DNA from: Lumbricus terrestris
Lineage: Eukaryota > Annelida > Clitellata > Crassiclitellata > Lumbricidae
Direction: 5' to 3'
Assembly (NCBI GenBank): GCA_949752735.1
Contig: OX457036.1
Coordinates: 11,681,352 to 11,745,351 of the forward strand
DNA length: 64,000 nt
Positions within the stretch are counted from its first letter, which is position 1. Every line of letters begins with the position of its first letter. The notes beneath the pieces are model-generated. The model was not told where the DNA came from and did no database searches. It saw nothing but the letters and a program-made list of their open reading frames with translations. Positions 1 to 64,000 of the stretch are shown piece by piece. The position numbers and the translations under genes were made by a program.

Positions 1-1505
1 TCATTGCTATCCCATGAAATCTTGCAATATTCCAAACCATACGCAGCATTAAGACTGCGAAGTGTTGAATCAAAATATGAGAAATATTCAATGCTATCTG
101 GCATTTGTTGCAATGGCAGCTTGCTGTTTATTAACAAATGAAACTTTCTTAACATAATTGTGCTTAGAAGATTAAAACAGACACCCTGTACAATGTCTAA
201 GGATTCAAGCATTTCAGAAGTAAAGACATCGCAAATTTGAAATCCTACAGAAAACAAGTTATCCCAAGATTCGAACTTCAATGATTTCCGAAATTCAAAG
301 ACAGCTTGTTTGTAGCCCGCCAAATATGGTGTCACTTTTCTTGCTTTTACAATTTTTGTGACTTCATCATGCGTCCTTAAGAATTGTCGTATGTAATTTT
401 CTACGAACCATTTACAAAGAATGCCAGAATCGTGGAATTCATGCAATCGTCGTTTCATCTTGCTAAGAATTGCGGAGCTCGAGGGCTTATGAAATAAATT
501 TGCTTCGGAAATAAAGTAGTTCGGAATGTACCCACGTTTTAACCATTCTAAAAGCTTCTGTAGCAACCCACAGCATATCTCAATAGCAGAAACGGAATGC
601 CACCAATCAGGTGACATCGTTTCACAAGTCCACAACATCAGTGTCTTTATATGATATGAACACAAAACCTCATCTTCCTTTGCACAATCTTTTTGTATTA
701 TTTCTCTCTTGCAGAAGAATCTCAACAAATGATAGACAATCTGCTGAACTTGAGTCCAACTGTGGAGTAAAATTACTTATGCTACCGAAAACGACAATCT
801 CCACTGGTATTTATCGTTCCTACAAGCACGATGCTGAATGTAGACAACATGACAACCATTTTGCACAACTTCGGAGATTTTGGCATTCGTCGGCCATCCG
901 TTATCTCTGTGTCGTTTCGGCCACTCTTCGGCGTCTCTAGGCCACTGAGGACACCAAATGGTTTTAACCGAATCAAACGTCATGGGATAGTGGCCAGTTT
1001 GCAGCTTAACTGCTGGACCTTTTACAGCGCCTGAAGAGACACAATCATATGCATCTGTGATAATATTAAGGTATAAATTTGCAGGAGGGGCGACGCCACA
1101 TTCATAATTTTTCAATTTCCAATTATAGTTCATCGTTCCAAAAAATCGAAGTCGGACAAGAACTGGATAAATGAGGCATGGCTCCATCTTACAGAACTTG
1201 ATCGTCTCGTTTAACCAACGCAAATCATTTGGCAACACTGGAAACTCACCAACAAATGCTAGCACATCGTTGCGGGTCATCATTTTATCATAATCGTCGA
1301 TGCAGGAATTCAATGGTCTGATGTAGAACTCTTCACTGCTACCACAAGCCGTGATGTGAAAGTTTGCCACACGACCCAATGAAGTCATTGTATCATATTT
1401 GAGATGAGAAACAACACCACACGCCTTTGGAAGCATCTGGCATGTAGGCCTACTAACAATGAACTCAGATGCAAGTTCCAGTTTTCGTTTTTCTGCGGTT
1501 TCCAT
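1..1505 (-). pseudogene. Mab-21/cGAS-like family gene, copy A (partial, one internal stop)
   Basis: The gene reads leftward from an ATG at 1503-1505 and runs off the window start at about residue 500 of a 970-residue family. Residues 1-242 give the Mab-21 N-terminal half: GSS near residue 55, D-x-D (DYD) near 71-73, and the W-P...W-P-x-R-x-R-x-x-G-W-P signature. The family motif SFSVAE is broken because the Glu codon reads TAA at 775-777. Past the stop the same frame stays open and homologous to copies B and C to position 1. The lesion is therefore a single GAA-to-TAA change: a young pseudogene, an allele, a sequencing error or, less likely, readthrough. Residues 19-20 (Arg-Pro) are a 6-bp insertion made by a TAGGCCTA octamer that B, C and D lack. 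Role by family: nucleotidyltransferase-fold sensor. Confidence 0.85.
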
Positions 1506-1520
1506 TCTGTATGGAAATCA
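1506..1520 (-). other. Candidate 3' splice acceptor directly before the ATG (copy A)
   Basis: On the gene strand the sequence just before the start codon reads CCATACAG|A-ATG. Copies B, C and D have the same layout (TACAG|G-ATG). A conserved YAG one base before the ATG in every copy with a 5' end suggests that a noncoding upstream exon is spliced to the start codon. The polypyrimidine tract is weak, and no transcript evidence is available. Confidence 0.5.
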
Positions 1521-1552
1521 TAATTTTCTTAAATCTGCCGCGTCATCGCGGA

Positions 1553-1735
1553 AATAATCACCATCGTCATCATAGCGATCAGCGTTTACATCACCTTCAT
1601 CATCATCGCCACCGTTATCATCATCGCCACTGTTATCATCATCGCCACTGTTATTATCATCGCCACCGTTATCATCATCATCATCATCATCATCATCTTC
1701 GCCACCGTTATCGTCTTCATCATCACGCTCATTTG
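1553..1735. repeat. Imperfect CAT/CATCGC microsatellite
   Basis: Runs of CATCAT with CATCGCCAC variants lie in the presumed 5' intron of copy A. Shorter CAT/ATC-rich stretches sit at the same place upstream of copies B (around 16950) and D (55930-56010), so the tract predates the duplications. It creates a spurious His-rich reading frame. Confidence 0.8.
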
Positions 1736-1829
1736 CATCCTATGCTTCTTATATCGGCTAATCGAAATAGTCCGACGAATGGCGATACATGACGACTATG
1801 ACTCGTAATCGTAATCGTGATCCACAAAT

Positions 1830-2100
1830 TTCTAAAGCGCTACTCGAAAGCCAAGCGCGGGGCACCAGATTATTCACGAGCGCTGCGTTGTCAAAAGGGT
1901 TGTCCGTGAGAGTAGTCCATGGTGGTCTGGGTCGAGTTAGCATAGGATCAGAGGGGTGGAACAGCAACAAAGGCGGGTGTCATCTGGGTAGGGAATTGGA
2001 GGGTGGAGAATCAGTTGAGACTGGGTAAGAGTTCTTTAAAAGGTGAGATTTCAGTTTCGAATGAAAAGCCCGAGGTATGATGGTCAGAGGAGCCTGAAGA
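1830..2100. repeat. Interspersed repeat, family shared with 46540-46800
   Basis: The phrase CTAAAGCGCYACTCGAAAGCCA, the following GGGCACCAG, and later matches (GGATCAGA, CCCGAGG) recur in the same order at 46540-46800. These are two diverged copies of one dispersed family of about 270 bp. I see no coding capacity and cannot name the family. Confidence 0.55.
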
Positions 2101-2394
2101 AGGTGATGGTGTGTGGTTAGTAATGATAGTGGAGGAACTGAAAAAGATCGGAATTCATGAGGCAGATCATTCCAAAGGCGTGGTGCTTAGTTGGATATGA
2201 CTGCCCTTTAGACCCAGGACTCTGTTTTCGACGACTCTTTATAATAGATAAGGCTGGATGATGGAAATCTGGCTCGGCCATAAAGTGGTACTGAGCCAAC
2301 AAAACTGTGGCTGGGCGACAAAATGAAGCCACGAGTTAGCCACACTGTGCCTGGCCGATGAACTAAAAACGACGAACTGAGTGCAATGTAGAGA

Positions 2395-3195
2395 TAAGCG
2401 CCACCATAGACCTATGGTGACCCGTCATAATCGCCCACCGACAAAATAGCCCCGTCGAAATAGCTCAATGACGAAATGGCCTCGTCATAATCGCCCACCG
2501 ACAAAATAACCCCATCATAATCGCCCAACGGCAAAATAGCCCCGTCAAAACAGCTCGTCAAAATAGCTCCCTGAACAATGAACAGAGTCCCGTCATAGCA
2601 GCCAACGACAACTCAGTTCCAGAATGGCTCAAATGTTTAATGTTAAAAGTAACACAGTGAACAATGTATTTAAAACAAATGAGCGAAACTACTATTTGAA
2701 ATGCGGTGATTGCTATAGCAAGATGTTAACGAAACTACTAAGAAAGTATAGCGGCTTCATCAAAGTGCGGATTGGTCGCTCTCAGATTTTGTAACACGTT
2801 TGTAGAACCGTTATTTGCTAACCTTTATTCTTTAGCAAGGAACTGCTAAAATAACATAGGCCTATAAGTAAGTTTGTTCATTGCCTTTTTTTAGCTCTTC
2901 TTATCTTCATTCAGATGATCGCTTGATCCTAGCTATCGATGTTGCCGTTAGTGTACCTCTGAACCGATTTCCAATTAACGCTTTGAAGTATAGCCCAGAG
3001 TTAAACTAATCTTATTTTGCACCGATTTGTTTGACATTACATGTTTAATTTAAGAAAATTGTTTGATATTGCGCGACTTTGTTGGTACTACGGCGCTATT
3101 TAGTCGGTGAGCGATTTTGACGGGGATCTTTCGTCGGTGGGCGGTTATGACTGGACTGTTTGGACGGGGCTATTTTGACCGGGCTATTTTGACGA
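2395..3195. mobile_element. Foldback-type element with internally repetitive arms
   Basis: The left arm (about 2410-2600) repeats short phrases such as CGTCATAATCGCCCACCGAC and AAAATAGCCCCGTC. The right arm (about 3085-3195) carries the same phrases in reverse complement (TCGGTGGGCGGTTATGAC, GACGGGGCTATTTTGAC). The roughly 480-bp core is AT-rich and noncoding. Inverted arms made of short tandem repeats fit a foldback element or a MITE. I could not define exact ends or a target duplication. Confidence 0.55.
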
Positions 3196-4150
3196 GGTGC
3201 CATCGGGAACAGATTTTGAACACCCGTGACAAGTGACCAGTGTCTGGCAGAGTTGGCCAAAGGTTGGGCAGTCCCCAAAAAAGGAAGGTCCACCCCAGCC
3301 GGAGGATTCTACTTTTTGAGTGTTGCCCAGCGTTTGTCCCGGTTTCATCCGTAAAAGGTATTCATGTAGTCTCAAATGTTATTTCCAGCAGATAGAAATT
3401 GTTTTGATCTATTCAGGACGAACATATGGATTGAAATTCATACCATAATAGCCTAAATGATTGATGACGCGTGTTTTCATCAGGCAAAATGTTTCTTCTT
3501 CTCGATTTCACATCCCAATGAGTAGGCTATACAAAATCTCCTTCATGACCAAATCTCATGATGACATTTCTTAATCGGTAGACTAAGTTTATACAAACCT
3601 TCTTCATGGACAAATCCTATGGTGTTAAGTATAGCCGTGCCTCAATGATTAGGCTATGCAAAATCTCCTTCATGACCAAATTGCATAGCATTAACTAGAC
3701 AACAAGCGTAAATTCATTAAACAAAATGAATGACTTGACTAAGATACCACTTGCCTCAAGCTACACTGAAATAAAAAACAGTAGTAGTCCTATCGGTGAA
3801 TAAATCAGGTTGCTGAACTTCACGCATGAGCTTACATATGCAATTGTACATTAAGACTGAATTCGATGAAGCTGACACAATTACAACGACAGTTCTCTAC
3901 AGACAGCTTTTCCCATACACGAACTAGAATCTTAAAACATGTCCGGTTTGTTAACGAATTGGAAGGTGCACTAAAAGTGAAAGCGTCAGGCCTAGTGCTT
4001 AGACTACTAATTAAATTAGGCATTGCTCTTTGCCTGCCAACTCTGTTACAGACTATCAGTTTCCTCGTAGACAACTAATTGTATCCGCAATTGTTGGCTT
4101 TTAGGCTTAGACGTATTAATTGCGTTCCCGCTTGTATTATACCGAGGGTA
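3180..4150 (-). repeat. Paralogous upstream block of the Mab-21 genes, copy A
   Basis: The block matches 18.15-19.3 kb (copy B), 48.34-49.08 kb (orphan) and 57.03-58.6 kb (copy D). Landmarks are GGCAGAGTTGG, an ATTGATGACG phrase, a TTCTTCATG/CTCCTTCATG phrase, the candidate donor at 3749-3754 and the exon-like motif ACTTCACGCAT at about 3818. It travels with the gene, so the duplicated unit is gene plus several kilobases of 5' sequence. Confidence 0.75.
3755..3920 (-). other. Candidate noncoding first exon with a GC-type donor (copy A)
   Basis: On the gene strand the conserved block ends in TTGAG|GCAAGT at 3754/3755. Copy B has AAG|GTAAGT at the same place, a near-perfect donor; copy D has AAG|GCAAGT. 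Joined to the acceptor at 1506 this would remove about 2.25 kb. GC-AG introns with otherwise strong donors are a known minor class. The exon's 5' limit and the promoter are not determinable here. Confidence 0.4.
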
Positions 4151-4200
4151 GGGTAACGTTTATTATTGTTTAACGTTGATGATGTCGACACACAAACACG

Positions 4201-4202
<2 letters not shown>

Positions 4203-4233
<31 letters not shown>
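4203..4233. repeat. (CA)n microsatellite
   Basis: About 15 CA units follow a CACACAAACACGCTCACACA lead-in at the distal end of the copy A upstream block. Confidence 0.95.
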
Positions 4234-4235
<2 letters not shown>

Positions 4236-4261
4236 GTATAGAGATAAGTGAGTATATTATA

Positions 4262-4640
4262 TGTCAAATCAATCAAATCAATCAAATCAAATCAAATCAA
4301 ATAATTTTATTGGTCCGTTTGAAACAAAATAAGCACAACAAGTCAGGTACAAAGTAACACAAAGCATCTCCAGTATCACCAAGTTGTCAATCCATTAACT
4401 TAATTAGGTAACATAAATTATATTATTCAGACATATAGCTAAGACTGGTATGATCTCCAAAAGAGTAGGCTAGGTAAGGATTGGTTACACCTAGTGGTTC
4501 TAAGGTTAAGTGATACCAGTGTGGACGATTATCCCTAGACCTGGAATGCGAGGTTATAAAAAACTCGTGCAATAGTGGACACAAATGGAGACTCAGAAGG
4601 GAGAAAATCCCGCTAGTAGGGCCCCCAAACAAACTATTAA
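4262..4640 (-). mobile_element. 3' end fragment of a LINE (minus strand), low support
   Basis: The segment opens with TCAAA/TCAAT repeats followed by TAATTTTATTGG. This is the reverse complement of the (TTTGAT)n tail on the plus-strand LINE at 13770-13785. A tail repeat followed by A/T-rich sequence is what a 5'-truncated LINE on the minus strand looks like. No coding sequence remains, so the assignment rests on the tail. Confidence 0.4.
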
Positions 4641-6260
4641 ATAATTTTGATATATACGCACCACAATTTGATGAAAAACCAAAGCAACAGTAGATGAGTA
4701 GGCCTATACAAAAGATGCGAATCAGTATAATCCTTTCTTAAATCCAGGTGCAAATTGCATTTAGGTGTTGTCATACATTATAAACAAAAATCAAGGACTT
4801 GGTCATAATAATGATTCATGATGAAGTTTTATCAGGCCAAATTGCTTGCTAATAGGCTACCATATCCTGTCACAGGGACGTGGGCGCAGTGAGTAGACTA
4901 GATCGCGGCGCTTTAGGAATTGCTAATTACATTACATTCTAGAACACCAATCAATCTTTTGCAATGGTCAGCCATTTGGCATCGAGGAGTGAAAACCAGG
5001 GACCTCAACCTTGCCTATGTTTTATGGTCCTTCTTGGATTCTTTCCCCTTCTTTTCTCCTGAGCGCATTGCTCCCTTATTTGATTCGTTCAACATATAGT
5101 GTTGTTTTCGCATGAATAAACAATCGCAGCGATTTTTATCCGACCGAGTTCTCAGGGGCGTATACAGAAATTTTTCGAAGAGGGGGGGCAAAAAATTTCA
5201 GAAAATCTGATGACCTTTTTGGTCGTTTGGTCGAAATGTCTAGAAAATATACCAACTTTCCTGCCAGAATAACTTGTGACTTTTTAGTCGTCAGTCATCT
5301 CGGTCGAAGTAATCTCTTCACAAGTAATAATGAATAATATACTATATGGCCTCTCTAATATCCTACTTTTCTCTCCCGCTGCGTTGATTTAATGGCTTGT
5401 TGGAATCGGTCAGAGTCAATTTTTTACATTCAGAATATTCAGAATGTAATCAAGTCTAATTCTTAAAACAATGAGTTTTTCGCGTCGTTCTACAATTAAT
5501 GCCGTTAAATGTTTTATAATATGCATATTAAACCTTCAATTAACTTAGCATATTTTTACATTGCTAAACTAATGTGCAATGTATAGATGTTCGCTTAACT
5601 TAGGCCTATTACTACATTTTGTGCATCATTTTTAGGTGATGATATCATAGACTGGGGGGGCTAATGTCCTACTTGGAGTCTATTGTCCGGGAGGCTAATG
5701 TCCGGGAGGACACACGGAATCGATTGATGGTGATCTATAATATAATTCTGAGATTCTGTGGGTATGGATGTCCGTCGCAAGAAAGGCTCAGAGACCGATT
5801 CATTTCGCAACACTAAACAATTTTTTTTAGCTTCTCATGCGAATTTGTGGGTCAGGATGACTATTTTCAGCTCTCAACTCACCGTAAAAAGCGAAATATC
5901 AACATTTTAATTTTGCGCCTGTTTAGCCTTATAGAAAAGCGTTACAGATTTAGTTCACCATTGTTGCCATTCGTTGGACGAACCACATCAGACTACAGTT
6001 CGAATGAGTTCGCCATGTCATGACGTCATTCTTGCTTATCGCACGAATATGAAACCGGTTGACAAAATCGCGACCGGTTTCAGTGTAGGCCTACAATTAA
6101 GCAGTTGAAATATTCACAAGAACGCAGATCGCAGAAATCTTAACTATACTAACAGAACAGACAACCAGCAATAATTGTATTAACCAAGTTATTAATAGGC
6201 ACTCTCATTCATGCAGTGCAGAAACCATAGAGAAAGGAGTGTGTGTTTGTCCAGAATTAT
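4641..6260. other. Noncoding interval without a recognised gene
   Basis: AT-rich sequence with no convincing reading frame. Position 5153 starts CAGGGGCGTATACAG followed by a G-rich run, which resembles a hAT terminal sequence, but I found no matching right end. TAGGCCTA occurs at about 4703, 5602 and 6084. Confidence 0.6.
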
Positions 6261-6268
6261 ACGCCTAC

Positions 6269-6423
6269 CATGCATGAGCGGAGTATGGTTTCCGTTCTTG
6301 GAGGGGCTAAAGCCTTCATGGGGGGGGCTAAGCCCGGGAAAAGATACCATTTACACGGTAAAAATGAATTTGGGTCTTTTGGGGGGGCTTAAACCCCCTA
6401 GCCCCTGACAAACTCCGCCCATG
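6269..6423. mobile_element. Short hAT-like MITE (155 bp) with 8-bp TSD
   Basis: The direct repeat ACGCCTAC flanks the element at 6261-6268 and 6424-6431. The ends are inverted: CATGAGCGGAGT on the left (after a CATG duplication) against CATGGGCGGAGT read from the right. The interior holds G-runs (GGGGGGCTAAGCCC) and no coding sequence. An 8-bp TSD with these ends fits the hAT superfamily. Confidence 0.75.
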
Positions 6424-7175
6424 ACGCCTACAGTTTCACAGCTATTGACCACCGGAACAATCCAATGGAGGGATTTGTGAAGATCTCTCCACGAGGGCCT
6501 TCGTGGGGACGAAAAACCGAAATTTCGCTATTTTCATATATTCGCGCAGTTTCGCATATTTACACCTCAAACCTTGCAGCTAGAGAGATAGAGAGCGGCC
6601 GAGCCACTACCCACAGTCAGCACACATCCGCCCCGCAGGGGCGAGTCATGTTTGACTTTTGGGGGGGAAGCGAGGTGGGGTGGAGGGTTGGCGAAGCCTC
6701 CAAATTTAGCGGTCAACGCCGGGTACCTCAGAGTAGTGTAAAAAATCCTAAATTTCCCGCCATATCTTGACGTCAGCGCACACTTTGCAGAATTTGACCT
6801 GATTAGGTCCTATACGCTTACAAGCATGCTGTATTTCTTACATCATGCTTACAAGACAGATCTGACATATTTTGCAACCAATCAGATGTAGCCATTTTAA
6901 CATTAATGGTGACAGGATTATTCTTAGAATTAACATAACCCGGGCGAAGCCGGGTATAAAAGCTAGTGAGAGATAAGAGGAATTTGTTTTCCTCAGGTCA
7001 TTGGAGGAGATGAGGAGTTTGACAAAACAGTGTCGTCTATTCAAATCCCTCTAGTTGGATTATAGAGGAAATTCTCATTGACTTTTCAGTTACAGACTCT
7101 GATTTCGGCATACCTGGGAACGGCGGTCCCAAATGATAAAATTCCATAAATCGATAGTGTGGAGTATTGGATGGG
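6424..7175. other. Noncoding interval with a Helitron-like terminus
   Basis: I see no gene. The stretch includes a G-rich segment at 6640-6690 and the Helitron-type 3' end listed separately at 6939-6966. The right part to 7166 is the target flank of the next element. Confidence 0.5.
6939..6966 (+). mobile_element. Helitron-type 3' terminus (hairpin plus CTAG)
   Basis: CCCGG (6939-6943) and CCGGG (6950-6954) form a stem with a six-base loop. Eight bases later comes CTAG, followed by T. Helitrons end in CTRR preceded by a short GC-rich hairpin about 10 bp upstream and insert before a T. No 5' end or helicase was found, so this is a terminus of a nonautonomous copy at best. Confidence 0.5.
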
Positions 7176-9049
7176 CAGTGTTTAATCTAGTCCCCCTCCT
7201 CTGGGGGGGGAATTGGGGTTTCTGGGGGGGGAGACATTTGAACGTCCGAAGGACGCTCGTGATGCGCGTAGCACCGAGACTGGGAGGGGTATGGGGAGGG
7301 GGATGCGTCCCTCCCCATCAGAAACTTTTTGAATTTCCACATTGCAATGGCAGCATTTTAAGGTGTCGTCTTAACAAAATAGCTGTACTTTTTCAGTGAC
7401 CCTTTAGAAAATTTTTGGATTTCCACATTGCAATGGCAGCATTTTAAGGTGTCGTCTTAACAAAATAGCTGTACTTTTTCAGTGACCCATTTGAAAATTT
7501 TTGGATTTCCACATTGCAATGGCAACATTTTAAGGGGTCATCTTAACAAAATAGCTGTACTGTTTCAGTGGCCCATTAGAAACTTTTTGAATTTCCACAT
7601 TGCAATGGCAGCATCTTCAGGTGTCATCTTTAAAAAATAGCTGTACTTTTTCAGTGGCCTATTAGAAAATTTTTGGATTTCCACATTGCAATGGCAGCAT
7701 TTTAAGGGGTCATCTTAACAAAATAGCTGTACTTTTTCAGTGGCATATTAAATTTTTTTTGGATTTCCACATTGCAATGGCAGCATTTTAAGGTGACGTC
7801 TTAACAAAATAGCTGTACTTTTTCAGTGGCCTATTAGAAAATTTTTGGATTTCCACATTGCAATGGCAGCATTTTAAGGTGACGTCTTGACAAAATAGCT
7901 GTACTTTTTCAGTGGCCCATCAGAAAATTTTTGGATTTCCACATTGCAATGGCAGCATTTTAAGGTGACGTCTTGACAAAATAGCTGTACTTTTCAGTGA
8001 CTTCTTAGAAACTTTTTGAATTTCCACATTGCAATGGCTGCATTTTAAGGGGTCTTTTTTAACAAAATAGCTGTACTGTTTCAGTGGCCCATTAGAAACT
8101 TTTTGAATTTCCACATTACAATGGCAGCATCTTCAGGTGTCATCTTAAAAAAATAGCTGTACTTTTTCAGTGGCCCATTAGAAAATTTTTGGATTTCCAC
8201 ATTGCAATGGCAGCATTTTAAGGGGTCATCTTAACAAAATAGCTGTACTTTTTCAGTGGCATATTAAAAATTTTTTGGATTTCCACATTACAATGGCAGC
8301 ATCTTCAGGTGTCATCTTAAAAAAAGCTGTACTTTTTCAGTGGCCCATTAGAAAATTTTTGGATTTCCACATTGCAATGGCAGCATTTTAAGGGGTCATC
8401 TTAACAAAATAGCTGTACTTTTTCAGTGGCCTATTAGAAAATTTTTGGATTTCCACATTGCAATGGCAGCATTTTAAGGTGACGTCTTGACAAAATAGCT
8501 GTACTTTTTCAGTGGCCCATCAGAAAATGTTTGGATTTCCACATTGCAATGGCAGCATTTTAAGGTGACGTCTTGACAAAATAGCTGTACTTTTCAGTGA
8601 CTTCTTAGAAACTTTTTGAATTTCCACATTGCAATGGCTGCATTTTAAGGGGTCTTTTTTAACAAAATAGCTGTACTGTTTCAGTGACCCATTAGAAAGT
8701 TTTTGAATTTCCACATTGCAATGGCAGCATTTTAACTTAAGGTGACGTCTTGACAAAATAGCTATACTTTTCAGTGACTTCTAAGAAACTTTTTGAATTT
8801 CCACATTGCAATGGCAGCATTTTAAGGTGTCATCTTAACATGATAGTATCATATATTATAGTAATAAAATGATGCCATTATAATCATATAATAATAAATA
8901 ATATCACGATATATTATAACACTTCATGTAAAACAATGATGACACAGTAACTAGAAACCAATATCATTTCGTCAAATTTTTCTGGGGGGGGAAATGTCAA
9001 TCCTGGGGGGGGAACTTTCCCCCCCCAGAGACGTCTAGATTAAACACTG
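7176..9049. mobile_element. TIR element carrying an 86-bp tandem array
   Basis: The ends are inverted repeats: CAGTGTTTAATCTAG at 7176-7190 and its reverse complement at 9035-9049. Both are followed inward by CTGGGGGGGG-type runs. TTGGATGGG is duplicated on both sides (7167-7175 and 9050-9058), a 9-bp target duplication. The interior is a 130-bp head (with CGTCCGAAGGACG) and then about 1.5 kb of tandem repeats. No transposase is present. CAG ends suggest hAT (8 bp expected); 9 bp would suit a Mutator-like element. Diverged relatives lie at 29.9-31.4, 45.1-45.8 and 61.1-61.4 kb. Confidence 0.75.
7325..8845 (+). repeat. 86-bp tandem repeat, about 17 copies
   Basis: The phrase TTTCCACATTGCAATGGCAG recurs every 86 bp (for example 7334, 7420, 7506 and 7592). 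Each monomer also holds TTAAGGTG and AAAATAGCTGTACTTTTTCA. Some monomers come in higher-order groups: the sequence around 7850-8090 is repeated almost unchanged at 8450-8700. It makes short shadow reading frames on the minus strand that are not genes. Confidence 0.95.
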
Positions 9050-9074
9050 TTGGATGGGCAAAAAGTGTGGGTTT

Positions 9075-9365
9075 TTCATCCAGCCTCCATTTCTTAAGCG
9101 TTTCTTCATCAATCCGGCTTCTATTTCAGATCTAGAAATACTTTCATCCAGCTTCTATTTCTCATGCATTATTTTCGTCAATCCAGCTTCTATTTCACCT
9201 GCAGAAGAACCTTCATCCAGATTCCAATTCTCTTGCGTTTTTCATCAATCTAGTCTCCATTTCACCTGTATAAGGTCTTCATCCAGCTCCTATTTCACTT
9301 GCGTTTTTTCAATCAATCCAGCCTCCATTTCACCTGTAAAAGCTTCTATTTCTCAAGCGTGGTTT
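9075..9365. repeat. About 67-bp minisatellite, four copies
   Basis: CATCCAGCYTCYATTTC alternates with CATCAATCCAGYCTCC through four diverged units; each unit looks like a dimer of a 33-bp monomer. It lies immediately beside the target duplication of the previous element. Confidence 0.75.
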
Positions 9366-9546
9366 CTATGCGCCCATCCTATACACCGCGCTATAACGAC
9401 ACGTCATGTTGATTTATTTCCCAACGGAATACCGTCAAAACAACGTAAACAATGACGTAAAAAGCCAGAGAAGCTCGTAAGTAAGTGAATAAGTAAAGAA
9501 TGAAGAAAACAAGTGAATAAATGTAGCCTTAACTGTAGTTGGCTCT

Positions 9547-10285
9547 TCATCTGACGAAAATACATGTTTCAGAATTTGGGACCGCCGTTCCCAGGTGTGC
9601 CCTGATTTCTTGCAGAAGACTTTTTCGCCGATCGTCCAGGTTTGAGTTGAGTTTGTGATTCATGACAAGATGTCTTGCTTTGGCATAGATCTGGGAATTA
9701 ATCTTGGTTAGGTGTTCTGCTAAGTAGATTCCAGTGGATCCAGACGTCCGCTTTTCCCGGAGGGTCTTTCTAATGGAGAGGACCATGTCCCTCACTCGCC
9801 TTGTTGAAAGCCTACCTCCAGAGGCCGGTGCTTGGCTTCCACCTGGAAGGCGATCCGAAACGCAAAGAAGATGTAACTTTCGCCCACTTAGAGATTCAGA
9901 GCGCTGTTGCAGAGATCGAGAACTTCTGGAAAATTTGATCCAGGAATGGATGATCTGCTTTGGGTTGAACCAGCGTAGTCTGTAGCCTAGATCAAGATTC
10001 TTCAAGGCCATGGATAACAATGTTATTCAGTCTGGAGATGTTCTCCATTTCCTCGACCTTGCTACGCAGGATTAAGTTTTCAGCTTCAAGCGAAGATAGG
10101 CGATGATTTTGTTCCTGTAGCTCGTCTACGAGAACTTCCCGAATTACCTTCTCTACGACTTTTTCGAGGTTAGCAGTGTATTTGGACATAATTGTTTCCA
10201 CAACGACCTCGATTAGCGGGGCCGTACTGGTTTTTAGTCTATCCATCAAAACATCTGTTGCGCGTTGGTCTTGTAGTTGTAGCAC
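9547..10285 (-). pseudogene. LINE ORF1 protein, inverted fragment (frameshifted)
   Basis: Two overlapping minus-strand frames (9992-10285 and 9547-10020) together make an ORF1-type protein. It has an N-terminal coiled coil (heptads around ELQEQNHRLSSLEAENLILR), an NNIVIHGL segment, and a C-terminal stretch with LAEHLTKINSQIYAKAR, typical of the FP-like domain in LINE ORF1 proteins. A frameshift near 10000-10020 splits it. It abuts the plus-strand endonuclease/RT of the LINE to its right. Its N-terminus faces the junction and its C-terminus faces outward, the order expected from a twin-priming inversion of one element. It could instead be an unrelated fragment. Confidence 0.65.
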
Positions 10286-10299
10286 GTCTATTAGGGCAT

Positions 10300-13200
10300 C
10301 AGTCTTATATCCTTTTTCGGCATTGTCTAACCCATCTTAATTGTCGTGGCATGAACCTAAAAATCCCTGAAATTTATCTCCTCTTGGTCCAATCCAACAC
10401 ATCGGTTCTTGCTCTTACTGAAACCTGGCTTTCTGACGAATTGGCGTCTACTATCTCAATTCCGGGGTATAACTTTATTCATAAATCCAGGAAGGTTGGA
10501 ATGCGTGGTGGTGTTGGTTTTTTCATTCGTGCTAATATTGAATTTGAGGTCCTGGAGGCTGACTGGACAAAACCTAAAATGAATACCTATGAATGTATAT
10601 TCATCAAATTGCCACAAAGCAAAAAGAAAGACATTATAATTGGCTCTGTTTACCGCCCCCTGGTAATCCTATATCTGATTTTCTTGTGGATTTTGACAAC
10701 TCTCTATCATATCTATCGAAATCTACTAACCGTGCTTTCTTAATGGGTGATTTAAATATCAATCTCCTCCGACGTAGTGAGACCTTTCTAAATACTATGT
10801 TTTCTCATAAATTTATCCCAACCATCCTTAGACCAACTAGAATTACTGAAACTACTGCAACCCTGATTGATAATATATTCACTAATTGTTTAAACCCTGG
10901 GCAAGATTCTTGTATATTAATTAATGATATTTCGGATCATCTTCCAATCCTTCTCCACATTGATCTCTGTCCCCGACCTCAGCTTCTTACTCCTTTTTCA
11001 CAGATACGTAAATTCCCCCCAGAAGCCAAGGAAGTATTTATCAATTCTCTTAACTCTTCTGACTGGAATTTTGTTGATAATTTATGTCTAAATAATGGTC
11101 CGAATGCAGCATATACTGCTTTCTTCCAAAGGTACAAAATGTTATATGATAAAGCTTTTCCATTGCTAACTGTTAAAACTAAGGGTCGTAACTTCATTAA
11201 GCAACCTTGGATGACTAAATCGCTTCTCAAATCTTGTAAGAAAAAATCTAGACTACATAAGCAGTACTTGTTGAACCCTACAGCTTTAAATAAACAATTA
11301 TTCACTCAATATCGTAATAAATTTAAATCTGTTAGAAAAGAATGTGAATCACGATATTACACTGATTGCTTTTTCCAGTGTGGCAATAATCTTAATCAGA
11401 CTTGGAAAGTAATTAAGTAAATTCTTAATACCAAGGAAGAATCTTGCCTCCCTGACTCCTTCATTATTGGGTCGGAACTGGTGCAAGATCCAGTACTTAT
11501 CGCTAATTTCTTTAACAGTTATTTTACTACCATAGGAACTACACTTGCAGCAAAAATCCCTACAGCCACCACCCCCTTTGAGCACTTTATGCCCACTCCA
11601 CCTATGTGTTCTTTTGGCATTGCCCCTACCTCTGTTCTTGAGATTATTCAGGTCTCGGGTTTATTGAAGGCCTCATTATCTAGCCCTGATGAAATTAGCC
11701 CCTTGATAGCTAAAACTACTATAACTGCCATTGCTACCCCCCTTAGTTCTATAATAAATGCCTCATTCTCTACTGGATTAGTTCCCGATGAGCTAAAAAT
11801 TGCTAAAATTACTCCTATCTATAAAACTGGGGATAAGAAAATGACTAGTAATTATCGACCAATATCGGTACTCTCTTTTTTTTCTAAAATAATTGAAAAA
11901 CTTATGTCTAATAGAGTAACTGATTATCTTACTAAGTTTAGATTATTATCCCCTGCACAGTATGGATTTCAGCATAACCTCTCAACATACATGACCTTAA
12001 TGGACTTGCAATCAAATATTATTAATGCAATGGATGACAAAAAATACTCCTTGGGTATCTTTTTTGATCTGTCAAAAGCGTTTGACACGGTTAATCATAA
12101 AATTTTGATTAAAAAACTTGAATACTATGGATTCCGAGGTGTTAGCAATTCCTGGTTTTTAGACTATTTAAATAACAGAAGACAATATGTCTACTGTAAG
12201 GGTCATAAATCTGTGGCCTTGGATGTTTCCTGTGGAGTCCCCCAAGGGTCAATCCTTGGACCACTTCTCTTTCTCTTATATATTAATGACTTGCCTATGA
12301 CCTCATCTGTATTCAAATTTATACTATTTGCTGACGACACAAATGTTTTTCTATCGCACCATTCCATAGATTGCCTATTTGCTATGGCCAATAATGAGCT
12401 ATCTTTGATAGAGCAATGGTTCATAACTAATAAATTATCCCTTAATATTGATAAAACCAACTTTATTTTATTTCATACTAAAAAGAAAATTGACCATGAT
12501 GTGAACAGATCACTTCTAATTAATAATGTCCCCATCACCCAAACTAAATCATCTAAATTCCTTGGGGTCATTGTCGATAGCCACCTTACATGGAAGGATC
12601 ATATTTCAACTATTGTGAAAAAAATTGCTAAAAACATTGGGGTCCTTCATAGGATTAAACACTGCCTCCCCAAATCAGTTCTCTTTAATCTTTATTACAC
12701 ACTTATTTTTCCTTACCTATCTTACTGTAATATATCTTGGGGTTCTAATTATCTCTCCCGACTTAACCCATTAATTATATTGCAAAATCGTGCCATACGA
12801 TTAATATGTGGTGCCCACTGGAGGTCCAGCTCTGCCCCTCTTTACATAAATCATAGGTTACTGTCTCTGCTAAACATCAATAGGTTCCAAATATGTCTGT
12901 TTATGCATCGCTACCACCAGAGACTATTGCCCTACTCTTTTAATAATTATTTTATAACTGGTTCCTCACTTCATGACCATGCGACTAGACATGCCAGCTC
13001 TTACCGCAGTGAATATGCACGCCTAAAAATTAAACAGTTTTCAATAAAATATCTGGGTCCTAAGATTTGGAATGGCCTTCCAGCACATACATGTATATCT
13101 GCCTTACAGTCCATCAGCCCCTTTAAAAATCGCCTAAAAAATATCTCATTGTGAACTAATGTCTTTCGTTGTCTGACCGACATGTTCCCATTGAACTTAG

Positions 13201-13790
13201 TGGGTTATAGTGTCAAACTGTCAATTCTATAGTTTAGCATCTTATTCCTTTTGTGTTAATACCTGGTTTCTGTTAATATTTTCAGTCACTGTCTTATGAT
13301 AACTATTGATTGATCTTAGATTTTGCTGTGTTTCTTTTGTTTACATGGTGATCTGCTGATCTTCCTGTTAATATTTTCATTTACTGTTTTATGATAACTA
13401 TTGATTGGTCTTGCGTTTTGCTATGTTTCTTTTGTTTACATAGTGATATGCTGATCTCCCTGTGTTCACCCTACTTATGATCTGTTTTATCCCTCTCTCT
13501 CTCTCTCTCTCCTATATCTCATTTACTGTTTTCGTATCGTCTATATTGATAGATATTTACTCCACTCTTTTCTCATCGCCATCTTAATATAACTCTGCTG
13601 TGGTTGCCCAGGTTTAGCGGGATCACTCCCTTTCTGGGCTACCCTTTCTTAGAGATCTTTCACTTGATAGATGATATTATTAGCTCCTCTGTACACTCTT
13701 ATCTCATTTATTGTTTGTTTAATTGCTCTGTTTGATTTGTTGATCTCTTGGAATAAACAAGATTTGATTTGATTTGATTTGATATTCAAT
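10300..13790 (+). mobile_element. CR1/L2-like LINE, near full-length 3' part
   Basis: The element holds the endonuclease/reverse-transcriptase ORF2, a 3' UTR of about 600 bp with AT-rich direct repeats (ACTGTYTTATGATAACTATT at 13290 and 13385) and a terminal (TTTGAT)n tail at 13765-13785. A tail of short repeats rather than poly(A) suits CR1/L2-type LINEs. It lies 180 bp from the 3' end of copy B. I saw no clear target duplication. Confidence 0.85.
10320..13154 (+). pseudogene. LINE ORF2: endonuclease plus reverse transcriptase (two lesions)
   Basis: The EEP endonuclease starts at about 10340 (TETWLS, GSVYRP, then MGDLNINLL, SDHLPIL). Reverse transcriptase follows from about 11750 (NYRPISVLS, DLSKAFDTVNH, GVPQGSILGPLLF, and the catalytic FADD at about 12330). 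A C-terminal connection/thumb region runs to 13154. There are two disabling changes: a 1-nt loss in a C-run near 10655-10660, inside the SVYRPP motif, and an in-frame TAA at 11418-11420; the frame is otherwise continuous. Few lesions mean the insertion is fairly young. The protein would nick DNA and prime reverse transcription at the target. Confidence 0.88.
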
Positions 13791-13969
13791 GAACTAACGA
13801 AATGACGAAGTTATCCTCTCGGAGATGGTAACAAATGTTGTTTTCTGTTAGACAGCGACGGCTACTTTAAGAAGTTTATAACTCTAAATGTTAGCGCTGG
13901 GCGTTATCCAACCACCCACTTAACCGGCCGTCTAGCGATACTCGATTCTAAGAAATATTAGGATTATTT

Positions 13970-16882
13970 CTAAATCTTCCGCAGTTTTGTTTTAAGAACA
14001 AACCAGCGAATAATTCGTTCAAACAGAAGATTGCATTTCACGGCTGCAAATTCAGCCAGTGCTGTTCTACGTGGTTGATTGCAGTCGATACAGCATCTGA
14101 GTTTCAAATAGCCGGCTAGAAAGTGACTTCGAAGAAAATAATGACACTCAGAGCGGTTTCTACGGAAAAGAGAATCTGAAAGCGCTTGTTTACGAGAGTT
14201 GATGCATCGAGCGATAGAGTGTGTTAACATTGACCCCATAGTAGGCCTACATTCACATTTGCACATATCGTAATTTAGAGGTGATAAATAATAAAAGAGA
14301 GTGTGTACTCCAAGCAAAGACTGTACGTCTCTATCGAAAAGAGAGTCAAGCGGAGGCAATAACAAGACATTCGCAAATGCAAGTTCATTGAAATCATTAT
14401 GGAGATCAGGTTCCTTGAGAATTTGTTCACATAAATGTAACACTTCATCGTATCGACGAAACTTATAAAGGTACAAAGCACGATAGCAGTCAGCTGTGTT
14501 GCACTGGATGCCAAAGTTATTGCGAATCGCATTGTAGAATCTTGTCATGTTTTCCAAGGCATATTCCGTTAAATAGTCAAATAGTCTGGATTTAACTATC
14601 AAAAGATTCAGACTGAGAGTTGCGTCGCTTGTCAAAGACTGCTTTCTTCGATAAACGCACTCTTTGAAATCGTGGAAAGAAGTACTTAACTTTTTCGAAG
14701 AACAGCTTTTTCGCTTAGTCAAGGCCATTAGTACGTAATCTAACGTAGTAACGGTTGAAGTTAACAAATCACGACTCAACTGTTGGGCTAAATGCATTGA
14801 AAATCTTGAGGTGGATATTGCTGTTAAATAATATGCAAATACATTTGGTGTAAGACGTAAATCAAGATATATCTCTCCCTTTCTAAACACCAGTGCTTCA
14901 CTACACGTCTTGTAAAGCAGATAAAATCCAACGATTCCAACTATATCGTCAAAGAATAGCAAACAACCAGCATTCAATGTTTCATTGTCCACGTGGTTCA
15001 TTTCACACACACAAAATTCTGAGCATAGGTCCATAACTAATTGGGTTTCTGAAGCTGAAAAATGAAGAGCAGCAAGATAAAGTAAAGCTGCAGGAGCGAT
15101 TGTGTCGCTTTGAGAATCATTCTTTCCTAGGACTTTTCTAAGCAGTTCTTTTGCTAAGAGAGACATCAGTTGAAATGCTGAATGGCTAATGGACCCAGTT
15201 AAGTTTTCCATTAGCTCAACTGCAAGTAAATATTGGAAAAGACTTGTTTCCGTTGTGGAGGGTGTAGGAAATATATGATACTTACACCTGACGCTTTTGG
15301 ATTTAAAGAAAATTGCACTGATAAATTCATGAAATTCAGCGGTATCCCATGAAATTATTTCACACTCCAAACCATATGCTGCATTCAAACTATGCAGTGT
15401 CAAATCAAAGTATGCGAAACACTCGATGCTTTCTGGTATTGGATGCAATGGATGTTCACCGCTTATTAAACAACGCAACTTTCTTATTTCATGAGTGAAT
15501 ACAATATTTGAAGGAACTCTATGTTGTAAACCTGTGTAAGTCCTTGCTCTTTGAGTAAAGACATGGCAGATTGGAAATCCAATGCAAAACAAGTCATCGA
15601 AAGAGTCGAACTTCAATGAAATCCGAATGTCATAGATAGCTTGCGTGTAATCCGCCAAATATGGCGTCACTTTCTTTGCCTTTACAATTTTTGTGACTTC
15701 ATCATGCGTCCTTAAGAATTCTCTTATGTAATTTTCTATGAACCATTTACAAAGAATGCCAGAATTTCCGAACTCATTCAATCGTCTTTTCGTCTTGCCA
15801 AACATTGTGCAGCACGATGGCTCATAAAATAAATTTGCTTCGGGAATAAAATAGCTCGGAATGTACCCGCTCTTTAACCATTCAGAAAACTTCTGTAACA
15901 ACTCACAGCAGGTCTCAATAACAGAAACGGAATTCCACCAATCAGCTGACATCGTTTCACAGGTCCACAACATGAGCGTCTTTATATGATATGAACACAA
16001 AACCTCATCTTCCTTTGGACAATCCTTTTGAATTATTTCTCTTTTGCAGAAGAATCTCAGTAAATGATAGACAATCTGTTGAATTTGAGTCCAACTCTGG
16101 AGTAAGATTGCCTCCGCTACTGAAAACGACAATCTCCACTGCCACTCGTCGTTTCTACAAGCACGATGCTGAGCGTAGACAGCATGACAACCATTTTGTA
16201 CAACTTCGCAGATTTTGGCATTCGTCGGCCATCCGTAATATCTATGACGTTTTGGCCAATCATTGGCTTCTTTAGGCCAGTGAGGACACCACACGCTTTT
16301 AACCGTATCATACGTCATAGGATTTTGTTCAAATTGCAACGTGATTGCTGGGCCTCTCATAGTCAATGATGAGACACAATAATCTTCCTCGTTCGAAGCT
16401 AGATCAGTTTTATTTGCTATATCAATTTTATTTGCATTTGTATTCAGCTTAATGTGCAAATTATTTGATGGAGAGTCGAAAAATTCATATTGCTTGTATT
16501 TCCAATTGTAGTTCATCATCCCGAGAAGTCGCAGTCGAACAAAACCTGGATAATTGAGGCATGGCTCCATTTTACAGCACTTGATCGTCTCGTCTAACCA
16601 ACGCACATCATTTGGCAACACTAGAATCTCATCAACGAAAGCTAGCAAATTTTTAGAGACTAACAATGTATCATTGTCGTCGATGCAGGGAATCAATGGT
16701 CTGATGTAGAACTCTTCACTGCTACCACAAGCCATGGTATGCAACTTTGACCCACGACTCAATGTTGAGATTGGATGATATTTGAGATTCGAAACAATAC
16801 CACACGACTTTGGAAGCAATTGGCATGTACTAACTATGAAATCTGATGCAATTTCCATTTTCAAATTTCTTGCTGTCGTCAT
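13970..16882 (-). CDS. Mab-21 domain/cGAS-like receptor with TPR-like C-terminus, copy B (intact)
   Basis: A 970-residue uninterrupted frame. The Mab-21 nucleotidyltransferase fold spans about residues 1-370. G53-S54-S55 is the nucleotide-binding GS motif, D69-x-D71 gives two metal-binding acids, and D192 in YDTVKSVW (just before the WP motif) aligns in position with the third Asp of cGAS. WPKEANDW-x-x-R-x-R-x-x-GWP, SFSVAE (252-257), SYHIKTLMLW and GYIPSYFIPEANLF are family hallmarks. Residues 370-970 are helical; 794-868 (DCYRALYLYKFRRYDE...) looks TPR-like. The family makes cyclic nucleotide signals on sensing nucleic acid, but the activity of this copy is inference. R-P at 879-880 is a 6-bp TAGGCCTA insertion absent from C, D and E. 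The start is set by the conserved ATG after TACAG-G. Confidence 0.9.
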   Translation of the reverse strand: MTTARNLKMEIASDFIVSTCQLLPKSCGIVSNLKYHPISTLSRGSKLHTMACGSSEEFYIRPLIPCIDDNDTLLVSKNLLAFVDEILVLPNDVRWLDETIKCCKMEPCLNYPGFVRLRLLGMMNYNWKYKQYEFFDSPSNNLHIKLNTNANKIDIANKTDLASNEEDYCVSSLTMRGPAITLQFEQNPMTYDTVKSVWCPHWPKEANDWPKRHRYYGWPTNAKICEVVQNGCHAVYAQHRACRNDEWQWRLSFSVAEAILLQSWTQIQQIVYHLLRFFCKREIIQKDCPKEDEVLCSYHIKTLMLWTCETMSADWWNSVSVIETCCELLQKFSEWLKSGYIPSYFIPEANLFYEPSCCTMFGKTKRRLNEFGNSGILCKWFIENYIREFLRTHDEVTKIVKAKKVTPYLADYTQAIYDIRISLKFDSFDDLFCIGFPICHVFTQRARTYTGLQHRVPSNIVFTHEIRKLRCLISGEHPLHPIPESIECFAYFDLTLHSLNAAYGLECEIISWDTAEFHEFISAIFFKSKSVRCKYHIFPTPSTTETSLFQYLLAVELMENLTGSISHSAFQLMSLLAKELLRKVLGKNDSQSDTIAPAALLYLAALHFSASETQLVMDLCSEFCVCEMNHVDNETLNAGCLLFFDDIVGIVGFYLLYKTCSEALVFRKGEIYLDLRLTPNVFAYYLTAISTSRFSMHLAQQLSRDLLTSTVTTLDYVLMALTKRKSCSSKKLSTSFHDFKECVYRRKQSLTSDATLSLNLLIVKSRLFDYLTEYALENMTRFYNAIRNNFGIQCNTADCYRALYLYKFRRYDEVLHLCEQILKEPDLHNDFNELAFANVLLLPPLDSLFDRDVQSLLGVHTLFYYLSPLNYDMCKCECRPTMGSMLTHSIARCINSRKQALSDSLFRRNRSECHYFLRSHFLAGYLKLRCCIDCNQPRRTALAEFAAVKCNLLFERIIRWFVLKTKLRKI

Positions 16883-16900
16883 CCTGTATGGATATTATAT
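16883..16900 (-). other. Candidate 3' splice acceptor before the ATG (copy B)
   Basis: On the gene strand ATATCCATACAG|G precedes the ATG, as in copies A, C and D. With the donor at 18719-18724 it would define a 1.84 kb intron in the 5' UTR. Confidence 0.5.
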
Positions 16901-17017
16901 TATTTGTTTAATGACATTACCTGCTTTGCCAACTTCACCACCATAAATAAAATGTCATCGTCGCTATCAGCGTTTCATCGTAAACACGTCATTCACTAAC
17001 TACTATTCAACACACAT

Positions 17018-17130
17018 GCGTTTGTGTGTGTGTGTTTGTGTGTGTGCGTGTGTGTGTGTGGGCGTGTGTGTGCGCGTGTGTGTGGGCGTATGTGGGCGTG
17101 TGGGGTGTGGGTGTTTGTGTTGAGTAAGGG
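17018..17130. repeat. (TG)n/(TGGGCG) microsatellite
   Basis: Imperfect TG repeats with GGGCGTGTGTG and GGGTGTGGGTG variants lie in the presumed 5' intron of copy B. Confidence 0.9.
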
Positions 17131-17439
17131 GTGATAGTCATATTCATCTGCCTGTCTTTTCACGTTTTGAATTTACTCAACTATAGTATCTATAGAGCCT
17201 ACCTGAAACAACTCACTTGTTCATGTACAAGATTCTAATTAATTTAATCGTCTATCGCTCCATATTCTACTCCGACTGTAGTAAGTGAGTAAGCATATTT
17301 CTTATTAAACTGGATTCAGAAGGAAAGCATTCCGGTGTACAAACATGAAAATGACAAATGCAAAATCGATACAGGAACAGTATTTTCTGCAAATATTTCC
17401 TCACATAATAGTATGATTATAGGAAACAGGACCTGTCAT

Positions 17440-18003
17440 CAGGGCTGTACACGAGCGTATAGACGCCGGTATTACAGCGTGTGCTGACCTCCGGGAAAAC
17501 GGCAACGTGTAGGCAGGGGCGCAACCAGAACATTTTCCTAGGGGGTGCTCAGAATTATTATTGTAGGCTTAGCGTCGAATAATCTGTAATCTGAAAGACT
17601 GAAAGACCGAGAGACCCCCTACCCCCCCACCCCACAAAAAAACTCATCGGATTTGGAGAAATTGTGTGGGTCACCTTTTTAGCCCAGGGGGTGCTCAAGC
17701 ACCCCCCAGCACCCCCCTGGTTGCGCCACTGCGTGTAGGCATACTCACCTCCGAAAACCAGGGTATATGCGGGTATACATCGCATACTCACCTCACAAAG
17801 AATTCAATGTAAACAAAAGTGCGAAAAATAAAATTTCGGCGACAAAATGGGCGAAATTTGCGAAAAGTACTGCTTTTTTGGGACTGTCGTAACAAGAAAA
17901 CCAGGTGACGACTAAAAAAGGTCATCAGAACAATTTCGGCTAAAACATTCGATTTGTTTTCGGCCGGCGTGTACTCACCTCAAAATTTACCAGTACAGCC
18001 CTG
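17440..18003. mobile_element. hAT-type nonautonomous element (564 bp) with a nested MITE
   Basis: CCTGTCAT is duplicated at 17432-17439 and 18004-18011. The termini are CAGGGCTGTAC (left) and GTACAGCCCTG (right). The inner sequence repeats ACTCACCTC phrases and codes for nothing. An 8-bp TSD and CAGGG ends identify the hAT superfamily. A second element (17514-17731) interrupts it, so without that insert this copy is about 340 bp. Confidence 0.9.
17514..17731. mobile_element. hAT MITE nested in another hAT (218 bp)
   Basis: CGTGTAGG is duplicated at 17506-17513 and 17732-17739. The left end is CAGGGGCGCAACCAG and the right end CTGGTTGCGCCACTG. Subterminal GGGGGTGCT and AGCACCCCCC are inverted. 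It inserted after the surrounding hAT was in place. Confidence 0.92.
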
Positions 18004-18009
18004 CCTGTC

Positions 18010-20300
18010 ATGGAACCGGGGGCGATGATGATGATGATGATGCTGTCCATCCTCATTCCTGAGGGTCGGAGACCAGGGCGAAGGGTTGGCCTATATTGCA
18101 CCGGTTTCCCTTGTGGGGAAAGCTTATGTAGGACATGTATCGTTTTTTGGACAGCTGTGAAGTGTCCAGTATCTGCCGGCAGAGTTGGTCAAAGGTTGGC
18201 TGTCCCCAGGCCTATACCGTAACCGAAGCATCTTGTACTGTTTGAGTGCTGTTGTGCGTTTTCACTGATCTCAATCCTTCAAAGGCCTTCCTGTAATCTA
18301 CTAATCTCATTGCTAACTGCCAGCAGATAGAAATATAGGCGTACCGCTCTATTCGGGGTTGACCACAGCGACTCCCTAAAACATTTTGGTTATCATTCGT
18401 TAGTCTGGGGAACGTGAACCTCGACCCTCCAAATCCTATATAGACACATTCTTGTGCATGTGGATTGAAAGTTATACCATTGATGACGTATCTTTTCATA
18501 AAGCAAAAATGAATTTCTCAGCCAAATCGTATCTCAGTCAGAAGGTCAATACAAATCTTCTTCATGAACAAATTCTATAGTATTTAGTAGACACATCTCA
18601 AATAGCGGGCAATGCAAATCTTCTACATGAATAAAACTGTATAGTAATACGTATTGGCCGACAAAAAGCGTAGTAGCGTACATGTATATGCTATAATGAA
18701 TGACTTGACCAAGACACAACTTACCTTAAGCTATGTTGATATTTTATCAAACAGGAGAACACGAGTGCCAGTGAATCGATCAGGCGGCTGAACTTCACGC
18801 ATCCATTCAGACTGAACTTGATGAAGCTGCCACAACTGCAGCTATTTTCCAAATGCAATCAACTTTCAGACTGTAACTTTCCCGTGCACGAAAAACACGA
18901 CCGATTCGGAAACTTGCATGAAACTGCGCTAAAAAGAACGTAGGCTATTAGTCGGAGGGCCTATAAATCGCTCTTTGTTTGCATACCACATTTAAGCTTT
19001 CTTTTATCCCACTTATTTTGTACTCAATTGTTTTCTGTATTGAAAATGTTTTCGCTTGTTGGTAAGAATATTGTTTGTAGGACTATAATTGCTGTCGATG
19101 ATGTTGCCAGTACCACACAAACTCGCATACGCAAGCAAAATCGCCTTCAATTGGTATCAATTAGGGCATAATTATACAATATGCAGTCAAGCACGCGTGG
19201 CCTCATTTGTTGGACTGGATAGAGGTGCAATAGAAATTATTTATAACTTAGCCTACTATTTTCACCTTTTAATAGGTGTGTGACGCTTTGGTTTTTATAC
19301 TATGTAGATAAATTATTATTGAACTATCGACCCACGAGAACATACGCTGCAATAATTGAACATTTATTTTGTATGGACACTCGTGAGAAATTTTATCAGA
19401 GGTGAGCGACACTCTACGAAGCATGGAGTGCAGAAGCAATAAGTAGCCTATAAGTCGTTGGTAAATTTCTGTATTGACATTCTATTGAGTGCTGAACTTT
19501 CTATTATAACCTTTTCTGCAACGATTATCTAGGTGATAGCTCACATTAACACCCAATTGATAGTTTTCATCAAGGCTTTTTTTAGCATGTAGGCCTAGTT
19601 CGACACAAAATGTGCAGTTCCACATGAAATTGAGCAGTTATAGGAACATTTCAAAGCAGCTTCAATAGTAAAAGGTAATTAATTTCCGAGAGGGAGTAAT
19701 TTACCATAGGGGATGGTAAGGGAAAGAAAGGGCTGTACAATTCTACAAATTCCTTAAAGTAGCACTGGTTTGTAAAAAATCGTATCTTGTGAAGTGCCTT
19801 GAGTTTAATTAATGTGCCGTGTCTTTTGGGTACTCTTGTACCATGTTGTTATATCCTAATTCCTCCTCTTCTTCTCACATTCCTGGTCATTTCAACTTCT
19901 AACATCATCCACCTTAGCCGATACTCTGTCTGCCAGACTCGCCGGATCTTGACCCGCTGCCTATCGATTTTGTTTTGATTAAGTGCCTGTGAATAAGTTG
20001 GTTCCCCCGACTTCGCTTTTATGGGCGCTGTAGTCTGTAGAACTCTCGAGATGACGATTTTTTCAATTAGGATTAACAAGAGTAGCCCTAAAATAAACAT
20101 TGAAATAAATGGTGAAAGTAAGGTAATCAGGATTCTACTGAAAGTTTAGGTCTAAATACACATTATAAGAGTTTGTACAGAACAAAACTTAACTAGTTAA
20201 CTAATTTGCATACGAGGCAAACTTAACTATAACACGTTGAAAGAGATAAATGCCGAGACGGACCGAGGGAAATCCTTTGCTGAGATCCTGTGTTTTGGGC
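18010..20300 (-). repeat. Paralogous upstream block of the Mab-21 genes, copy B (longest)
   Basis: Colinear with 57.03-58.57 kb (copy D): shared phrases include GGTTGACCACAG/GGTCGACCACAT, AAAGTTATACCATTGATGACG, CACGACCGATTCGGAAACTT, TTTTGTATGGACACTCG and ACGAGGCAAACTT. Parts match the blocks of copy A and the orphan at 48.3 kb. No reading frame in it is conserved between copies, so it is noncoding: promoter, first exon and intron sequence. The right part (19.3-20.7 kb) shows nothing else I recognise. Confidence 0.75.
18725..18960 (-). other. Candidate noncoding first exon, GT donor (copy B)
   Basis: On the gene strand this ends in GCTTAAG|GTAAGT at 18725/18724, a near-perfect 5' splice site. 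The conserved core holds ACTTCACGCATCC and two GAAAC repeats 6 bp apart (18899 area, plus strand), also present in copy D. Copies A and D have C in place of T at donor position +2. Confidence 0.45.
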
Positions 20301-20752
20301 ATCCTGGCAGAGCTTTGAACCACTCGTCACCTATTTACGCCTACATAAAGATGTCTATGTAGTCGCAATGTATTTATGTGTGTATGAACGTATGCATGTA
20401 TGCATAACATTGAACTATGACATTATTCTGAAACCGATTGAGATTGCTCTATGAAAATTTAACGATTTATAGAAGATTTCTCAATAGGCCTACTTCTTGA
20501 ATTTTTCGCTTAAAACCGCTAATTTCTGCAAAAGGTGCATCTGCTTGAGCATTTTTTCTTATTTTTGTAAATTTCCGCGGAAAGATGAGCGACACTTGTA
20601 TACAGGCCTAGATTTCCATGTGAAATAAAATCATTTTTCTCTCCGCACTCAGAATTTTGTTTTACAGTTTATCGCAAAGTTATTATGGGAGTCCACATTC
20701 TGCATTAACTCGAGCTCGAATTCTTATTGTGAAGTTCAGTATGACCTTGATG

Positions 20753-21605
20753 TAGGGGCGGATCCAGCGAGGGGGCAATCCGGCCATGGCCCCATTTCAA
20801 AATTGCATGGGACCAGGGCCGGCCTTAGCTGAAATGGCACCCTATAGGCAAAGCATGCATTTAGCGCCCCAGCTTGCATTTTACGACATAGGAAAAGCAT
20901 GCATTGGGCACCCAGGCAACGCATACATTTCGCGCCCTCAGTTCCCCACTCAAACTCAACTGTTCAGCACACGTTACCCAGAGCCTTTACACTCAGCTGA
21001 GTAATTTGTATCTTTGTTATTAGTACACTGAAGGCGGGATAAAATTCATTCAATGGCTAAAAGTGAAAAAGGCTATACTAACATACATTTTTGTGCAAAT
21101 GACTCCCCCACTAGAATTTGGCGTCCCAGGCAACTGCCTGCTTTGCCTGTGCTTGAGGCCAGCCCTGATCTTTACTATCGAAATTGAGCGTTGCGTAGTC
21201 TGAATTATGCTGCCCTTTAAATTGAATTAGGCCTGCCTGAATTGGTGCAATGAAATCTGCAATTATCTTAAATTCTTTCTAAAGTCTTCAGTTTAAAAGA
21301 ATATAGTGTGAAAAATAAAAATCGCCGGTGCCGCGGCACCCCCTCCCCAAAGAGTGCGGCGCCCTAGGCAACTGCCTACTTTGCCTATGCCTAAGGCCGG
21401 GCCTGCATGGGACGTGGCCCCCATTTGTTTTCAACAAGCATTAAATTAATGCAGCGGGTAGTATATTATTTAATTGCTTGCATAGATTACGTCGACCAGA
21501 TAACTGATGACTAAAAAAAGAAAAAAGGTCATCAGAATTTTTCAGGCACAGTTCACCGATCACCGAAAATTTTGCCCCCCTCGAAAATTTCTGTTTCCGC
21601 CCTTG
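20753..21605. mobile_element. hAT-type MITE with a nested hAT insertion
   Basis: CCTTGATG is duplicated at 20745-20752 and 21606-21613. The ends are TAGGGGCGGATCC (left) and ..TTTCCGCCCTTG (right), whose reverse complement CAAGGGCGGAAAC matches. Subterminal GAGGGGGCAA is inverted on the right as TTGCCCCCCTC. Without the insert (20814-21405 plus one TSD) the element is about 250 bp and noncoding. Confidence 0.88.
20814..21405. mobile_element. hAT-type nonautonomous element nested in another hAT (592 bp)
   Basis: CATGGGAC is duplicated at 20806-20813 and 21406-21413. The left end is CAGGGCCGGCCTTAG; the right end is CTAAGGCCGGGCCTG. Subterminal GGCAAAG and CTTTGCC motifs (GCCTACTTTGCCTATGCC) are inverted. 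There is no coding sequence. Confidence 0.92.
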
Positions 21606-21613
21606 CCTTGATG

Positions 21614-22152
21614 ATAGAGTCCTGCGGCAACGTTACGGGTTCCATAATAGCACCAAGCCCTCCTTTTTCTCTTCAATGTTCTCAGATTTGGAATGAAAAT
21701 GTCTTGAAGCATTCCAGCATAGCTCACAGAGGGCTACAATCTGGCAAGTTTGGTGTCCGCTCATCTTTGCCAACGAATAATGATAATAATAATTATTAAT
21801 ATTACGACAATTTATATGGCGCTGTAAAACAGCCATGCCGTTACAAGGGCGCCTTACAAAGCAGCCAACATGTTGCAGCATCCGAAACTCAATTGGTGAT
21901 TGCCTATTTAGAACTTCAATAAATATCCCCTGCCCGTTGCTTAGATGTTTTTATTTCCACACTTTAATGGGATAAGACCTAGCGAACAAGCATGTTTTAG
22001 CATGGGTTTAAAAGAGTACACCGAGCCAGCCGATCTAATAGCGAGAGGAAGTCTGTGTACCAGCATCGAGGAACAGCGGCCGAGAAAGCATACGTAAATA
22101 GGTCCTGTCAGATGATCGGAGCGAAGGAATGAGGCTCTGTGCAGCAATCGCG
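21614..22152. other. Noncoding interval, possible old array/SINE remnants
   Basis: Nothing codes here. Around 21890-21975 the text AACTTCAATAAATATCCCC and TTTTTATTTCCACACTTTAATGG resembles the diverged tandem-array family at 31.1-31.4 kb. 21800-21870 (GGCGCTGTAAAACAGCC) may be a SINE or MITE piece. Neither call is firm. Confidence 0.4.
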
Positions 22153-22934
22153 CAGGTACATGTGTCATGTCATGTCATGTCGCCATCGTCGCATCGCGAC
22201 GGTTGGCTACATGAATGGATTTTTAATGCCCAGAGTCTTCTGTCCCTTGTCGCGCTCATTAAGTCAGAGCCTACAAGTCCTGTCCAGTTCAGAACGTTGT
22301 CGATCCAAGATATCCTCGGCCTTCCTCGTCCTCGGTTCCCCTCCACAAACCCGTCATGATGCTGCTTTCGATGCTATCGTTTTGCTTTCTCATGCTATGA
22401 CCAAAATATCGAAGTTTTCGAATTTTGGTGTGGGCCAATAGTCCTCTTCTGGCTCCCGCTGACATATACACTTGTTCGTTGGTCATCATTTTTGTCCATG
22501 GAATTCTCATCAGCTTTCTGATACACTTGTTCTCAAATGCTTGAATTCGCTTTTCTTCATCTTTCTTCAGAGTCCATGCTTCGCATCCATACGTCGCTAC
22601 TGGCCACACCAAAGCCTTCATCAACCGCAATTTGGTGACGGTGCTGATTGATTTGTTCTTCCAAATCTTCGTCAATTTGGTCATGACAGTCATCCCCATG
22701 GCTAGCCTTGATTTAACTTCATTCACACAATTCCCATCTTTTGCTATCCTGCTCCCTAAATATACAAAGGAATTCACTTGTTCTAGTTTTTCCGTGCCCA
22801 CCACCGTTTCGAGCACCTCCTCAGTATTCGTCATAACTTTCGTCTTTGTTACGTTGATCGACATGCCATATTCTTCTGCAGCACTTGCGACTTGTTTCAC
22901 GAGTTCTTGCAGTTCTTCTGGTGTTGTGGCCAGT

Positions 22935-24082
22935 CAGTGGCGGCGCTACGCCAGGGCATGGCAGGGCAAATGCCCTGGTGAAAAAGCCTTTGCCCTGGCT
23001 GTTGCCCTGGTCGTTGCCCTGCCCGAAATATTGCCATGGGAGAATTTGTTCGGGCATATTGCTTTTTACTGTTCACGCCCGTCGGCTCTCGGGCAGGGCA
23101 AAAGTTCTTGCAGGGCAAAATTCTGGCAGGGCAAAAGTTCATGAAGAGAAAAAATCGGTCAGGCTCATTTTCTGGCAGGGCAGAAGTTCTGGGAGGGCAA
23201 AAATTCTGGCAGGGTAAAGACCGTACAATTTTGGCATGGCAAAAGTTCTGACAGAAAAATTCTGGCAGGGCAAAAATTCTGGTGGGGCAAAAGTTCTTGC
23301 ATGGAAAAATTCTGTTGCTGTTTATCCACATTGCCGTATGCAACTAACAGCGTAGGCCCAGCTGTTGCTTTATTGTTTTTCAAATGAAGCGTATGCGTTT
23401 GCGTAGACAATAGACCTATATATATACCTGACTCCGTTTGCTTTCGAAATGCTACAGGATTTGCAATGCTTCACTAAGTCACAGAGATTGGTCTACAGGC
23501 TGGGCCATAAAATGACACTAAAAATTTTTGCCCATAATCTTGGCAAGAGGTATAGTAATTTACAGGCTTAAAGACAATTCACATGATGGCCAGATTTCAT
23601 TAAAATATTCAGACAGAACAAAGTTTGTATTACTTTTAGTGAGAACACTCCCTATTATATGACGAAATGACTCGGCAAAAAGGAACATAAAACGAATTTA
23701 TTAAGTAGCCTAACATCTCAAATAATAATTTTGATGTCAAATAAAGGCAAACATTACCTAAATTTTTTGCTTCTGGCCAAGATATTGGCAAAACACTTTG
23801 GAGGGGGTGGGTCTTTTTATGGCTCACCCTAGCTGTATAAGGTTTCTAAGATTTGCTTTTCAAAATGTCAAAGTGTTCGGTTTTATAGCTTCGCCCATTT
23901 GATCCTCTGACCGGCCAACCCTAATAGTGTAGGGTGGGTGATTTATGGAATGTACGGTAGCGCAAATTTATAGGCCTATGTGTGCCCGTACAACCGAGCA
24001 CGCGACTCGCCCTCTGCCCTGGTTACTTGTGTGACTGCCCTGGCTATGCCCTGGCTACAAAAAGCGTCTGGCGCCGCCACTG
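22935..24082. mobile_element. hAT-type nonautonomous element (1148 bp) inside the LINE
   Basis: TGGCCAGT is duplicated at 22927-22934 and 24083-24090. The termini CAGTGGCGGCGC and GCGCCGCCACTG are perfect inverted repeats. Both subterminal regions are full of CCAGGGCA / TGCCCTGG and GGCAGGGCAAAAGTTCT repeats, likely transposase-binding-type clusters. The interior is AT-rich with no transposase. The precise target site in the LINE reading frame confirms the boundaries. Confidence 0.93.
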
Positions 24083-24519
24083 TGGCCAGTAGGACGATAT
24101 CGTCTGCATATCTCAGATTATTGATGGTTCTTCCGCCAATCCTGAATCCACCGGCGAAACCTGCTAGTGCCTTTCGCATAATTTGTTCCGCTAAAATGTT
24201 AAACAGACATGGGGAGAGGTTGCAGCCCTGTCGAACACCTTTTTTAACCTTGAACCATGCCGAAGTGTGGTCGTCTGTTCTGACATTTGCCCGTTGTTGT
24301 CTGTACAAATTTCTTAGCAGCTGGACTAGATGAGGTGGAAAGCCCATTTCGAGCATGGTCAGCCATAGCTGATCGTGTCGGACCCTATCAAAGGCCTTAG
24401 TAAAGTCAATGAAACAAAAGTAGAGTGGTTGATTTCTTTCTCTTGCTTTCTCTATTATGATCCTGAGGTTCACAATCTGGTCTCTTGTACCTCTTCTTGG
24501 TCTAAAGCCCGCTTGTTCA

Positions 24520-26270
24520 CAATTAAAGAGAGAGACCCGCCCTTCATGACTCCGATTGTCAAGCACCTGCTGAGGAAACGGAACAAGCTGCTTAAGCAAA
24601 ACAGAACGGATGCTGCGTCATCTTTATCTGAGAGGATAAACCGAATTATCATCAGAGCTAATAGCAAAACTTTTGACAGAGCTAAACGAGGGTCACGTGA
24701 GATGTGGCAGGAGGTAAATCGGCTGCGTGGAGGCGACCGCACGAATACTCCCCACTCGGATTGTAAAGTCACTGCGGAGACACTAAATCAACACTTCTGC
24801 TCTATTTCTACAGATGAACATTACGAAATTCCTCAGCTAAAAACAACAGTCATGGACGAAACAAGGGAGTATGTGGATGCACATACTGTTTACAGGTTGT
24901 TAGCATCGACTGGTTCCACAGCTGCGGGTCCTGATGGACTGACAGCATGGATGCTCAAGGGAGCGGCACACCTACTTGCTGAGCCTGTCGCAGTGCTATT
25001 CAACTCGTCGATCCATTATGCATATGTTCCGCCGCAATGGAAATCAAGTACAATATCACCGGTACCTAAGATCTCTCATCCTGTTGAAGCTGTCGACTTT
25101 CGCCCGATCTCTGTCACATCCATTCTATGCCGACTCTTGGAGAAGATCATAGCGCACCGTTTCTTTTATCCTTTTCTGACGGACCCTTGCTCAAACCATC
25201 AATTCTCAGATCAGTATGCTTTTCGTCCCACCGGATCTACCACCGCAGCCCTTATATCATTGACTGAGGGTCTTCTGGAGCTTCTCAGAGACAACCTTTA
25301 CGTTCACTTGATAGCTCTCGACTTCTCTAAAGCTTTTGATATGGTCAGGCATGCGTATCTTGCGGAGCAATTGGCCGAACTACCCATTCCGGACTGTGTA
25401 CACAACTGGATTGTCACCTTCCTCACGAACCGCAGACACGTAACAAAATACAATGGGTTGGTCTCGGATGCAGCTGACATCAACGCAAGCATTGTTCAAG
25501 GATCTGGTCTGGGTCCTTTGAACTTTCTAACAGCCATTTCGAAACTCAAAACAGCACGTTCCGGAAACCGCATGGCCAAATACGCCGACGATACTTACCT
25601 GTTGGTACCAGCCATCAACAGCGACACGATTAGGGAAGAACTAGATCATGTAACGGAGTGGGCCAAACGCTGCAACTTGACTCTCAATCAAAGAAAGACT
25701 CAGGAGATGGTTGTTCACCGTCCGGGACGAGGTATGCTACAGTTCGCTCCAGCAGAGATTCCAGGTCTTATACGGGTCCAAAGTATGACGATTTTAGGGG
25801 TTGTTATGACTGAAAACCTAGGATTTGAAGCCCATATCAGGCGAATATGCATCCAGGCAAGACAGTCGCTTTATGCCTTGCGTATCATGACTGCACACGG
25901 CCTCAAGGGACCAAGCCTGCATGACGTTTGTAGGATGACCACAGTGGCCCGCATGTTATATGCGGCCCCGGCATGGTGGGGATTTGCGGGGCAGCAGGAA
26001 CGCGGCAGACTGCAAGCCATATTGGACCGTTTGATCCGAATGCATTACCTTCCTGAGGACAATCCTACATTCGAGGCTTTGTGTAGAACGGCGGACGGGA
26101 GGCTCTTCGCTGCCCTCTTACTTAATCCAGGACATGTATTACACTCACTCCTCCCACCATTGAGACCCCAACCTTATTCCATGAGGCCAAGACCGCATGA
26201 CCGAATCATTCCTAGGGCGGACAACCTAACGAGGAAATCTTATTTGACGAGGATGCTTTATCATATTTAA
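24520..26270 (+). CDS. LINE reverse transcriptase (C-terminal part of ORF2), open
   Basis: An open frame of about 583 residues runs from the insertion junction to the stop at 26270. It has the pre-RT segment (MTPIVKHLLRKRNKLLK), RT core (GPDGLTAWMLK, DFRPISVTSI, LDFSKAFDMVRH, VQGSGLGPLNFL, catalytic YADDTYLLV), thumb (LNQRKTQEMVV, LGVVMTENLGFEAHI) and a C-terminal region ending in RMLYHI. No endonuclease remains because of 5' truncation. The ATG at 24375 belongs to antisense sequence of the host LINE and is not the true start. The frame is intact but cannot mobilise itself. Confidence 0.85.
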
Positions 26271-26503
26271 ATGTAATACCGTATAAACCAAAGTGCAGAA
26301 TAAATTGTTGTCCATTAAAAGAACTTTTTTTTAAATTAAAATTTATATTGGATTTGGACTTAGAATTTTATGCTATTCTAAAACACTTTGACATTGATTG
26401 GATATAGAACTTATGTACGTTTGTTTATTATACTTTGTATGTAAACCAAAATGCGGATAGCAATTGGTATATTAAAGAATATTCTTATCTTATCTTATCT
26501 TAT
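24520..26503 (+). mobile_element. CR1/L2-like LINE, 5'-truncated, nested in the RTE-like LINE
   Basis: A 26-bp target duplication (CTTCTTGGTCTAAAG[C/T]CCGCTTGTTC) lies at 24494-24519 and 26504-26529 with one mismatch. The 3' end carries an (ATCTT)n tail at 26480-26503. The element is truncated upstream of the RT domain. It inserted into the already inverted RTE-like copy, in the opposite orientation to that copy's RT part. Confidence 0.9.
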
Positions 26504-27096
26504 CTTCTTGGTCTAAAGTCCGCTTGTTCCTGGGCAATCTCCATTTCGAGCTTGTTTTGCATGCTGTCTAGCATAACGCGCAGCAAAATTTTGCTTGCGT
26601 GCGAGACCAGTGCGATGGTTCTGTAATTGTCACACTGGAGCGGGTCACCCTTCTTGGGAAGTGGGATGAATGTTGATTGAGTCCATTCTTTTCATTCAGA
26701 ATTTGATTTCATAAGCTCAAACCGCAAGCGGTTAAAGCATCATCTCACCGAACAACGTCACAATGAGCGTTGCCTAGCAACAACGTAAAGGCGCTCGTTT
26801 GTTTACGTCTCAAACAATATTTTCTTTACTTGAATCCACGTCTCATCTCTCTCACTCCTGGGCATGACTCTAAACTGCAGCCGGTTATGGGTTAACCTGA
26901 AAATCTAGGACCGCGGGCAGCAGCGTGGTTCTTATCAGTTGTTGGCGGATGAGGAGCTCAAATGCACCCAACGGCAATCACCGAGCGAATGATTAGGCGC
27001 ATGCCGGGTCCAACCTGGTAAAACGGCTAATCAACTGCGTGACCAGCAAGAGAATGGGGTACTCAGTTGGTTAGAAACCTCTCCCACACAACATGA

Positions 27097-28800
27097 ATGG
27101 ATCACAATGAAAACGAAGATATACTAGCTCGGACGTCGCCCAGGATAAAAAGGCCCGCGACACCCACCGTAAGAGTCAGGATGGGTGCCGATAAGTGTGC
27201 TACTGACTCAACATCACCACCGATGAAGACGAAAACGACCGATGGAACAAGGAAGCATCTAAATGGTAGACATCGCGTTATGATTGGACAATGGAACGTG
27301 AGAGGACTCAATGCACTAGGCAAGCTGTCGATGCTTGGGAACGAAATGGAGAGACAAGGCATCAGTATTTGTGGACTTTCAGAAACCAAGTGGTCGGGTA
27401 GTGGACATTTTAAGACGTTGGATGGTCACACCGTGCTCTACTCAGGTAGGCCTTCATCTGGACGGGAACATCATGGAGTGGCAATCTGGATAAACAAGAA
27501 CACCGCCTCATGCTTGGCATCATACAACACAATAAGCAACAGAGTAATATCGTCCACATTTGCATCAAAACCGAGAGACATGACAATAATCCAGTGTTAC
27601 GCGCCAACTGCTGACAAACAAGACGAAGAAATCGAACAATTCTACCGAGACCTGGATCGCGCAATCTCAGAGGTTCCCAAGCGGAACATACTTCTGATCA
27701 CAGGAGATTTCAACGCCAGAGTAGGAGAAGACGCAACTGAGACCGACGTCCTTGGGAAATATGGACACGGGAATAGAAACGATAGAGGACAGATTTTGGT
27801 GGATTTCTGCGCGGATCACGGACTAGTTATCACCAATACTCTCTTCCGTCTGCACAACAGACACAGATACACATGGAAGAGTCCAAATGGATTCACTAGA
27901 ACACAAATAGACTACATACTGATCAGCAAACAGTGGAAACAATCGGTCAACAATGCACGCGTATGCCTCAACGCAGATTGCGATTCCGACCACAACCTGG
28001 TGATTCTGACGATGAAACTGAGATTTAAAAAGAAGCGAGCGAATAAACCGTTACTCTTGGATCTTGAGAAACTCAAAAATAGCCAGGTTGCGCAACAATA
28101 CCAACTGGAAGTGACGAACAGATTCGAAGTATTGGAAGGAGTGGACGAATCGAGAACACCAGATGAATTATGGCGCCAATTGAAGGAAGTCACCTTGGGT
28201 GCTGCAAAGGCGACAGTACTAAAGGATCAGCATAAACGCAAGAACTGGATTTCCAGCGACACTTTTGAATGGATTGGAAAAAAACGCGAGGCCAAAACAA
28301 AATCCCCCACAGAATACAAAAAATTAAGAAGTGAGGTACAGAAAAGACTGCGGTGGGATAAACAGGAAGAGCTTGAGATATTGTGTAGCGAATTAGAGGA
28401 AAACGCGAAAAAGGGTAATAGTAGACCAGTCTTTTAAACAGTGAAGCAACTTACGGGATCGTTCGTCCCTCGTACCACGGCCATCAGGGATGCCTTCGGC
28501 AAGAAAATTGTCGAACCAGAGAGAGTGAATCAAAGATGGAAAGAATACTGCGAGAAACTATACATCGAAGAAGACGATCGATCGCTCGAGCACGTAGAGA
28601 TTGACATCCAAGAAAGGGAACCACCACCGCTGAAGGAAGAGATCAGGCGTGCAGTAATGAAGTCGGCATCACGAAAGGCACCAAGTCCGGATGACGTGGC
28701 AGCTGAATTACTGAGGTTTGGAGGAGAGATGACAGTGACCAAACTACATGAGATATGTACGGAGGTGTGGAAGTCCGGAGTATGGCCGGAAGAATGGACT
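27097..28800 (+). pseudogene. RTE-like LINE endonuclease part (inverted 5' segment)
   Basis: From the Met at 27097: a short N-terminal extension, then an EEP/APE endonuclease with GQWNVRGLN, SETKWSGSG, IQCYAPTADKQDE, TGDFNARVGEDATE, RYTWKSPNG, QIDYILISKQW and SDHNLV. A linker to RT follows. A TAA at 28435-28437 stops it; the frame then continues from 28441 (REPPPLKEEIRRAVMKSASR, DDVAAELLRFGGE) to the EWTQ breakpoint at 28800. The upstream 26850-27096 is GC-richer 5' UTR-like sequence. RT continues on the opposite strand at 26690, owing to the inversion. Confidence 0.85.
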
Positions 28801-28811
28801 CAGGTACATGT

Positions 28812-29248
28812 ACTCGGGCACAGATCCGTGAATGAATGTATACACTGCAATTGCTGACAATAAGGTTTTAAACCAACTTTGCGTGTGAGCAGGCGCTGGA
28901 AAATAACACCAGACGGTAAAATATACCCGTTGCCTCAACGAATCTGTGTAACAGAGTTAAAAGTAAAGATTGAAGTTTACTGTCTTCCGACATCGCTGCG
29001 TTACATCAACACATGTGCAGATATCCTTCACTGCGCTCTCGCTCGACTTTCACTGGATATCTCGCTACGATCTCTGTTCACGTAAATTCCGAATTCCCAT
29101 TTTATCTTCTGCGGAAATTTGCTCAGGAAATCAATAACGGATCCAAAGAGTTTATTCGCAATCGGCCGAATATATATATATATATACATATAATATATAT
29201 GTAGCCTCCTATATATGTAATTATGTAGGCCTATATATGTATTATGTA
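28812..29248. other. Noncoding flank with a TA-rich tract (old 3' flank of copy C)
   Basis: GAGTTTATTCGCAATCGGCCGAATATAT (29147 onward, here broken for length as GAGTTTATTCG then CGGCCGAATATA) matches the 3' flanks of copies D (52755) and E (59795). This segment was therefore once next to the 3' end of copy C and was pushed away by later insertions at 29249-31913 and 31939-40091. (TA)n lies at 29169-29200. Confidence 0.5.
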
Positions 29249-29879
29249 TTAGAGCTGCTGTTCGATTAAAATATTTAATCGACGTTAATCGCACGATTCA
29301 AATTTTTTATTGCAATTAACTGCAAATTAATTGTAACGCATTTCCTTCAAGTATATTAATTAATCTCAGTATTTTTCTATTGACCCTGGACCATAAATGA
29401 CTGAACACATACTTTCTATTGCACAACGGTTTCAATAACCATTGTCTCTTATGCGCAAATTGCACATTTTATTTATCCATTCTGTTTTTTCAAAGTTTCG
29501 TTTAGCAGAAAGAATTGAAACACTGTTCAAATTAGTGAGCTGCTGAAAGTCCGTTAATTGTTAGTTTGAGCAACCATCACATTATATAAATTTGAAAATT
29601 AGACAATCGATTTTCAAACTATGAAATTGTTTATTCAGTTAGTTGTTTGGGCAGGCCTGCAGTTTACTTACATTGGTCGGCTGAGGGATGCTGTTTTTAA
29701 CTCAAAATAATAATTTATAGGCTATATCACGATACAGAAACAAACGTTCATAAGGGATCATATGCGGCGAGTTGACCCAAAGAGTGTGTGTGCCAAAACG
29801 AATGTGAAAGTTATCCGTGCATGAGCGCGGGGAAAAAATGGTGACCTTTTATGGTTAGGAGTCACTGAAATTACATCTG

Positions 29880-30140
29880 TGCATAGGAGACTGCGGAGGC
29901 TTGGTCCTCGTTTTTGTTGGGAGGGGGACGAACGACGGCCAAAGGACGATCGCCGAGGCGCAAAGCGCCATTTCTGGTTGGTAGAGCTGAGAACTCAAAG
30001 AGTTCAGACTCATGGATGTGGTAAACAAAATGTGTCTCCTCCCCATTTTCGATTATTTTTTATTTGCACAATGCAATGGTACCAAGGTAGTAGCTTAATC
30101 TGCCATTTGGGTGAAATTGGTCATCATTTTAGTGCAGATA
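29880..30140 (+). repeat. Head plus first monomer of the diverged array family
   Basis: CTTGGTCCTCG...AACGAC...CCAAAGGACGATCG is followed by a TTATTTGCACAATGCAATGG monomer. The same order (CTTGGTCCTGG, GACCGAAGGACAAT, then TTATTTTCCACGCTGCACTGG) occurs at 45095-45235, and CGTCCGAAGGACG plus TTTCCACATTGCAATGG at 7240-7350. Confidence 0.55.
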
Positions 30141-30154
30141 GTCGTGGTTTAAGT

Positions 30155-30365
30155 AAGTAAGTAAGTAGCCTTTATTTGCATATGACAAGCGCACAAGCAT
30201 TACATATCAAAAATGTAAAATAAAACACAGAAATAATAATAATAATAAAGTATAGTAATAATAATGTAAAGAAATGATAAGATACAGTAGCGGCAGCCAT
30301 AAACAGGCGCCTACGGCAGCCATAAACCGGCGCCTATGGCGGCCATGAACAGGCGCCTAACTGTT
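30155..30365. repeat. TAAG-repeat tail and 27-bp tandem repeats
   Basis: (TAAG)n at 30154-30168 is followed by AGCCTTTATTTGCATATGAC, an AAT-rich stretch (30230-30270), and then three copies of GGC[A/G]GCCAT[A/G]AAC[A/C]GGCGCCTA at 30292-30360. The first part resembles the 3' end of a minus-strand LINE. The GGCGCC repeat is a local minisatellite. Confidence 0.5.
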
Positions 30366-30599
30366 GTTGTTGATGTTAAATGTTATTTAAAAAAACATAA
30401 ATAGCCTAAAATAGGCCATAGAAACAAAATTAGAAGCTGGCAGCCAACAACGGCGCCCGACCCACAACTCTGCTCTGCGATGTAGCAGCAGCGACGACAA
30501 ACAAAGTCATCTGAAGGCGTACGACGACCGAAAATTAAGACAGTACCAGCGACAAACTCCGATGAGCACATAAGAGTCCAGTCGACGGTTTCTCGTCCG

Positions 30600-31075
30600 A
30601 TGTTTAAAGTCCGAATTTGAAGTCCCTGGGGCCGAGAAGCATCACGAGCGACGGGCGGAGCAGCTGCAACTCACTTAGTACCATTTCGTCACGGTCCTCG
30701 CTTGATGACAGTTGATGCAGCGTCCAAGCTCTCTCTCTCGTCCCATCCATGCATGTGAGAGCGGAAATCATTCGCAAGGTGGCGGCGATGGTGTTGTGGC
30801 CAACCTGACATCCCTTGATGGTTGTAAGCAATGAACCCGTCCAATGGTGGTCGTCGGTGATGAGGTCCATAACGGAGAACTTGCGATGTGAATTCCCGCT
30901 CAATCATGCACGAATCAGAGTAGAAAATGGCCAAAACGCAGTCTCGACTTCAGATGACATCCAAATATCAGGAAATTTTAGGCCAACTTTAGCCTCAAAC
31001 ACAATAATTTGCCGTAGCAACTCAGAGCCGAATCGCCGGCCATGCGACCATAGAGCTACATGTATCTCTTGAAAT
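30600..31075 (-). pseudogene. Decayed ORF of unknown family
   Basis: On the minus strand one frame stays coherent for about 155 codons. It starts near 31072 with ALWSHGRRFGSELLRQI, continues with FPDIWMSSEVETAFWPFSTL, and runs past an internal TGA at about 30904 into LSGNSHRKFSVMDLITDDHH, GCQVGHNTIAATLRMISALT and ELQLLRPSLVMLLGPRDFKF, ending at 30604. The composition is protein-like, with amphipathic helices. I do not recognise it; its position within repeats suggests a transposon ORF or a captured gene piece. Confidence 0.4.
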
Positions 31076-31084
31076 TATCCCTCA

Positions 31085-31400
31085 CATTGTTTAAAATAAA
31101 TTAATTTCCACACTGCAATGGTGACATTTTAAGCTGTAATCTCTTCAAAAATTTCTCATTACTTCATTTCTGAAAGACATGATTTCAGACCTCAATAAAA
31201 TGTCCCTCCCAATATTATTGTTTACATTTTGTTTTGCTTTGCACGCTATAACCGTGTCACTGTAAGCTGTCATTTTAACAAAATCATTCGGTATTTCATT
31301 GCTGAAAAACATGGTTTAGAACGTCAATAAATGTCAATAAATGTCTCTTGCCGCTGCTTAGATTTTTTGGATTTCCACACTGTAATGGCAGCCTACAAAG
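31085..31400 (+). repeat. Diverged tandem-array monomers
   Basis: Units with ATTTCCACACTGCAATGG, TTTTAAGCTGTMATYT, ACAAAATCATTCGGTATTTC and GGTTTAGA-CGTCAATAAATG repeat about every 140 bp. They are related to the 86-bp array at 7.3-8.8 kb and to 45.2-45.8 kb. Confidence 0.6.
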
Positions 31401-31490
31401 CATGTCCGCCCAACGGGGGCTCGAACTCGCTACCTCTCGACTCTAGGCCATGGCAGCGTGCTACCGCCGCCGCCCCCCATATAGTATACA
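31380..31490 (-). repeat. tRNA-derived SINE head
   Basis: On the minus strand a B-box-like GTTCGAGCCC follows a GAGAGGTAGC segment with an upstream GGTAGCACGC. Downstream CCCGTTGGGC and CATGCTTTGTAGGCTGCC match the SINE inserted in the left LTR (34260-34350). It does not fold into a full tRNA and is better read as a SINE promoter region. Confidence 0.5.
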
Positions 31491-33380
31491 TAGTGGCTCT
31501 ATCAGATACAGAAAACAAACATTCACAAGGGACTGCATAGTGACCGTGGATGTTAAATACTTTCCTGCCAACTTAGTCCTGACTAGATATTCATCATAAT
31601 GTAGGCCTAGGCCTACTGTATTTTCCACCACTGTAGGCCCTAATGGATAAAAGCTTTTACAATGTGAAGTTCAAATAATTCTAGTCTGACGAATGTTGAA
31701 ACAACTTTAGTGGATTACATAAATTCTATCTTGGACTATTTGCAAAGAAAAGTATCGCTGGTTCTAAGGTTAAGCTTTCCGTTTGAAACGGGTTTTCCAT
31801 CTCTGATTTCATTTTAATCGGATCTAATTAACGCGTACGATTAACAATTTTAATCGCAAAATATTTTACACGTTAATCGCACGCGTTAATCACGATTAAT
31901 CAACAGCCCAAATATAATTATATATATATATAATTTTAGGGTGCCAACGAAATGCATGGCCAAAAAATAATTTTGACTAAACCAGTTGCCCACCCCCTCA
32001 AAATGTTTTCTATGACACAAAACTCATGTGTTACATATTTTATTCATATTGATGAATATTTAGAGGTAGCTCCGTGCGTTAGTAGTTTATAGTAGCGTAT
32101 CACATCATTTCTTCGAAATCGCGTATGGAAATAACTTATATCTACAGAGAACAGACTGTGCTGTGACTCATTGTTCATACTGACTAAGAATAGTAATGTT
32201 TCTTGTAATTTTTAATCTTTCCCAATTCTTGGTTGTTGTTATAATAACATGGATAAACCAAAAAAGGCTAAATAAAGACTCAGTACTGTCTATGTCATTT
32301 CATACAACTAGCACTACATGCCTTCATGCTGGTGCCTGTGTTTTGTCTGTACAAAAGTATTATGAGCTTGGTTTGTAGACCAAAATCATGGAATTAGTCG
32401 ATGCCAAAGCGTTCAACGCCAGATGGGAACTCCAGTGGTATAACATCAAGATATAATTTAACAGATTTAGATAGGCCTACTCACGTATAGGCCTACATAT
32501 TTGAAGCAGATCCGGTATGAAAACGGTATAAAGGTGATAACAATTGCACTGGTTTGAATCTGATGCAAATTGAGTTTATTGAGCTCATCCAGCTCAATGA
32601 TATTCAGCCAAGATTGTTAGGACCACTATGAGCTCTTTCACCTGGCACTGATATTTTTTAGAAGGAGTGGAAAGTGGGGAATATGTGCGTATCCATGCCT
32701 CTGGAGCCCATGCATCCCATAGAGCTAGTTAGCCTATAGATGGATGGCAAGGTCACATACAGTTTTAAAAGCTACTTATTTCACTGTCAATAAACGTCAC
32801 CAAAAGTGAGTTGTCAGCTCTCCAAGAGTTCAAAGCAGTTGTGAAGTTGTACATTAAGTGTCTGTACGCACATGCATGATCCTCGCAACGACTTGAATCT
32901 TCCGCATGAGTTTGATGCATACAGACAAACAACCAAACTGTTGCCGATTCAGCAATCAAGTCCCTCTGTAGTCATTTGTAGCATCTAGGTGAAATCTTAA
33001 ATGGTCTTACTTTCTTTGATACAATGGTTCCTCTGGAAGGAAGCAATGGTCACAGCCCTAAGTAGAGAAACTCATGGACGAACTCCTTGACATGTTGTGC
33101 TGCATGGCACTGTTACTATACCAATGCAGCGATGTTGTCACAACATACTTAGCAGCTTCTTGTGGCAATTGGAATATCACATGACTTCTTGTCCTTAAGA
33201 CCTTCACCCTAGCACTTGAGAGAGCATTTCTGAGTATGCTAGTGCTCCAATATGAGCAGATAGTCTGTTGGTGGTCAACAATGCCGCTGATTCCTTCAAT
33301 GGTGTCCTTGGTCACTATGAAAAACAGAATAATTTTCTGCAATAAGTTCCCGAGAGGTACTGCACGACATTTCTAGTTAC

Positions 33381-34818
33381 TGTAGCGGAACTAGGGCTGG
33401 GCAAAAACCACCAGGAACCGAACCCAAACCCTAGTCACCCAGGTGATGTCCGTCCGTCGAGTCCGGCGTCAACTGAAGATTGACGACTAGCCAGTCAGGC
33501 TTGAAACACATTTATTCACGACGTCAAAGAAGAAACTCGCACTGCAGTTCAAAGTCACTTCTATAGCGCCAGTGTTCGGAGCAATATTCGGAGCAATGTT
33601 CGGAGCAATGTTCGGAGCTACTCGTGTAGCGCTACTGTCTCAAACCACTGCACCACTGTTCACCGCAATCGTTAATGTAGAACGCCGACTCTTCGTCGTG
33701 CGGGTTGATCACCGCTGCCTCGCCAGCGTGCGCAGAGAGTTTGTGAAGCGGGTCAGGTTTCGAACCCGATTCGGCGTCGTCGAAGTCAGAAACTGAACCA
33801 CTGCGCTCACCCGATCGGAAGCGTTTGCAGGTCCGGCGTTGAATCCTGTTCGTTGTGGCACAGCGACGATCACCCGTCCTTCGGTCGTCCGTAGGCGTCG
33901 GATTGCAGAAGAGCACGACCGCGGGTCAAGAATCGAACCGCAGCCGACAGCGTTGCACAGCAAAGGCCTCCAAGCCTTTCCGTCGCCGACGGCGTCGGAT
34001 CCCGATCGAATACGTCAGTAGCAGCGGCGTCGAATCTCAATCGTCGGCGTTGCACGGCCGAGATCACCAGACCTTTCGTCGCGGGTCAGGCTTCGAATCC
34101 AGGCGTCGCGGTTAATAATAATAATAATAATCTTTTCTTTAATTGAGCGCCTGCAAGACGCACTGCGCTTTACATTTACAAGTTATGCAGTAATCTTAAT
34201 TAAACTTAACTACTAACTGAACAGACAGCTTTGCAATTACAACAGCGCTAATAGCAGCCTACAAAGCATATCTGCCCAACGGGGGCTCGAACCTGCTACC
34301 TCTCGCACTCTTGGCCAGCGTGTTAACCATTACTCTACCGGGCCCCCCCGGGGCACAGCAAAGGTCACCAAACCTTTCCGTCGTCGGCAGGCGCTGAATT
34401 TCGGCAGCGTCGTTGAATCGTCTTCGCTCTCCAAAGCGTTTTCCTTCGGACGATTTCCTGCTGACTGCACCGCGATTCGATCCCGCATCAGCCGACCGTC
34501 GTGTCTTTCCACTCTTCCACGGCGATTCGCTCGATGACTGTTTCTCTCGATCAAAGACTACTGATGACTGTTGTTCGATGACTGTTGTTCGATGACTGTT
34601 GACGTCTGCGCGCACACTCGTATTTGTGTGTCACGAGGCCACGCCCATTTCAGGTGGACACAGGCTAGAGGTAGACATTAGGCCACGCCTCTTTCAGGTA
34701 GACAGAGGCTAGAGGTAGACATTAGGCCACGCCTCTTTCAGGTAGACAGAGATACTCAGGCGAACACGGGGACGGTCATTCAAATAAAAATTAAACTCCA
34801 TGACCCTGATTTCCAACA
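33381..34818 (-). repeat. 3' LTR (left), with SINE insertion
   Basis: TG...CA ends. Nearly identical to the right LTR except for a 239-bp insertion at 34114-34352 and one fewer copy of a 44-bp repeat (TTAGGCCACGCCTCTTTCAG unit, 34632-34750). The repeat contains GGCCACGCC, an Sp/KLF-like site on the other strand. Antisense reading frames through it are not genes. Confidence 0.93.
34114..34352 (-). mobile_element. tRNA-derived SINE inserted in one LTR
   Basis: The insertion is absent from the right LTR at the same site (CGCGGTT|GCACAGC). On the minus strand it starts with a GGTAGAGTAATGGTTAACAC segment (A-box region) and a perfect B box GTTCGAGCCC. A body with AAGCGCAGTGCGTCTTGCAG follows, and the end is (ATT)n. 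This order of Pol III head, body and short-repeat tail defines a SINE. No target duplication is visible. Confidence 0.8.
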
Positions 34819-35500
34819 CGCTCCCCCCACAAGCAATCCAAGGTCCCACTTGGAGTAAGTAATCAAACATCCCCCAAAACGTAATCAGTGGCCAATGTCT
34901 ACAAAAAAATTACCGCACTACTCCTGTCTACACAATAGGCCCAAATTAACATCTCTACACACAAAATCAAAATATTACAGTCTCTCATTGCTCAATGAAT
35001 TCAGTACATTCGTTCTTCGGCGAAATCCTTCGCAGCGATTCATTATGAAAACATCAAATCGACAATTTAATTACAACATTGCAAAATCTTGATCGGGTGC
35101 GGAGTGCAATCGCGCACAACCCCCTTTTTCTCTGTTTCTTTCTTTCTCTTCCCGGGTGCGGAGTGCTTTTTACGCACAACCCCCGTTTGTTTTCCTGTTT
35201 TTCTCTCTCTGCCTGTTTTGTTTTTTGTTTTTTTTCTTTTTTTCCCTTTTTTCTCTTTTTTTTCTCTTTTTTTCAGGCTTATTTCTCTCTTTTTTTTCAT
35301 TTCGGGTACGGTGTGCCTTTTGGTCACACCCCCCCTTCTTTTTCTCTCTCTTTTTTTTTCAAAAGCGACATTATACAATTAATTACGAACAAGTTAACAG
35401 ACAATTAAAGAAAAAATAAAAGCCACGCACGGCTTCACATTTGAATTAAAAAAAACATTGGCCAGGCACGACCAAATAATCATTAGACTAACTTTCTTTC
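34819..35500. repeat. Purine tract and repeated GGTGCGGAGTGC modules in the element's 3' region
   Basis: Directly beside the 3' LTR is CGCTCCCCCCACAAG, the polypurine tract on the minus strand. From 35094 three modules (CGGGTGCGGAGTGC..CGCACAACCCCC at 35094 and 35154, CGGGTACGGTGTGC..CACACCCCCC at 35303) are each followed by a long pyrimidine tract. The frames through the tracts look like Phe/Leu membrane proteins but are low-complexity artefacts. Confidence 0.6.
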
Positions 35501-35518
35501 GGCGCTTTGCTCTCCCAT

Positions 35519-36152
35519 TTAGTCATCGATCCAAATGACTTCGGGCGACGATGCCGCAGGAGGCGGGGCCTCGGAGACACAACCCTCGAAAATTCCCATC
35601 AACAGCTCTTTCGGCCAGTTGGGGTACTTTATTGACTGTACCTCCGCGAAGCACCCGGTCGTCATGAAGGACGCCAGCAGGTGTCCCTGTCGGACGATTT
35701 CCGAGGCCTCCGTGCGCGTCATCTCGCGCCCCAGGACTTCTTCGATCGACGGCCCAGAGAGCTCCGGGAGGGTGTTGCCGAGCACTGGGTCGGGGAAGAT
35801 CAAGGGGAAAATCATGGTCGGACAGCAGGTCATCGACGTCGGGGAGGGAGTCGTCATCGGGCGGTAGGTCGGGAATATCTGGTAGGAGGTCGCTGTCGAA
35901 GCCAAACACGAACTCATCGGGGTGGTCGACGATTTCTGGTAACATCGGGGCGGCAGCCTCCAGGGGAGGAATAGCGACCTCCGGGGGAGGAGTAGCGACC
36001 GAAGCCGAGGCTGCAGGCGTCGAAGTCGCCTCCCGGATACGATGGACTCTGGCGACCCGACACTTCTGCTCGTGCCTCCACTTTAACTTCCTGACATTCG
36101 GTCCGCCAAAAGCTTTGCCGCAGAACGCACAACTAGCGACTGACGACTCCAT
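35519..36152 (-). pseudogene. Acidic zinc-finger-like ORF in place of pol
   Basis: From a Met at 36150-36152: a CX2CX15HX3C zinc-binding pattern at residues 8-31 (CAFCGKAFGGP...RHEQKC), a Pro/Ala/Glu-rich linker, then a strongly acidic segment (DLLPDIPDLPPDDDSLPDVD). Around 35800-35900 coding similarity moves to another frame, which continues with SIEEVLGREMTRTEASEIVR and ends SPEVIWIDD at 35519; a frameshift is therefore likely. A finger plus acidic region resembles a transcription-factor layout. The protein matches no retrotransposon domain I know and could be captured host sequence. Confidence 0.5.
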
Positions 36153-36432
36153 AATTCTCGACTGATGCGGTTCACTGCCGCCAGCGTCCTTATATTGATA
36201 ATTTCGGACATGCGCAGTCCGCCGGCGTCGCTTAGCCAAGGGCACGCACGTGCATAATTGGGGACGCCGATCGGCGCGCACAATTATCGGACCCAGTTCG
36301 TCGTAGGGTCGGAATCGGTGCGTCCCTAAGTTCTCTACACGCCTGCCAACTGCACTGCGTTGACCCCCGAAAATCGCTCGCTCCGCCCTAAGCGTTTGTT
36401 TCCGACAACTGGGAGAAGCCTTGATCCTTCCA

Positions 36433-36545
36433 GTCACTTTTTCGGATGACTCTCCGGTCACTTTTTCGGATGACCCTCCGGTCACTTTTTGGGTCGACTC
36501 TCCGGTCACTTTTTCGGATGACCCTCCGGTCACTTTTTTAGTTTG
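36433..36545. repeat. 24-bp tandem repeat (GTCACTTTTTCGGATGAC...), five copies
   Basis: Five units of GTCACTTTTT[C/G]GG[A/G]T[G/C]AC + YCTCCG. Read on the minus strand they code for a KVTG-S/E-rich repeat upstream of the zinc-finger-like Met. Low-complexity linker between the protease and the acidic ORF. Confidence 0.85.
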
Positions 36546-36574
36546 TGCAGGATGCACCCGCAAGCCATGCGCCC

Positions 36575-38483
36575 TCAAGGATTTCTCGATTTTACAAAGC
36601 ACAGGTCAGGAATCGAATCAGCAGTTAGCATAGCAGGCCGTTCATTTAAATTCACCACACGAATGCACATTTTATCATCATCATCATTCAGCACAACCCT
36701 AGCCACATGCAGTCCAGGTTGAATTTCTTTTGATTCAGTCATCCACTCTTCAGCTGTGGTCGTCAAATCACGATATTGCGTCTTACAAGGAATATCGCAT
36801 TGCGAACGAGGAAGAATAGTTGTCTCCTCTGCAACAATAACCCTGCGACACCAAAGTGAACCATTGCCCTTGACCAAAGGAATGCGGCGTCGACCAACAA
36901 AGAGTGCACCCTGACCAAAACCAAGTCGACAGCGGTGTTGTCTCAACCAATCCATCCCCAGCATTGGTTCACCAATCTGGTCAGAGACGAGAAAATTAGT
37001 CTCAATAGAAAAACCTCTAGAAAATCCTAATTGGGACATCAACTTGACCCAAAACCCTTATCTGCGTTCCGTTAGCAGCCAAGAGAATGCGATTGCTAGA
37101 CTGGAGCAACAACCCATCAACATCAGACGAGGAAACCAGGCTTACCTCCGACCCAGTGTCCACTAGGCATGTTCTTTGCCGTCCGTTGATCACTCCATTG
37201 ATGTAGATCGCGTTGTTCGTCACGCCCGTTGCTCTGTCTCTCGTTGTATGGTTGGTGACGGTCTCTTCGTTCCGCTCGGTCGTCGGCTGACCCAAGTCAC
37301 GTTCGTCGTCGTTCCGACGGTTGGGGAACTGTCGACGTTGTCGGCACTGGCGTGCGTAGTGCCCTGGGGACCCGCATTGGAAGCAGGTCGACCCACGTCC
37401 CAGACTTCCTGATGCGTTACCTTGAGACGGAATGGTCGGCGGAACCATCTGCGGAACCATCGGCGCGGAGTTGAAGTTCGTCCTGTTCGAGCTTCTGAGT
37501 TCCTCCAGCTGTCGGCAGATCCTTCCCTCCATGTCCTGCTGCCACTTGCGCTGTGCAGTGAAGAAGTCGTCCAGCTGAGACTGAAGCTGTCCTCCGGCGT
37601 CGCCCTCCTGGGTTCCTCTTACTCGATTCGCAGGTCTGCGACGATCCTCCAGGTCTGCAGTCTGTTGATACGCCGACAAGCGTAGAGCTGTTCGGTACGC
37701 CTCGTCGATCGTCTTCGGTTCCCGTTCTCTCACCTTTAGAGACAGTTCCCGGTCACGGATGGCTTCAAGGAAGGCGTCCTTAGCAACGATCTCGGTCGTC
37801 TTGTTCGACGGAACCGAGTAGGCGAGAACGACAAGTCTCCGGATGTCGTGCAGCAAATCTCCCAGACTTTCATCAGCCCTCTGTCGACGATAGTAGAGTT
37901 GCGCACGAAAAGTCTCAGCCTGACCTTCCGCGCCGTATCGTTGACGGAGTCTCTCGACCAGCTGTTCATACGTCGCCTCCGTTCGCGCTCCAAAGTCCCA
38001 CAACAGCTGCGTTGCTGCCTTCTCCAGAGAAACACGGAGAAAGTCGACCTTGTCGATTGCCGTCCATCTATTGTGGCGTGCACAGACGTCGAATTGTGCC
38101 AAGAATGATTCGAGTGACCCAGTCCCATCGAACTTGGTTGGTTTCATGGTCATCTTCCGTTCGCCGACCGAGCGACTGGCCTTGTCCAAGACTTTCGTCT
38201 CCAAAGCGCTTACCCTGTCCAAGACTTTCGATCCCCCGGCGGTCGAGTCTCTCTCAGGAATCAGCAGACTTCTGCGATCCTTCTTCGGTACGTCGTCGAA
38301 GTCGATTCTCTCCATGAAGCGGCTGGACTCGACCTCAAAGTCGACCAGGAGGTCCGTCCTTCGTCCGGCTGCTGGCGACGAAGTCATCGGGCGGTCAACA
38401 GCGTTCCCGTCCATCTCTGCAGTGTTCCACATCGTTGCTGAATTTCGCTCCACTGGCTGAGTCCGAATTTCCAAGAAGTCCAA
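36575..38483 (-). pseudogene. Gypsy Gag-protease polyprotein (frameshifted in protease)
   Basis: From the Met at 38481-38483, 488 residues. The capsid-like retrotransposon Gag domain is at about 130-290 (FLAQFDVCARHNRW, YRRQRADESLGDLLHDIRRL). A zinc knuckle CX2CX4HX4C lies at residues 367-380 (CFQCGSPGHYARQC). The aspartic protease active site LVDTGSE has D442-T443-G444. The frame stops at 37017 and protease resumes one base off in 36575-37042 (GEPMLGMDWL flap/hydrophobic motif). In gypsy elements programmed shifts normally lie before protease, so this one is more likely a mutation. The protease tail ends at 36575 without any RT. Confidence 0.88.
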
Positions 38484-38550
38484 CGAGTTCTTCTTTCACT
38501 CCAATTGCTGGAACCAGTTTATTCTGAGACGTCCGACGAAATTCAATCAC

Positions 38551-38572
38551 CCCACTTGCTGGAACCAGTTTT
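38551..38572 (-). other. Candidate primer-binding site
   Basis: On the minus strand, three bases after the 5' LTR, the sequence CTGGTTCCAGCAAGTGGGG begins with the TGG expected of a tRNA-complementary PBS. A near copy lies 45 bp further on (38505-38525). I cannot name the tRNA. Confidence 0.4.
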
Positions 38573-39815
38573 TGTAGCGGAACTAGGGCTGGGCCAAAAC
38601 CACCAGGAACCGAACCCAAACCCTAGTCACCCAGGTGATGTCCGTCCGTCGAGTCCGGCGTCAACTGAAGATTGACGACTAGCCAGTCAGGCTTGAAACA
38701 CATTTATTCACGACGTCAAAGAAGAAACTCGCACTGCAGTTCAAAGTCACTTCTATAGCGCCAGTGTTCGGAGCAATATTCGGAGCAATGTTCGGAGCAA
38801 TGTTCGGAGCTACTCGTGTAGCGCTACTGTCTCAAACCACTGCACCACTGTTCACCGCAATCGTTAATGTAGAACGCCGACTCTTCGTCGTGCGGGTTGA
38901 TCACCGCTGCCTCGCCAGCGTGCGCAGAGAGTTTGTGAAGCGGGTCAGGTTTCGAACCCGATTCGGCGTCGTCGAAGTCAGAAACTGAACCACTGCGCTC
39001 ACCCGATCGGAAGCGTTTGCAGGTCCGGCGTTGAATCCTGTTCGTTGTGGCACAGCGACGATCACCCGTCCTTCGGTCGTCCGTAGGCGTCGGATTGCAG
39101 AAGAGCACGACCGCGGGTCAAGAATCGAACCGCAGCCGACAGCGTTGCACAGCAAAGGCCTCCAAGCCTTTCCGTCGCCGACGGCGTCGGATCCCGATCG
39201 AATACGTCAGTAGCAGCGGCGTCGAATCTCAATCGTCGGCGTTGCACGGCCGAGATCACCAGACCTTTCGTCGCGGGTCAGGCTTCGAATCCAGGCGTCG
39301 CGGTTGCACAGCAAAGGTCACCAAACCTTTCCGTCGTCGGCAGGCGCTGAATTTCGGCAGCGTCGTTGAATCGTCTTCGCTCTCCAAAGCGTTTTCCTTC
39401 GGACGATTTCCTGCTGACTGCACCGCGATTCGATCCCGCATCAGCCGACCGTCGTGTCTTTCCACTCTTCCACGGCGATTCGCTCGATGACTGTTTCTCT
39501 CGATCAAAGACTACTGATGACTGTTGTTCGATGACTGTTGTTCGATGACTGTTGACGTCTGCGCGCACACTCGTATTTGTGTGTCACGAGGCCACGCCCA
39601 TTTCAGGTGGACACAGGCTAGAGGTAGACATTAGGCCACGCCTCTTTCAGGTAGACAGAGGCTAGAGGTAGACATTAGGCCACGCCTCTTTCAGGTAGAC
39701 AGAGGCTAGAGGTAGACATTAGGCCACGCCTCTTTCAGGTAGACAGAGATACTCAGGCGAACACGGGGACGGTCATTCAAATAAAAATTAAACTCCATGA
39801 CCCTGATTTCCAACA
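38573..39815 (-). repeat. 5' LTR (right)
   Basis: A 1243-bp LTR with TG...CA ends, otherwise matching 33381-34818. It has one more unit of the 44-bp repeat than the left LTR (39590-39750). It lacks the SINE, which dates the SINE insertion after integration. Confidence 0.93.
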
Positions 39816-40093
39816 TTACTAAGGAGTCTACTGTTGCTCACAAGTAGTGCTGTGCTCAATTGCTCATCACTAACTTAGCAATAGTGAATACCCTTCATAA
39901 TAATGTATCTTAACCATTGAAACAGCATGAAAATTAACATTGTTCAATGCTAAAAACTTTAACCAGGTGGAGCTACCAGTAAATATTTTTAGAATGCTTC
40001 CTACTTTTGTGAACCTTATTCTTTCAACAATGGAAACGTATTTGGAGGGTGGGAAGGTAAATATTAAACATTTATTTTTTGAGCGGCACCCTA

Positions 40094-40150
40094 ATATATA
40101 TATATATATATATTATATATACACACACACCTATATGCGTTTAATGTCAG
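40094..40150. repeat. (TA)n / (AC)n tract beside the 3' end of copy C
   Basis: A TA repeat followed by ACACACACACC and TATGCGTTTAATGTCAGTCAAA. The last phrase recurs after TA repeats at 59875 and 60050 near copy E, so it belongs to the duplicated 3' flank. Confidence 0.8.
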
Positions 40151-43057
40151 TCAAATTGACGGAACATTGTGTCTAGATTTTCCGTTGCTTTGCAAAAGAA
40201 ACCAGCGAATAATACGTTCAAACGGAAGATTACATTTCACGGCAGCAAATTCAGCCAATGCTTTTCTACGCCCTCGACTGCAGTCGTTACAGCATCTGAG
40301 TTTCAAATACCTTGCTAGAAAACGTCTTTGAAGACAATAGTAACACTTAATAGGGTGCACAAAGAAAATTGAATCTGAGAGCGATTCCTTTTCATAGTAA
40401 ATGTATCGGGAGAAAAAGTGCGCAAACGTTGAATGGCCAGTGCACTTAGATTTGCACATATCGTCATTCCGAGGCGATAAATAATAAAACAGAGTATGGA
40501 ATCCAAGCAAACACTGCACCTCTCTATCGAAAAGCGAGTCAAGCGGAGGCAATAACAAGACATTCGCAAATGCAAACTCATTGAAATTGTTCTCGAGATC
40601 AGGTCCCTTCAGAATTTGTTCACATAAATGCAACACTTCATCGTATCGGCGGCACTTATAAAGGTACAAAGCACGATAGCAGTCAACTGTGTTGCAGTGA
40701 ATGCCAAAGTCATTGAGAATCACATCGTAGAATATTGTGATATTTTCCAAGGCACATTCTGTTAAATAATCAATAAGTTTTTCTTTGATTATCGAAGAAT
40801 TTAGACTAGAAGTTGCATATCTTGTCAGTGACAGCTTTCTTCTATAAAAGCACCATTTAGTAGGCCTATCCTTGAAGCGAATGACTGATTTCAGCAAAAT
40901 GCAGATCGTTCGCGTTTTCAAAGTCAACAGCAAGTGGTCTAACGTAGTAGCAGCTGAAGTTGACAAAATTTCAGGATTCAAATGTGGGGTTACTTGCTCG
41001 GAAAATCTTATGGAGGATTTTGCTGTCAAATAATAAGCAAACACCTCTGGGGTAAGACGCAAATCGAGATGGATATGTCTCTTTCCAAAATTCAATTTTT
41101 TACCAAATTTCTTGCAAAGAAGACAAAACCCAACGATTCTAACCACATCGTCAATGAAGAACAAACAACCTGCATTCAATGTTTCATTCTCCACATTGGT
41201 CGTTTCACACCTTGAAAATGCTGAGCATAGTTCCATGACTGTCTGGTTTTCTGAGTTTACAAAATGAAGGGCAGCAAGGTAGAGCAAAGCTGCAGGAGCG
41301 ATGATGTTGCTTTGAAAATCATCCGTTTCTATGACATTTCTAAGCAGCTCTTTTGCCAAGAGAGACATCATTTGAAATGCTGAATTGCTATTTGACTCAG
41401 TTAAGTTTTCCATAAACTCCAGTGCTCGTAAATATTGGAAAAGACTTGTTTCCGGTGTGGATGGTGTAGGAAATCTATGATATTGACACCTGACACTTTT
41501 GGGTTTAAGGAAAATTACTTTGATAAATTCATGAAATACTTCGCTATCCCATGAAATCATTTGACATTCCAAACCATATGCTGCATTCAAACTATGCAAC
41601 GTTGAATCAAAGTATGCGAAACACTCGATGCTTTCTGGTATTGGTTGCACTCGAGGTTCGTCGTGTATTAAAAACATAATCTTTCTCATTGCATAGGTCA
41701 TTAGAAGATTGAAACGAAGTCTCTCTTGTAAGCCTATGTAAGTCCTTGTTTTGTGAGTAAAGACATGGCAAATTATAAATCCAGCGGAAAACAACATATC
41801 GAAAAATTTGAACTTCCATACCTTCCGAAGTTCAAAGACAACCTGCTTGTAATAATTCAAATCTGGCATACCATTTTTTGCGGTTTCAATATTTGTTTCT
41901 TTAAGATGCGTCCTAAGAAATAGCTCTATGTAATTTTCTACAAACCACTTACAAAGAAAGCCAGAATCGTGGAATTCATGCAATCGTTGTTTAATCTTGC
42001 TAAGCATTGCGGAGCTCGAGGGTTTATGAAATAAATTTGATTCAGGAACAAAGTAGTTCGGAATGTACCCACGCTTTAGCCATTCTAAAAGCTTCTGTAG
42101 CAAGTCACAGCATATCTCAAAAACAGAAACTGAATTCCACCAATCAGGTGAGAACAATTCACAGGTCCATAACATCAAAGTCTTTATATGATACGTACAC
42201 AAAACCTCATCTTCCTTTAGGCATTCCTTTTGTATTATTTCTCTCTTACAGAAAAATCTCAATAAATGATAGACAATCTGTTGAACTTGAGTCCAGCTCT
42301 GTAGTAAAATTACTTCCGCCACTGAAAAGGACAATCTCCACTGCTCTTTATCGTTCCTGCAAGCACGATGCTGAGCGTAGACAACATGACAACCATTTTG
42401 TACAACTTCGAAGATTTTGGCATTCGTCGGCCATCCATTATCTCTATGTCGTTTCGGCCACTCTTCGGCGTCTCTAGGCCACTGAGGACACCACACACTT
42501 TGTACCATATCAAACGTCTTTTGATCTTTTTCACTTTGGCACATTATTGCTGGACCTTTCACAAAAATGCCTGATGCAGCAAGATGATCTTCAGTTTTAT
42601 ATTTATCTGAATTAAGACTAAGGTATAAATTTGTTGGAGGTTCATGGACAACTTCATATTTCTTCAATTTCCAATTATAGTTCATTACTCCAAAAACTCG
42701 AAGTCGAACAAAACCTGGATAATTGAGGCATGGCTCCATTTTAAAGCACCTAATAGACTCGTATAAATAACGCACATCATTTGGCAACACTGGAAACTCA
42801 TCAACGAATGCTAGCATATTTTCATGGACATGCAATTTATCCTCGTCGCCAATGCAGGTATTCAACGGTCTAATATAGAACTCCTCACTGCTACCACAAG
42901 CTAGCACATATACAGGGAGTTTAGACATACGACCCAATGATGAGAGCGGATAATGCCTGAGGTCAGAAACAACACCACACGACTTTGGAAGCAACTGGCA
43001 TGTACTAACAATGAATTCAGAGGTAATTTTCTCTGTCCATTTACCCGCAGCTTCCAT
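40151..43057 (-). CDS. Mab-21 domain/cGAS-like receptor with TPR-like C-terminus, copy C (intact)
   Basis: A 968-residue uninterrupted frame with the same domain order as copy B. GSS lies at 55-57, D71-x-D73 (DED) is kept although the preceding Asp is Gly here, and D183 in FDMVQSVW sits before CPQWP. WPRDAEEWPKRHR-x-x-GWP, SFSVAEVIL, TYHIKTLMLWTCE and GYIPNYFVPESNLF complete the Mab-21 domain. The C-terminal helical half has DCYRALYLYKCRRYDEVL and LFDREVQCLLGFHTLFYY. Residues around 730 (R-P-T) come from a 6-bp TAGGCCTA insertion absent from B, D and E. Predicted catalytically competent by motif only. The first-exon candidate is only about 130 bp upstream, so the 5' intron would be very short. 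Confidence 0.9.
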   Translation of the reverse strand: MEAAGKWTEKITSEFIVSTCQLLPKSCGVVSDLRHYPLSSLGRMSKLPVYVLACGSSEEFYIRPLNTCIGDEDKLHVHENMLAFVDEFPVLPNDVRYLYESIRCFKMEPCLNYPGFVRLRVFGVMNYNWKLKKYEVVHEPPTNLYLSLNSDKYKTEDHLAASGIFVKGPAIMCQSEKDQKTFDMVQSVWCPQWPRDAEEWPKRHRDNGWPTNAKIFEVVQNGCHVVYAQHRACRNDKEQWRLSFSVAEVILLQSWTQVQQIVYHLLRFFCKREIIQKECLKEDEVLCTYHIKTLMLWTCELFSPDWWNSVSVFEICCDLLQKLLEWLKRGYIPNYFVPESNLFHKPSSSAMLSKIKQRLHEFHDSGFLCKWFVENYIELFLRTHLKETNIETAKNGMPDLNYYKQVVFELRKVWKFKFFDMLFSAGFIICHVFTHKTRTYIGLQERLRFNLLMTYAMRKIMFLIHDEPRVQPIPESIECFAYFDSTLHSLNAAYGLECQMISWDSEVFHEFIKVIFLKPKSVRCQYHRFPTPSTPETSLFQYLRALEFMENLTESNSNSAFQMMSLLAKELLRNVIETDDFQSNIIAPAALLYLAALHFVNSENQTVMELCSAFSRCETTNVENETLNAGCLFFIDDVVRIVGFCLLCKKFGKKLNFGKRHIHLDLRLTPEVFAYYLTAKSSIRFSEQVTPHLNPEILSTSAATTLDHLLLTLKTRTICILLKSVIRFKDRPTKWCFYRRKLSLTRYATSSLNSSIIKEKLIDYLTECALENITIFYDVILNDFGIHCNTVDCYRALYLYKCRRYDEVLHLCEQILKGPDLENNFNEFAFANVLLLPPLDSLFDREVQCLLGFHTLFYYLSPRNDDMCKSKCTGHSTFAHFFSRYIYYEKESLSDSIFFVHPIKCYYCLQRRFLARYLKLRCCNDCSRGRRKALAEFAAVKCNLPFERIIRWFLLQSNGKSRHNVPSI

Positions 43058-43070
43058 CCTGTACAGAAAA
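43058..43070 (-). other. Candidate 3' splice acceptor before the ATG (copy C)
   Basis: On the gene strand TTTTCTGTACAG|G-ATG. This is the best polypyrimidine tract of the four copies. Confidence 0.55.
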
Positions 43071-43129
43071 TATAACAGTCTTCTATAGGCTACAAGAAGC
43101 TAAACGAACAAATTGTCTGGCATTTAGTA

Positions 43130-43300
43130 GACAACAAGTTTAAATTCTATAATAAAATAATTAAAGCCTTGATTAAGACACCTCCTGCCTTAAGCTATGC
43201 TCAAATTTCAAACATGAGTGTCTGTGTATCCAGCGGTCAGCTCAACTTCACGCACACATTAAGACTGACACAATTCAGTTTTCTTTACATGGGTCGTATA
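43130..43300 (-). other. Short upstream block and first-exon candidate (copy C)
   Basis: Contains CTTAAGCTATGC, GAGTGTCTGTGTATC, ACTTCACGCACACATTAAG and AGACTGACAC, aligning with the first-exon region of the other copies. The donor position reads AAG|GCAGGA (43189/43188), weaker than in A, B or D. The remaining 1.5 kb of the block seen in other copies is missing here. Confidence 0.45.
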
Positions 43301-45079
43301 GATGCTTGAATGCTTCTAACACAGTAGTTTGAGATTCTGCTCGCCAGAGACCGCCGGTGTCACGGGATATTCTATCAACTTTTAAAGCTATCCGGGGGAG
43401 TAACTAATCTATCCTCTAGATGAAATATACCGGTATAGACTATCCGGGGGATAAACCATTCTATCCATATATTGGAAAATGCGTTTAATTAAAAAATTAT
43501 GCTGTAATAACAATTTAAAGTGACTATAATATTTTTTCAAGTGTCCTAAGCAATGTTCAGAGCAAGGCAACTCAAATTTATTTAGTCACTCGATCCGAGT
43601 GTTTGCAAGTGTTCTAAATGTTCTAAGTGCTTTAAAACCAAGGCAAACAAAATTATCTAATGGGCACGAACATACCTTTTACAGTCCGTGTACACAACAA
43701 AGCAGTTGAAGTTATTAATTTGCAAAAATAAACACACGCGGAAGTGGCTTTTTTCAACTTCTCTTCATCTTGGAGATACGATTAATACGATGGATGCTCT
43801 GTTTTGTGACACCGGCTAGCCCCCATCGCATTGAATGCGGACCGCCGCTCGCGGCCTTAATATTTCCATCATCCAACTTGGAATTGACAGCGGCCAAAAA
43901 GGCCTCCGATTGACTCAGGTCACCCATACAACCTCGATTAGGCATGTGATCCTCCTGTCCCCGGGTGGGTTCGAGCCGCCATTTCTCAGTCACGTTCTTA
44001 GGAGTTTTGGTCATGCAGCGCATTTTCCAGCCCTGTTCAGGTGGGCAAAGATGGCGCCAAAGGATGGTGGGTGCAGAGTCGAGAAAACATTTCCATACTG
44101 AGGAAGACTGAGGTGTCCCACATAATGTCTTGCAAGATGGCTGTGAAGGCGAACTCCCTCCACATACATATCAGGGGCTATTTTAAGGAATGTTCTCAAC
44201 TTCACGTAAATGACGTATTTTGAGACTGGACATACGAAAGTCTTTGACCGGGGATTTGTCTTCAAAAGCTGAAGCAGCTTTTGGTGAGCGCTCGTTAATA
44301 AGCCGGTGCTTTGCGCTTGGCCTTCGACTGGAGCTTTAGATGTTTGAATATTAAGATTTTCCGACTTTACAAAAATTCATATTAAAGATCAAAATCAATT
44401 GTTATGACAATGTTTGACTCAAAGTTCATCATGGCAAATTCTCCGAATGAATTAACGAATGAAATCAGCTAGACGTTCTTAGACGTTTAGACTTTTCAAT
44501 ATTCTTAATCGACTAGAAATCCCTTAAAGATCCCTTACAGATCCTCTGCTGTTGCTGGAATTTGAAATAGCTCAGAAAGATTGTTAAGTGTAATAAAGCT
44601 AAATGGTCCTATGTTCCTGAACACTTCCAAAGTTTCGCTAGTAGGCCTATGTAAGTGTACGTCTAAATGTTGCTTTTCTGCTCTGAAACCCTGGTCATTA
44701 AGATCAACATGATATCTGTTATGCTAAAGCTAAAGCTAGCAGACAGGATGAGATATTTCCCCAAGAAATAAAATCTTTGAGCTAATTTCAAATTTTGTAT
44801 AAAATATAACCCACTAACTGCAAAATACGATGTAAGACCGATAAATATCTTTAGCAAACCTCCCAAATGGTCATACTGATCGATAGGCCTATACTGACAC
44901 CCACATCAACACGAACATGTACTGTTTAGGCTAATAGCAGTTTTAACCAGGAGCCGCGTCGCCGATCTACATGTACATGATTTTTACCACACCATGACTT
45001 GTCTTAGGGTACGACTGTGGAAATTTTATATGCTACAAGCTCTGGTGTCATTCATTCTTGAGAACCAGAATGTGTGTGT
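43301..45079. other. Noncoding interval with no recognised gene
   Basis: Two copies of a CTATCCGGGGGA phrase lie at 43386-43455. 43770-44060 is moderately GC-rich and contains GGGTGGGTTCGAGCCGCC, a B-box-like motif, but no matching A box. TAGGCCTA occurs at 44643 and 44885. Confidence 0.5.
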
Positions 45080-45830
45080 GTGAACATAGCCGCAGACTTG
45101 GTCCTGGGTTTGTGGAAACGAACGAGCGACCGAAGGACAATACTTTCCAGTGCACGAGCACCTAGCTGGGTAGGGGTTTTGGAAGGTGATGTACCAATCC
45201 CATTTTCGAATTTTGTTTATTTTCCACGCTGCACTGGTGGTATTATAAGTTGTAATTTAGCGAGGTTGCTCATCATTTCAGTGCTGATAGTCATGGCTTA
45301 GGACTTTAACAAGTGACCCGTCCCATTGTTTAAATATTTTTTACAACATTATAATGGCAACTTTTAGACTGAGATCTTAACAAAATTGCTCACAAATTTC
45401 ACGCCAAAAGGCATGGTTTGAGGCTTCAATTAATGTCAATTTCCATTGTTTGCATTTCTGAATTTCCACACTGTAACTGTCATCTGAACAAAGTTACTCT
45501 TTTTAAATGCTGACAGTTATGGTTTTAGAGTTTGGAGAGTCTCCCCTTATTGTTTAGTTTTTTCATTTGCACGCTGTTAATCTGGCATTAAAAGCTGTCA
45601 TTTGAAAAAATTACTCATAATTTTCTTTTCTCGCCCATTGTTTGAAAAAAGCGTCATTTACCCACTATTGTAATAGCATACTGTTACCTTGACAAATTCA
45701 ATCATAATTTGGTACTCAGAGACGTGGTTTAAGACTTGAATAATTCCCCCTACCTGCATCTTAATTTTTTTAAATTTACACAACTTAATGGTGGCAGTTT
45801 AGGCTGTCATATGTATCAAAATTGATAATT
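45080..45830 (+). repeat. Diverged copy of the array element (head plus about five monomers)
   Basis: The head is GACTTGGTCCTGG...GACCGAAGGACAA. Monomers start at TTTTCCACGCTGCACTGG and recur at about 140-150 bp with CAACATTATAATGGCA, TTTCCACACTGTAACTG and TTTGCACGCTGTTAATCTGG. No terminal repeats can be read at this age. Confidence 0.55.
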
Positions 45831-46206
45831 ATGGACAAGCAGTGGATAACACCGTAGAAATCTATAATAATGTTTGTGATAATATTTCTGAAATATTTGG
45901 GGGATATAAGATATAAGCATCTCCGTCACCACCACAAGTTCCGGGTTCCGTTCCTCGATCCTATCCCATTTAAGTCTACACCCCTGTGCGAGATGCTAGT
46001 TCAATAACATAGGCCTACGTGTATCTTTCAGATTCTGAGGATGGTGATTTTTGGATGGGATCACATAAACTTAAAAAGGGTGCGTGTAATATGGGGATAT
46101 ATGGAGAATTTTGAAGAAAATTTGAGTATGCATTGGCCTACAATCCTACATCATGTATATATGTATTGGATAGCCTGTGTGGCTGATAGGCTAGCTCAGT
46201 CTGGAT

Positions 46207-47360
46207 CATGGGCGCCCGCAGAAATATTTCCAGGGGGGGCAAAATGTTTACGATAGTCACTGTTAAATTTTTTAGTACCAATAGCTTAAAAAATGCAAAG
46301 CTGGAAATTAAGAATACAGGTATTTTTCAAAGAGGTTAGCCTACTTATGGAAATTTCTCACTTTCATTTTGTGTATATATTTTAATACGAATAGTCTCCT
46401 TAGAAATTTGATAAAAATCAAAAAGTAGATGTCAACAAGTAGCCTAGTTTCCTAAAGGTGTGCTATATAAGTCCATAGAATAAACGAATGAATAAATGAA
46501 CGAAAATTAGGGTCAGTTTTCAAGGGGCAGGTGCTCCTCTAGACGCTTCTAAAGCGCCACTCGAAAGCCAGTCGCAGGGCACCAGCTTTTTCACATGTGC
46601 TGCATCGAGTCAGAAGCCTATTCCAAAGAGTAGTCAGAAACAGGTCCAAGTCTGGTAGCCAGGAAACCAGAGTAACTGTTAATGCGGGTCTCGTTTAGGA
46701 AGGTGGAGCATCCGAGGATCAGATGAGTGTAAGTATCAATTCTTTTGAACAGATCTCTTTGCCAGTTTTGGATATAAATCCCGAGGCATATATAACCAGA
46801 GCCCCTTATCCAAGTTTATCTACAATTTGACCTCCCTGGATTCTGTACTGGCAGTTTGCAAAATGGACAAAATGGAGCCTGGCTCATAGCAGACTTGGTT
46901 CATATAATTACAATGCTGGTGAATAAGCAGATCTCCCTGGTGTAATTTCAGTGTACTATAGAGAAATTTTCAAATTTTTGCATTAGTAGGCCCTATTTAA
47001 TTTTTTGCAGTTGTGATTATTTGCCCTGCAGCTGGATTCCACTCAAGTAACCTAGGCCATATAGTTGATAGGCCTGCTGTTTGCATGGTCGCCCACAGGA
47101 GGGTTGAAAGCCAATTATAGTTATTGTCACAGTTTCTAGAGAGAGCTTGAACATGCATGGCAGAAAGTTATAAGAGCATGTTTGTTTCTATAGTGATCTC
47201 TAAACGTACATTTCTGACTTTCACTGTCTGTATCGTTCGCATCATTGGCGCATTAATGCAAAGAAATTTCCTAAAAACCGAAAAGTAGTAGTTAAAAAAA
47301 TAAGATTTCAATTTTCCAGGGGGCAAGTGCTCCCCTTGCCCCTATGTGCGGGCGTCCATG
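46207..47360. mobile_element. hAT-type nonautonomous element (1154 bp)
   Basis: GTCTGGAT is duplicated at 46199-46206 and 47361-47368. The ends are CATGGGCGCCCGCA (left) and TGCGGGCGTCCATG (right). CAGGGGGGGCAAAA on the left is echoed by CAGGGGGCAAGTGC near the right end. The interior holds the interspersed repeat shared with 1830-2100 and no transposase. Confidence 0.92.
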
Positions 47361-47368
47361 GTCTGGAT

Positions 47369-48340
47369 GTATGCCTGATTAATTCTTTTCTTTTCATCGC
47401 CTGTCTCCAGTTAGATACTTGGGTTGTTATATTATAGTAGACTATTTTCCTTTATGCGTCTGACTGTCTACGTCCCTTCCTGCTTCAGCTTGCCAGAGTA
47501 AGCGGAAAAAGCACGAGAAAGTAGACTACGATGGCCAAGAAGTTGTCATTATGGTATGAAGGATAACCCCGGCCTTTACAACTTTATCAGGATATCAACT
47601 TACAGCAGGCCTTGAATCTGCATCCGCCCATACATTTAGCATACTGCATATTCTTCTGTCTGCAGCCTATATGTGTGATTTTTAGCAGAACCTTGTCTTC
47701 GAATACATCACCCATTTTCCCCCGCTCTTACTTCATGCACACGGGTGATCTTCGCCGTATACCGGTCTAATGCTTGATTTGAAAACTGCATGTAATCACC
47801 ATATCTATTATAGTTCACGCCAAATTTCAACAGGCCTGCTCTTTTCCTGAACATAAATATCACCCAAATAAACAGCCTCAAAGATGTTCTCTTTGGGCTG
47901 TTACTATCATGTTTGTGTCCAACTTTTTACCACTAACTTCTCGTCGGTTCACGCAACTAGGCAAAAAAGTAACTGCACAAGATCTGATTTTCAACTGCAC
48001 AAATCTCTTTCTCAACTACACACTTTGTGTCCAGCTGTACGTTAAAATAACCACTGATCATCACCATTCACCCAAAACATGCTTGTTTGCTTTCTGTGCC
48101 TCTTCAGCTCTGCTAATAGAAATATGCTATCGTCCGTGGTTTTATATCTGCTTTTTAAGAGAATACGCATATTCTCTTAGACTAAAGCAAACATAAATGG
48201 CGTAACTCTGTATCTAAACGCTAACGAGGGATATTATAGCACCAGCATTCAACTAAATATTTTCCTTTCTCGAGTAGGCCTTTTCATAAGGCCCAGATCA
48301 TCCCACGTTTTGAGTTGTGCCATGCAGCATTTGCACCATG
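47369..48340. other. Noncoding interval, nothing recognised
   Basis: AT-rich unique-looking sequence. The longest frame (47909-48196, plus) has no recognisable domain and no splice or start context to support it. Confidence 0.5.
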
Positions 48341-49080
48341 CAGTTCCATCCCCCAGAGGTTCATGTAAACTCAAATGTTATAGCCAACAGATAGAAAATG
48401 TTTGAGATCGTAATCTATTCGGGATGACCATAATAATAATATTATTGCTCCCGAAAACATCTATTTCCATTGGTCTGCCGATCGTGAACAGCGACCCTCT
48501 AAATCCGACACTTTCTTGTGCATATGGATTGAAATTTACCATTGATGACGCACGTGTATCTTTTCAGAAAGTAAGAATAGATTTTCTAACGAATTTGCGT
48601 CTCAATCAGTAGGCCCATACAAATCTTCGACTTGAACAGATTGCATAGGCTTATCATTAAGTAGACAAGCGTTAATCCTATAGGTAAAAATGAATAACTT
48701 GTATAAGACGGCACTTGCCCTAAACAATGTTCAAATATAATGTATGATTGTCAGTGAATCGATCAGGCAGCTGAACTTCACGCATCCGTTAAGACTGAAC
48801 TCAATGAAGCTGTCACACCAACTATTTTCTATATGGAACTTTCCTATATACAGGCCTGCGCTCTGTAAATCCATGCCGCTCCAGAAGCGTGTAATGCATA
48901 TACGCTAAAAGTGAAAGTATTGGGCGTAGGGCCTACTGCGAAAACTAACCTTTGCTCTTTCCTGCAAACTGCATGCAGCATAAGTTTAAGTTTTCCTTTA
49001 TCCAACTAACAATTGCGTAAACTATATACTCAATTGTATTGCCCCGCCACCCCTCCCCCGATGATTAATTACCATTATTA
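48340..49080 (-). repeat. Orphan upstream block of the Mab-21 family
   Basis: Matches the copy A/B/D blocks (AACAGATAGAAAATG, TTGATGACGCACG, TGAACTTCACGCATCCG, GACTGAACTCAATGAAGC). The donor-like GGGCAAGT lies at 48713-48720. The nearest Mab-21 start codon is copy C, 5.3 kb away, which already has its own first-exon candidate. It is either an alternative promoter for C or the remains of a lost gene copy. Confidence 0.65.
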
Positions 49081-49344
49081 ATATTGCTGATAGGTTTGCC
49101 ATACAAACACGCACACTCATACACACACGAAAACGGACAGACATGCATAAGCACACTTAGGCCTATGTACAAAAATGTATATCTAAATATCTTTAAATAG
49201 GCCTATATAAGATATATTCAATTCAATTTTCCTTTAATCATGACTTATGGCTGGCAAAACGAAGCCTGTTCCATTGTAGCAAATTTAACAAAGGTTTTAT
49301 TTATTGAGTTTGATGGCCTCAGAACTCGATAAGTTCTTCACCGA

Positions 49345-50042
49345 TTCTGTTCAAAATTTTCGCAAACCGTTCCATTCGAACATAAGCGTGTTGTTATAAT
49401 GCCTTTTGGGGAAAAGCGCAATCTTTTCGACCAAAAAACACAACTATGCGAACGATTTGACCGATCTCGATTTCAATTTCAAACCGACGTTGCTTCCGAC
49501 TGCAGCCGTCTATTTATAGCACATATAGGCTACGTGCGTTCGTTTTATAGCGCATATATTTATCTAGCTGTTGATTTCTACAGTAACAAAAACTAACGTT
49601 TTACATTTTTAGTTATATAGATTTTCGCAAACCGTTCCATTCGAACATAAGCGGGTTGTTATAATGCCTTTTGGGAAAAAGCGCAATCTTTTCGACCAAA
49701 AAACACAACTATGCGAACGATTTGAGCGATCTCGATTTTTACAAAATCAAGGATCTCGGAGTTTTACGGACGGACGGACAACGGACGTACGGACGTGGAG
49801 GGACAAAGGAGATGAAGAGAGGGGTGAGTGTGAAAGGGAGGGAGCGGGAGGAAGAGGGAGGGAGAAAGGGGAGGGAGAGAGCGAGGGAGAGGGATGGAGG
49901 AAACGGGAGGAGGGTGTGAGGCAGGGAAGGGGAGGGGACGGGAGGACAGAGGCAGGAAGGGAGACAGAGGAAGGGAAGTAGGGAGTGAGGGTGGGAGGGA
50001 GAGTCTTTTCAGCCACAGCAACGCGTGGCGGGGTACAGCTAG
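49345..50042 (+). mobile_element. Helitron-like nonautonomous element with direct repeats
   Basis: A segment of about 130 bp (TTTTCGCAAACCGTTCCATT ... GCGAACGATTTGA) occurs at 49356 and again at 49621. The right end has the hairpin GCCAC/GTGGC (50012-50029) followed by GGGGTACAG and CTAG at 50039-50042, then T. Between them is a GGGAGGGAG-rich purine stretch (49800-50000). The terminus fits the Helitron rule; the 5' end is not located. Confidence 0.5.
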
Positions 50043-50496
50043 TTCTCTATAAATTCTTTCCTTTTCTTTCTCTTATGCGCAAAGCCAACTTGTGTGTAAT
50101 CCGGTTGACATGGTATTGTTTTCGCGCGAAGAACCAATTCTGGTTTTTGTATGGCCGCGCTTCCGGCTCAGCCTGCACTTGTTTAGAGAAGAAATGTGGC
50201 ATTTTCTTGTGTTTTCAACCGTTTTTATGACTAAGGAATGTTGTATCAGGGTAATTAATGCGTCCTAGCCCGATTTTGTGATGCCATCCAATGCATTGAA
50301 ATGCTGAAATCCACTCCAAGCTGCTGTGGCTGGTCAGCTCTCCTCTCTGACTCATCTTGCAACTGTTTCTTTGTTTGCCATCCAATGCTTTGGCCTGTCT
50401 GTAACTTCCTTCTCTCCCTCTATCTTCTGCAACTATCATCGCTGCCAATAAATCTCCATTATGCTTATCTCTCGTATTTTAATAATCATTTACATA

Positions 50497-51560
50497 GGGG
50501 GAGGGTGCGGCAAAACGCCCATGGGAGGTAAGATGCCCATAGGCATTATTTCAGTCAACTGAAATGCCGAATCCAAATTTTAGTTAGAACCGTTTAGTTT
50601 TATGTATTTCCGGTTGAAAGACATCCTACTTTCGTTTTCCCTGTGACCAGGTCACTCGTTATCAAGAAAAATCGACTTTTGCGAAAGCTGATGTAAGGGT
50701 TCCCATTTTTCATTAATTTGTTAAAATTACTTAGTTTCGCTTTTTCCGAAAGATCCATGCTTTCTTGGATTCATACTTATTTAGGTATGCTACATTGAAC
50801 TTAAACCTGCCATTGAAGTAGTCGTTTTAGGCGAGGAGTATGGAATGTAACTACTACTGCTTGGGGGTAAGATGCTCACGGGGCTGGGCGTCTTACCCCA
50901 CGTAACTGGGCGTCTTACCTCACATGACTGGACATACATACCTACATACTACAGAAATACATATATACATACATACATACATACATGCATACATACATAC
51001 ATACATACATACATACATACATACATACATACATACATACATACATACATACATACATGCATGCATACATACATACATACATTCATGCATACATACATAC
51101 ATGCATACATACATACATACATACATACATACATGCATACATACATACATGCATGCATACATACATACATACATACATTCATTCATGCATACATACATAC
51201 ATACATACATACATACATACATACATACATACATGCATGCATGCATGCATGCATGCATGCATGCATACATACGTACATGCACGTACGCTAGTCAATTATC
51301 TAGTATACATTATCATTGGGGTAAAATGCCCAGGCTATGGGCATTTTTCCCCCTAGGTGGGGCAAAACGCCCATTTTGGACCAAACACTTTCAGACAATT
51401 CTGTGCCTAAAGTTGAATCCATTTAAGTTTTTTTATTTAGTGATATTGTAGCTTAAGGGCAGATGTTTATGATGATAAAAAAGTAACATCAATTGTTAAT
51501 GTGCTTTGCTCTCTACACCCGGTTTTTCCTTAAGGGGGGCGTTTTGCCCCACCCTCCCCC
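50497..51560. mobile_element. TIR element around a CATA array
   Basis: GGGGGAGGGTGCGGCAAAAC starts the left arm (50497) after TA. The right arm ends GTTTTGCCCCACCCTCCCCC (51560) before ATA. Inside both ends are repeated phrases (GGTAAGATGCCCA, GGGCGTCTTACC, GGGTAAAATGCCCA) in both orientations. The interior is the 340-bp CATA microsatellite. No transposase is present. Target duplication TA or ATA, not resolved. Confidence 0.65.
50935..51275. repeat. (CATA)n microsatellite, about 340 bp
   Basis: CATACATACATA with scattered CATG variants ending in (CATG)n. It generates long spurious frames (Thr-Tyr-Ile-His or Cys-Met-Tyr-Val repeats) on both strands. Confidence 0.98.
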
Positions 51561-52950
51561 ATAACACCATGATGAACTCTGCTATAAAACTACGGAGTCT
51601 TTCCGTCATCCAAGTGATCCAAATGGTTGCATCTCGTATATTAATGCGCTTGTGACCACGTTCACGATGGAAAACACGATAGTTATCAAAAGTAATTTTG
51701 TATTCTCAATATTCGGATTTATTTGCATTCTGCCTATAATATGGACTTTGTACAATTTTTATGTAATAAAAATACAATTCGCTGAAAGCATAACAGGAAC
51801 ATATTTTTCTGATTAGTCCTATATTCGTTTGGTGCGGTACTGTACATGATCCGTCTGGGCAATTAGCCTATCTCTCGACATAGCCCACAATGTTTAAAAG
51901 CCTGCTTCATCTCGCTTGCGGCTGAACACTGGGCTCAAAAGATGATCGCACACTCTTTTATACAATCCAACACAATGAAATACAGTACAGTAGGAATACA
52001 ATACAATACAATTTCAATGGAATACAGTAGAAGCAAATTCAAAACACCAATATAATACACAATTCAACGCAGTGCAATATAGCGCAACATGAAACGATTA
52101 CAAGTCATACACTACAATACTTAACAAGGAACTATAACACCACGCATTTACGATACGTGCAGTCGTGCACTACATCCTGAAACCGTTTGCAGGCTAGCCA
52201 CGCTCGTTACGACCTACTACTATACCAGACATCACAGATCGCAGTTCAGATGGCTCAGCCTATAATTACGTCAGCACAGTTACACAGTCAGATAATATAA
52301 TTATGTCGGTCCTGTTCTAAACACACCACCGAACATGATGAATTTACATCTTTTAGGGAAAGCTTAAACAAGGAAGAAGGTATAAGAATTATTCCGGCAT
52401 TCATCATTATGTGAATCAGAAACAGTCGCAAATGTTAATGAATTCTCTGCAATGTATTGTAATCCCGAAAACAGATTTTTTATGCTGCGCCTATCCTGTG
52501 ATATAGAAGATAATTTATATAACGACACTCAAAGGAGATATTAAGAAGGCTACTCTGTTGCCGCACTGTATCGTGCTGGATAAAACACTGTCGCAATTCT
52601 ATCACGAGTTCCCTGCAATGCATTATAATAAAACAGCATCCATGCAAATTATAAAATTTCTCTGTAGATAATATTTGAACATCGATGGGGAAATACACAG
52701 ATAGATAGAAAGACGGACAGACAGAGAGACAGACAGACGTACCCGAATATTACTTCAAATAGTTTATTCGTATTTGGCCGAATTGTCAGGACGCAATAGA
52801 AAGACATTATACAGGAGCTTAGAGATTGGATAGTCTACTTTAAAAACAAAGTCTTCAGCGTGACATTTACCAGGAAAAGAGATTAACTAGGAAACAAGGT
52901 CTTGCATTTTTTATCATCTTAAAGATAAAACTCCGGAATTGCTTCCAAAA
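51561..52950. other. Noncoding interval, 3' flank of copy D
   Basis: AATAC-type short repeats occur at 51965-52070. TTCAAATAGTTTATTCGTAT (52753) matches the flank of copy E (59790), so this is duplicated 3' flank. I see no gene. Confidence 0.5.
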
Positions 52951-52954
52951 TTTC

Positions 52955-55870
52955 TGAAGTTTAGTAGAAGAAACCAGCGAATGATACGTTCAAACGGAAG
53001 ATTACACTTCACGGCAGCAAATTCAGCCAATGCTGACTTTGCTGCTTTTCTATTATAGATCGCAGTCGATACAGCATCTGAGTTTCAAATAGCTAGCTAC
53101 GAAACGTTTTTGAAGAATATAATGGCACTTAATCGTATAGTCAATGGACGCTGAAAGCGGTTCCTTAAGATAGCAAATGCATCGGCAGAAAAAGTGGGCA
53201 AACGTTGACTCGTCAGTACATTCAGATTTGCACATATCGTCATTCCTAGGTGACAAATAATAAAAGAGAGTATGAAGTCCAAGCAAACACTGTACATTTC
53301 TATCGAAAAGTGTGTCAATGGGTGGCAATAGCAAAACATGTGCAAATGCAAACTCATTTGAATCGTTTTGCAGAATAATGCTACAAAGCCTTTTGTAACT
53401 TTGCGCAATAGATGTTTCGTTGTGAGGTTGACAGAATGCAATGCAGGTTCATTCAGAATATTTTCACATAAATGCAACACTTCATCGTATCGACGAAATT
53501 TATACAGGTACAAAGCACGATAGCAGTCACCTGTGTTGCACTGCATGCCAAAGTCTTTGCGAATCACATCGTAGAATGTCGTCAAACTCTCCATGGCATG
53601 TTGTGTTAAATAATCAATTAGTTTTCCTTTGACTATCGAAGGATTCTGCCCAACTGCTGCATCACTTGTCAGTGATTCCTCTCTCCGATAAACGCATTCT
53701 CTGAGATCTTTGAAACAAATGACTGACTTCACCGAAATGAAGATCATTCGCTCTGTTAAAGCCGACAGTAAGTGGTCTAACGCAGTAGATGCCGAAGTTG
53801 ACAAATCAGGATTCAACTGTGAGCTTAATTGCATTGAAGATCTAATATAGGATACTGTTGTTAAATAATATGCAAACACATTTGGGGTCAGACGGAGATC
53901 GAGATAGATCTGTCTCTTTGGAAAAATCAGTTTTTCACCAAACTTTTTATAAAGCAGACAAAATCCAACGATTGTAACGACATCGTCAATGAACAGCAAA
54001 CAACCTGCGTTCAATGTTTCATTGCCAGCGCTGTTAGTTTCACACATCGAAAATGCTGAGCACAAATCTTCTACTAATTGGTTTTCGAAGTTTACAAAAT
54101 GAATAGCAGCAAGATAGAGCAAAGATGCAGGGGCAATTACGTCGCTTTGGGAATCATTTGTTTCTAAGGTCTTTCTAAGAAATTCCTTTGCTAAGAGAGA
54201 CATCAGTTGAAATCGAGTTTCGCTCTCGGACCCGGTTAAGTTTTCCATAAGATCCTGTGCTCGTAAATATAGAAGAAGACTTGTTTCCGATGTGGCGGGT
54301 GTAGGCCATGTGTGATACTGACACTTGACGTTTTTGGGCTTTAAGAAAATTGCTTTGATGAATTCATGAAATGCATCGCTATCCCATGATTTATTATGGC
54401 AATATCCCAGCAGTCAAACAATGCAGTGTTGAGTCAAAAAGTGTGAAACACGAAATGCTTTCTGGTATTGGTTGCACTGGCAGTGTACTGTGTATTAACA
54501 AATGAAACTTTCTTACAATATAAGCTGATAGAAGATCTACGTTCGCTTGAAAGTCTAAGGATTTAACCACCACTCTAGAAGTAAAGACATTGCAATTGTG
54601 AAATCCAACAGAAAACAAGATATCGAAAGATGCGAACTCCAATGCTCTCCGATGTTCGAAGACAGCTCGCTTGTATTTCTTCAAGTTTCGGGTTACTTCT
54701 CTTGCGTTTATCGTTTTTGTGACCATGGCATTCGCCCGAGTGAATGCTTCTATGTTATTATCTACGAACCACTGACAAAGAATGTCAGAATTTCGGAACT
54801 CATTCAACCGTCTTTTCGTATAGCCAAGTATCGCGACGCTCGAAGTGCCATGAAACAAATTTGCTTCGGGAATGAAATAGCTCGGAATGTAACCGCTCGT
54901 TAGCCATTGCAAAAGCTTTCCTCAATAACAGAAATGGAATTCCACCAATCAGGTGACATCATTTCACAGGTCCACAACATCAACGTCTTTATATGATACG
55001 TACACAAAACCTCATCTTCTTTTGCACAATCCTTTTGTATTATTTCTCTCTTGCAGAAGAATCTCAACATATGATAGACAATCTGTTGAACTTGAGACCA
55101 ACTTTGGATTAAATTAATTCTGCTACCGAAAACGACAATCGCCACTGCCACTCATCGTTTCTACAAGCACGATGCTGAGCGTAGACAACATGACAACCAT
55201 TTTGTACAACTTCAGAGATTTTAGAATTCGTCGGCCATCTATGATCTCGATGTCGTTTCGGCCAATCGTTGGCTTCTCTGGGCCACTGAGGACACCACAC
55301 GCTCTTAACCGTATCATATGTCATAGGATTTTGTTCAATTTGGAACGTAATTGCGGGACCTTTCAGAGTGGTTGATGAGACAGAAAAATCCTCCTCGTTC
55401 AGGGCTAGATCAGTTCCATTAGCATCTGTATTAACCTTAATGTACAAATGTATGGATGGTGCGACACCAAATTCATACTTCTTGCATTTCCAGTTATATT
55501 TCATCATTCCGAAAACTCTAAGTCGAACGAAACCCGGGTAATTGAGACATGGTTCCATCTTACAGCACTTTATCGTCTCTTCTAACCAACGCACATCATT
55601 TGGCAACGCTGGATATTCTGCAACGAATGCCAGCACAGTGCGATAGGTCAACAGCGTGTCTTGGTCGTCGATGCAGGTATTTAACGGTCTGATATAGAAC
55701 TCTTCACTGCTACCGCAAGCCATGATGTGAAAGTTTGAAATACGGCACAGTGATGAACTTGGATCATATTTGAGATCCGAAACAACACCACACGACTTTG
55801 GAAGCAACTGGCATGTACTGACAATGAACTCTGATGTAATTTCAATTTTCTGTTTTACTGCCGTGTCCAT
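52955..55870 (-). pseudogene. Mab-21/cGAS-like family gene, copy D (multiply frameshifted)
   Basis: ATG at 55868-55870. The first 253 codons are clean and keep GSS, DQD and YDTVKSVWCPQWP. Lesions compared with B and C: a 1-nt deletion just after SFSVAE near 55115; a net deletion of about 19 nt near 54915-54920; indels around 54395-54405 where YGLE is lost; and an insertion of about 55 nt near 53360-53430 in the TPR-like region. Between lesions the reading remains close to the intact copies through LAEFAAVKCNLPFERIIRWF near 52970. It is a clear pseudogene, older than A, still with a complete 5' region and upstream blocks. Confidence 0.9.
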
Positions 55871-55890
55871 CCTGTATGGATAGTAATATT
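55871..55890 (-). other. Candidate 3' splice acceptor before the ATG (copy D)
   Basis: TACTATCCATACAG|G-ATG on the gene strand, as in copy B. Confidence 0.45.
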
Positions 55891-55899
55891 ATTTATTGA

Positions 55900-56465
55900 A
55901 TGACAGTGTCATCTACGTTGTCAACTTCATCAACATTACCAAAATGTCATCAGCATCATCGTCGTTTATCGCTTTCAGTGTTGTCATCGTCATTATCATC
56001 ATCATTATCAATTGTCAACATGATGATCTTCATAATGATCAATTAAAACGCGCTGGTTTGCCACCTAGGCTAACAATGAACTCAGATAATTATAGTTTAT
56101 ATTATCCGCTTATGTGCTTTTGCATCCTGTTTATTTATTGTTATTTCAGAGATTTTATATAGCGCCTCTTAAAGGTATGTTACTCAGAAGCGCTCCACGC
56201 TCAATCACGGCTAAATAAGACAGTTTTAAGGTTCTTAAGGAACCGAGTGTAATGACCCCTGGGAATTAAGCGCAGTGTAACAGGGAGGCCATTCAAGGTT
56301 GTAGGACCTGCTACAGAGAATGAACGACGCAGTCGGATAGAAGTCCGCGAACGGGGACGAGAAGCTCAGAAGTTCGCCGATCGAAGGGTGCAATTTCAAT
56401 CCTTGTGGCCAATCACAGAGTGGTCCATTTTAGGCGCTGGTCCATCTTTAGCAACCTTCCTCTAC
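55900..56465. repeat. CAT-rich tract and an interspersed repeat
   Basis: CAT/ATC repeats at 55930-56010 correspond to the tract upstream of copy A. From 56155 the phrase TATAGCGCCTCTTAAAGGTA ... GAAGCGCTCCACGCTC begins a noncoding repeat of about 280 bp, SINE- or MITE-like. I could not find its ends. Confidence 0.45.
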
Positions 56466-57030
56466 AGAAACTAGCGTTTGAATTTAAAACACGGCCGATT
56501 TAGTGACGCATTATGAAAGTGCGCTAAAAAAAGAGTAGGCTATTAGGCATAGCCACATAGGGCTACAAATTAAAGCATCCGTTGCTCTTTTCCTGCAAAA
56601 TGTATGTGAAATTGAGGTGAAGTTTCATCACACTAATTGCATAGATCTAATCAATTGCTTGCTATCTTAACGGCGTTTCTGCTTGTATACCCTGATGACT
56701 GCGAGTATATCTTTGATGGTGCTGCATACAAACACGGAGACACAAACACAAAAGAACACGCGGATACACACAAACTTACTAGGGACAAAGATAGGCCTAG
56801 ATATTTAAATAGTAGGCCGAGATGTCGACAAGTGCAATCCTTTATTAAAACCAACTACAAACTGAATTTTGCTGCAGCCCTAAACTTCAAAATGAACCGA
56901 TATAGATCATCTTAATAACATGTTAAATGTGAGAAATTGCCTGCGGTGAGTATTATGATAATTATTATCCTGTCATGGGTGCGTGGACGCATCGAGTGGA
57001 CTGGATAGCGGTGCAATAAAAATTGCATCT
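56466..57030 (-). repeat. Partial duplicate of the upstream block (copy D)
   Basis: TTTAAAACACGGCCGATTTA, GCGCTAAAAA and TTGCTCTTTTCCTGCAAAATG match the middle of the blocks at 18.9 and 57.7 kb. The complete block starts again at 57.03 kb. The upstream region of copy D therefore contains a block and a half in tandem. Confidence 0.55.
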
Positions 57031-58600
57031 TCTACTTTTTCAGTGCTGTCGTGCGTTTTCACTTTTCACCAGACCAAACCCTTCAAAAGCCTTTCTGTAA
57101 TCTCCATGGTTACTACCAGCGTAACCAGTGGTCAGCAATATACTGGTTTATTCGGGGTCGACCACATTTACTCCCTAAAGCATAATGGTTACCATTCGTT
57201 GGTCTGGGGATCGTGAGCCACGCCCTTCAAATCCTACACTTTCTTGTGCGTGTGAATTGAAAGTTATACCATTGATGACGTATAGGCTATCTTTTCATGA
57301 AGTAAAAATCATTTCTCAGACAAATCGTATCTCAATCAGTAGGCCTATAATACAAATATTCTTCATGAACACATTCTATTATGTTTACTATAGGCTAAAC
57401 ACATCTTAATTAGCAGGCCATAAAAATCTTCTACATGGACACAAATCTTCTACAGTGTGAAGTATAGTCCTACAACAAGAGTATTATACTATAAGCAAAA
57501 TGAATGACTTGACTAAAACACAACTTGCCTTAAGCTATGCTGGTAGGCCTATATCAAACAGGAGTATCAGTGAATTGATCAGGCAGCTGAACTTTACGCA
57601 TCCGTAAAAATTGAACTTGATGAAGCTGACACAACTGCAGCAGCTGTTTTCCTAATGCAACTTTCCCATACACGAAAAACACGACCGATTCGGAAACTTG
57701 TATGAAACTGCGCTAATGAGAAAGTATTAGGCGTACTGCTGACTAATCAACCTAACCACTGTTCTCTTTGTGCGTGTACCACATTTAAGTTTTCTTTTAT
57801 CCCACTTATATTCTGTACTCGATTGTTTGCTGTATTGACAATGTTTCCGCTTGTAGGCGAGAATTGCTTGTAGGCCTATAAAATTACTGTTGATGATGTT
57901 GCCACACAGACTCGCTTATACACAAGCAGAATTGCCTTCAATGGGCAGGCCTATATCAATAATTATTATCCAGCCAAGGACTCGTGGGCGCATTGGTTGG
58001 ATTGGATAGAGGCGCAATAGAAATTTAAAACTTAACCTACTGTTTCATCTTTTAATAGGTGTTACGCTTTGGTTTATATTCTTCGTGGGTAAATTGTATT
58101 GAACTATTGACCCACGAGAACAGACGCTGCAATGATTGAACATTTTATTTTGTATGGACACTCGCGAGAAATTTTTATTCGAGGCGAACGGCACTAGACA
58201 CGAAGTACGGAGTGCAGACGTGATAAGTAGTCGTTGCGTAAATTACTGTACCGTATTTAACACTCTATGGAATGCCGAAATTTCTATTATAACCTTGTAC
58301 TCCAATAATTATCTAGGTTACATCTCACATTGACACCTGTGAGTCCTAAAAGGGCCTAGGTCCCGCTAACAAGGATCACCCTAGAATAATCGTTTAAATA
58401 AATAGTTAAATGAAGGTAGACCTAATCAGAATATAACTGAAAATTCAGGTTTAAATACACAGGTAAAAGTTTGTACAGCACAAAATCTTGACTAGTTGAC
58501 TAATTTGCACACGAGGCAAACTTGAATAAGACGTGAAAACAGATGAGCAGGCGTATACGCAGTTGCAAAGCCGTAGCCAGGATTTTATTGGCTTAATCGT
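57030..58600 (-). repeat. Upstream block of the Mab-21 genes, copy D
   Basis: Colinear with 18.2-20.2 kb. It contains AAG|GCAAGT at 57529/57528 on the gene strand (GC-type donor candidate), ACTTTACGCATCCG, CACGACCGATTCGGAAACTT, TTTTGTATGGACACTCG and ACGAGGCAAACTT. TAGGCCTA occurs at 57340, 57547 and 57872; at the last site copy B has TAGGACTA. Confidence 0.75.
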
Positions 58601-58729
58601 TCTTTTTTATTCATCGGATACTTTTTTAGGATTTTTCGCCCGGAAAACCTTTATCACAGCGTAAAACGATCTAATTTCATGAATTTTTTCCTCATAAATC
58701 GCGATTTTCCGTTGTTCTTTGCGTTAAAG

Positions 58730-58898
58730 CAGGGCTTAAAGTGTGGCTGGACGGTCATGGACGGCGTCCATGCACTTATTTTGAAATCTGATCGCCGTCC
58801 TGCCACCTATTGGCCAGCACAGTCTGGAAACGTAAGGGGCGTCCAGGGACTTCTTTTGGAAATGTCCAGGCATTTATTTTTCCACACTTTAAACACTG
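58730..58898. mobile_element. hAT MITE (169 bp)
   Basis: CGTTAAAG (58722-58729) and CGTAAAAG (58899-58906) form an 8-bp duplication with one mismatch. The ends are CAGGGCTTAAAGTGTGG and CCACACTTTAAACACTG. The inside has GGACGGCGTCCATGCACTTATTT and is noncoding. Confidence 0.85.
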
Positions 58899-59144
58899 CG
58901 TAAAAGCATTATTTAATTTATACGTTTTTTCATTTAGGAGGGGGTGTGTTAAAACACCTGAAACACCCCCTAGCTACCGCCTTGTGCAGTTGCATTTTAA
59001 ACGAGAATAAACTGCTAAATTTCGATCTACGGACCAGTCATCCGAACATAGCTGTTGCTTTTGAGTTCATTGGTGCGGTCCTCAGCTTCAAGAAAAGTTC
59101 TTTGGTGGCCCGTGGTGTCAAACAGATTGGACAGAACTGCCCTA

Positions 59145-59229
59145 GTATGTATGTATGTATGTATGTATGTATGTATGTATGTATGTATGTATGTATGTAT
59201 GTATGTATGTATGTATGTATGTATGTATG

Positions 59230-59263
<34 letters not shown>

Positions 59264-59562
59264 TGTATGTATGTATGTATGTATGTATGTATGTATGTAT
59301 GTATGTATGTATGTATGCATGTATGTATGTATGTATGTATGTATGTATGTATGTACACGTATGTATGTATGTATGTACGTATGTATGTACGTATGTATGT
59401 ATGTATGTATGTATGTATGTATGTATGTATGTATGTATGTATGTATGTATGTATGTATGTATGTATGTATGTATGTATGTATGTATGTATGTATGTGTGT
59501 GTGTATGTACATGTATGTATGTAAGCATGTTTGTAGGCTATGTATGTATGTATGTATGTATG

Positions 59563-59596
<34 letters not shown>

Positions 59597-59660
59597 TGCA
59601 TGTGTGCATGTATGCATGTATGTACATGTATGTATGTATGCATGTACCTAACGTGTTCAT
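59145..59660. repeat. (TATG)n microsatellite, about 515 bp
   Basis: GTATGTATGTAT with rare TATA, CATG and ACGT interruptions. It generates Met-Tyr-Val-Cys frames on both strands that are not genes. It is the same motif as the array at 50.9 kb in opposite strand orientation. Confidence 0.98.
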
Positions 59661-59789
59661 GCGTGTATGTATGAATGAATGATTGTACGTATGTGTGGGT
59701 CTATACATATAATTCATATAAAATAATCCTATAAGCTTATATCAGCTGTACTGAATATTTGAAGTCTATTCGCATCGTACCCGAATAGT

Positions 59790-60232
59790 GATCCGAATAG
59801 TTTATTCGTATATGACCGAATATAAAATTATGTATGTGTAATTATGTATATACTATATATATATATATATATACATTTGCGTTTAGTATCATTCACACTG
59901 ACACGCCGCAACACAAATACAACAGCATATAGGCCCAGATTCCTCAACTTGCCATGTGCAAGGAAAACAGATTTAATAGAAACCACGTCTTGTAATTGAT
60001 CATTGAAATGACAAATCCTTCGGGATATACATATATATATATATATATATATGCGTTTAATATCAATCAAACTCACAAGCTGCGTTACATATACAAGTGC
60101 GCCTATAATATAATCTGCTAGGATAGCCTACATTAGAATTAAAGTCTTCGGTTTGCCATGTGATAGGAAGGCAGATTTAATAGAGAACAGAATCCTGTAA
60201 GTATTAGTCATTGAAATGATAAAACACATGGA
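59790..60232 (-). repeat. Tandemly duplicated 3' flank of copy E
   Basis: Two units: (TA)n + GCGTTTAGTATCATTCACAC ... CAGATTTAATAGAAACCACG (59855-60020) and (TA)n + GCGTTTAATATCAATCAAAC ... CAGATTTAATAGAGAACAG (60030-60215). A partial equivalent lies at 40094-40150 beside copy C. Confidence 0.75.
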
Positions 60233-61088
60233 TTAATTATTTCTAAATTTTCCGTAGTTTTGTAGAAGAAACCAGCGAATAATACATTCAAACGGAAGAT
60301 TACATTTCACGGCAGCAAATTCAGCCAAGGCTTTTCTACGCGGACGTTTGAGGTTGATACAGCATCTGAGTGTCAAATACCTGGCTAGAAAATGTCTTCT
60401 AAGAAAATAATGGCATCGAATGGCGTAGGTACAGAAAATAGACTCTGAAAGCGGTCCCTTACGATAGTAAATGTCTCGGGCGAATAAGTGGGCAAACGTT
60501 GATTCGTTAGTAACCTCAGATTTGCACATGATAGCATCCTCGTTCAGAGGTGACAAATAATAAAAGATAGTGTGAAATCCAAGCAAAGACTGTACGTCTC
60601 TATCGAAAAGAGAGTCAAGCGGAGGCAATAACAAAACATTCGCAAATGTATACTTATTGAAATCGTTCTCGAGATCAGGTTCCTTGAGAATTCGTTCACA
60701 TAAATGCAACACTTCATCGTATCGACGGAGCTTATAAAGGTACAAAGCACGATAGCAGTCAGCTGTGTTGCACTGGATGCCAAAGTCATTGCGAACCACA
60801 TTGTAGAATGTTTTCATATTTTCCAAGGCATATTCTGTTAAATAATCAATTAGTTTTCCTTTGACTATCGAAGGATTTAGACTAAAAGTTGCATCTCTTG
60901 TCAGTGATTCCTTTCTCCAGTAAACGCACTTCTTGATATCATTGAAGCAAATACTTGATTTCACCGAAATGCAGATCGTTCGCTTTGTTAAAGCCAACAG
61001 CAAGTGGTCTAACGTAGTAACAGCTGAAGGTGACAAAATTTCAGGATTCAACTGTGGGGCTAATCGCATTGAAAATCTTGAGGTGGAC
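60233..61088 (-). pseudogene. Mab-21/cGAS-like family gene, copy E (3' third only)
   Basis: The frame is open from the junction to the stop at 60233, giving about 284 residues equal to the last third of B. It starts in STSRFSMRLAPQLNPE and runs through DCYRALYLYKLRRYDEVLHL, PPLDSLFDRDVQSLLGFH and LAEFAAVKCNLPFECIIRWF. There is no lesion in the remaining part. Homology stops abruptly at about 61088, where repeat sequence begins, followed by an LTR element. The 5' two-thirds, with the whole nucleotidyltransferase domain, is not in the window. It may continue beyond the inserted elements, so this could be an interrupted gene rather than a truncated one. Confidence 0.85.
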
Positions 61089-61410
61089 AGGGCCTACTAT
61101 CCCCCCCTGAGAGGTGGAAGCATTCCCCCCCTAACACAGACTTTTTGTCTATATTGCAAGCGTCGAAGGCGCGAAGCTGCGAGTGCCGTAACCACGAAGC
61201 CCATAGCGACTAGGGGTCTGGGGAGCGTCGTGAGCTCCCCTAGCGGGGTCTGGGGCGAAGCCCCAGAAACCAACGCATTTTTAGCTGTTGTCATCGACTA
61301 GAGCGCATGTCTTAGGCTCTTGTTTGCTGGCTGTTTATAAGCGATAAAGTCACGAAAATTTCACTTTTTGGATTTGCACGCTATAATTGTACCTCTTATA
61401 GCTGTCGTCT
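61089..61410 (+). mobile_element. Fragment of the array-type element
   Basis: CCCCCCCTGAGAGG and CATTCCCCCCCTAAC are followed by a GGGGTCTGGGG...CGAAGCCCCAG head. TTTTTGGATTTGCACGCTATAATTG then matches the first monomer of the arrays at 7.3 and 45.2 kb (TTTGGATTTCCACATTGCAATGG type). It is cut on the right by the LTR at 61411. Confidence 0.5.
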
Positions 61411-62429
61411 TGTAACGGAAACCGCCCGCGCCCTCTAGCGGCTGACGGGAGAGTGGATGACGATCTCTCCCACCAGGTGGTAAGGCTTGCGTGTCGCTCC
61501 AGATGGGCGCAAGTCCGGCCTCCGTCGTCTTTCGAAGGGCTTAACAGTGTTCCCCCACCGCACGAAGACACGAAGACAACAGACGTTTTCAGGCAATATA
61601 TTGTCAATCACAACTCCACACGTCAGCAGCTGGCATGCACGTGATATACCGCGAACTATCGTTCCCCAGCAGCGGACGGTCATGTACCCAACGGCAGCTC
61701 CCACAGCAATGGCTGACAACGGGGGCGCCACACTGCGTCGAACACGGAAACTACACGGCAGCGGCAGCGACGTTCTGCGGCGGCGGCAACGCCGAGCCCC
61801 AACGACCGATTCCCAGCGACGGACGACTCGGCGACTCGCTCAACGACTGACGGACTCGAGCACAACTCCGGAACTGAGCTGCACTTCTCGGACGGACTGC
61901 GACGGACTGAGCTCTCTCCAGTGACGACTGAGCTCATGCATGCGGGCAGCGGTCCTATTTATACGTGTCCAAGGGGACAGGGGACTTGGCGCCAAAAGAT
62001 CCGCGCATGCGCACCACAGGGGGTCCGACGTCAGAGGTCCGGACAGGTGCGAGGGGACCTGGCGGGCAAAGATCCGCGCATGCGCACTACAGGGGGGACT
62101 TCGCGCCAAAAGATCCGCGCATGCGCACTACAGGGGGGACTTCGCGCCGAAAGATCCGCCAGGTGCGAGGAGGCAAGGGAAGAGGCAAGGGGACTTCGCG
62201 CCAAAAGATCCGCGCATGCGCACTACAGGGAGGACTTCGCGCCAAAAGATCCGCGCATGCGCACTACAGGGAGGACTTCGCGCCAAAAGATCCGCCAGGT
62301 GCGAGGAGGCAAGGGAGGAGGGGAGGGGACCTCTAGGCACGAGCGAACGACGACGCGAAACGACCGCCCATGAAGCCAATCGACGGCGTAAACAAGACCG
62401 CGGAGGCGGCTCAGGCGAATTTCGCCACA
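61411..62429 (-). repeat. 3' LTR of the second gypsy element
   Basis: The boundary is proposed from TG (61411) and CA (62428-62429). A purine tract on the minus strand (GGTGGGAGGAAGA) lies directly internal to it, where a 3' polypurine tract should be. GC-rich, with an internal tandem array at 61980-62320. The exact right boundary is tentative because only one LTR is visible. Confidence 0.55.
61980..62325. promoter_or_regulatory. Seven about 40-bp repeats with E2F-like and NRF1-like sites
   Basis: The unit is GACTTCGCGCCAAAAGATCC + GCGCATGCGCACTACAGGG. GCGCCAAAA matches the E2F consensus (TTTTGGCGC on the other strand). CGCGCATGCGCA fits the NRF1 consensus YGCGCAYGCGCR at 62002, 62075, 62116, 62211 and 62252. 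Two units replace the NRF1 half with CAGGTGCGAGGAGGCAAGG. Located in the LTR, so likely part of its promoter; function is inference. Confidence 0.6.
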
Positions 62430-62904
62430 TCTTCCTCCCACCACGATTCGAAATGTCCCTATTTCGAGGGGTCAGGGCCCACACACCCTCCCGGAAACAA
62501 GGAACCCCCTAGACCGTCCGCATTATACAGTAACCGGCCAACGGGCCAATGGCAACAATTCTGCCTTCGAACGACTTGCAAGTCGTAACAACAGAAGCGG
62601 AACCAAAAAAAAAGAAAGGACCAACGTCCACGAAATGTCTATCGTTCATTATGCAATGAGTCCATAAAAATGGGCCAACGAGCCACAACACTTTACACTA
62701 AGTTTCATGGTAACGAGACACGGCCAACGGGCCAAACTGACGAAAAAGCACGAGTTATACACATTTCAACAGCGAGAAACGGCCAACGGGCCGCACATAG
62801 CAACGTACAATTAAGCAACGCAACAACTTGAGCGTTCACAAATGTCCATAGTCCATTTCACGAAAAAGAGTCTCAGAGTTCAAGTCCCTTTTCACAATAA
62901 ACGT
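62430..62904 (-). other. Untranslated 3' region between pol and LTR
   Basis: The phrase GGCCAACGGGCCAA and variants (AACGAGCC, AACGGGCCGC) recurs about six times between 62535 and 62795. I see no reading frame. Confidence 0.6.
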
Positions 62905-64000
62905 CTATTCGTAGCGAGCCGGTCGACGGACCATACGCTTTGGTCGGCCATCCTGGAAGTTCACAGTCACCGGCGACGAAGCATCAACAGCGGCGGACTC
63001 GTCAGGCGGACGAGTGACAATGTCATTTTCTTCGTCCAGACCTTCGTCCAAACACGGACGCAGTTTGTCTACATGAGCGACGAAAGGCCGCGAGTGCCTT
63101 GTCTTTCGTAGTCTGTAGTTGACGTCGCCGCACTGTTCCATCACACGAAATGGGCCCGTGTACATCCGCGACCATTTCGGACTGCGGCCCTGGTAGCGTC
63201 GAGGGGTGTAGTACCACACCCGATCGCCGGGAGAGAACTTTCTGGGCCGAACTCGCAGATCGTAGGTCTGCTTTCGCCGTTCGGCGGAAACTCGTAGCTG
63301 TTCCCGTACCAAGCGATACGCGCCCTCCATTCGATCGGCCAAGTCCTGTGCGTGGGCTGCGTAGCTGGTTGCGCGATGGTCAGTCTCCAGGGGTCGTCCA
63401 TAGACGAGATCAATTGGAGCTCTCGTCTCACGGCCGAACATCAGATAATTCGGGGAGAACCCGGTAGCTTCGTGCAAGGAAGCCCGATAGGCGGCGAGGA
63501 CATGGGGTAAGACCTCGTCCCACTCTCTTTGATGGCTGCTTATGACTTTGCCTATCATGGCGTTCATAGTGCGGTGGAACCTCTCAATAAGGCCATTCCC
63601 GCTGGGATGATAGGGAGAAGTCCTTACCTTGTCAACCCCCAACAGGCTACAAAGTTCCCCAAAAAGGATCCCGTCAAAATTCGTCCCTTGATCGGTCAGG
63701 ATTTGGAGTGGCACCCCATATCTTACAATTACATTTTCCACCAGGGCCCGAGCCACGGACGTAGCCTCCTGGTTAGCCATTGGAATGGCTTCCACGAATT
63801 TAGTGAACCCGTCCATTACCGTCAAAATGTAGACATGACCCCTACGACTACGCGGGTGGGGGCCAGTAATATCAATGCTAAGCCGTTCCCACGGCTCCCC
63901 ACAGGGCAAGGGTTGCAAGGGACCCTGCCTGGGCGGATGACCTCGGTGGTATTGGGCGCAGGGAGAACACCGTTGACAAAACCTCTTTACGGCTCCCGAC
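62905..64000 (-). CDS. Gypsy integrase, C-terminal part of Pol (open at the window edge)
   Basis: The frame is open from 64000 to the stop at 62905. At the N-terminal side CQRCSPC is the CX2C half of the HHCC zinc domain. The core has the DDE triad: D in SIDITGP, D in LTDQGTNF, E in NGLIERFHRTMN. The C-terminus has GPFRV and the VAHVDKLRPC stretch typical of gypsy GPY/F modules, with no chromodomain visible. The Met at 63918 is internal. No lesion is seen. The enzyme would insert element cDNA into the genome. Confidence 0.92.
   Translation of the reverse strand, partial: SGAVKRFCQRCSPCAQYHRGHPPRQGPLQPLPCGEPWERLSIDITGPHPRSRRGHVYILTVMDGFTKFVEAIPMANQEATSVARALVENVIVRYGVPLQILTDQGTNFDGILFGELCSLLGVDKVRTSPYHPSGNGLIERFHRTMNAMIGKVISSHQREWDEVLPHVLAAYRASLHEATGFSPNYLMFGRETRAPIDLVYGRPLETDHRATSYAAHAQDLADRMEGAYRLVREQLRVSAERRKQTYDLRVRPRKFSPGDRVWYYTPRRYQGRSPKWSRMYTGPFRVMEQCGDVNYRLRKTRHSRPFVAHVDKLRPCLDEGLDEENDIVTRPPDESAAVDASSPVTVNFQDGRPKRMVRRPARYE

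Follow-up and report, generated by a model that had tools for sequence, protein, structure and literature searches.

The TAGGCCTA octamers of the Lumbricus terrestris genome, together with the heptamers TAGGCTA/TAGCCTA and the nonamers TAGGCCCTA/TAGGGCCTA, are probably repaired excision sites of cut-and-paste transposons with GG...CC ends, as judged from sequence comparison; these would belong to the IS630-Tc1-mariner group and, within it, most likely to the pogo superfamily. In the 64-kb stretch that we analyzed (the window, Table 1), exact TAGGCCTA occurs 24 times, relative to a mean of 0.42 and a maximum of 3 in 100 dinucleotide shuffles, in keeping with a first-pass annotation that had counted about two dozen where about one is expected by chance; simple repeats aside, it is the top window octamer by ratio to order-2 expectation. 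The genome-wide excess that the annotation proposed to check is likewise present in the 1.056-Gb genome (354,398 copies vs. 8,418 of the reversed word), where the total is not a number of events, as some octamers lie within repeats or a ~170-bp satellite. The overlapping octamers noted near 31600 were located at 31602/31608, and the young LTR and LINE coding sequences are indeed free of octamers, with zero in the LTR element (33375-39815) and in the LINE stretches (10192-13154 and 24375-28437), all of which also contain zero TAGGCTA/TAGCCTA heptamers. The octamer may be frequent in fish sequence as well, and a scan of viral contigs for the word gave 16 contigs, none with a high density of it.

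Table 1. Scar words and Mab-21 paralogues in the window
Feature	Position	Strand	Observation
TAGGCCTA in Mab-21 copy A	1445..1452	.	clean 6-bp insertion; bare TA in 6/6 other covering sequences
TAGGCCTA	2857..2864	.	exact word count
TAGGCCTA	4699..4706	.	exact word count
TAGGCCTA	5601..5608	.	exact word count
TAGGCCTA	6086..6093	.	common to 96%-identical repeat copy in sampled locus L005
TAGGCCTA in Mab-21 copy B	14242..14249	.	6-bp insertion; others: TA in 4, TG in 3
TAGGCCTA	19590..19597	.	exact word count
TAGGCCTA	20485..20492	.	ambiguous partner
TAGGCCTA	23971..23978	.	substitution-type difference from partner
TAGGCCTA	29226..29233	.	exact word count
Two overlapping octamers TAGGCCTAGGCCTA	31602..31615	.	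exact word count
TAGGCCTA	32472..32479	.	exact word count
TAGGCCTA	32488..32495	.	exact word count
TAGGCCTA in Mab-21 copy C	40861..40868	.	6-bp insertion; others: TA in 3, AA/GA/TG in 3
TAGGCCTA	44642..44649	.	common to repeat copy in sampled locus L009
TAGGCCTA	44884..44891	.	exact word count; inside repeat common to L009
TAGGCCTA	46010..46017	.	exact word count
TAGGCCTA	49158..49165	.	exact word count
TAGGCCTA	49198..49205	.	exact word count
TAGGCCTA	56792..56799	.	exact word count
TAGGCCTA	57340..57347	.	partners AAGGTC and TAGGCC; partial/substitution type
TAGGCCTA	57544..57551	.	insertion type (bare) by score; best partner AA, not TA
TAGGCCTA	57871..57878	.	one substitution from partner TAGGACTA
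TAGGCTA (heptamer class)	18941..18947	.	5-bp insertion vs. bare TA in 57100-58600 paralogue
TAGCCTA (heptamer class)	23706..23712	.	5-bp insertion vs. bare TA, L024 paralogue
TAGGCTA upstream of Mab-21 copy C	43086..43092	.	TAGCCTA at same site in L022 copy
TAGCCTA (heptamer class)	46440..46446	.	5-bp insertion vs. bare TA, L014 copy
TAGGCTA within TATAGGCTA	57283..57289	.	7-bp insertion vs. TA
21 further TAGGCTA/TAGCCTA heptamers	within 3449..60130	.	word list; starts 3449, 3523, 3650, 4466, 4853, 9983, 19249, 19444, 29718, 30402, 32730, 44927, 46187, 46337, 49526, 51864, 56066, 56536, 57391, 59534, 60124
TAGGCCCTA (nonamer class)	31634..31642	.	word list
TAGGCCCTA (nonamer class)	46987..46995	.	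word list
TAGGGCCTA (nonamer class)	48927..48935	.	word list
Mab-21 paralogue B, 970-aa open frame	13970..16882	-	alignment resource
Mab-21 paralogue C, 968-aa open frame	40151..43057	-	alignment resource
Mab-21 paralogue D, without single long frame	52937..55951	-	alignment resource

Within a 263-kb sample of DNA from this genome, TAGGCTA/TAGCCTA occur 131 times vs. 13 expected and TAGGCCCTA/TAGGGCCTA 10 times vs. 0.7, and no enrichment was found there for TAGGTA and TAGGCGCCTA. Among the G/C-only words lying between two TAs in the same sample, GGC/GCC make up 131 of 173 at three bases, GGCC 101 of 133 at four and GGCCC/GGGCC 10 of 13 at five; no two-base word is dominant (60, 50 and 46), and GGCGCC is absent. 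Octamers and heptamers, with a combined density of 0.88 per kb, have in common a preference for R-TA-Y flanks (p of 5e-9 and 4e-9, respectively, vs. TA generally), and a purine precedes TA in 75% of scars vs. 62% of TAGGC words outside them, a partial preference that may stem from scars that have decayed or from the sequence background and that weakens this argument. The excess over expectation in the sample is ~110 for one-mismatch octamers and ~99 for intact ones, and since mutated octamers are thus about as numerous as intact ones, scar production appears to have been long-lasting. Scars are also clustered, with 78 neighbor pairs within 200 bp vs. 37.5 expected. The slight enrichment of TAGTA/TACTA (427 vs. 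353) and the twofold enrichment of TAGGCATA (13 vs. 5.8) are not called for by the footprint model and count against it.

The main spectrum is consistent with a scheme in which an element enters TA and duplicates it, yielding the TA-GG...CC-TA arrangement seen for one family, and in which the exiting transposase would leave mostly two terminal bases as a 3' overhang on each flank. End joining with both overhangs filled in would produce TAGGCCTA, overlap of the overhangs with one G:G mismatch would produce TAGGCTA or TAGCCTA, and joining of a three-base to a two-base overhang would produce TAGGGCCTA/TAGGCCCTA; the scars would then drift to fixation as the copies of the element transpose elsewhere or disappear, leaving more scars than copies. 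The first-pass annotation had suggested Tc1-like excision with a two-base stagger, of which the footprint reading is supported, but the element recovered is a member of the pogo superfamily, not of Tc1 sensu stricto; Tc1 itself leaves TACATGTA. An unlikely alternative is that an unseen family with GGC...GCC ends and a Sleeping Beauty-like three-base stagger made the scars, with TAGGCTA/TAGCCTA arising by full overlap and a central G:G mismatch, TAGGCCTA by overlap at the palindromic GC tips, and TAGGCCCTA/TAGGGCCTA by one-base overlap. Such a model predicts the whole main spectrum, including the nonamers and the lack of TAGGCGCCTA, and has a parallel in the Sleeping Beauty footprint C(A/T)GTA given in PMC3878927, but no GGC-ended element was seen in the sample, and the sole GG-ended element found has GGG, which directly accounts for the nonamers.

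Paralogue comparisons bear on the insertion step itself. An excess of bare TA in the partner copies, proposed as a check by the first-pass annotation, is evident for octamers, 8 of 25 being inserted where the partner shows a bare, or all but bare, TA vs. 16 of 380 control words (Fisher 2.5e-5), and for heptamers (11 of 23 vs. 22 of 306; Fisher 1.1e-6), which the annotation had taken for trimmed variants and which are themselves insertions at TA; a third control, TASNNSTA, scored 6 of 103. At least one partner has an exact TA at octamers 1445, 14242 and 40861 and at several heptamers. A motif-blind indel list gives the GGCTA/GCCTA class as the commonest 5-bp insertion (5/23) and AGGCCT as tied for commonest at 6 bp (2/24). 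In a nine-sequence Mab-21 alignment, all three coding octamers are 6-bp insertions as annotated, with the start in copy A corrected from 1446 to 1445, and each adds Arg-Pro, the coding strand reading xxT AGG CCT Axx in all three. The same alignment holds an octamer at position 6890 of locus L022 whose empty-site partners have CA in five of six cases and TA in one, which counts against the footprint reading.

According to the first-pass annotation, octamers that proved usually ancestral or derived by point mutation would speak against excision. The state of the partner is clear for 18 octamers, of which 8 face a bare site, whereas the other 10 are either shared with the partner or differ from it by substitution. 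Within the window, 10 of 24 octamers have an alignable partner (four bare-looking, three substitution, two common to both copies, one ambiguous), and the full set of 25 includes four shared within repeats, six of substitution type and seven ambiguous. These shared and substitution-type cases, along with a satellite that carries the octamer, would also suit an inherited functional or repeat-borne motif (a binding site, satellite or transposon consensus) that is retained or that arises by point mutation. We consider this very improbable and the least probable of the explanations, given that paralogue alignments show clean insertions of 6 and 5 bp at TA, some within coding sequence, and given the common mutated neighbors, which mark a word without sign of strong purifying selection. 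Under excision from GG...CC-ended elements, octamers that are shared with, or differ by substitution from, the partner may be scars old enough to have been passed on to both copies.

The annotation had predicted an element flanked by TA and ending in GG...CC, and we found one: a 4.3-kb transposon with GGG...CCC ends (C2:51542231-51546539) that reads GGGTAATTG...CAATTACCC between TAs at two sites with unrelated flanks, the TA target-site duplication being present on either side of both the C2 and the C5 copy. Its 850-codon open frame (L052) matches DDE_1 at 94.9 bits and HTH_psq at 39.2 bits, and its 13-bp termini GGGTAATTGWACC differ by one base and extend imperfectly to GTGGCCAC; by these sequence features, with DDE_1 plus HTH, TA duplication, short inverted repeats, length and transposase size all in agreement, it is a pogo member at the superfamily level. 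Genome-wide, 48 exact ends were counted (pattern including TA; control 0), diverged copies possibly existing beyond this count, and 38 of them form 19 facing pairs, three with 4305 bp between duplications. The scored copies (40 of 1,329 first-look candidates) are 97-100% identical, mostly 99-100%, and because they are too alike to have produced scars that so often occur in decayed form, older or sister GG...CC-ended families must be assumed. The sample yielded no TAGG-starting inverted-repeat family (three pairs, none convincing), and the window no excess of element remains, TAGGGTAATTG occurring 16 times at up to two mismatches vs. 17.6 expected; across the unselected loci, the 15-base element end gave one word at up to two mismatches (L008) and five at three, one of these in the window.

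Other candidate sources were set aside. Ten loci with Tc1-like DDE_3 elements were examined as possible sources: the ends in L030-L033 are TACAGTGG..., beginning CAG, the clear ones in a second group (L050, L051) are TACAGTTGTGGCC or TACACTAGTGGCC, and no clear ends were found in L026 and L027 (a third group) or L028 and L029 (partly N). TACAGTA, the footprint word of CAG-ended elements, is hardly enriched in the 263 kb (45 vs. 38 expected). Sailor (DD82E), according to its paper, has TATA duplications and GT or CC as first bases, which do not match, and 0 of 16 listed large inter-paralogue insertions are TA-GG...CC-TA, several having ~8-bp duplications by eye (hAT-like).

The bases added at scars are thus the terminal bases of a resident element, and we infer from this sequence agreement that the GGG-ended element or its kin made them. 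No excision product of this element was seen in the one assembly, and as excision is deduced and not observed, the causal link rests on agreement in the terminal bases, on the shared target dinucleotide and on a single insertion, that of the C5 copy into an octamer at its 3' TA. More than 350,000 intact octamers stand against about two dozen exact-end copies of the sole element with readable ends. This excess of intact scars over exact ends by orders of magnitude, and the lack of any occupied allele at a scar in the one assembly, could instead point to a TA-directed break-and-repair or polymerase process that puts GGC or GGCC between duplicated TAs with no transposon involved. We regard such a process as very improbable, since the bases added are identical to the termini of an actual element that inserts at TA, and since the R-TA-Y preference points to an enzyme that selects its sites; moreover, we know of no repair process that adds GGC/GGCC at TA.

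The proposed scars resemble Tc1/mariner footprints in having two TAs around a few terminal bases, through end joining of two- or three-base 3' overhangs, and differ in their inner GG/CC bases, in their number (354,398 intact octamers) and in that excision is read from the genome alone. Sleeping Beauty and Frog Prince footprints are given as C(A/T)GTA (PMC3878927), those of Sleeping Beauty being written differently, as ATGTCAT and ATGACAT, in PMC520745, and ZB excision leaves 0 to 3 bp (PMC7913693). The GGG-ended element is like the fish pogo-superfamily transposon Passer, as described in PMC9976928, in its TA target, short inverted repeats, DDE transposase and few, nearly identical intact copies, Passer leaving footprints of 0 to 4 bp; Passer has BrkDBD/HTH_Tnp_Tc5 and a 400-500 aa transposase (PMC9976928 and PMC7386202), whereas the GGG-ended element has HTH_psq only and 850 codons. 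The passages of PMC7386202 on the superfamily list TA duplication, a length of 1.2-5.2 kb, a 300-977 aa transposase with a DDE domain, inverted repeats that in most families do not exceed 40 bp, and HTH_psq among the DNA-binding motifs, all like the present element; they assign HTH_psq to Fot/Fot-like elements, most Fot having TAA duplications, whereas the GGG-ended element has TA. Within the accessible text of the open-licence literature, we found no description of TAGGCCTA as a footprint, nor of footprints so numerous.

Transposon activity is usually read from copies that stay, and here it may be readable from vacated sites. We tentatively propose that pogo-type elements that were never numerous have been a major origin of the short insertions that this lineage has gained, in a hit-and-run fashion that leaves the history of transposition mostly in scars and little in copies; extrapolated from the sampled density, intact scar words might number ~0.9 million, a figure that combines octamers with heptamers and takes in background and repeat-borne copies. 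The two records seem at odds: DDE_3 elements, many of them Tc1-like, occupy at least 147 places and the CAG footprint word is hardly in excess, whereas scars of the GG...CC type are found everywhere and 48 exact ends were counted for the candidate source. If this proposal is true, scar words would be usable as an excision record whose joint spectrum reports the germ-line repair of such breaks, low-copy elements could be major mutagens, including through genic Arg-Pro insertions, yet add little to repeat annotation, and the outcomes of germ-line end joining could be counted wherever a genome carries scars of this kind.

The octamer TAGGCCTA occurs 24 times in the window, against a mean of 0.42 and a maximum of 3 in 100 dinucleotide-preserving shuffles, in line with the first-pass annotation's count by eye (about two dozen, with about one expected by chance). 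The genome-wide excess that it proposed to check is also present, with 354,398 octamers in the 1.056-Gb assembly (the window's parent sequence measures 98.9 Mb) versus 8,418 of the reversed, uncomplemented word, a total that includes satellite copies and thus does not equal the number of events; TAGGCCTATAGGCCTA is found 1,136 times in the assembly, versus 0 for its reversal. Word counts were obtained from the window, seventeen 10-kb stretches of nine large sequences (L005-L021; 17 of 20 requested stretches existed, 4 of which contain N runs) and another four of the same length beside the window (L022-L025), together 263,209 readable bases with the L008 satellite masked, while L001-L004 were excluded because they had been chosen by octamer presence itself; some counts use the earlier sample of the window and L005-L021 (234 kb before N). 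In the 263-kb sample the octamer is observed 101 times versus 1.6 expected, the heptamers TAGGCTA/TAGCCTA 131 versus 13, and the nonamers TAGGCCCTA/TAGGGCCTA 10 versus 0.66, referred to here together as scars, and among G/C-only words between two TAs, GGC/GCC makes up 131 of 173, GGCC 101 of 133 and GGCCC/GGGCC 10 of 13. The same sample holds no excess of TAGGTA/TACCTA (60 versus 66 expected), 50 TAGCTA versus 41 expected and no TAGGCGCCTA, and the earlier sample no TAGGGCCCTA; TAGTA/TACTA (427 versus 353) and TAGGCATA (13 versus 5.8) are somewhat in excess in the 263 kb, for which excision offers no explanation. TACAGTA, the footprint word expected of CAG-ended Tc1 elements, stands there at 45 versus 38 expected. 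The Tc1 footprint word TACATGTA is also in excess in the sampled loci (37 versus 7.4), which may stem from the TACA/TGTA microsatellites common in them.

Octamers and heptamers are insertions, as bare partners in self-alignments are far more frequent for them than for control words. For 8 of 25 octamers with a partner, that partner matches the form lacking GGCCTA; a further 4 octamers occur in both copies, 6 differ by substitution and 7 are ambiguous; the 23 heptamers with a partner divide into 11, 2, 6 and 4, one of the 11 also having a substitution-type partner. The same procedure returned the removed form for 16/380 TANNNNTA, 22/306 TANNNTA and 6/103 TASNNSTA controls (Fisher 2.5e-5 for octamers against TANNNNTA, 1.1e-6 for heptamers against TANNNTA, with sites taken as independent). 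The expectation that paralogues carry a bare TA at octamers therefore stands as an excess over controls but not as a majority, at 8 of 18 octamers of clear state. L003 and L004 were included in this test, L003 contributing 3 of the 25 octamers (one substitution type, two ambiguous), and the scoring accepts partners near, not exactly, TA, such as AA at window 57544 and, at octamer 6890 of L022, CA in five partners with TA in one. In a motif-blind list of indels, the GGCTA/GCCTA class is the top 5-bp insertion (5/23), and AGGCCT is joint top among 6-bp insertions (2/24). In the earlier sample a purine precedes the leading TA at 75% of octamer flanks (n = 176) and 71% of heptamer flanks (n = 214), versus 52% for TA generally (p 5e-9 and 4e-9), and this shared excess makes a single process preferring R-TA-Y seem likely for both; the 62% (234/376) at TAGGC words outside scars may reflect decayed scars.

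The excerpted text of PMC3878927 describes 2- or 3-base 3' overhangs for Tc1/mariner elements, with footprints consisting of the overhang sequence between the duplicated target, and that of PMC9976928 reports that excision of Passer, a pogo element, leaves 0 to 4 bp. On an overhang length and mode of joining that we infer, GG overhangs filled in on both flanks would yield TAGGCCTA, an overlap by one base (G:G) would yield TAGGCTA or TAGCCTA, and a three-base GGG overhang on one side would yield TAGGGCCTA/TAGGCCCTA.

A search for TA-flanked elements with GG...CC termini, as had been suggested, was successful: comparison of two copies, neither being the fetched copy L052, places the ends at TA|GGGTAATTGAACC... 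and, on the opposite side, TA|GGGTAATTGTACC..., with flanks unrelated past the TA at both sites. The frame encodes HTH_psq and DDE_1, and the element has the features listed for the pogo superfamily in the excerpted part of PMC7386202, a placement by features rather than by a tree. The end pattern TAGGGTAATTGWACC occurs 48 times genome-wide versus 0 for its reversed control, and by our pairing 38 of these ends combine into 19 facing pairs, spanning between duplications exactly 4,305 bp in three cases, 3,146-3,147 bp in three and 3.9-10.2 kb in the rest. In its unoccupied form the C5 site would read ...GACTAGGCC-TA-TGTATG..., which puts the element inside an octamer's 3' TA. DDE_1 matches lie at 129 places in the genome (140/140 candidates scored) and DDE_3 matches at at least 147 (150 of 2,198 transposase candidates scored); equal scores recur at many of the DDE_1 places, along with long open frames, suggesting that nearly identical copies make up several groups there, and, judged from frame lengths and scores, additional long-frame DDE_1 groups exist. 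With the DDE_1 copy L052 as query, relatives are 97-100% identical, mostly 99-100% (40 of 1,329 candidates scored), and share a break at L052 base 400, where another repeat adjoins; one of the nearly identical copies lies at C2:51542231-51546539. Scar words are several times denser in L052 than in the sample; the element may have inserted into itself or hopped locally, or the word may serve as a binding site. The shortened copies suggest a mobile non-autonomous derivative.

Features and their locations
Feature	Location	Observation
Mab-21 cluster	C1:11.43-12.60 Mb	~1.2 Mb; includes window 1-61087; holds 39/43 places matching copy C (40 of 571 candidates scored)
Insertion interrupting Mab-21 copy E	window 61087-69985	8.9 kb, extending into L024; CAGGGCCTACTA ends, 8-bp duplication GAGGTGGA; hAT-like by eye
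LTR retrotransposon	window 33375-39815	end repeats 99.6-100% identical; zinc knuckle; Ty3-capsid and protease matches weak, below cut-off
Tandem array	window 7314-8840	unit ~86 bp; no octamers or heptamers within
Satellite	L008:5394-5987	~170-bp units, several octamers per unit; raises genome count; similar repeats in L001, L002
Pogo element copy	L052:400-4400	scar words over 4 kb: 9 octamers, 4 heptamers and 2 nonamers, only one of them within the frame
Shortened pogo copies	C1:84764799, C7:12223808, C16:41522658	near-equal length (3,146-3,147 bp), same interior missing

In the Mab-21 paralogues, the octamer at window 1445 faces a bare TA in 6/6 other covering copies, and each of the three octamers that fall within Mab-21 frames of the window encodes Arg-Pro, as the first-pass annotation had read it. 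The long open frames B and C each contain one octamer and no heptamers or nonamers, a pattern expected if selection removes frameshifting scars, small as these numbers are. The heptamer site at window 43086 reads TAGGCTA in copy C and in copy Z (from L024) and TAGCCTA in the L022 copy. Repair of a G:G mismatch in either direction would leave such a pair, but so would a later substitution. The LTR retrotransposon is free of scar words, consistent with the earlier claim for this young element.

One-mismatch octamer variants number 160 where ~50 are expected, and this surplus is similar in size to the ~99 of the intact word. Steady production with neutral decay predicts such a balance, which speaks against one recent burst. 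Pairs aligned at 70-97% identity contain 37 directed scar-versus-bare events (18 sites) versus 42,460 two-direction mismatches, or about 1 scar per 570 mismatches, a rough rate since much of the aligned DNA is coding; neighbouring scars lie within 200 bp of each other in 78 pairs versus 37.5 expected. No element-occupied allele was seen at a scar in this assembly. Because the scored copies of the identified pogo family are too alike for old scars, the majority must derive from elements that are diverged, older or of sister families, and we argue that scars could outnumber copies where excision greatly outpaces fixation in a large population.
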